DNA of 28,560 bases, taken from assembly GCA_029555925.1 (NCBI GenBank), contig JAKPQU010000307.1, positions 1 to 28,560 on the forward strand. The letters are read 5' to 3'. How positions within the stretch are numbered: the stretch's first letter is position 1; each line of letters starts with the position of its first letter. The DNA comes from Bacillota bacterium. GTDB taxonomy: Bacteria; Eremiobacterota; SpSt-956; JAKJGF01. Positions 1-28,560 of this stretch are shown piece by piece. The notes beneath the pieces were generated by a model that saw nothing but the letters and a program-made list of their open reading frames with translations, did no database searches and had not been told where the DNA came from. Position numbers and translations under genes: made by a program.

Positions 1-282
1 ATTATCAAGATCAATTGCTTCTGCTTTTCTGTAATAGGAAATTATAATTGCAAGACCTACTGCAGCTTCTGCTGCTGCAAGACCTATAATAAACAGAACA
101 AATACTGTTCCCCTTGCAGGGTCGGGCCAGTATCTTGAAAATGCTATAACATTCAGATTTGCAGAATTCAGCATGATTTCAATACAGAGGAGTATAGATA
201 TGGCATTTCTTCTTGTGAGTACTCCGTACAGACCTATAGAGAAAAGAATTGCACTGAGTATCACATAATAGATAACAGGCAT
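1..282 (-). CDS. nuoK: NADH-quinone oxidoreductase subunit K (NuoK), 3'-truncated by window edge
   Basis: Reading the minus strand from the ATG at 282 gives 94 codons with no stop before the window edge. The family is about 100 residues long, so only the last few residues are missing. Three hydrophobic segments are visible. The family-typical stretches GVLTRRNAI and CIEIMLNSANLN, with the conserved membrane glutamate, lie at about residues 20-48, and a second conserved glutamate lies in the third segment (GLAAAEAAVGLAI). NuoK is a small membrane subunit of the proton-pumping arm of complex I. Its start codon directly follows the nuoJ stop codon, and a strong ribosome binding site (AAGGAGGAG, about 291-299) lies inside the end of nuoJ, so the two are translated as a pair. 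Confidence 0.95.
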   Translation of the reverse strand, partial: MPVIYYVILSAILFSIGLYGVLTRRNAISILLCIEIMLNSANLNVIAFSRYWPDPARGTVFVLFIIGLAAAEAAVGLAIIISYYRKAEAIDLDN

Positions 283-780
283 TTAATTGGTCTCCTCCTT
301 TTTTACCAGGATTATTGCTCCTATCATACTTACTGTTAGTATTATGGAAATTAACTCGAAAGAGAGTATATAATCACTTAACAGGAGCCGTCCTATATCT
401 TTAAGTTCTTCATTGAAGTTAACAGGGGGTTGATTGAACGGGAGACTCAGACAGACAGGAATTAAAAAGGACAGGAATACAAAAATAATTGTTCCCAGAG
501 CAAGTAATCTCTGCTTATTAAACGTTTCTACAGAATTATCTGTCAGCCTGTTTGTAAGCATAACTACAAAAAGAATAAAGGTTGTCACACCGCCTACATA
601 GGCAAGAACCTGAAGTGTGCCTACCAGTTCGGCCTTGAGTGATATATACATACCTGCCATGGTAAAGAGGAAAAGCATCAAAATCAGGCTGGCATGGAAT
701 ATATTTTTTTTAATTACTATAAACACTGCAGAAGCTATCAAAATTATCGCTAATATTGAAAAGGTAATAAAGTTAATCAT
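283..780 (-). CDS. nuoJ: NADH-quinone oxidoreductase subunit J (NuoJ)
   Basis: This 165-residue protein has five hydrophobic segments, the usual NuoJ topology. The second and third contain the family pattern HASLILMLFLFTMAGMYI followed by AELVGTLQVLAYVGGV, which includes the glycine-rich bulge of the third helix. NuoJ links the quinone site to the proton-transfer path in the membrane arm of complex I. It starts at an ATG 12 bp after the nuoH stop, with a GGAAGG-type ribosome binding site, and is followed without a gap by nuoK. In the usual gene order nuoI stands between nuoH and nuoJ; here there is no room for it. Confidence 0.95.
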   Translation of the reverse strand: MINFITFSILAIILIASAVFIVIKKNIFHASLILMLFLFTMAGMYISLKAELVGTLQVLAYVGGVTTFILFVVMLTNRLTDNSVETFNKQRLLALGTIIFVFLSFLIPVCLSLPFNQPPVNFNEELKDIGRLLLSDYILSFELISIILTVSMIGAIILVKKEETN

Positions 781-792
781 ATTAAAACCTTC

Positions 793-1863
793 CTAGAAAT
801 GATAATATATAGTATATAAAATCGACAGAAGTCCTGTAAATACCAGATTGGCAAGGGAAAGTGGCAGAAGAATTTTCCAGCAAAAATTCATAAGTTGATC
901 TACCCTTAATCTGGGAAAGGTCCATCTGAACCATATAATGACAAATACAAGGGCAAGTACTTTAACAAGGAATATGAGGAACGGAGGGATAATCCGCTCC
1001 AGTCCGAAGAGTGTCCATCCTCCCAGAAATAATGTTGTAGCAACGGCAGAGACTGTAACCATATTTGTATATTCAGCGAGAAAGAAAAGGGCGAATTTCA
1101 TACCTGTATATTCAATAAAATAGCCTGCCACTATTTCAGATTCAGCTTCAGGTAGATCAAAAGGTGCCCTGTTGGTTTCTGCCACTGCTGAAATAAAATA
1201 AATCAAAAATGCGAGAGGCTGGAGAAAAATAAGCCAGCAGTATTCCTGCTGTACCTTTACAAAATCCCCCATTTTAAAAGAACCAACCAGAAGTATAACA
1301 CTTAATATACTTATAACCATAGGCACTTCATAACTTACGATCTGTGCTCCCGAACGGAAAGCAGACATGATGGCATATTTATTTCCTGCAGACCATCCTG
1401 CCATAATAATGGCTGTTACTACAAGGCCTGTAACTGCTACTATATATATGATTCCCACATTCAAATCAGATGCGGTCATACCGTTGCCGAAGGGAATACA
1501 TACATAGGCCATAAACGAAGGTATGAACACTATTATGGGAGCAAGCCTGAATACCCACAGGTCAACACCTTTTGGAGTAATATCTTCTTTTAATAATAAT
1601 TTAATGGTATCAGCCAGAGGCTGTGCCCATCCATGCCAGACACCGACTCTCATCGGGCCATGTCTGCTCTGTATATGCCCTGCTTCTTTACGTTCAAGCC
1701 ATGTCTGAAACATAACCATAATGACAAGAAAAGCTGCTATGAGAACAATAGAAAAACCTCCTGCAATAAATACCTTTACCCATGAAGGAAGAAATCCTGT
1801 ATGTTCTCCCAGGAATTTCCACAGATGATTCAGATTATAGATATAATCCAGATATTGTAACAT
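793..1863 (-). CDS. nuoH: NADH-quinone oxidoreductase subunit H (NuoH)
   Basis: This 356-residue, eight-helix membrane protein is the complex I subunit that forms much of the quinone chamber. The signature ERKEAGHIQSRHGPMRVG is at about residues 57-74, and the conserved acidic loop AETNRAPFDLPEAESEIV is at about 228-245, followed by GYFIEYTGMKFALFFLAEY. An AGGAGA ribosome binding site lies just ahead of the ATG. It is separated from nuoD upstream by a 215-bp spacer filled with repeats, where many genomes carry nuoEFG. Length and motifs are normal for the family. Confidence 0.97.
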   Translation of the reverse strand: MLQYLDYIYNLNHLWKFLGEHTGFLPSWVKVFIAGGFSIVLIAAFLVIMVMFQTWLERKEAGHIQSRHGPMRVGVWHGWAQPLADTIKLLLKEDITPKGVDLWVFRLAPIIVFIPSFMAYVCIPFGNGMTASDLNVGIIYIVAVTGLVVTAIIMAGWSAGNKYAIMSAFRSGAQIVSYEVPMVISILSVILLVGSFKMGDFVKVQQEYCWLIFLQPLAFLIYFISAVAETNRAPFDLPEAESEIVAGYFIEYTGMKFALFFLAEYTNMVTVSAVATTLFLGGWTLFGLERIIPPFLIFLVKVLALVFVIIWFRWTFPRLRVDQLMNFCWKILLPLSLANLVFTGLLSILYTIYYHF

Positions 1864-1913
1864 AAGCTTCTCCTAAAATTTTTTAAAAATTCTTAATAAC
1901 CGGATTTTTCCCA

Positions 1914-1944
1914 CCCGTCACCCGTCACGCGTTGCACGTCACGA
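1914..1944 (-). repeat. CGTRACG heptad array 1 (nuoD-nuoH spacer)
   Basis: On the minus strand this reads ATCGTGACG, then four roughly heptameric units (CGTGACG, TGCAACG, CGTGACG, GGTGACG) and a closing GG. It is strongly GC-rich inside an AT-rich spacer. It runs in the same sense as the nuo transcript and is a degenerate member of the array family seen at ten other places in this window. Confidence 0.8.
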
Positions 1945-1974
1945 TATTTTTTTATCTAAAACTTTGTTTTTGAT

Positions 1975-2072
1975 CGGGATTTTCGGGATTAAAGAATTAC
2001 CGGGATTAGAAATTTTAAGTAAAGTAATTCTATTTATCATCCTGGTAATCCCATAAATCCTATAAATCCTGG
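1975..2072. repeat. Imperfect inverted repeat built from CGGGATT / AATCC units
   Basis: Three CGGGATT units on the plus strand face three AATCC(C/T) units. The inner arms TTACCGGGAT (1997-2006) and ATCCTGGTAA (2039-2048) pair over ten bases with one mismatch, giving a hairpin with a 32-base loop. A related block without the facing arm is at 5934-5969. It sits in the nuoD-nuoH spacer beside heptad array 1. Function is unknown; an RNA hairpin that tunes expression of downstream nuoH is possible. Confidence 0.6.
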
Positions 2073-2078
2073 TCAAAA

Positions 2079-3185
2079 TTATCTGTCTACATCACCTAAA
2101 ATAAAATCTATACTTCCTATAATGGCAGGAAGATCTGCCATAAAGCAATCCTTCATAACCGCTTCTGCTATGCTCAGATTACAAAAGCTTGGAGCTCTTA
2201 CCTTGAACCTGTAAGGTTTTGTTCCTCCGTCACTTACGATATAAACACCTAATTCTCCTCTGGGGCTCTCTACTCTGACATAGATTTCTCCTTTCGGAGG
2301 AGCTATTTTTTTAGGTATTTTTGCCATAATATCTCCTGCTTTGAGTTTTTCCAGAGCCTGTTCCACTATTCTTGAACTCTGAATTATCTCATTATATCTT
2401 ACCATGTACCTGTCAAATACATCCCCTTTTTCTCCTGCAGGTATTTCAAAATCATAATGTTCATAACCGCAGTAAGGGTCATCTTTTCTTACATCCCATT
2501 TTACGCCTGACCCTCTCAGCATGGGGCCGCTGAGTGCATAACTTATGGCGAGTTCCGGAGGTATAATACCTATATTTTTTGTTCTCTGTTGAAATATAAC
2601 GTTTCCTGTAAGGAGCTCATCATAATCTTTGAGTTTTTCTTTAACTATCTTCAAGAAATTCTTTGTTTTCTGAGGAAAATCTTCAGGTAAATCTCTTGCC
2701 ACTCCGCCTATTCTCAGGTAGTTATAGGTCAGTCTCTGACCAGATATGTATTCAAACAGATTGAGTCCTTCTTCTCTTTCTCTGAATGCATAAAGCATAG
2801 GCGTAAATGCACCCAGTTCGAGTCCGAAATTTCCCCACCACATAACATGGCTTACAATTCTGTTTAATTCGAATATTATTACCCTTATTGTCTGTGCTCT
2901 TTCGGGAACTTCTATATTCATAAGCTTTTCCATGGCAAGCACATATGGCAGTTCATTGCACATGGCGGCAAGATAATCCATTCTGTCAAGATATGGTATA
3001 ACCTGAATGTATTCCCTGTTCTCCAGAATTTTTTCTGTGGAACGGTGTAAATATCCCACATGAGGGACAGCCCTTACAACGATTTCGCCGTTCAATGTAA
3101 GAAGGAGTCTCAAGACACCGTGAGTGGCAGGGTGCTGTGGCCCCATGTTTACAAGAAATTCTTCTGTTTTTAAAATATCACTCAT
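2079..3185 (-). CDS. nuoD: NADH-quinone oxidoreductase subunit D (NuoD, 49-kDa type)
   Basis: This 368-residue protein is a normal-length stand-alone NuoD, not the NuoCD fusion of enterobacteria. It carries the N-terminal NMGPQHPATHGVLRLLL motif (about residues 13-29), which lines the quinone head-group pocket, and GYLHRSTEKI near 44-53. Further motifs are MDYLAAMCNELPY, GGVARDLPEDF and GVKWDVRKDDPYCGYEHYDF, and it ends with the typical DFILGDVDR. It lacks the nickel-ligand cysteine pairs of the related [NiFe]-hydrogenase large subunits, as expected for NuoD. The ATG overlaps the nuoC stop codon by four bases (ATGA), so translation is coupled. Its usual partner NuoB is not encoded beside it. 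Confidence 0.97.
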   Translation of the reverse strand: MSDILKTEEFLVNMGPQHPATHGVLRLLLTLNGEIVVRAVPHVGYLHRSTEKILENREYIQVIPYLDRMDYLAAMCNELPYVLAMEKLMNIEVPERAQTIRVIIFELNRIVSHVMWWGNFGLELGAFTPMLYAFREREEGLNLFEYISGQRLTYNYLRIGGVARDLPEDFPQKTKNFLKIVKEKLKDYDELLTGNVIFQQRTKNIGIIPPELAISYALSGPMLRGSGVKWDVRKDDPYCGYEHYDFEIPAGEKGDVFDRYMVRYNEIIQSSRIVEQALEKLKAGDIMAKIPKKIAPPKGEIYVRVESPRGELGVYIVSDGGTKPYRFKVRAPSFCNLSIAEAVMKDCFMADLPAIIGSIDFILGDVDR

Positions 3186-3721
3186 AGAGAATCTCCTTTT
3201 TTAGCCTTCATCAATTCTTTTTTATCTGGTGACGGTAATACTTCCGTACTGTGAAAATCTTTCCTCAGGGGATGGCCGGTAAAATCTTCAGGTAAAAGGA
3301 TTCGTCTCATATCGGGATTGCCTTCGAAATTAACGCCGAAGAGGTCGAAAATTTCCCTTTCATGCCATTCTGCCGCTTTCCATATGTCGCACAGAGACGG
3401 CAATGAAGGGTTTTCTCTTGATAGGGATACTTTAACACAGAGACGATGTTTTTTTTCTAGGGAGCAGAGATGATAGACTATTTCAAATTTATCCGGCGGA
3501 TAGTCCACTCCTGTCTGACACATAAGATAATTGAAATCAAAGACAGGATTTTCTTTAAGTTCTTTCATTACCTTTATTATATGTTTACTGTCTACAAGAA
3601 TTGTATTATCAAAACCTTCGGTTTTTATTTCCATGATTTCCTGACGAAAGCATTCATCTAGTTTATTTATCAGTTCCTGTCCTGTCAAATTTTCACCTTC
3701 TTCTATGATATATCGTGACAC
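3182..3721 (-). CDS. nuoC: NADH-quinone oxidoreductase subunit C (NuoC, 30-kDa type)
   Basis: This 179-residue protein shows the family core FDFNYLMCQTGVDYPPDKFE and the strongly conserved AAEWHEREIFDLFGVNFEGNP followed by RRILLPEDFTGHPLRKDF, which place it as the 30-kDa subunit of the peripheral arm of complex I. The only plausible start giving a full N-terminal helix is a GTG at 3719-3721. That codon lies inside a GC-rich heptad repeat, so the first codons come from repeat sequence. The next in-frame ATG would remove 29 residues. Its end overlaps nuoD by four bases. NuoB normally lies between nuoA and nuoC, but here only 20 bp separate them. Confidence 0.95.
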   Translation of the reverse strand: MSRYIIEEGENLTGQELINKLDECFRQEIMEIKTEGFDNTILVDSKHIIKVMKELKENPVFDFNYLMCQTGVDYPPDKFEIVYHLCSLEKKHRLCVKVSLSRENPSLPSLCDIWKAAEWHEREIFDLFGVNFEGNPDMRRILLPEDFTGHPLRKDFHSTEVLPSPDKKELMKAKKGDSL

Positions 3722-3732
3722 GTGACGCGTTG
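3714..3732 (+). repeat. CGTRACG heptad array 2 (short), overlapping the nuoC start
   Basis: The plus strand reads ATCGTGACACGTGACGCGTTG: two and a half heptads. Its ATCG head faces the nuoC coding sequence, and the nuoC GTG start codon is formed by repeat bases (3719-3721). The array fills nearly all of the 20-bp gap between nuoA and nuoC. Confidence 0.75.
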
Positions 3733-3741
3733 TTCCTGACT

Positions 3742-4188
3742 TTACGGCCCTGTCATCCTTTTAACTTCTCTATGTTCTTTTTCCCAGGCCAGTCCTCCTT
3801 TTTTCCAGGCGTAAATGAGGCCTATAATCAGAATAAGCAGAAAGATGAGCATTTCGGTAAAAATAAACAGTCCGCTTACTTCTTTCGGTAAAATCTCCAT
3901 ACCTTTGTAAACGAGTCCGTTATTTTTGATGTCCCTGAATACCTGTGCCCATGGTATGAGATAAACAACTTCTACGTCAAACAGTAAAAATACCAGAACA
4001 TAGGTATAAAACCTGAAATTATACTGAACCCAGCTTTTGCCTATTGTTTCAGGGCCACATTCATAGGTGTCGAGTTTTATATCATTTGGCTTATGGGGCC
4101 TTATAAGCGTGGCCAGTCCCATACCGGTGAGTCCCATGGCAGCACCTGCCAGGAGGAAAAGAAAGACAATATTATAATTGTTTTCCAT
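3742..4188 (-). CDS. nuoA: NADH-quinone oxidoreductase subunit A (NuoA)
   Basis: This 148-residue protein has three membrane helices. The diagnostic loop KLDTYECGPETIGKSWVQYN is followed by FRFYTYVLVFLLFDVEVVYL, which contains the conserved acidic pair in helix two. NuoA is the small membrane subunit beside NuoH and the quinone site. It is the first nuo gene in this cluster. An AGGAGA ribosome binding site lies about eight bases before the ATG. The N terminus is slightly longer than in many homologues, and the C terminus has a basic tail. Confidence 0.96.
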   Translation of the reverse strand: MENNYNIVFLFLLAGAAMGLTGMGLATLIRPHKPNDIKLDTYECGPETIGKSWVQYNFRFYTYVLVFLLFDVEVVYLIPWAQVFRDIKNNGLVYKGMEILPKEVSGLFIFTEMLIFLLILIIGLIYAWKKGGLAWEKEHREVKRMTGP

Positions 4189-4236
4189 AGTTACTGTTCT
4201 CCTGTTTTTTTACTTTAGTAAATAATTACTACAAAA

Positions 4237-4262
4237 TTAAAAAAAGTCCTCCAGGTTTTTTT
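4237..4262 (-). terminator. Possible weak hairpin terminator downstream of the cyclophilin gene
   Basis: On the minus strand a run of seven A, a short CC-TGGA-GG stem-loop and a run of seven T form an A/T-flanked hairpin 35 bases after the cyclophilin stop. The GC core is only two base pairs, so termination would be inefficient. It could equally act in either direction or be a chance structure. Confidence 0.25.
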
Positions 4263-4266
4263 AAAA

Positions 4267-4315
4267 AGTGAAAAGTGATATATTTCTCTTCACTTTTCAC
4301 TGCTCACTTTTCACT
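4267..4315. repeat. AGTGAAAAGTGA inverted and direct repeat
   Basis: AGTGAAAAGTGA (4267-4278) is followed by its exact reverse complement TCACTTTTCACT twice (4290-4301 and 4304-4315). This gives a 12-bp perfect hairpin with an 11-base loop plus a 14-bp-period tandem copy. The second and third units overlap the end of the cyclophilin reading frame, supplying its last five codons and stop. It is a different repeat family from the GC-rich heptads. Confidence 0.75.
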
Positions 4316-4779
4316 ATTTTAATTTCTTTTATTTTATCTCCCTTTTTTATTTTCATTACTGTATCCATGCCTGAGATGACATGGCCGAAGACCGTATGTT
4401 TTCCGTCCAGGTGGGGCTGAGGAGAGTGAGTTATGAAAAACTGGCTTCCTCCCGTATCAGGCCCTGCATTTGCCATAGAGAGGGTTCCTGTCAGGTGTTT
4501 TCTTTTATTTATTTCACATTTAATCTGGTATCCGGGGACTCCTGTTCCCGTGCCGTGGGGACATCCTCCCTGAATCATGAAATTATCTATTACCCTGTGA
4601 AAGGTAAGGCCGTCATAGAATTTCTTTTTTATTAAATCAGTGAAATTCTTTACGGTATTCGGTGCGTCGTTTTTAAAAAGCTCCAGGACTATGTCGCCTT
4701 TATCCGTTACAATTGTTACCTGTGGCAGATTGCCTTCAGCTTTGTTATTTTCTTTTTTCTTTTTCAGAAAACCAAACAT
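4297..4779 (-). CDS. Cyclophilin-type peptidyl-prolyl cis-trans isomerase (cytoplasmic)
   Basis: This 160-residue protein has the cyclophilin active-site blocks [13 protein letters not shown] (residues 60-72, catalytic Arg62), [16 protein letters not shown] (101-116) and [10 protein letters not shown] (123-132). The tryptophan of human cyclophilin A is leucine here, as in many bacterial members. It catalyses proline cis-trans isomerisation in protein folding. It has no signal peptide; the N terminus is lysine-rich. I chose the ATG at 4779 because a GAGGTGA ribosome binding site sits five bases ahead. The open frame extends ten codons further upstream, but that stretch contains the binding site itself. 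The last residues, VKSEQ, are encoded by a short repeat. Confidence 0.93.
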
Positions 4780-4838
4780 AAAAATCACCTCTTTTGTATA
4801 TAAAATCACCTGTCATTTTCAAACATTTTCAAACACGA

Positions 4839-4889
4839 TCTTCTCCTTCTTTTTCTTCTCTCTTCTCTCTTTTTTTTCCTTCTTTTTCT
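4839..4889. other. 51-base uninterrupted pyrimidine tract (plus strand)
   Basis: All 51 bases are C or T on the plus strand, mostly C/T-alternating with short T runs. The tract lies in the divergent spacer between the cyclophilin gene and the AAA-ATPase remnant. Such polypurine-polypyrimidine tracts can adopt triplex DNA. In the cyclophilin direction it would form a purine-only leader. No coding role is seen. Confidence 0.6.
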
Positions 4890-4899
4890 ATATTTTATT

Positions 4900-4908
4900 T
4901 GTTATAAT
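4900..4908 (+). promoter_or_regulatory. Possible extended -10 promoter (TGTTATAAT)
   Basis: TG-N-TATAAT is an exact extended -10 element. No -35 match precedes it because that space is the pyrimidine tract. It would start transcription near 4915 toward the AAA-ATPase remnant and be followed by a GGAGG site and a three-codon mini-frame. Confidence 0.35.
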
Positions 4909-4957
4909 TAACGGTGGAGGTTATCTAAATGTTTGATTAATAAAGAGGTGGGGTTTT

Positions 4958-5336
4958 ATGAAGAGAAAGAAAATACCATATGGCATATCAGATTTTGACC
5001 GTAATAAGAAGAAAGAATTGTTATTATGTTGATAAGACGCGATTTATAGAAAATATTGAAGACAGTCCTCCCTATCTGTTTTTCATCCGTCCCAGACGTT
5101 TCGGCAAATCCCTCTTTCTGTCTTTGATGGAATGTTATTATGACATAAAAAGAAAGGATGACTTTGAAGAGATATTTTCCGGGACTTATATTTATGATAA
5201 TCCTACAGAAGAAAGAAATAAATACTTAATACTATACTTTCGCAGAATTTTGAAAAACCGTTGTCCCATAACGGCATCCCTCGCTGATTCCCTGCAAGGT
5301 AGAATAAGGCTTTGTTTAAAAAGTGCAAAAGTATAG
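4958..5336 (+). pseudogene. AAA-ATPase-like / PD-(D/E)XK nuclease family protein, frameshifted and truncated remnant
   Basis: The true start is the ATG at 4958, behind an AAAGAGGTGG site, reading MKRKKIPYGISDF. That frame hits a stop at about 5030. The matching continuation is in the +1 frame: KNCYYVDKTRFIENIEDS, then YLFFIRPRRFGKSLFLSLME, whose RRFGKS region is the Walker A-like segment of this family (DUF1703/AAA-ATPase-like plus PD-(D/E)XK nuclease type). A frameshift therefore lies at about 5000-5016. Family members run to about 500 residues; this one stops after about 110, where a MITE-like element begins at 5232 and supplies the final codons and stop. The nuclease half is missing. These genes are often multicopy and mobile, so decay is not surprising. 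Confidence 0.8.
5232..5336 (+). mobile_element. MITE-like element, copy 1 (105 bp)
   Basis: It has terminal inverted repeats CTATACTTTCGCA (5232-5244) and TGCAAAAGTATAG (5324-5336, one mismatch). The two ends are distinguishable: the left continues GAATTTTGAAAAA and the right, read inward, continues CTTTTTAAACAAAG. The same two end types occur in reverse order in copy 2 at 17717-17820. The interior differs between copies, and there is no transposase. No clear target duplication is visible at this copy. It interrupts the AAA-ATPase remnant. Confidence 0.65.
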
Positions 5337-5390
5337 TTATAATTATATTATGGATTATAGTGTATTTCATAACTTATTAGAATTTAAGTC

Positions 5391-5422
5391 GTCGTGACGC
5401 GTAACGCGTGACGCGTGACGGG
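5391..5422 (+). repeat. CGTRACG heptad array 3, forward half
   Basis: Four heptads (CGTGACG, CGTAACG, CGTGACG, CGTGACG) are followed by GG. It faces an opposite-strand array 13 bp further on, so the pair forms an imperfect inverted repeat. It lies in non-coding debris between the ATPase remnant and the PIN-toxin remnant. Confidence 0.85.
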
Positions 5423-5434
5423 TTTAATCCATGG

Positions 5435-5465
5435 GCATCACGCATTACGCTTTACGCATTACGAG
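5435..5465 (-). repeat. CGTRACG-like heptad array 4, degenerate reverse half
   Basis: On the minus strand it reads CGTAATG, CGTAAAG, CGTAATG, CGTGATG: four heptads with one or two changes each, in opposite orientation to the array at 5391-5422. The two halves could pair as a hairpin with a roughly 13-base loop. Confidence 0.65.
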
Positions 5466-5558
5466 GTCATTATTTATGGTTAGTTATGAAACTAACTATA
5501 ATAAATTTCGTGGTTTTCTCATAGGAAAATATTTTAATTTATTAAAGGATTTTGTATT

Positions 5559-5633
5559 ATGAAAAAATTACAGTTGTATATTGAAACATCTGGAGGTGTT
5601 ATACTATGGAGAATAAAGAATCAAAGGCAATGA
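5559..5633 (+). pseudogene. Probable N-terminal remnant of a PIN-domain (VapC-like) toxin
   Basis: The frame opens MKKLQLYIETS, which matches the usual start of a PIN-domain RNase, where the first acidic residue follows a LYIETS or IYLDTS strand. It then runs straight into the ribosome binding site and start of the next small gene and ends after 24 residues. The remaining roughly 120 residues of a PIN protein are missing, as if an internal deletion had fused the toxin start to the antitoxin leader. The match is short, so this rests on recognising the N-terminal pattern beside an antitoxin-like gene. Confidence 0.4.
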
Positions 5634-5785
5634 TCGATGTATTGAAATGGCGTGAAAAAGTAAATGAAGAGCTATCTGAAATGACTGATGAAGAAAGGAT
5701 TGAATATTTTAAGAATACAAATAAATTAATGGAACAGTATGGCTTTAAATTTAAGAGGATTATAAAAGAGAAGTGCCTTTTATAA
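5606..5785 (+). CDS. Small acidic helical protein, probable orphan antitoxin of a PIN-type toxin pair
   Basis: This 59-residue protein starts at an ATG seven bases after a strong GGAGGTG site. It is highly charged and predicted helical. The pattern EELSEMTDEERIEYFKNTNK resembles the MTxEExxxYxxxxA-type small proteins that accompany PIN-domain toxins in many bacteria. A toxin N-terminal remnant overlaps just upstream, supporting a decayed toxin-antitoxin locus in which only this partner is intact. It is too short and unconserved for a firm family call. It could alternatively be a non-functional leftover. Confidence 0.5.
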   Translation: MENKESKAMIDVLKWREKVNEELSEMTDEERIEYFKNTNKLMEQYGFKFKRIIKEKCLL

Positions 5786-5814
5786 TTAAAGAGTATAGGA
5801 ATTTTCATTTTTTA
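5786..5814 (+). repeat. Partial copy of the 84-bp hairpin repeat
   Basis: TTAAAGAGTATAGGAATTTT followed by CATTTTTTA closely matches the start of the 84-bp repeat unit at 28371 (TTAAGGGTACAGGAATTTTC). Only about 29 bases are kept, directly after the small antitoxin-like gene. Confidence 0.45.
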
Positions 5815-5817
5815 TAG

Positions 5818-5873
5818 GGTGTCAGGTGCTGGAGGGCAGGTGTTGGGTAATTATAAACCAAAAACCTGACACC
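5818..5873. repeat. 10-bp perfect inverted repeat (GGTGTCAGGT / ACCTGACACC)
   Basis: The arms at 5818-5827 and 5864-5873 are exact reverse complements with a 36-base loop. The loop holds a further GGCAGGTGTTGG, a near-copy of the left arm. There is no U-tract, so it is not a clear intrinsic terminator. Confidence 0.55.
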
Positions 5874-5933
5874 TGAAATCCAAAACTCAATTATAACCTG
5901 TAATTAGAGTTTAAAAATTTGCCCGATGAAAAA

Positions 5934-5969
5934 ATCCTGGCAATCCTGGAAATCCCGGTTAAATCCATG
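5934..5969 (+). repeat. AATCCTGG / AATCCCGG unit block
   Basis: Four near-repeats of (A)ATCC(T/C)GG with A-rich joins, related to the unit pairs at 1975-2072. It ends seven bases before the -35 box of the first wecA promoter. Confidence 0.5.
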
Positions 5970-5975
5970 TCCTGT

Positions 5976-6004
5976 TTGACAAATTTTCTCTCCGGTGATA
6001 AAAT
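5976..6004 (+). promoter_or_regulatory. Sigma-70-type promoter P1 for wecA and the downstream atp block
   Basis: A perfect -35 TTGACA (5976-5981) is followed after a 17-base spacer by -10 TAAAAT (5999-6004, five of six). Transcription would begin near 6011, giving a leader of about 210 bases to the wecA ATG. It is the best promoter match I see in the window. Confidence 0.6.
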
Positions 6005-6056
6005 ATTAAAACTTTTTACATTCACTCATCTGTTTTGTGAAAACTTACAAAAGGAA

Positions 6057-6085
6057 TTGAATATTTCTCTGTAGAATGATATAAT
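6057..6085 (+). promoter_or_regulatory. Sigma-70-type promoter P2 for wecA and the downstream atp block
   Basis: -35 TTGAAT (6057-6062, four of six), a 17-base spacer and a perfect -10 TATAAT (6080-6085). The start would be near 6092, leaving a leader of about 130 bases. Two promoters in tandem fit a constitutively expressed operon. Confidence 0.5.
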
Positions 6086-6222
6086 AACGTGGGTATATGG
6101 AAAAATTTATTTTTCAAGTAAATATTGTGATTGGTTAGATAAATGTTTTTTTGAGAGTAAAGGGGAGACATTGAAGATGCTCTGAACATTCTGTGTGTTA
6201 TATATAAGGAGGCTTATTATTT

Positions 6223-7197
6223 ATGCTGAGTGCAAGTTACGGGGTTACCTTTATGGTAGCCCTTCTTATAAGCTGTGCCCTTACCCCTCTTGTCAGAAAA
6301 TTTTCCTTCTGGGCCAATATAGTTGCAGCCCCGAGTCCGAGAAAAGTCCATAAAGTTCCTATGCCCCAGGCAGGAGGTCTTGCCGTTTACGGCGGTTTTG
6401 TTCTTACCCTTGTAGTGGTGTTTTATTTCGGCATTATTGACAGAAATATTCTTATGACAAGACTCTGGACACAGTTACTCGGTCTTTTTATCGGAGGTAC
6501 TTTTATACTTATCCTGGGAGTTTTTGATGATAAATATGCTCTTCCTGCAAAGGTAAAACTGGCAGGACAGATTATAGCAGCATTTATTTTAGTTTTATTC
6601 GGGATTAAAGTGGAATTTTTAAGCAATCCTTTTAACGGTATGTTTTTTCTCCCTTCCTGGATGAGTGTGGGGCTTACAGTACTGTGGGTCGTAGGGCTTA
6701 CAAATGCTCTTAATCTCATAGATGGTCTGGATGGGCTCCTGGCAGGTGTGACGGGAATCTCCTGTTTTGTTTTATTTATGATTGCCATACAGAAGGGACA
6801 GATCCTTGTGGCTATTTTACTTCTTGCTTTAATGGGCAGTTGCTGCGGATTTTTAAGATATAATTTCAATCCAGCAAAGATCTTTATGGGTGATACGGGA
6901 TCGTTGTTTTTAGGCTATATGCTTGCCGCTCTTTCCATAGTAGGTGCTCTTAAAAGTACAGCCACTCTTGCCTTCGGTGTGCCTATTCTTGTATTTGCTT
7001 TGCCTATTTTCGATACTACCTCTGCAATCGTGAGAAGATTTTTGAAAGGAAGACCCATTTTCCAGCCTGATAAAGAACATTTTCACCATCAGTTACTGAA
7101 CCTTGGTTTAAACCACAGACAGGCAGTGCTCTTTATTTATCTTATCAGCGGATTTATGGGGGTTGCCGCCCTGGCATTAAATTACGTAGCCCGTTAA
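6223..7197 (+). CDS. wecA: Undecaprenyl-phosphate GlcNAc-1-phosphate transferase (WecA/TagO/Rfe family)
   Basis: This 324-residue membrane protein with about ten helices belongs to the polyprenyl-phosphate sugar-1-phosphate transferase family. The Mg-binding FDDKYALPAKVKLAGQ block has its DD pair at residues 102-103. NLIDGLDGLLAG lies at 164-175, FMGDTGSLFLGY at 221-232, and the HFHHQLL histidine motif at 286-292. These make it a WecA-type enzyme loading a sugar phosphate onto undecaprenyl phosphate, rather than MraY. It starts envelope polysaccharide synthesis. The ATG is preceded by a good AAGGAGG site and two promoters. The wecB gene follows after four bases, so the pair probably makes a GlcNAc/ManNAc-containing glycan. 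Confidence 0.92.
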   Translation: MLSASYGVTFMVALLISCALTPLVRKFSFWANIVAAPSPRKVHKVPMPQAGGLAVYGGFVLTLVVVFYFGIIDRNILMTRLWTQLLGLFIGGTFILILGVFDDKYALPAKVKLAGQIIAAFILVLFGIKVEFLSNPFNGMFFLPSWMSVGLTVLWVVGLTNALNLIDGLDGLLAGVTGISCFVLFMIAIQKGQILVAILLLALMGSCCGFLRYNFNPAKIFMGDTGSLFLGYMLAALSIVGALKSTATLAFGVPILVFALPIFDTTSAIVRRFLKGRPIFQPDKEHFHHQLLNLGLNHRQAVLFIYLISGFMGVAALALNYVAR

Positions 7198-7201
7198 CAT
7201 T

Positions 7202-8347
7202 ATGAAAAAAATAAAAATTATAACTATATTCGGAACAAGACCTGAAGCAGTTAAAATGGCTCCTGTAGTTTCAGCTTTAAATAATTTCCCTGACGAGATC
7301 TTATCTAAAGTTCTGGTTACGGCACAGCACAGGGAAATGCTGGATCAGTGTTTGAATTTTTTTTCTATAAAACCTGACTATGACCTGGATATCATGCAGG
7401 ACAGGCAGAGCCTTTCGGAAATAACATGCCGTGCCCTTACAGGGGTGGAAGATGTATTAAAACAGGAAAAACCTGATATGATTCTTGTTCAGGGCGATAC
7501 TACGACAGTTTTTTCCGCCAGTCTTGCAGCTTTTTATCAGCAGATAAAAGTAGGACATGTCGAAGCAGGTCTCAGAACAGATGATATATACAATCCTTTC
7601 CCGGAAGAGATTAACAGACGCCTTGCAAGTGTAATATGTAACCTCCATTTTGCCCCTACCATTCAGGCAAAAAGTAATCTGTTACATTGCGGTATAAATT
7701 CCGGTATATTTATTACAGGTAATACCGTTATAGACGCTCTTTTTTCCATATTAAAAGTTACAGACGAAAAAAATTATCTTCCTTCTCATATATCACAGAG
7801 TAAAAACAGGATAATCTTTGTGGAAACCCACAGAAGAGAAAACTGGGGAGAACCTATGGAGAATATCTGCAGGGCTCTTTTTCAGATTATAAATGATTAT
7901 AAAGATACGGAAATAGTCTTTCCTGTACACAGAAATCCTGTAGTAAGAGAAACTGTGTATCCTTTACTTGAAGGACATGACAGAATCCACCTTATAGAAC
8001 CGATGGATTATCCTGCTCTGATTAATCTGCAGAAGAAAAGTTTTATTATACTGACAGATTCTGGAGGTATTCAGGAAGAAGCTCCTTCTATGGGGAAACC
8101 TGTTCTGGTATTAAGGAGAACTACCGAAAGGCCTGAAGGTGTTCAGAGAGGAACGGCAAAACTGGTCGGTACGGAAAGAGATAATATTTACAGGGAAGCC
8201 GCCAGATTACTTGATGACAGTGACGAATATAACAGAATGAGCAGGGCTATAAATCCCTACGGTGATGGCCATGCAGCCGGAAGAATAGTCGATGCGATAA
8301 GATATTATTTCGGTTTTATTTCGAGTCCTCCCGCGGATTTTGAATAG
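7202..8347 (+). CDS. wecB: UDP-N-acetylglucosamine 2-epimerase (non-hydrolysing)
   Basis: This 381-residue protein interconverts UDP-GlcNAc and UDP-ManNAc in the cytoplasm. Family motifs are complete: GTRPEAVKMAP (11-21), QHREML (42-47), QGDTTTV (97-103), VEAGLRTDDIYNPFPEEINR (120-139), THRRENWG (209-216), DSGGIQEEAPSMGKP (286-300) and RRTTERPEG (305-313). Asp99, Glu121, Glu135 or Glu136, and His210 correspond by alignment to the catalytic acidic residues and histidine of the E. coli enzyme. The start is four bases after wecA with no clear ribosome binding site, which suggests translational coupling. Its place just ahead of the atp genes matches a clostridial-type order. Confidence 0.95.
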   Translation: MKKIKIITIFGTRPEAVKMAPVVSALNNFPDEILSKVLVTAQHREMLDQCLNFFSIKPDYDLDIMQDRQSLSEITCRALTGVEDVLKQEKPDMILVQGDTTTVFSASLAAFYQQIKVGHVEAGLRTDDIYNPFPEEINRRLASVICNLHFAPTIQAKSNLLHCGINSGIFITGNTVIDALFSILKVTDEKNYLPSHISQSKNRIIFVETHRRENWGEPMENICRALFQIINDYKDTEIVFPVHRNPVVRETVYPLLEGHDRIHLIEPMDYPALINLQKKSFIILTDSGGIQEEAPSMGKPVLVLRRTTERPEGVQRGTAKLVGTERDNIYREAARLLDDSDEYNRMSRAINPYGDGHAAGRIVDAIRYYFGFISSPPADFE

Positions 8348-8374
8348 ACACTTTTTATTGATAAAATAAAGACA

Positions 8375-8551
8375 ATGAATTATATAAAATTATTTTTTCG
8401 TACCAGAACAAAATTTTTCGTATCCCTGTTGCTTGGAACATTAACCGGTATGTATATAGATGAAAAATTTAACACTTATCCCGTATTTATTATATTTTTT
8501 ACTTTTATCGGGATTGTAACAGGGTACAGAATTATATACATGAAAAAATAG
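8375..8551 (+). CDS. atpZ: AtpZ-type small F1Fo-associated membrane protein
   Basis: A 58-codon frame reads MNYIKLFFRTRTKFFVSLLL, then GTLTGMYIDEKFNTYPVFII and a second hydrophobic segment ending in a basic tail. Two membrane helices are joined by a short loop with the family pattern G-x-x-x-G-x-x-x-D and a TYP turn. This fits the AtpZ / putative F0F1-ATPase subunit family that sits ahead of atpI in many atp operons. Members are proposed to aid rotor assembly or Mg/Ca transport. It lies between wecB and atpI, exactly where atpZ is expected. There is no strong ribosome binding site. The call depends on pattern and position. Confidence 0.8.
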   Translation: MNYIKLFFRTRTKFFVSLLLGTLTGMYIDEKFNTYPVFIIFFTFIGIVTGYRIIYMKK

Positions 8552-8562
8552 CACCCTTATCT

Positions 8563-8594
8563 TCGCGTCATGCGTCACGCGCAACGCGTTACGA
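8563..8594 (-). repeat. CGTRACG heptad array 5 (atpZ-atpI spacer)
   Basis: On the minus strand it reads ATCGTAACG, CGTTGCG, CGTGACG, CATGACG, CGA. Its ATCG head ends 17 bases before the atpI ATG. If an upstream ATG at 8570 were used, the repeat would be translated as a 14-residue extension, but the ribosome binding site favours the later start. Confidence 0.8.
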
Positions 8595-8611
8595 TAACAA
8601 GGAATAAAGTA

Positions 8612-8983
8612 ATGAGTGAGAATCTTTTAAGAAGAATTTTTTTTAAAGCCATTATAGTTGCATTATTCTTTTTACTGTTCTCTCTTATGTTAAAAGATAA
8701 CTTTATATTATGGGGAATTTCTGCAGGAATTTTTATGAGTATATTGAATTTCTCTTTTCTCTATATGTTTTCGAGAAATATTCTTGAACATAAAAAAAAG
8801 ATATGGCGGGTCTTTTATATAGGACTGGTTCCGGCAAAATTAATTTTGCTGGGAGGATTTATGTGGATGATAGTGAAATTTACTGAATTGAATGCCATAT
8901 CTTTTCTTGTCAGTATAAATTTTGTGCTCTTTTTATTTCTATGGGAAAGTTTTGTTGTAAATAGAAATATAGTGAAAGTGTGA
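8612..8983 (+). CDS. atpI: ATP synthase protein I (AtpI)
   Basis: This 123-residue protein has four hydrophobic segments with the basic first loop typical of AtpI/UncI, which helps assemble the c-ring. I chose the ATG at 8612, eight bases after AAGGA. The open frame reaches back to 8570, but those 14 codons are repeat sequence (heptad array). AtpI is poorly conserved in sequence; the assignment rests on size, topology and position between atpZ and atpB. Confidence 0.8.
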   Translation: MSENLLRRIFFKAIIVALFFLLFSLMLKDNFILWGISAGIFMSILNFSFLYMFSRNILEHKKKIWRVFYIGLVPAKLILLGGFMWMIVKFTELNAISFLVSINFVLFLFLWESFVVNRNIVKV

Positions 8984-9027
8984 GATGATTTTTCAACAAT
9001 ATCTAAAACTTTCGGGAGGAAATAATT

Positions 9028-9921
9028 TTGGAACATGAAGTCAGTAATATTATTTTAAGAGTTGGTCATTCCCAGATAGATATATCGATTGAAGCTATGA
9101 CCTTTCTTATCATGATATTTCTCGTATTGTGTGCTTTTTTTATTTCAGGTAAACTTGAAAAATTTCCAAAATCAAAAATACAAAATATATTTGAAATTAT
9201 AGTGGAATTTTTGAATAATCTTGCCACTGATATGATAGGTCCCAGGGGGAAGGAATATGTTCCTTTAGTGGGAACGATATTCCTTTTTGTTCTCTTTTCC
9301 AACTGGCTTGGAGTCATACCGGGAGGTATACTTAAATTATTCTGGATGTTCGGTATACCTTCTGTTGAAAAGGAATTTACCCTGTTCGGTGTTAGCTGTA
9401 TGTTTGAGGAAAAATCGGGGCTTATATTTCAGCCTCCTACAGGTAATCTGAATACCCCTCTTGCTCTGGCAATATCGGCGGTAGTTTACTATAATTACTG
9501 TGGTATCAGGGCTTTAGGGTTAAAGAAATATTTATTTCATTATCTCGGCCCTGTTCCGGAGGTTGTAAAAACGCTCGTTAACCCTTTGAGCGCAGGGAAT
9601 ATTGTTCTTCTTGTAATTCTTGCTCCCGCTCTTACTGCACTCTTTTTATTTTTGAATATACTGGAACACTTTATAAGAATTTTTTCTCTTACAGTGAGAT
9701 TGTTCTGTAATATTATGGGAGAACATTCCATACTGGCAGCTCTGATAGCTGTTGTGACAGAACTTCTTGCTACAAAAGGTTCTGTAATGTCACTTGTTAT
9801 TGTGAGTCCTTTGCCTTTAATAGTTATGGGAATAGGATTATTAACCGGAGCAATCCAGGCTTTGATATTTTCTATATTAACTTTTTCTTATATTGCAGCT
9901 ATGGCAGGTGAACACCACTGA
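9028..9921 (+). CDS. atpB: ATP synthase Fo subunit a
   Basis: This 297-residue protein has five to six membrane helices. The essential arginine of the rotor-stator interface is Arg224 in SLTVRLFCNIMGEH (220-233). The conserved SNWLGVIPG (91-99) and PPTGNLNTPLALA (136-148) blocks are present. The start is a TTG at 9028 with GGGAGGA eight bases ahead; the next in-frame ATG would cut 24 residues before the first helix. There is an insertion of about 30 residues between helices around positions 100-132. It forms the ion half-channels of the F-type ATP synthase in the inner membrane. The gene is followed by a 155-bp spacer with a heptad array. Confidence 0.96.
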   Translation: MEHEVSNIILRVGHSQIDISIEAMTFLIMIFLVLCAFFISGKLEKFPKSKIQNIFEIIVEFLNNLATDMIGPRGKEYVPLVGTIFLFVLFSNWLGVIPGGILKLFWMFGIPSVEKEFTLFGVSCMFEEKSGLIFQPPTGNLNTPLALAISAVVYYNYCGIRALGLKKYLFHYLGPVPEVVKTLVNPLSAGNIVLLVILAPALTALFLFLNILEHFIRIFSLTVRLFCNIMGEHSILAALIAVVTELLATKGSVMSLVIVSPLPLIVMGIGLLTGAIQALIFSILTFSYIAAMAGEHH

Positions 9922-9975
9922 GGAGGTGAATTTTTAGATTATACCGGTGATGGTAGTTTACGACTGCCGGTAAAG

Positions 9976-10014
9976 ATTTATATGTGGAATCGTAACACGT
10001 AACGCGTAACGCGA
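9976..10014 (+). repeat. CGTRACG heptad array 6 with extended head (atpB-atpE spacer)
   Basis: The head ATTTATATGTGGAAT (9976-9990) is followed by CGTAACA, CGTAACG, CGTAACG and CGAGG. The head closely matches those before arrays at 14007 and, on the other strand, 16313-16327, so the repeat unit is longer than the heptads alone. It lies 62 bases before atpE. Confidence 0.85.
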
Positions 10015-10076
10015 GGAGAGGTTCTCATTACTGGTTGTGATTGAAATCAATCATAAAATTTTAAGGAGGAATTCTT

Positions 10077-10349
10077 ATGGAACAGGGATTATCTACAATT
10101 ATAGCAGCAGCTCTTATATCCGGAGGTCTTGCCATTGCATTGAGTGCAATGTTTGCTGCTCTCGGACAGGCAAGAGCTATTGCAGCAGGTCTGGAGGCAA
10201 TAGGACGTAATCCTGAAGCTCAGTCCAAAATACAGCTTACAATGATTATAGGTCTGGCTTTTATTGAATCCCTTGCTCTTTATGCTCTTTTTATTTCTAT
10301 GAAGCTTGTTTCTTTTATAGAGCCTGTTATGAAAATGCTTGGAAAGTAA
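10077..10349 (+). CDS. atpE: ATP synthase Fo subunit c
   Basis: This 90-residue hairpin of two helices is joined by the polar loop GRNPEAQSK. The ion-binding glutamate is Glu64 in GLAFIESLALYAL (59-71). By alignment with the Ilyobacter tartaricus c subunit, Gln31, Glu64, Ser65 and Tyr69 match its Gln32, Glu65, Ser66 and Tyr70; only Thr67 is replaced (Leu66). This pattern points to sodium binding, though proton use cannot be excluded from sequence. A strong AAGGAGG site precedes the ATG. Multiple copies form the rotor ring. Confidence 0.96.
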   Translation: MEQGLSTIIAAALISGGLAIALSAMFAALGQARAIAAGLEAIGRNPEAQSKIQLTMIIGLAFIESLALYALFISMKLVSFIEPVMKMLGK

Positions 10350-10379
10350 TATTATAAAAACAGGTTAGGAGTTGGAATT

Positions 10380-10868
10380 ATGGAGAGTGGTAATGCTCCT
10401 GATTTAACCTTACTGGTTCAGATAATTAATTTCTTTATTCTTTTTGGTCTTCTCCGGTGGAAATTATTTCGACCTTTAATGAAGATTTTAGAAGACAGAC
10501 AGGATAAAATAAAATCTGACCTTGATAAAGCGGAGCAGGCTAAAGAAGAAGCCCTTAAACTCAAAAAAGATTATGAAGATAAGTTAAAGGAATCTTTTAA
10601 AGAGGCTCAGAGTATAGTTAATGAAGCCTGTCAAAAGGCTGAAAAGATTAAAACTGACCTTATGGAAAAGGGTAGAGAAGAGGTTATAAAGATGAAGCAG
10701 GAAGGTCAGAATCAGATAAATATTGAGAAAGAAAAGGCCATAGGAGAACTTCGTAAGGATGTATCCGGCCTTGCAGTAAACATTGCTTCAAGATTAATTA
10801 AAAAGAATATAGACGAAGCATCTAACAGAGAGCTGATAAATGAATTTATTGGAGAACTTAAATTATGA
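10380..10868 (+). CDS. atpF: ATP synthase Fo subunit b
   Basis: This 162-residue protein has one N-terminal membrane helix (about residues 10-27) and a long charged coiled coil (about 36-140) rich in Lys and Glu. That is the peripheral stalk layout. The RWKLFRPLMKILEDRQDKI stretch after the helix is typical. There is a single b gene, not a b/b' pair. The TGA stop overlaps the atpH ATG (ATGA), so the two stalk subunits are translationally coupled. Confidence 0.95.
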   Translation: MESGNAPDLTLLVQIINFFILFGLLRWKLFRPLMKILEDRQDKIKSDLDKAEQAKEEALKLKKDYEDKLKESFKEAQSIVNEACQKAEKIKTDLMEKGREEVIKMKQEGQNQINIEKEKAIGELRKDVSGLAVNIASRLIKKNIDEASNRELINEFIGELKL

Positions 10869-11404
10869 GCGATAGACTCATTGCCAGGCGATATGCAGGA
10901 GCATTTTATTCAGTCTGCCTTGAACAGAATATAATAAACCAGGCGGAAAAGGAATTAATTTATTTTACAGGTATATTGAATGGAAATGAAGATTTAAAAA
11001 AAATACTCCTTTCTCCCCGTATAACTTCTTTTAAAAAAAAGGAAATTCTCTATAGTATATTCGGTGCAGGTATGTCTCGGGTAACCTTTGACTTTATATC
11101 TTTACTGGTTGATAAAAAGAGAGAAAATCTTTTTTTCTGTATAGGGGAAATTTTTTCTCAGATTATTCTGGAAAACAGTAATATTGTAATCGCTTATGTT
11201 ACATCGGCTTTTCCCCTTGGAGTTCAGGAACAGAATGGACTGCAGTCAGCCCTTTCGGCCAGAACCGGTAAATTTGTTAAGCTTGAGATTACTATTGATC
11301 CTTCTATAATAGGTGGTTTAATAGTCAGGATTGAAGACAAGATTTATGATGGCAGTGTGACCGGTCATTTAAAGAGAATAGAACATGAAATGTCCGGTAT
11401 ATAA
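10865..11404 (+). CDS. atpH: ATP synthase F1 subunit delta
   Basis: This 179-residue protein of the delta/OSCP family joins the peripheral stalk to the top of the alpha3beta3 head. The N-terminal RRYAGAFYSVC segment and the C-terminal GKFVKLEITIDPSIIGGLIV, then IEDKIYDGSVTGHLKRI, are family hallmarks. The last of these is the best conserved part of the family. The ATG overlaps the atpF stop. The stop codon itself lies in the first bases of a degenerate copy of the 84-bp hairpin repeat. Confidence 0.95.
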   Translation: MSDRLIARRYAGAFYSVCLEQNIINQAEKELIYFTGILNGNEDLKKILLSPRITSFKKKEILYSIFGAGMSRVTFDFISLLVDKKRENLFFCIGEIFSQIILENSNIVIAYVTSAFPLGVQEQNGLQSALSARTGKFVKLEITIDPSIIGGLIVRIEDKIYDGSVTGHLKRIEHEMSGI

Positions 11405-11513
11405 TTTAACGATTTTAGATGAAAATTATTAAAGAAGAAATGTTCATTTTTAATTGTGTAAAATAAGGCTTGGAATGAAAATTATGTAGAAGCAACTTAT
11501 CTAAATAATTTAT
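11401..11513. repeat. Two degenerate copies of the 84-bp hairpin repeat (atpH-atpA spacer)
   Basis: Bases 11401-11430 (ATAATTTAA, then TTAGATGAAAATTA) and 11438-11513 (TTCATTTTTAAT, GTAAAATAA, GAATGAAAATTATGTAGAAG, TTATCTAAATAATTTA) follow the order of blocks in the perfect tandem repeat at 28371-28538, with scattered changes. The hairpin arms are partly kept. It fills the spacer between two essential atp genes. Confidence 0.65.
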
Positions 11514-11543
11514 GTGGGATTTTGGAAAGAAGGTGTTTTTAGT

Positions 11544-13058
11544 TTGAGTATAAGGCCTGAAGAAATTACGGCAATTTTGAAGGCACAGATTGCCAATTAC
11601 CAGACTGACCTTGAAGAGGTAGATGTAGGCACTGTTATTCAGGTAGGAGATAATATTGCCCGTATTCATGGACTTACAGCAGTTCAATCGGGAGAAATGC
11701 TGGAGTTTCCCGGAAATATTTATGGCATTGCCCTTAACCTGGAAGAAGATAATGTGGGATGTGTCATACTCAGTGATACAAAAGAAATACAGGAAGGGGA
11801 TATAGTAAAAAGAACAGGGAAAATTATACAGGTTCCTGTAGGAGAAGCTCTTAAAGGAAGAGTTGTAAATCCCCTGGGACAGCCTCTCGACGGTAAAGGT
11901 CCTGTATACACGGAAAAGTTCAGAACCATAGAATATGTGGCTCCGAAGGTTATAGAACGTCAGCCTGTAAAACAACCGCTTCAGACAGGCCTGAAGGTAA
12001 TAGATGCCCTTGTACCCATAGGAAGAGGACAGAGAGAACTTATAATAGGTGACCGTCAGACAGGTAAAACTGCCATTGCTATCGATACTATTATAAATCA
12101 AAAAACGGAAAATGTTATATGTATATATGTTGCAATAGGACAGAAAACCTCTACAGTCGCCCAGGTTATAGATGTTTTGACTCAGCAGGGAGCAATGGAC
12201 TATACAATAGTAGTGGTTGCAAACGCAAAGGATCCTGCTTCTTTATTATATATTGCTCCTTTTGCAGGCTGTGCTATGGGAGAGGAATTCAGGGATAACG
12301 GTAAAGATGTGCTTATCATATATGATGATCTTACAAAACATGCCCAGGCCTATAGAGAAATATCACTTCTTCTCAGAAGACCTCCTGGACGAGAAGCATA
12401 CCCGGGAGATGTATTTTTCCTTCATTCCAGACTCCTGGAAAGAAGTTCAAAACTCAGTGAGGAAAAAGGAGGAGGCTCCATGACCGCCCTGCCTATCAAT
12501 GAAACACAGGTAGGTGATGTGTCAGCCTATATTCCTACAAATCTTATTTCAATTACAGACGGCCAGATAATTCTTTCTACAGATATGTTCTATCAGGGCA
12601 TACGTCCTGCTATGGATGCCGGTCTTTCTGTATCAAGAGTGGGAGGCTCTGCCCAGATAAAGGCCATGAAAAAGGTTGCAGGTCCTCTGAGACTTGAACT
12701 GGCCCAGTACAGAGAACTGGCTGCTTTCTCAAAATTCAGTTCTGATCTTGATAAAGCCACACAGGCACAGCTTACAAGAGGTGAACGTATTCTTGAATCC
12801 CTGAAACAGAAACAGTTTCAGCCCATACCTGTAGAAAAGCAGGTAGCCATCATATATGCTGCAGCCCATGGTTATTTAGATGATATTCGCCTTATAGATG
12901 TAGAACGTTTTGAAAAAGAGTATCTTACTTATCTGGAAGAAAAACACATGGCACTTCTGAGTAATATAAAAGAAACAGGGGATTTTTCTGATGAGCTGGC
13001 CCAGGAATTTGATAAAGTTCTGGAAGAATTTAAAAAGATTTTTGTAAAGAGTGAGTAA
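11544..13058 (+). CDS. atpA: ATP synthase F1 subunit alpha
   Basis: The start is the TTG at 11544, eight bases after AAGAAGGTG, giving [20 protein letters not shown], the usual alpha N terminus. The open frame extends ten codons upstream but runs through the binding site. The 504-residue protein carries the P-loop GDRQTGKT (169-176), the Asp pair in [14 protein letters not shown] (258-271) and the arginine finger Arg365 in [10 protein letters not shown]. It forms the non-catalytic nucleotide sites of F1. The final 24 bases are duplicated 82 bp downstream, on the other side of a heptad array. Confidence 0.98.
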
Positions 13059-13140
13059 TAGTGTCGTAACGCGTAACGTGTAACGCGTTACGCGAAGATA
13101 GCCCGGTAATGGCCAGAAGATTTTAGTAAAGAGTGAGTAA
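13035..13140 (+). repeat. 24-bp direct duplication of the atpA 3' end flanking a heptad array
   Basis: Bases 13035-13058 (the last codons and stop of atpA) and 13117-13140 match at 23 of 24 positions. Between them lie the heptad array and about 22 bases of other sequence. The second copy ends four bases before the atpG ATG. This looks like a target or slippage duplication made when the spacer element arrived. Confidence 0.85.
13064..13094 (+). repeat. CGTRACG heptad array 7 (atpA-atpG spacer)
   Basis: It reads CGTAACG, CGTAACG, TGTAACG, CGTTACG, CG. The inversion of the last unit makes CGTAACG-like and CGTTACG arms that can pair locally. It begins five bases after the atpA stop. Confidence 0.85.
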
Positions 13141-13143
13141 AAG

Positions 13144-14001
13144 ATGCCAAAAGCGAGAGAAGTAAAGAAACGAATAAAAGGTGTTGAAAATATACAGGAA
13201 ATAACAAGAGCTATGAAACTTGTGGCAGCAGCAAGGATAAAAAAGGCAGAAAATGCCGTACTGGCCTGCAGACCTTATGCTGAAAAATTAAAATCCATGA
13301 TGGTCAGGGTATTTAACAGGCTGGATGAGAATTTTGCCCACAAATTGATGATAGAAAGAGATGTGAAAAAAATTGCTCTTGTACCTGTAACAGGTGATAA
13401 AGGCCTCTGCGGTGCTTTTAATAATAATATTTTCAGACTTACTGAAACAATTATGGGAACCTATCCGGATAAAGAATTTTTATTTATCCCTGTCGGTAAT
13501 AAATCTCATAAATTTTATTTGAAAAAGAAATTACCTGTGCTTATGTCCTTTCCTCACCTTGTAGAAATTAACTATTCCGGTTGTAGAGAAATGGGTGAAG
13601 TTTTGACAGATATGTTTCTGGCAGGAGATTTTGATGAGCTTTATTTCATATATGGCAAATATATTTCTACAATGAAACAGGAAAACACTTTATTTAAACT
13701 TTTACCTGTTTCATTTCCGTCAGAAAAAATCACCGATATCAGTGATTCTATTCTTGAGCCTTCTCCTGCCGAATTGCTTGATTATATTATTCCAAAATAT
13801 ATATATGTTCAGATCTATCAGATGATTTTAGAATCTGTTGCATCGGAACTGGGTGCCAGGCTGATGGCTATGACAAATGCAACGGATAATGCAGATGAGC
13901 TTATAAGGGCTCTTACATTGAAGTTCTACAGAGCCCGTCAGGAAGCTATTACAACAGAAATAATAGAAGTTACGAGCGGTTCTGAATCTATCAAACGATG
14001 A
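13144..14001 (+). CDS. atpG: ATP synthase F1 subunit gamma
   Basis: This 285-residue central rotor shaft protein starts with the N-terminal helix EVKKRIKGVENIQEITRAMK (6-25), then KLVAAARIKKAE. The Rossmann-like middle holds GDKGLCGAFNNN (84-95), and the C-terminal helix holds SELGARLMAMTNATDNADEL. All three are family signatures. The ATG is preceded by GAGTGAG, only a modest ribosome binding site, supplied by the duplicated atpA tail. A 238-bp spacer containing two opposed heptad arrays separates it from atpD. Confidence 0.96.
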   Translation: MPKAREVKKRIKGVENIQEITRAMKLVAAARIKKAENAVLACRPYAEKLKSMMVRVFNRLDENFAHKLMIERDVKKIALVPVTGDKGLCGAFNNNIFRLTETIMGTYPDKEFLFIPVGNKSHKFYLKKKLPVLMSFPHLVEINYSGCREMGEVLTDMFLAGDFDELYFIYGKYISTMKQENTLFKLLPVSFPSEKITDISDSILEPSPAELLDYIIPKYIYVQIYQMILESVASELGARLMAMTNATDNADELIRALTLKFYRARQEAITTEIIEVTSGSESIKR

Positions 14002-14006
14002 CAGGG

Positions 14007-14050
14007 ATTTATATGAGAATCGTGACGCGTAACGCGTAACGCGTGACGGG
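14007..14050 (+). repeat. CGTRACG heptad array 8 with extended head (after atpG)
   Basis: The head ATTTATATGAGAAT (14007-14020) is followed by CGTGACG, CGTAACG, CGTAACG, CGTGACG and GG: the most regular array in the window. It begins just after the atpG stop and faces the reverse array at 14190-14220. Confidence 0.9.
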
Positions 14051-14116
14051 ATGGGACAAAATCACAGATTATCCGGTGTCGTATTTATCGCTGGAACCAC
14101 TAAGCTTTAAATAACT

Positions 14117-14130
14117 CGCCCTGGAGGGCG
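14117..14130. other. Perfect GC hairpin CGCCCT-GG-AGGGCG
   Basis: A six-base-pair all-perfect stem with a two-base loop sits at the centre of the 140-bp segment between the two opposed heptad arrays in the atpG-atpD spacer. There is no T-run after it, so it is not a standard terminator. Confidence 0.5.
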
Positions 14131-14189
14131 TTACTTCATATTTTGTATGGTCAGAAGAAAATATATCTTCAGAGGAAATATCGTTACCC

Positions 14190-14220
14190 CGCGTTACGCG
14201 TCACGCGTCACGTGTTACGA
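14190..14220 (-). repeat. CGTRACG heptad array 9 (before atpD)
   Basis: On the minus strand it reads ATCGTAACA, CGTGACG, CGTGACG, CGTAACG, CGG. Its head ends 19 bases before the atpD ATG. Together with array 8 it forms inverted ends around a 140-bp segment. Confidence 0.88.
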
Positions 14221-14236
14221 TAGTTAGGAGTGTTAA

Positions 14237-15697
<1,461 letters not shown>

Positions 15698-15749
15698 AGG
15701 GGACACGGCTAGAGTAATGAAGATTAGACCAGTCGGAGGTTAGGATTAA

Positions 15750-16163
15750 GTGGCGGAGAAACAACTGACTCTGGAGATAGTGACTCCGGAAACAATTAAA
15801 TTCAGCGGAGAAATAAAAATTCTGGTGACTCCCGGGCCTTTAAGCAGTCTGGGAATTTTGCCGGATCATATTTCTTTACTTACTACTGTTCTTACAGGAG
15901 AAACCATGGTAAGACTTCCTGATAACAGGGAGATTTATTTTGCAATGAGAGAAGGCTTGCTGGAGGTAAATTCAAACCATATAACCCTTCTTGTTGACGA
16001 GGCTGCAGAATGTTCTGATATAAACATAGAAGAAGATAAGATAGTTTTAGAAAAGATTCGTTCTTCTTTAACGGAAACTGTTGATAATCTGACCAGGGAA
16101 AGATTAAAAAAAGAATTACATTATGTTCTTGCCAGAATCAATATTTGCTCAAAGAACAACTGA
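15750..16163 (+). CDS. atpC: ATP synthase F1 subunit epsilon
   Basis: The start is a GTG at 15750, with GGAGGT nine bases ahead. The 137-residue protein has the N-terminal beta-sandwich (LTLEIVTPETIKFSGEI, then TPGPLSSLGILPDHISLLT, which holds the LGILPxH motif) and a C-terminal helical pair rich in Glu and Arg. Epsilon links the shaft to the c-ring and can inhibit ATP hydrolysis. It is the last atp gene; murA follows after a 176-bp spacer. Confidence 0.94.
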   Translation: MAEKQLTLEIVTPETIKFSGEIKILVTPGPLSSLGILPDHISLLTTVLTGETMVRLPDNREIYFAMREGLLEVNSNHITLLVDEAAECSDINIEEDKIVLEKIRSSLTETVDNLTRERLKKELHYVLARINICSKNN

Positions 16164-16173
16164 AACCCACGGT

Positions 16174-16187
16174 ATTTATATGAAAAT
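16174..16187 (+). repeat. Solo or partial array head (ATTTATATGAAAAT)
   Basis: It differs at one position from the array head at 14007-14020 but is not followed by heptads. It faces the reversed head at 16313-16327, so the atpC-murA spacer may hold one element with two inverted heads and a single surviving array. Confidence 0.4.
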
Positions 16188-16289
16188 AATAGAAGCTTAT
16201 GCTTCACTGTTTGCTAATTCTCATATCTGGTTGTGACCCTACCGGTCATACCTGTTTGTAGAGTTACTGCATGAATGTTAATCAAACCT

Positions 16290-16327
16290 CGCGTCACGCG
16301 TCACGCGTCACGATTCTAATATAAATT
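16290..16327 (-). repeat. CGTRACG heptad array 10 with extended head (before murA)
   Basis: On the minus strand the head AATTTATATTAGAAT (16327-16313) is followed by three perfect CGTGACG units and CGAGG. The heptads end 25 bases before the murA ATG, and the head overlaps the region of its ribosome binding site. Confidence 0.87.
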
Positions 16328-16339
16328 AAGGAATTGACT

Positions 16340-17599
16340 ATGGAAAAATTAATGGTTACAGGTGGAAAAAAATTAAAGGGCAGGCTCATGGCAAACGGAG
16401 CAAAAAATGCCGCCCTCCCTATTATGGCTGCATGTATTCTTGTAAAGGGAGATATTTTACTCAGGAGAATCCCTGATATTACAGATGTATGGGTTATGAT
16501 GGATCTTTTAAGAGAACTGGGTGCGAAAGTATCGTATGATAAAAAAGAAGAATCTCTTTTTATTAATACAGATGGTGTATCGTCAACCCGTGCTCCCTAT
16601 CATCTTGTCAGAAAGATTCATGCTTCTTTTGACGTAGCAGGAGCTTTACTTGCAAGATTTCTCTGTGCAGAAGTTCCGCTTCCAGGGGGATGTGTACTCG
16701 GTACAAGAGCAGTGAATTTTCATTTGGATGGTTTTCGTCTTCTTGGAGCAGATGTTTCTCTCGAACATGGTTACGTGAAAGCTACAGCCAGAAAACTGCA
16801 GGGAAATAGAATTTATGTAGGCAGGGCAAGTGTAGGAGCTACCAAAAATATTATGATGGCAGCAACCCTTGCACAGGGAACTACTATACTGGAAAATGCT
16901 GCCAAAGAGCCGGAAGTTACTGATCTTGCCGGTTTTTTAAATGCTGCAGGAGCTAAAATTTATAGCCTGAATGACGGAACTATCAGAATAGACGGAGTTT
17001 CGCAACTCAGGGGAATTGAATATGACATAATCTCTGATCGCATAGAAGCAGGTACCTATTTACTTGCCGGCGCTATTACCCGCGGAGATATTACAGTCGA
17101 AGGTATTTCTTCTCAATTTCTGGAAGCTTTTTTAAGCAAACTTGAAAGTGCCAATATAGAAGTTATAAGAGGTAAAAATTATATCAGGGTAAAAGGTAAA
17201 AGACGTGTATATCCTGTTGATATAATTACTTCACCTTATCCCGGATTTCCTACAGATTTACATGCTCCTATGGCAACATTTCTTACAATCTCAGATGGTA
17301 CAAGTTTTATTGAAGAAACTATATTCGATGCCAGATTTAACTATGTTGATGAATTGAGAAGACTCGGTTCAAAGATAAGGCTCGTAGACAGGACGGCTGT
17401 TATTACAGGTGTTGATAAACTGACAGATGCACCGGTAGAAGCTTCTGACCTGAGAGCAGGCGGGGCACTTGTTCTTGCAGGTCTGGTTGCCTGCGGTACC
17501 ACTGAAATTACAGGTATTGAATATATAGACAGAGGATATAAATCCATAGAACATAATCTTAACAGCCTTGGTGCTCAGGTAGTAAGAGTTAAAAATTAA
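16340..17599 (+). CDS. murA: UDP-N-acetylglucosamine 1-carboxyvinyltransferase (MurA)
   Basis: This 419-residue enzyme makes the first committed step of peptidoglycan synthesis, transferring enolpyruvate to UDP-GlcNAc. NGAKNAALP holds Lys22 and Asn23. The catalytic cysteine is Cys118 in PLPGGCVLGTR, equivalent to E. coli Cys115, so fosfomycin sensitivity would be expected. Arg123, the DLHAP aspartate, FDARF, DLRAGGALVLAG and IDRGY match other active-site positions. One oddity: the E. coli MRAS motif (Arg91) reads IHAS here. The start is the ATG at 16340 behind AAGGA; a TTG two codons earlier is less likely. An atpC-murA neighbourhood is known from Firmicutes. Confidence 0.95.
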   Translation: MEKLMVTGGKKLKGRLMANGAKNAALPIMAACILVKGDILLRRIPDITDVWVMMDLLRELGAKVSYDKKEESLFINTDGVSSTRAPYHLVRKIHASFDVAGALLARFLCAEVPLPGGCVLGTRAVNFHLDGFRLLGADVSLEHGYVKATARKLQGNRIYVGRASVGATKNIMMAATLAQGTTILENAAKEPEVTDLAGFLNAAGAKIYSLNDGTIRIDGVSQLRGIEYDIISDRIEAGTYLLAGAITRGDITVEGISSQFLEAFLSKLESANIEVIRGKNYIRVKGKRRVYPVDIITSPYPGFPTDLHAPMATFLTISDGTSFIEETIFDARFNYVDELRRLGSKIRLVDRTAVITGVDKLTDAPVEASDLRAGGALVLAGLVACGTTEITGIEYIDRGYKSIEHNLNSLGAQVVRVKN

Positions 17600-17630
17600 G
17601 GAATGAAAATTTATTAATTGTCTCTTTCCT

Positions 17631-17661
17631 CGCGTCACGCGTTACGCGTTACGCGTCACGA
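17631..17661 (-). repeat. CGTRACG heptad array 11 (after murA)
   Basis: On the minus strand: AATCGTGACG, CGTAACG, CGTAACG, CGTGACG, CGAGG. It is identical in heptad order to array 8. This is the last array in the window; none occurs in the bam-lpx block. Confidence 0.88.
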
Positions 17662-17716
17662 TTAATATATTTGAGACATTTATTTAACTGCCATTCCTAA
17701 GAGACCTTTTTACTGA

Positions 17717-17820
17717 CTATACTTTCGCACTTTTTTATAAAACCTTTGATTTTATTGACTTCAGTTGAAATATAAAACTTAATAAAGTCAAGGCTTTTTC
17801 TAAAATCTGCGAAAGTATAG
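17717..17820 (-). mobile_element. MITE-like element, copy 2 (104 bp) with 7-bp target duplication
   Basis: The terminal inverted repeats CTATACTTTCGCA and TGCGAAAGTATAG are perfect over 13 bp. It is flanked on both sides by TTACTGA (17710-17716 and 17821-17827), a clean 7-bp target duplication. Relative to copy 1 (5232-5336) the element is reversed: the AATTTTGAAAAA-type end is on the right here and the CTTTTTTATAAAA-type end on the left. There is no coding capacity, so a transposase would have to act from elsewhere. Confidence 0.8.
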
Positions 17821-17921
17821 TTACTGAAATATATTCAAGAAAAATGGCATATTTTTTGCAATAAATAATTTGTCGTTTTTAGGAATTCTGACTGTCTATT
17901 GTTTGTCCTTATAGATCTTTA

Positions 17922-17951
17922 TTGTCATAGAAGGAATAAAGGTCTTATTGT
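17922..17951 (+). promoter_or_regulatory. Weak promoter-like pair upstream of bamA
   Basis: TTGTCA (17922-17927, five of six) and TATTGT (17946-17951, four of six) are 18 bases apart. It is the best candidate I see for driving bamA and the genes after it, but the -10 match is poor. Confidence 0.25.
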
Positions 17952-17952
17952 C

Positions 17953-18050
17953 GAAAATTTATAAACATAACTTAATATAAAGGTGTTATCATTGTTATTA
18001 TTATGATAGTGATATAGATGAAAATTTATAAACATAACTTAATATAAAGG
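17953..18050 (+). repeat. Two perfect 31-bp direct repeats upstream of bamA
   Basis: The 31 bases beginning GAAAATTTATAAACATAAC at 17953-17983 recur exactly at 18020-18050, with a 67-bp offset. Both copies end in AAAGG, so the second contributes part of the bamA ribosome binding site. They could be a local duplication or a two-site regulator target. Confidence 0.85.
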
Positions 18051-18062
18051 GGGCTAGTTTCA

Positions 18063-20363
18063 GTGGGTTTTAAGTATTTAATGAAACAATATAAATTGAA
18101 ACGTTACTATTTATCTTTCTTTTGTATCTCTTTTCTCATGCTGACTTTTTCACTGCCTGTTTTTGCAGAAAATGATTATATAAATATTGACTTGCCTGTG
18201 GAAAAAAATCCTGCTTCAATGCCTGATATAGCAATTAATCCTGTGGTGGGAAAAAATCCTGAGTCATTGCCTGATGTAGCAGGTAATCCGGTAACAAAAG
18301 TATCTCAGAAAACTGACCAGCATGAATCTGATGGTAAAAAGGATGGTATAATTTTGGAGCGTCCTGTTGAAAAATCGGAAATTCCTTTACCTGAAATGAC
18401 TAAAACACCTGAAGTAATAAAGAATACCGATCCCAATGCAGGAGCCATATCTGTGAAACCTGACACACCTTTTTCCAGGGAGAAAATAGTTGAAGTGGAT
18501 ATTCAGGGAAATCAGTATGTACCGTCAGAAGAAATCATGTCTGTTGTATCTACAAAACCGGGAGATACTATGTCGACAGATCAACTTCAAAAGGATCTCC
18601 AGGGTATTTTTGAACTTGGTTATTTTACCGATGTAAAATTTGATCCCGAGATTACTGAAGACGGTATAAGGGTAATTTTTCGTGTTCTTGAGAATCCTAA
18701 AGTGAAAAAAATTGAATTTAAAGGGAATGAACTTGTTACCTCTCAGGAACTTTTAAATCTTATGGAGACTAAAGTGGGTCAGATATTTAATTCCAGTACC
18801 TTTGAGAAAGATTTAAAGTCCATAAATGATTATTATTCTCAGGAACTTGGTATGACAGGTGTTCCTACTCATATTGCAGAACTGTCCACCCCTGAACCGG
18901 GTGTATTTCTTCTGAGTATTATAGAAGGTATGAAGGTTACAGGTATAGATTTTTCCGGTAATACTGTCATTGACTCTGATACTCTCAGAAAGGCAGTCTC
19001 ATCTAAACCGGGAGATTATCTGAATGTACTTGCTGTTAACAGGGATCTTGCAGCTATTTCAAAATTATATGACGATCAGTCTCTTATAATAGACCAGCCT
19101 CTCACTGCTGAAACCTCTCCGGAAGGAGTCGTTACTTATATTATTACAGAGGCAAGAGTAGAGAAATTTGTTGTTTCCGGCAATACAAAGACAAAAGATG
19201 AAGTCATATTAAGAGAATTAAGAAAAATTAAAGAAGGAGATATAATAAATAAAAAATTACTCTCAGATGATATACAAAGGATTAATAATCTTCAATTTTT
19301 CGAGGATGTAAGTGTTGTTCCGAAACCTACCGGTAAACCGGGATTTTTCATTCTTGAAATACAGGTAAAGGAAGCCAAAACAGGCCTTGCAACTGCAGGT
19401 GTCGGTTTCAGCGGAGGTTCCAGAAACGAAGGTATAACCGGCAGTATAACCCTTTCTGAAAGAAATCTCTTCGGTACAGGCAGGAGTATTCAATTACTGC
19501 TTCAGAGAGGCGGACTTGTCACCAATTATAATGTAACTTATATGGAACCATATCTCACAGCTTCAGGTCTGTCAGTAGGTGCAAGTGTTTATTACAGTGT
19601 ATTCGAGGAACAGCGCCAGTCTATTTATAATATTCCCAATCAGTCTTATGCTCTCTTTACTGATAAGAGAACCGGCTGCAGCGTTACCGTAGGCCAGCCT
19701 GTTACAGATGAGTTCAGGCTTTACGGAACTCTGAAAATCAGCCAGGTTGATTCCTTCTCCACACCTACAAAAGATAATCCTGCTCTTGCAAGAAATACAG
19801 GTACCGGTGATATCAGAAGCCTTATGTTTTCGGGGCTTTATGATACAAGAGATAATTATGCCGATACCCATGCAGGATTTTTTACCAATTTTTCTCTTGA
19901 ACATGCAGGCTGGCTCGGAGGAGATTTTGATTTCAGTAAATACAGTTTTGACACAAGGAAATATTTTCCTATAGGAGAACATACTCTGGCTTTCAGAGTT
20001 TTAGGCGGGACCAGTACCGGCGATTTACCTCTTTCCGATCAGTTTTATCTCGGAGGAAATGATACCCTGAGAGCCTACGAACAGGGTGAATTTTTAGGTG
20101 ACAGAGTATTTTTGTTCCAGGCTGAATACAGGTTCCCCATATTAAAGAGCAGAGTACTCCAGGGTGCTCTTTTCTTTGATGCAGGTAACGCAACACAGAG
20201 GGATTCTGTAAAGGGATTGTTTGATAATATAAAAAGTGATGAAGGTATTGGTATAAGAGTTGCAGTACCCGCTCTCGGTATAGGTGCCATAAGAGTTGAT
20301 TATGCAATTAAAAATGAAGGCGGAGGTGGCCGTATAGTAATAGGTATCGGACAGACGTTTTAA
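18063..20363 (+). CDS. bamA: BamA, outer-membrane beta-barrel assembly protein
   Basis: The start is a GTG at 18063, nine bases after AAAGGGGG. Residues 1-35 are a signal peptide with a lysine-rich n-region, cut after VFA. Residues 36-139 are a proline-rich linker containing a 16-residue tandem repeat (46-61 and 62-77, pattern VxKNPxSxPDxAxNPV). Four POTRA-like domains follow at about 140-213, 214-289, 290-363 and 364-440, each opening with a strand and a GN motif. The Omp85 barrel runs from about 441 to 766 and ends in phenylalanine (IGIGQTF), the usual C-terminal signal. BamA folds proteins into the outer membrane. E. coli has five POTRA domains and no such linker. Confidence 0.93.
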   Translation: MGFKYLMKQYKLKRYYLSFFCISFLMLTFSLPVFAENDYINIDLPVEKNPASMPDIAINPVVGKNPESLPDVAGNPVTKVSQKTDQHESDGKKDGIILERPVEKSEIPLPEMTKTPEVIKNTDPNAGAISVKPDTPFSREKIVEVDIQGNQYVPSEEIMSVVSTKPGDTMSTDQLQKDLQGIFELGYFTDVKFDPEITEDGIRVIFRVLENPKVKKIEFKGNELVTSQELLNLMETKVGQIFNSSTFEKDLKSINDYYSQELGMTGVPTHIAELSTPEPGVFLLSIIEGMKVTGIDFSGNTVIDSDTLRKAVSSKPGDYLNVLAVNRDLAAISKLYDDQSLIIDQPLTAETSPEGVVTYIITEARVEKFVVSGNTKTKDEVILRELRKIKEGDIINKKLLSDDIQRINNLQFFEDVSVVPKPTGKPGFFILEIQVKEAKTGLATAGVGFSGGSRNEGITGSITLSERNLFGTGRSIQLLLQRGGLVTNYNVTYMEPYLTASGLSVGASVYYSVFEEQRQSIYNIPNQSYALFTDKRTGCSVTVGQPVTDEFRLYGTLKISQVDSFSTPTKDNPALARNTGTGDIRSLMFSGLYDTRDNYADTHAGFFTNFSLEHAGWLGGDFDFSKYSFDTRKYFPIGEHTLAFRVLGGTSTGDLPLSDQFYLGGNDTLRAYEQGEFLGDRVFLFQAEYRFPILKSRVLQGALFFDAGNATQRDSVKGLFDNIKSDEGIGIRVAVPALGIGAIRVDYAIKNEGGGGRIVIGIGQTF

Positions 20364-20384
20364 TGGGTCAGTAATTCTGACAAA

Positions 20385-20398
20385 ATTCTCATATAAAT
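20385..20398 (-). repeat. Solo array head (ATTTATATGAGAAT)
   Basis: On the minus strand these 14 bases are identical to the head of heptad array 8 (14007-14020), but no heptads follow. It lies between bamA and the next gene. It may be a remnant of a lost array or a separate motif. Confidence 0.4.
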
Positions 20399-20457
20399 TT
20401 CGTAAAAAATGATTCAAAATTAATTGGAGGTGACATACTGAATTATCAGTATAATAA

Positions 20458-21321
20458 ATGGTTAAAATGTATTATTTAAAACAGATTTTTTGTCTGTGTT
20501 TTCTCGTGTTGTTTTTATCTTTCTCCGGATGTAACGAACCTCAGGGTAATGATAACCTCCCCGGTGCACCGGGTGTCGGTTCTGTGGATCAGAGTGTTAT
20601 AATTAATCTTCCTCCTTTTCAGGAGGCGGAAAAGAAGTTTGAAGACGAAAGAAAGAAACTTGCCGCAGAATACAGTGAAATGGCCAAAGGTTTAAATGAT
20701 AAACAAAAAAGTGCCATACAGACTCAATTTCAGGATGAACTCAGGAGAATACAGGCCAGTATTATAACTCCTCTTCAGGACAAACAAAAAAGAGCTATAG
20801 AAAAGGTTGCAAAAGAAAAGAACCTTTCCGTTGTTCTGGACGCAACTGTTGTCGTGTGCGGTGTTATGGATGTAACAGATGATGTTAAAAAGGTTTTCGA
20901 TCCTAACAGTAAAAAAGAAAGTAAATCTACCACTCCGGTTGCTACTTCAAATGCAGGAACTTCCGGGAAAGATGTAAAACAGATAGTTGGCTATATATCT
21001 CAAGAAAAGCTTATGAATATCAGTAAGATGAAAGATGCTCAGGACGAATTATACAAGATTTTTTCAGATATGAATAAAAATCTGGAGAAAGAAGCCAAAG
21101 AAATCTACGGTGACGGTGCTCCTCCCGCCAGTTTTCTTGCAAATTATCAGAAAAAACTTGATGAAAAGAAGAAGACTATTCTGAAACCTGTTGAGGATGA
21201 GATAAATAAAGTGTCCGGTGAAGTGGCAAAAGAAAAAGGCCTGTCCATAATACTTGATGATGTAAATGTCCTTTACGGAGGCATGGACATTACCGACGAT
21301 GTTGTTACAAAGTTAGAATAA
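20458..21321 (+). CDS. Lipoprotein with two tandem OmpH/Skp-like units
   Basis: This 287-residue protein begins with a lipoprotein signal (LVLFLSFSGC, acylated Cys25; the -3 residue is Phe, slightly off consensus). Two OmpH/Skp-like units follow at about residues 45-150 and 170-287. Each is a helical charged stretch followed by AKEKNLSVVLDATVVVCGVM-like or AKEKGLSIILDDVNVLYGGM strands and a DxTDDV end. A typical Skp has one unit. It is probably a membrane-anchored periplasmic chaperone. The ATG at 20458 directly follows an in-frame stop, yet the strong GGAGG site is 27 bases upstream, so the start is poorly explained; the ATG at 20467 is an alternative. Confidence 0.8.
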   Translation: MVKMYYLKQIFCLCFLVLFLSFSGCNEPQGNDNLPGAPGVGSVDQSVIINLPPFQEAEKKFEDERKKLAAEYSEMAKGLNDKQKSAIQTQFQDELRRIQASIITPLQDKQKRAIEKVAKEKNLSVVLDATVVVCGVMDVTDDVKKVFDPNSKKESKSTTPVATSNAGTSGKDVKQIVGYISQEKLMNISKMKDAQDELYKIFSDMNKNLEKEAKEIYGDGAPPASFLANYQKKLDEKKKTILKPVEDEINKVSGEVAKEKGLSIILDDVNVLYGGMDITDDVVTKLE

Positions 21322-21335
21322 GGAGTTCAGAGTTT

Positions 21336-22853
21336 TTGAAGAGATTATCTTTTTTCCTATCAATTTCATTTATTATATGCCTGTTCCTTTATAGCTACGC
21401 TTCAGAACCTTCCGGTTCCGGTATAGGTGTTGTAGATATTGATAAATTATTGAAAATTCATAAGGACTGGTCGAAACTTGAGGCTTTAGATAAACAGGTT
21501 CAGGCATTTGAAGAGGGGTTTGCTTCAAATGAATTTAAGCATAAGATGAATAATTTTCAGAAGGATGCGGAGAAGAAATTCAAATCTCTTATATCTGAAT
21601 ATGATGGCAGATTAAAAAAGAAGAACGAAGAGCTTAAAGTTAACTGGACAACAGAGCAAAATTCCATTATGGGACAGCTTCAGGCTCTTCAGGACAGATT
21701 TTCTGCAAGACAGAAAGCTGAAATGGAAAAGATAAAATCAGAACATCAGTCTGAGATTGAACAGATTCAGAAAGAGTTTGAAGCCAAAATGACGGCAGAA
21801 TTAAATAAAAAATCTGCTATAATCCATGAAAAGTACAGGCCTGAACTTGATAAGGAAAACCAGGCAGTACAGGCTATGCTGGATCAATATGTTAATACGC
21901 TTATAGTTGAAAGAGATAATAAAGCCAAAAAAAAGAGAGATGCTCTTTTGCTGGAACTTGATTCTGTGCTTACTGCAGAACGGAACAGGTTAATGGGTGA
22001 CCTGGAAGATTACAAGCAGAAACGTATGGAAGAAAATCAGCAGGCATTGTTGAAGGTTAACCTGGAAATCAACCAGCTCAATGCAAAGAATACTCATAAT
22101 AAAGAAGATGAGGAAGAACTGCAGAAGTTAATTGCAGAGAAAAAGTCCATAGATTCGAGCTATGAAAGCGATATTGCCGGTGAAACCAGAAAAGTAGAAG
22201 ATACCTTTACATCTTTTAAAAATAAGAAAATGGCTGAAATTGATGGCATTATCGGGGATTATACAAAAGATCTCAATGCAGGTATGAACAGTAAGATAGA
22301 GGCCAAAAAGAAGGAATTTGATGACATAGTCCGGGTAAAAGGCAGTGATGTAGATAAGAAAGTAAGGGCAGAACTGGAAAATTGTCGTTCTTCTCTTGAA
22401 AACCAGTATGCTTCCCTGATGAGGAGCAAAGAGGAAAAAATACAAGCTGCTATAGGGGAAAAATGGAATATAGTGAATGAGCAGCTTTCCAGGGAATATG
22501 AATCAGAAAAGAAAGCTCTTATTGCGGAGCTTGAGAAAAAACATGGAGATGTGGAACAATCTCTTAAATCTTTCAGTGAACAGCTTGAACGTGAGTTTGA
22601 AGCAAAGAAGAAAGAACTGGGTAAAGAATTATCCAGGACTCAAAGCACTATTGCCGGTCAAAAGCAGCAGGATATTGAAAAAGTTATGAAAGAAAGAGAG
22701 AAGCTGTTTAATAGTATTATGAAAGATATTTCTACACAGGTAGAAACTGTGGCAAAGGAAAAGGGTATACCGCTGGTCCTTACAGGGTACAGGGTTAATG
22801 TTAATGGTATTGATTTAACTGAAGATATGATTAAAGTTATGGAAAAGAAGTAA
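21336..22853 (+). CDS. Giant OmpH/Skp-family periplasmic coiled-coil protein
   Basis: This 505-residue protein starts with TTG at 21336, ten bases after AAGGAG. A signal peptide (about 1-22) is followed by the Skp opening strand GIGVVDIDKLLKIHKDWSKL (29-48). It then has about 425 residues of almost unbroken Lys/Glu-rich coiled coil, and a Skp-type ending with KEKGIPLVLTGYRV, then NGIDLTEDMIKVM. Both halves of the Skp body are thus present, but the helical hairpin between them is several times longer than in the roughly 160-residue E. coli Skp. It lies in a row of three OmpH-family genes between bamA and lpxD. Role inferred: holding unfolded outer-membrane proteins, or bridging the periplasm. 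Confidence 0.8.
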   Translation: MKRLSFFLSISFIICLFLYSYASEPSGSGIGVVDIDKLLKIHKDWSKLEALDKQVQAFEEGFASNEFKHKMNNFQKDAEKKFKSLISEYDGRLKKKNEELKVNWTTEQNSIMGQLQALQDRFSARQKAEMEKIKSEHQSEIEQIQKEFEAKMTAELNKKSAIIHEKYRPELDKENQAVQAMLDQYVNTLIVERDNKAKKKRDALLLELDSVLTAERNRLMGDLEDYKQKRMEENQQALLKVNLEINQLNAKNTHNKEDEEELQKLIAEKKSIDSSYESDIAGETRKVEDTFTSFKNKKMAEIDGIIGDYTKDLNAGMNSKIEAKKKEFDDIVRVKGSDVDKKVRAELENCRSSLENQYASLMRSKEEKIQAAIGEKWNIVNEQLSREYESEKKALIAELEKKHGDVEQSLKSFSEQLEREFEAKKKELGKELSRTQSTIAGQKQQDIEKVMKEREKLFNSIMKDISTQVETVAKEKGIPLVLTGYRVNVNGIDLTEDMIKVMEKK

Positions 22854-22875
22854 CCAATGAAAGGAGTCTCTATTA

Positions 22876-23310
22876 ATGAGAAAAATTTGTTGTATAATTA
22901 TGCTTGTTATTTTAATTGCAGGAATTGCAGTATCTCTGTCAGTAACTTCTCCCGCTGTCGCCCAGAAACAGGTATCGGTAGCTGTTGTAGATATAGAAAA
23001 GGTTATGGACGGATGGCCGAAGTTTAAAAGATATTCGGAACAGATTCAGGCACAGAGGATAGCCTATACAGTTCTTTATGAAAAAGCTTCTCCCAATCTT
23101 ACTGATGCAGAAAAGGAAGAAATGCAGTATCAGATTACCAAAATTTTTGAACATTCCAATGAGATATTAATGGAAGTTCTTACAAATGATATGGGAAAAG
23201 CTGCAGAAAAAGTTGCTATGAAAAAAAATATGGATCTTGTTCTTGTCAAACAGAGGGTTCATGGTATCGGTACCGATATTACAGATGATGTATTGACAGA
23301 ATTAAAATAG
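22876..23310 (+). CDS. OmpH/Skp-family periplasmic chaperone, normal size
   Basis: This 144-residue protein with an AAGGAG-type site has a signal peptide ending near residue 29 (SPAVAQ), the Skp opening QVSVAVVDIEKVMDGWPKF, a short helical region and the closing strands MDLVLVKQRVHGIGTDITDD. This is the standard single-domain form of the family that binds unfolded outer-membrane proteins in the periplasm. The helical region is shorter than in E. coli Skp. It follows the giant paralogue after 22 bp and precedes lpxD by 32 bp, in one apparent operon. Confidence 0.85.
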   Translation: MRKICCIIMLVILIAGIAVSLSVTSPAVAQKQVSVAVVDIEKVMDGWPKFKRYSEQIQAQRIAYTVLYEKASPNLTDAEKEEMQYQITKIFEHSNEILMEVLTNDMGKAAEKVAMKKNMDLVLVKQRVHGIGTDITDDVLTELK

Positions 23311-23342
23311 ATTATCGCACTATATAGGAAAGAGATAGGAAA

Positions 23343-24422
23343 ATGACTTTTACCGTTAAAGAAATAGCGGAAACTCTCGGAGGAACAGTAATCGGTAATG
23401 GACTCTTTACTGTATCCGGCGTTTCTGATATTGATGGAGCTTCCGGGGAACATGTAACCTTTGCAGTAAAACGTATTTATTTTAAGAAGGCTTTACGTTC
23501 CGGCGCAGGAGCTATTATTTGCTCTGAAGATTATGGAATGGTTACGCAAAAACCGCTCATAGTGGTTTCCAATCCGAGATTTGCTTTTGCAAAGGTTTTA
23601 GAGCTATTTAAAGAAAAAAACCATTCTTACAGAGGAGTTCATCATACCTGTATAAAGGGTGAAGAGGTATATATTTCCGATGATGTAATAATTTATCCCA
23701 ATGTTTTTATAGGCAGTAATGTGAAAATAGGTAATTCAACTGTTATTTATCCCGGAGTTCATATAGGAAACCATGTAACGATAGGAGATTTTTGCATTAT
23801 ATACCCCAATGTGGTAATCCTGGACAGAGTCACAGCAGGTAATAATATTATAATCCATTCAGGTGCAATAATCGGAAGTGATGGTTTTGGATTTGAAAGA
23901 GATGGCAGAACCTATTATAAAATACCTCAGATAGGTTCCGTATTGATAGAAGATGATGTGGAAATAGGAGCCAATACCTGTATAGACAGAGCCACAACAG
24001 GAGTAACTACTATTGGTAAAGGGAGTAAAATTGATAATCTTGTTCAGGTGGCTCATAATGTTTCTATAGGAGAAAATGTTGTCATTGCAGGACTTTCCGG
24101 TCTTTCAGGCAGTGTTAAAGTAGAAGATAATGCTATTATAGGAGGACAGGTAGGTATAGCAGACAGAATAACTATAGGTAAAAATGCCATATTATCCGCC
24201 AAGTCGGGAATAATAAGTGATATCTCTCCCGGCTGCAGGGTGGCAGGCTATCCTGCTTTGGATTACAGAGAATTCTTTCGCTCTGTAGCTTATATGAAAA
24301 AAATTGAACATTTATGTTCTGATATTAAAATTATGCGAGAAGAACTGCTTGAATTAAAGAACTCTGTACAAGGAGCGGATAGACAGGTCTCTCTTCTCCG
24401 GGTAAAGGATTGTGAAGCTTGA
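23343..24422 (+). CDS. lpxD: UDP-3-O-acylglucosamine N-acyltransferase (LpxD)
   Basis: This 359-residue protein has the LpxD layout: an N-terminal uridine-binding domain (1-100), left-handed beta-helix hexapeptide repeats (about 105-300) and a C-terminal helix. GSDGFGFERDG (178-188) and the catalytic histidine His238 in DNLVQVAHNVSIGENV are diagnostic and separate it from LpxA. It adds the second acyl chain in lipid A synthesis. Residues 250-256 read GLSGLSG where AQVGIAG is usual, a small change next to the active site. The stop overlaps the next gene's TTG (TTGA). Confidence 0.94.
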   Translation: MTFTVKEIAETLGGTVIGNGLFTVSGVSDIDGASGEHVTFAVKRIYFKKALRSGAGAIICSEDYGMVTQKPLIVVSNPRFAFAKVLELFKEKNHSYRGVHHTCIKGEEVYISDDVIIYPNVFIGSNVKIGNSTVIYPGVHIGNHVTIGDFCIIYPNVVILDRVTAGNNIIIHSGAIIGSDGFGFERDGRTYYKIPQIGSVLIEDDVEIGANTCIDRATTGVTTIGKGSKIDNLVQVAHNVSIGENVVIAGLSGLSGSVKVEDNAIIGGQVGIADRITIGKNAILSAKSGIISDISPGCRVAGYPALDYREFFRSVAYMKKIEHLCSDIKIMREELLELKNSVQGADRQVSLLRVKDCEA

Positions 24423-25927
24423 AAAAGATATTATTTTTATTATGTATTTTTATCAGTATTTTATACGGGATTGGTTACGGACAGGAACAGACTTCTTCTG
24501 TAAAACCTCTTCTTGCTTTGAGTGGGAGTACGGAAGTAAGCATACCTCTTAATAATCCTGTAATTTTTCCAATTACAGGATCTGCAAGAGGTCCTGTTGT
24601 GGTAGAAAACATGTCACCTGATTTACTTGATGTAAAAACAGATGAAATTGCGAACAGTATAGTATTAAAGGGTTTGAAATACGGACACGGTAGTTTTGTT
24701 TTAAGTAGACAGAAGGTAAGGAGTGCCATTTATGTGGCTATAAGGGAACCTGCAGGTGTTCTTCCCGATCAGGTCTCAATTACTGTTACAGGAAATCCTG
24801 CTACAAAAGATTTTCTGAGGGACTCAGCTATAAGAACCGTTCTTTCGAAGACCAGCCTTAAAGCTGGTTCCTATCTTTTATTTGACGAATATGTACCTTT
24901 TGAATGTCCTTCGTTTTTATCAAGAGGTGAAAGTAAAATTTTTGAACTTCCTGTTAAAATAGAAAATCCTTTATATTATCCTGTAAGGGAAAGTGTTAAA
25001 GTCCGGGTGATAAATAAGATAATTCCTACATCGGAAGTTTCTCTTTTGATGATAAGCAATCGTCCAGAGAAGATAGAAGATGACGGTATACTGTTTCAGG
25101 AGAAGATAGAACCGGAAAAACCTGTACGATTATTATATTACCATCAAAATTCTCCTACCAGTATAGACAGAGAATTTCTTATAAAACTTACCAATCCTTC
25201 TACTAAAGCTGTGGAACTGAAACTTTTAAGCGGCACATCAGGACCGGCTCAGGATGTTTTTTTTGTAGGTCACAGAGCAACTGTAAGATTTCTGCAGGAT
25301 TATACTTATGATGCAGGCCAGATAATTACAATAGCTCCTAAAGGTGAATTTATTATAAACAGGGCTTTTATGAAACCGGGAGATGTGGTGTCAGGTCTTG
25401 TTGAAATGCACCTGTTAAATAATCTTCCTCTTTCTGTAATTGTTCAGGCAGGTCAGCCTGATATTGCTTTTGATAAAGACGAAGTTCTCCCTGATGAATT
25501 TGACCCGTTCAGGATACATCCCAAGGGAGTATTTGCAGAACCGAATATTTCATCTTCTTTTACCTATAATGCCGGTTCTGATGATCTGACAATCCCTGTC
25601 GGTGTTAGCCCATGGCTTTCCGATATAGAAACTGGTGCTCCCAATCAGGGAAATTACGGGGTTATATACAAATTCAATATCATATTAAATAACCCGTCAG
25701 GTGAAGAAAAAAAACTCAGGATCTGTTTTTCACCGGTAAACGGTATTGCGAGAGGTGTATTTATTATAGACAATAACTTATATGAAACACAACTGCTCCG
25801 TCCCGGTAAGACATCTGTCGTTACAGAAATCCGTCTTTCTCCAAAGGAAAGAAGAGCTATGAAACTATGTACCACTCCTCAGAGCGGTTCATGTTATCCT
25901 GTAAAAATCTTATTCAAGTCTAATTAG
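24419..25927 (+). CDS. Unrecognised secreted beta-rich protein within the lipid A operon
   Basis: I do not recognise this 502-residue protein. It begins with TTG overlapping the lpxD stop and has a clear signal peptide (about 1-21, LLCIFISILYGIGYGQ), so it is exported. There is no lipobox and no C-terminal membrane segment. The rest looks beta-rich, with regularly spaced proline, glycine and asparagine turns. Residues about 28-110, with hydrophobic beta strands leading to NSIVLKGLKYGHGSFVL, are faintly like the N-terminal domain of secretin/pilus proteins. The middle and C-terminal parts may be Ig-like domains. Tight coupling between lpxD and lpxC suggests an envelope or lipopolysaccharide role; that is inference. 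Confidence 0.7.
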   Translation: MKKILFLLCIFISILYGIGYGQEQTSSVKPLLALSGSTEVSIPLNNPVIFPITGSARGPVVVENMSPDLLDVKTDEIANSIVLKGLKYGHGSFVLSRQKVRSAIYVAIREPAGVLPDQVSITVTGNPATKDFLRDSAIRTVLSKTSLKAGSYLLFDEYVPFECPSFLSRGESKIFELPVKIENPLYYPVRESVKVRVINKIIPTSEVSLLMISNRPEKIEDDGILFQEKIEPEKPVRLLYYHQNSPTSIDREFLIKLTNPSTKAVELKLLSGTSGPAQDVFFVGHRATVRFLQDYTYDAGQIITIAPKGEFIINRAFMKPGDVVSGLVEMHLLNNLPLSVIVQAGQPDIAFDKDEVLPDEFDPFRIHPKGVFAEPNISSSFTYNAGSDDLTIPVGVSPWLSDIETGAPNQGNYGVIYKFNIILNNPSGEEKKLRICFSPVNGIARGVFIIDNNLYETQLLRPGKTSVVTEIRLSPKERRAMKLCTTPQSGSCYPVKILFKSN

Positions 25928-25938
25928 GGGATATTTAT

Positions 25939-26811
25939 ATGGAATATCAAAGGACACTTTTAAGGGAACATACTTTTTCTGGAACAGGTATACATTCGGG
26001 TGAATCTGTTTCTATATGTGTAAAACCTGCTCCTGTTAATACAGGTATTGTTTTTATCAGGAAAGATTTATCTTCTTCACATTATATACCGGCTCTGGTA
26101 AATAATGTTTCCAGCACCATCAGAGGTACTACCCTGTCTTTCGAAGGTGTTGAAGTCAGAACAGTAGAACATATTCTTTCCTGTCTGTACGGTCTCCGTG
26201 TGGATAATGCTTTTATTGAAATATATGGCAGTGAAGTGCCTATCATGGACGGAAGTTCTCATGTTTTTACCGATATTATTAATTCATCAGGATTTAGAGA
26301 ACAGCCGGAAGGAGAGAGGACTTTTATTATTCCTGCCGAACCTCTCTGGGTTTCAGACAGGGACAGTCATATAGTATTACTTCCATGTGATGAATTTAAG
26401 ATTACCTGTATAGTTGATTATAACCATCCGATATTAAAAACTCAGATGGAGGAAATATTGATCGAACCTAGAACATATATTAGCTGTATCAGTCAATCCA
26501 GAACTTATGGATTTATAGAAGAAATACAATATCTTCTGGATAATAATCTTGCTCTCGGCGGTACTCTGGATAATGCCCTTGTGATAAAAAAGGACGGTTA
26601 TTCTTCACCTCTGCGTTATCCGAACGAACCGGTAAGGCATAAAATATTAGATCTTATAGGAGATGTCAGTCTGCTTGGCTCATATGTAAAAAGCCATATT
26701 ATAGCTGTTAAAAGCAGTCATAAGCTGAATGTAGAACTGGTGAAAGCTATTAAATCTATGGCTTTAAAGCATAATAATCACAACCATGTCAGATATGCCG
26801 ATTGTATTTAA
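25939..26811 (+). CDS. lpxC: UDP-3-O-acyl-N-acetylglucosamine deacetylase (LpxC)
   Basis: This 290-residue zinc enzyme makes the committed step of lipid A synthesis. Zinc ligands are His78 (RTVEHILSCL), His234 and Asp238 (VRHKILDLIGD). The general base Glu77 and the catalytic His261 (SSHKLNVEL) are present. The early GTGIHSGE and the IMDGSSHVF (102-110) motifs are intact. It is not fused to FabZ, unlike the bifunctional LpxC-FabZ of Bacteroidetes. It starts 11 bp after the unknown secreted gene, with AGGGGA ahead. The C-terminal tail is rich in His and Asn. Confidence 0.96.
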   Translation: MEYQRTLLREHTFSGTGIHSGESVSICVKPAPVNTGIVFIRKDLSSSHYIPALVNNVSSTIRGTTLSFEGVEVRTVEHILSCLYGLRVDNAFIEIYGSEVPIMDGSSHVFTDIINSSGFREQPEGERTFIIPAEPLWVSDRDSHIVLLPCDEFKITCIVDYNHPILKTQMEEILIEPRTYISCISQSRTYGFIEEIQYLLDNNLALGGTLDNALVIKKDGYSSPLRYPNEPVRHKILDLIGDVSLLGSYVKSHIIAVKSSHKLNVELVKAIKSMALKHNNHNHVRYADCI

Positions 26812-26817
26812 GTTATT

Positions 26818-26920
26818 ATGGATATTAATAAAATAAAAATAAATCAGTTTTATTTTACAGATAAACTGTTTTTTTATTAGCAGGGAGTTTTGTGTATGAT
26901 GGATATTAATAAGATAAAAA
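26818..26920 (+). repeat. Duplicated fabZ start sequence (81-bp offset)
   Basis: Bases 26818-26839 (ATGGATATTAATAAAATAAA and two more) match 26899-26920, the start of fabZ, at 21 of 22 positions. The upstream copy would encode a 20-residue peptide beginning MDINKIKI that ends before fabZ, and it has no ribosome binding site. It looks like a partial tandem duplication. Confidence 0.75.
26845..26875 (+). terminator. Possible weak intrinsic terminator between lpxC and fabZ
   Basis: The arms CAGTTTTAT and ATAAACTG pair over eight bases with one bulge and an eight-base loop, followed directly by seven T. The stem is AT-rich, so read-through into fabZ is likely. It could act as an attenuator. Confidence 0.35.
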
Positions 26921-27330
26921 CTATTTTGCCCCATCGCTATCCTTTTTTACTTGTTGACAGGGTTCTGGAGATAGAACCTCAAAAAAGGATCGTAGCAATC
27001 AAGAATGTAAGTGCAAACGAGTTGTTTTTTACAGGTCATTTCCCGGACCAACCTATAATGCCGGGAGTTTTAATTGCCGAGGCACTTGCGCAGGTCGGGT
27101 GTATTATGATGTATACGGAAAATGAAGAGGTCAGTGGTAAAATACCTCTTTTAATGGGACTGAATGATTTTAAATTCAGAAAGCCTGTAGTTCCGGGTGA
27201 TCAACTGGTTATGGAAGTAGAGTTATTGAAGGTAAGAAGAGGTTTTGGTAAAATTAAAGGATATGCTAAAGTAGAAGGTAATATAGTTGCCGAAGGAGAA
27301 ATCACTTTTGGATTATCTTCCGGTTCTTAA
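26896..27330 (+). CDS. fabZ: 3-hydroxyacyl-ACP dehydratase (FabZ)
   Basis: This 144-residue hot-dog fold enzyme removes water from 3-hydroxyacyl-ACP in fatty acid elongation, competing with the lipid A acyltransferases for the same pool. LPHRYPFLLVDRV (11-23) and the active-site GHFPDQPIMPGVLIAEALAQ (47-66), with His48 and Glu62, are complete. I chose the ATG at 26896, eight bases after AGGGAG; a TTG two codons earlier is possible. In most lipid A clusters lpxA follows fabZ directly, but here an oxidoreductase does. Confidence 0.96.
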   Translation: MMDINKIKTILPHRYPFLLVDRVLEIEPQKRIVAIKNVSANELFFTGHFPDQPIMPGVLIAEALAQVGCIMMYTENEEVSGKIPLLMGLNDFKFRKPVVPGDQLVMEVELLKVRRGFGKIKGYAKVEGNIVAEGEITFGLSSGS

Positions 27331-27365
27331 ATTTACAGGATTGTTTAATGAAAGGGGATTTTAGG

Positions 27366-28370
27366 TTGAATAAAATGAGAGTTGGGGTCATCGGAGTGGG
27401 GAATATGGGACAACATCATGCCAGGGTTTATAATGAAATGCCTGAAGTTGAGCTTATAGGGCTGGCAGATACCGATGAAACTACCCTGAATGCAGTTTCT
27501 CAGAGATTTGGAGTAAATAGTTATCCGGACTATAAGGAATTTTTTGGTAAGGTTGATGCTGTAAGCATTGTAGTTCCTACTAGCTATCATTATGATATAT
27601 CCAGAGGCTTTCTGGAACATGGTATTCATGTTCTTGTAGAGAAACCTGTAACAAAAACTATTGAAGAAATAGATGCTTTGAATAAAATAGCAAAGGAAAA
27701 CGGTCTTATACTACAGGTAGGACATACAGAACGGTTTAATCCTGCAGTTCAGGAATTATTTAATCTGGTAGAAAAACCTATTTTTGTAGAGGCCAATCGC
27801 CTTGGTCCTGCCAGTGCCAGAAATCTGGATATCGGCGTTGTTCTTGAACTTATGATTCATGATATTGATATTATACTGAGTCTTGTAAAATCATCTGTGA
27901 AGAAAGTTAATGCTATGGGTTCTTCTGTTTATTCTGATTTTGAAGATATAGCTGTAGCTCAACTGGTTTTTGAAAACGGATGTCTCGCTACCCTGGCATC
28001 AAGCAGGGTTACGGCAGAAAGGGTAAGGAAACTTGAAGTTACACTGGAAGATGCCTTTGTTTCCGTAGATTATATTGATCAAAATATAACTTTCCGACGC
28101 CAGTTATCTTCAAAATATGTTTTTGATAAGAACAGTACAAGATATCAGAGGAAATTTCTCCTTGAAAAACCTTTTATCAGTAAAGAAGAGCCTTTAAGAC
28201 TTGAATTGAATCATTTCATACAATGTATTACTGAAGGCAAAAAACCTATAGTTTCCGGTGACGAAGCGAGTAATGCCCTTACTCTTGCCCATAAAATACT
28301 GGAAAATATGGAGATGACCAATTTAAGAGTGGATAAGAGTTTTTTGGATTTACATAAAGACTGTCATTAA
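27366..28370 (+). CDS. Gfo/Idh/MocA-family NAD(P)-dependent oxidoreductase (possibly GnnA-like)
   Basis: The preferred start is TTG at 27366, seven bases after AAAGGGGA, giving MNKMRVGVIGVGNMGQHHAR. The open frame reaches ATG 27348, and ATG 27375 is also possible. The 334-residue protein has the Rossmann GVGNMG (10-15), the catalytic-lysine motif VEKPVTK (91-97), GHTERFNPA (119-127) and ELMIHDIDII (161-170). Similar genes next to lpxA/lpxB in other diderms are usually annotated UDP-GlcNAc dehydrogenase-like; the GnnA/GnnB pair makes a 3-amino sugar giving amide-linked lipid A. The neighbourhood fits that role, but the substrate cannot be read from sequence. Confidence 0.85.
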   Translation: MNKMRVGVIGVGNMGQHHARVYNEMPEVELIGLADTDETTLNAVSQRFGVNSYPDYKEFFGKVDAVSIVVPTSYHYDISRGFLEHGIHVLVEKPVTKTIEEIDALNKIAKENGLILQVGHTERFNPAVQELFNLVEKPIFVEANRLGPASARNLDIGVVLELMIHDIDIILSLVKSSVKKVNAMGSSVYSDFEDIAVAQLVFENGCLATLASSRVTAERVRKLEVTLEDAFVSVDYIDQNITFRRQLSSKYVFDKNSTRYQRKFLLEKPFISKEEPLRLELNHFIQCITEGKKPIVSGDEASNALTLAHKILENMEMTNLRVDKSFLDLHKDCH

Positions 28371-28538
28371 ATAATTTAAGGGTACAGGAATTTTCATCTT
28401 TAATGACGTAAAATAAAGCTTTAGATGAAAATTAAGTAGAGGCAGTTTATCTAAATAATTTAAGGGTACAGGAATTTTCATCTTTAATGACGTAAAATAA
28501 AGCTTTAGATGAAAATTAAGTAGAGGCAGTTTATCTAA
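28371..28538 (+). repeat. Perfect 84-bp tandem repeat (two units) with hairpin
   Basis: 28371-28454 and 28455-28538 appear identical over all 84 bases, and the next eight bases (ATAATTTA) start a third unit. Each unit holds the arms AATTTTCATCT and AGATGAAAATT, exact reverse complements separated by 23 bases. Degenerate relatives occur at 5786-5814 and 11401-11513. The repeat begins right after the oxidoreductase stop and ends at the next gene's ribosome binding site. Confidence 0.92.
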
Positions 28539-28547
28539 ATAATTTAT

Positions 28548-28555
28548 AAAGGAGG
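28548..28555 (+). promoter_or_regulatory. Ribosome binding site (AAAGGAGG) of the next gene
   Basis: A near-perfect Shine-Dalgarno sequence lies five bases from the window end. The GTG at 28558 is too close to be the likely start, so the next plus-strand gene probably begins just beyond the window. By synteny lpxA or lpxB would be expected. Confidence 0.6.
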
Positions 28556-28560
28556 CTGTG

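Follow-up and report, generated by a model that had tools for sequence, protein, structure and literature searches.

Heptad repeat arrays in spacers of a nuo-atp-murA region: candidates for a lineage-specific class of dispersed intergenic palindromes

The window, that is, the whole 28,560-nt stretch of DNA analyzed here, contains tandem arrays of a 7-bp unit, CGTRACG, in spacers between its genes. On sequence comparison we lean, with modest confidence, toward reading these arrays as a lineage-specific class of dispersed palindromic intergenic heptads that would have spread by copying and overwriting. In the closest relative examined, the usual unit is NSTRANN (S = C/G, R = A/G), mostly present three to five times head to tail, with an inverted partner arm in some arrays, so that a hairpin is possible; the other bases vary between loci, whereas S, T, and A stay almost constant within arrays. 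CGTRACG seems to be the window organism's local version of this lineage-wide NSTRANN class, and the arrays look more like repeats that were copied or overwritten than like tuned ATP synthase switches.

Heptad arrays in the window

The window has 47 matches to CGTRACGCGTRACG with at most two mismatches, whereas 100 shuffles predict 0.02. Period 7 stood out among periods 4 to 21, with 11 stretches scoring at least 10 versus 0.2 in 20 shuffles; the other periods gave 0-2 stretches each, except 14 (5) and 21 (3), which are multiples of 7. All eleven array places named in the preliminary description were present, the spacers concerned lying between 1.9 and 17.7 kb (Table 1). The CGTRACG plan ascribed to them was shared by ten arrays, but the arm at 5435 is built of CGTAATG/CGTAAAG units and is of the CGTRATG type. 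Four units were counted in 8 of the 11 arrays when imperfect units were included; those at 9991 and 16290 have three and that at 3714 has two. The supposedly fixed unit number is near four in the window, but runs in the relative described below extend from 3 to 20 units. The head and tail frame (AT before; CGAGG, CGAAG, or GG after) accompanies most window arrays but not every one.

All arrays were described as lying between genes, which holds with two small exceptions. The array at 3714 adjoins or overlaps what may be the start of nuoC, and that at 8563 overlaps the initial ATG of the long atpI ORF; we place the probable start of atpI at 8615. Most arrays had been assigned to the ATP synthase operon; the atpI-murA stretch holds 6 of the 11 (8563, 9991, 13065, 14021, 14190, and 16290). 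The absence of arrays after 17661 was confirmed but says little because there is little spacer there: inter-gene spacer after 18062 amounts to approximately 268 nt plus a 190-nt tail, compared with approximately 2.7 kb before it, a figure that excludes the 463-nt spacer with the 17631 array; two gene limits in this region are our own reading.

Table 1. Positions and strands of heptad arrays and associated features in the window
Feature	Position	Strand
CGTRACG array, 4 units (two imperfect), nuoH-nuoD spacer	1916..1943	-
CGTGACA-CGTGACG array, two units, beside or overlapping nuoC start	3714..3727	+
AGTGAAA-type heptad hairpin over 3' end of ppiB (peptidyl-prolyl isomerase)	4264..4315	.
MITE-like element, 149 bp, imperfect terminal inverted repeats, heptad hairpin inside	5354..5502	+
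CGTRACG array, 4 units, left arm of the MITE-like element's hairpin	5393..5420	+
CGTAATG-CGTAAAG-CGTAATG-CGTGATG array, right arm of the MITE-like element's hairpin	5436..5463	-
CGTRACG array, 4 units (two imperfect), upstream of atpI	8566..8593	-
CGTRACG array, 3 units, atpB-atpE spacer	9991..10011	+
CGTRACG array, 4 units, last = CGTTACG (inverted sense), atpA-atpG spacer	13065..13092	+
CGTRACG array, 4 units, atpG-atpD spacer	14021..14048	+
Inverted partner array, 4 units, atpG-atpD spacer	14192..14219	-
CGTRACG array, 3 units, atpC-murA spacer	16292..16312	-
CGTRACG array, 4 units, after murA	17633..17660	-

The STRA core in the closest relative

The closest relative found was the genome G001 (AtpA, 86%). 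Our sample of it comprised 938 kb in 80 loci of at most 20 kb each, taken by contig number (C180-239 and C260-279); 20 further loci picked for having the repeat were kept outside the counts and used, together with locus L001, for MITE copies. ORFs of at least 100 codons were called with a simple script, without a gene finder, and low-complexity arrays were removed before counting. The sample yielded 194 period-7 arrays of many different sequences, 144 of which obey NSTRANN, with (C/G)-T-(A/G)-A once per heptad, whereas 50 do not fully fit the rule. The STRA core ranked first of 3,456 cores, tied with its own reverse complement. Mismatches within arrays (170 arrays) were few at S (19/665), T (9/656), and A (4/653) compared with the free positions (63/616, 59/630, and 66/630) and R (60/631). 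That S, T, and A vary so little suggests some function, which would not be required of purely selfish DNA.

At period 7 there were 198 STRA runs of at least three units, whereas periods 4-6 and 8-13 gave 1-15. A control core with reversed letters also produced 33 runs at period 7, so some heptads do not follow the rule. Among runs of at least three exact cores, 102 had three units, 66 had four, and 19 had five, with a maximum of 20; the 938 kb held 157 heptad clusters. Intergenic head-to-tail 7-bp units at several loci, the defining features of bacterial tandem heptanucleotide repeats, thus occur in both the window and G001.

We claim the STRA rule for this lineage only, because it was not seen in 800 kb of three other genomes (2 of 14 arrays in G447, 1 of 8 in G309, and 1 of 2 in G424). 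Among 147 genomes of the phylum of G001, AGTGARA heptads occurred in one, G001 itself, and GCTGAWA heptads in two, G001 and G011. In another phylum, 21 of 297 genomes contain AGTGAAA heptads; this pattern reads the same backwards, so that the reversed control is no control for it. CGTRACG triples were present in seven IMG/VR contigs of 58-73% GC.

Copying and overwriting of arrays

MITEs are short non-coding elements with terminal inverted repeats that occur in many copies, and the element at 5354-5502 has each of these features. It is non-coding, its 65-nt arms are 74% complementary, its ends (TATAGT...ACTATA) are compatible with a TA target, and it encloses a hairpin at 5391-5463. We found 16 copies in 1.29 Mb of G001, 10 in the unselected 938 kb and 6 in selected DNA; the ends agree in most of them, although the copy in L086 is without both outermost ends and that in L060 is rearranged at the left. 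The element resembles MITEs in its terminal inverted repeats, mostly sharp ends, and copy number; unlike MITEs, it encloses heptad arrays, and most heptad arrays lie outside any recognizable MITE. The G001 copies carry CGTRATG-type arms, some of them degenerate, and the right arm of the window copy (5436..5463) matches this type, whereas its left arm is CGTRACG throughout. The sequences thus appear to have spread by copying and, once, by overwriting; the element at 5354-5502 is the single case that points to array-to-array overwriting.

A larger repeated element around all arrays was not borne out: both flanks were repeated in only 10 of the 157 G001 clusters, and at least one in 57, compared with 56 of 204 control spacers lacking heptads. 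Nor did 165 clusters (157 from G001 and 8 from the window) display a general target-site duplication, the result being the same as in the control. The atpA-atpG array alone among window arrays has duplicated flanks, 27 bp from the atpA 3' end being directly repeated (13035-13061 and 13117-13143). Some non-heptad flank is common to window arrays, for example between 14007-14043 and 16326-16290 (37 bp at 92%). With MITE clusters omitted, 22 pairs of G001 loci had mixed 21-mers in common, versus a mean of 9.6 (maximum, 18 of 200) in unit-order shuffles. Clusters per kb of G001 spacer numbered 2.4 in convergent, 1.6 in co-directional, and 0.86 in divergent spacers.

These data are consistent with small palindromes being copied, by transposition in the MITE family and by another route for the remaining arrays, with overwriting of one array by another as a second way of spread; local slippage could be the source of some arrays. 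The pile-up just after genes and in convergent spacers may arise from the loss of insertions in coding sequence, because 7 is not divisible by 3 and TRA creates stop codons, and from a disadvantage of insertions at promoters. The core would be kept since something, perhaps the copying machinery, recognizes it. For the window organism, we infer this spread from G001. No transposase was tied to the arrays. The earlier suggestion of a mobile palindrome family is partly supported by the MITE-like arm pair, the unit order common to separate G001 loci, and the sparsity of clusters in divergent G001 spacers, but not in its RAYT/REP version. The suggestion that the arrays tune ATP synthase subunit ratios was not supported: such arrays occur throughout the G001 sample, and by eye 7 of 9 orthologous wecB-murA spacers are without an array in L001. 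A position common to the two species was not used as evidence; the three L001 spacers that bear heptads were all among the 8 of 13 that do so in the window (counted by hand), which has a chance probability of approximately 0.2.

Alternative explanations and related heptads

The main functional rival is that the heptads are sites of a DNA-binding protein, one dimer per heptad, that would wrap the helix and contact STRA while leaving three bases free; we consider this rather doubtful. It accounts for the conserved core and the three free bases in G001 arrays, and PMC9499535 offers a precedent: the ribbon-helix-helix protein Omega (ParB of plasmid pSM19035) binds WATCACW heptads, one dimer each, and full activity of the site requires at least four contiguous heptads. 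The arrays resemble that parS site in their unspaced 7-bp units, direct and inverted orders, TCAC/GTGA core, and approximately four units; unlike this plasmid centromere with its known binder, no such binder was found in our search of G001. The best Omega-type score there was 26 bits, against a PF07764 cut-off of 33.3, and the best two of three hits resembled antitoxin genes with a small toxin-like ORF after each (by eye). Of the two RHH_1 matches, one (L212) has its gene preceded at 122 nt by a four-core heptad array. With 157 clusters in 938 kb this proves little, and clusters are sparse in divergent spacers, where operators are expected. The arrays may nonetheless be the binding-site arrays proposed earlier. 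Equally tentative is the broader idea that hundreds of intergenic arrays, fixed in S-T-R-A but free to vary at the other three bases, are read by one trans-acting factor, whether an Omega-like wrapper, an RNA-binding protein, or a copying enzyme, and are rewritten in concert; if so, there would be a chromosome-wide heptad code, kept by sister lineages while its letters change. An action in mRNA, through hairpins after genes that stabilize or process transcripts or through stops to ribosomes in all three frames, appears less probable still. Inverted pairs among the 165 clusters were biased (26 +- versus 5 -+), and the 18 pairs whose arms are separated by no more than 30 nt folded better than shuffled sequences, both fully shuffled (mean z, -5.3) and with the core kept (mean z, -1.4). 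However, 127 of the 165 clusters are single runs, those in co-directional spacers had no strand preference (38 versus 28; p = 0.27), 4 of the 18 pairs folded worse than core-kept shuffles, and the window had no Rfam match at the gathering threshold. The heptad TRA is the stop codon of 23 of 686 G001 genes; runs in that analysis were defined by STRA, which excludes TAG as core, and its counts near gene ends are of run-gene pairs, not runs. TAG was never the sole stop in a unit (81 arrays), yet 125 of 686 genes end in TAG. A three-frame stop cassette was rejected because TAG was never the sole stop and strand preference was lacking. Conserved pairing at the free positions was also rejected as weak, barely above swapped arms (0.52, 0.57, and 0.49 versus 0.42, 0.57, and 0.38), though some pairs clearly beat core-kept shuffles in folding.

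Two further alternatives seem less probable again. Replication slippage and unequal exchange might remake seven-base tandem repeats in spacers with neither mobility nor function; according to Mrazek et al., as cited in PMC4679880, heptads are the commonest long simple repeats in most genomes surveyed, with polymerase slippage proposed, and the unit number here varies, up to 20 in G001. The position-specific conservation of S, T, and A argues against slippage as the whole story, as do the unit order common to separate G001 loci, the inverted partner arms, and the MITE copies, and we regard it as very unlikely. Least credible is mobilization by a tyrosine transposase in a REP/RAYT system. REPs, as described in PMC3733652, are small intergenic palindromes in many copies that often adjoin gene 3' ends, as the arrays do; their GTAG and CGTC families are defined by an end tag, and GTAG types are tied to RAYT transposases. 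The arrays differ in being built of heptads. When ten aligned window arrays were inspected by eye, neither a GTAG nor a CGTC tag was seen at one end, the only CGTC being that within the complement of the heptad, and the five GTAG...CTAC palindromes of the 938-kb sample are distant from heptads. A search for a REP-type (Y1) gene, advised earlier, found in G001 a 256-aa protein whose sole NCBIfam match was REP_Tyr_transpos (66.8 bits; E = 1.9e-18), under the family cut-off of 80. No heptad run of at least three units occurs in the 3.2 kb around this gene or at any of the six Y1 loci, and four other Y1 proteins were named as IS200/IS605 transposases. Thus, no transposase gene was flanked by heptads in these loci.

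Bacterial heptad repeats are widespread, with no explanation for seven or for the letters. The TAACTGA direct repeats known from Beggiatoaceae, Cyanobacteria, and Bacteroidetes (PMC4679880) are likewise tandem heptads between genes, with 2-6 copies in the main genome and stop codons in one orientation, and we read their unit as fitting NSTRANN (as ACTGATA); they differ in having one fixed unit, with related heptads rare and 169 direct sets to one indirect, whereas many units with a common core and some inverted arms occur here. The GGGNATC and GGGGAYT heptads of Xanthomonas and Nostoc (PMC4692102) are similarly intergenic, prefer four units, are sometimes inverted, lie near gene 3' ends, and are under-represented between divergent genes, but they are G-rich and quadruplex-forming and lack the STRA core; runs of at least three G per unit were absent from our unit lists for the window and G001. 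In Geobacter metallireducens (PMC2700814), four tandem heptads occur in 49 places and, in another class, five at 15 of 16 sites; in our reading the STRA rule covers the second consensus, MTYCTGA, but not the first, GGACCGG, which also lies inside genes. A lineage with many arrays mostly under one simple rule, the remaining letters drifting, and a mobile-looking element with the local variant in one arm would make slippage, mobility, or recognition testable.

Two window sites merit mention for their local context. The array after murA is set between the inverted sequences AGGAATG...CATTCCT (approximately 17599-17699, by eye). At ppiB, the last codons and the stop are themselves heptad sequence (by eye), and in L001 the corresponding position is occupied by another, dissimilar heptad hairpin.

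Arrays in the window and the closest relative

The CGTRACG arrays were present as the preliminary description had it, by pattern count, period scan and unit-by-unit layout. With up to two mismatches, the two-unit pattern CGTRACGCGTRACG gave 47 matches in the window against 0.02 expected. Period 7 was prominent among periods of 4 to 21, with 11 stretches scoring at least 10 against 0.2 in shuffles and 0-2 at the other periods, except 14 and 21, which are multiples of 7. Imperfect units included, eight of the 11 arrays contain four units, those at 9991 and 16290 three, and that at 3714 two. Ten are of the CGTRACG type; most are framed by AT before and CGAGG, CGAAG or GG after. The reported absence of arrays past 17.7 kb is true but uninformative: that stretch contains no more than about 268 nt of inter-gene spacer, plus a 190-nt tail. 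One array is bracketed by a duplication of the atpA 3' end that has no counterpart among the other 164 clusters (heptad arrays at one place) of the window and its relative.

The nearest genome by AtpA was the MAG UR.bin48 (G001; 86% identical, next best 64%), of which one locus (L001) is alignable to the window over approximately 4.1 to 19.5 kb. Exact two-unit CGTRACG was not found in that locus; exact triples numbered two in G001, and a search of 148 further genomes of the phylum gave none. Dense CGTRACG therefore appears local to the window organism, within reach of these genomes. CGTRACG heptads also occur in high-GC IMG/VR contigs.

Coordinates of heptad-related features and other repeats
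Feature	Location	Description
Non-CGTRACG arm	window 5436-5463	CGTAATG-CGTAAAG-CGTAATG-CGTGATG (unit layout)
MITE-like element	window 5354-5502	65-nt arms, 19 nt between
Degenerate palindrome	window 5820-5880	CCTGACACCTGA units; possible further STRA heptad pair
27-bp direct repeat (92.6%)	window 13035-13061 and 13117-13143	atpA 3' end; brackets heptad array
84-bp tandem duplication	window 28368-28546	two perfect copies, at window end
84-bp repeat, diverged copy	window 11436-11513	between atpH and atpA
84-bp repeat, fragment	window 5782-5815
Inverted-repeat elements, MITE-like	window 17708-17829 and 5222-5346	ends like TATACTTTCGC...GCGAAAGTATA; matches in G001
AAA-ATPase_like ORF (PF09820)	window 4980-5336	matches first part of family, 98.5 bits, profile positions 9-86 of 201; truncated beside inverted repeat
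Perfect 31-bp direct repeat	window 17953-17983 and 18020-18050	upstream of BamA-like gene (name by eye)
CGTRACG heptads	IMG/VR contig L114, 761-785 and 1501-1518	just upstream of ATG codons
CGTRACG heptads	IMG/VR contig L120, 4820-4882	as inverted partner arms (+- pair)
RAYT-like gene	L161 1438-2205 (G001 contig 360)	256 codons; perfect-looking GTAGGGGCACAGC/GCTGTGCCCCTAC palindrome inside
GCTGAAAGCTGATAGCTGA heptad run	G011 contig 169, 2960-2978	one run; second genome of G001's phylum

A dispersed heptad class with a STRA core

In 40 G001 loci taken by contig number (497 kb), period-7 arrays were the commonest of periods 4-30 (81 scoring at least 10, against 1-36; the 36 belong to period 14). 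Their units are diverse (AGTGAAA, CGTGAGA, GCTGAAA, GCTGATT, CGTRATG and others), and a stop triplet on one strand or the other occurs in 78 of the 81 consensus units. Of the 35 distinct units, 32 have one, compared with 23.5 after shuffling (maximum 31 in 2,000).

A larger sample of 80 loci (938 kb), with detection blind to sequence, yielded 194 period-7 arrays, 144 of which fully fit a core [CG]T[AG]A (STRA) once per unit; with its reverse complement, this core ranks best among 3,456 equally loose cores. In 170 arrays STRA has a single phase; measured against the consensus of each array, mismatches there amounted to 2.9% at S, 1.4% at T and 0.6% at A, compared with 9.5% at R and 9-11% at each of the remaining three. 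Exact STRA runs of at least three numbered 198 at spacing 7. Spacings 4-6 and 8-13 gave 1-15 such runs, and a reversed-letter control core gave 33 at spacing 7. NSTRANN is therefore the rule for most, not all, G001 heptads. It was not found in three other genomes tested; in G447 (L169-L188), a genome of G156's phylum, there are period-7 arrays without the core, such as AACGTTC and AAAGTTC.

The heptad class is real, dispersed and partly palindromic. It was seen in the window and in the single close relative, follows a firm sequence rule and has CGTRACG as one local variant. Earlier papers describe heptads in Geobacter (PMC2700814), in Xanthomonas and Nostoc (PMC4692102) and in Beggiatoaceae (TAACTGA; PMC4679880), the last of which already points out the stop codons that TAACTGA brings; a description of a core shared across many heptads was not found in the open-licence literature.

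Proposed copying and overwriting, and candidate partners

Across 1.29 Mb of G001 DNA the MITE-like element has 16 copies, 10 of them within the unselected 938 kb. The copies are 74-82% identical, with mostly sharp ends and unrelated flanks. They carry CGTRATG-type heptads in both arms, some degenerate; the window element keeps them in its right arm, and its left arm consists of four CGTRACG units, for which one replacement would be simpler than several parallel changes. G001 loci share unit order more often than shuffling predicts, and still do so once MITE clusters are set aside (22 vs 9.6); window arrays also have some non-heptad flank in common. The element and the shared unit order support copying of heptads, and the left arm of the window element, as one clear case, supports overwriting of arrays. 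Repeated DNA on both sides was seen in just 10 of 157 G001 clusters and general target duplication was not found across clusters, so neither points to a copying route for most arrays.

Six Y1-transposase matches were found in G001, and the four proteins scanned are IS200/IS605 enzymes; a seventh, RAYT-like protein scored 66.8 bits to REP_Tyr_transpos (cut-off 80). No heptad runs of at least three lie at the Y1 loci or the RAYT-like locus, and the five GTAG...CTAC palindromes in 938 kb are far from heptads. No Omega-type binder over the cut-off was found in G001; three weak matches were seen, of which the best two look, by eye, like antitoxin-like genes with a toxin-like neighbour. There were two RHH_1 matches; upstream of the one inspected, at 122 nt, lies a heptad array. 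Heptad hairpins form well on folding, but pairing at the free positions of paired arms is little above that of swapped arms. Any function of the arrays is putative.

Placement relative to genes and neighbouring repeats

G001 clusters per kb of spacer numbered 2.4 in convergent, 1.6 in co-directional and 0.86 in divergent spacers (29 clusters for 60 spacers of at least 30 nt, 88 for 284 and 27 for 93, respectively), and convergent and divergent placement differed (p 0.017). No strand preference of single runs was found in co-directional spacers (38 vs 28). Runs concentrate near the 3' ends of genes: the first 10 nt past the stop contain the starts of 34 run-gene pairs, and the following 20 nt contain 16. 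Heptads provide the stop codon of 23 genes out of 686; in both the window and L001, ppiB reads by eye as heptad sequence over its last codons and stop, with different units.

The 84-bp repeat is a further dispersed repeat family. A GGGGCGAACAC-like repeat occurs at 63 places in 938 kb of G001, 20 of them no more than 70 nt from a heptad cluster, a zone that makes up 3% of the DNA, although repeat and clusters alike are mainly intergenic; it sometimes lies between heptad arms.
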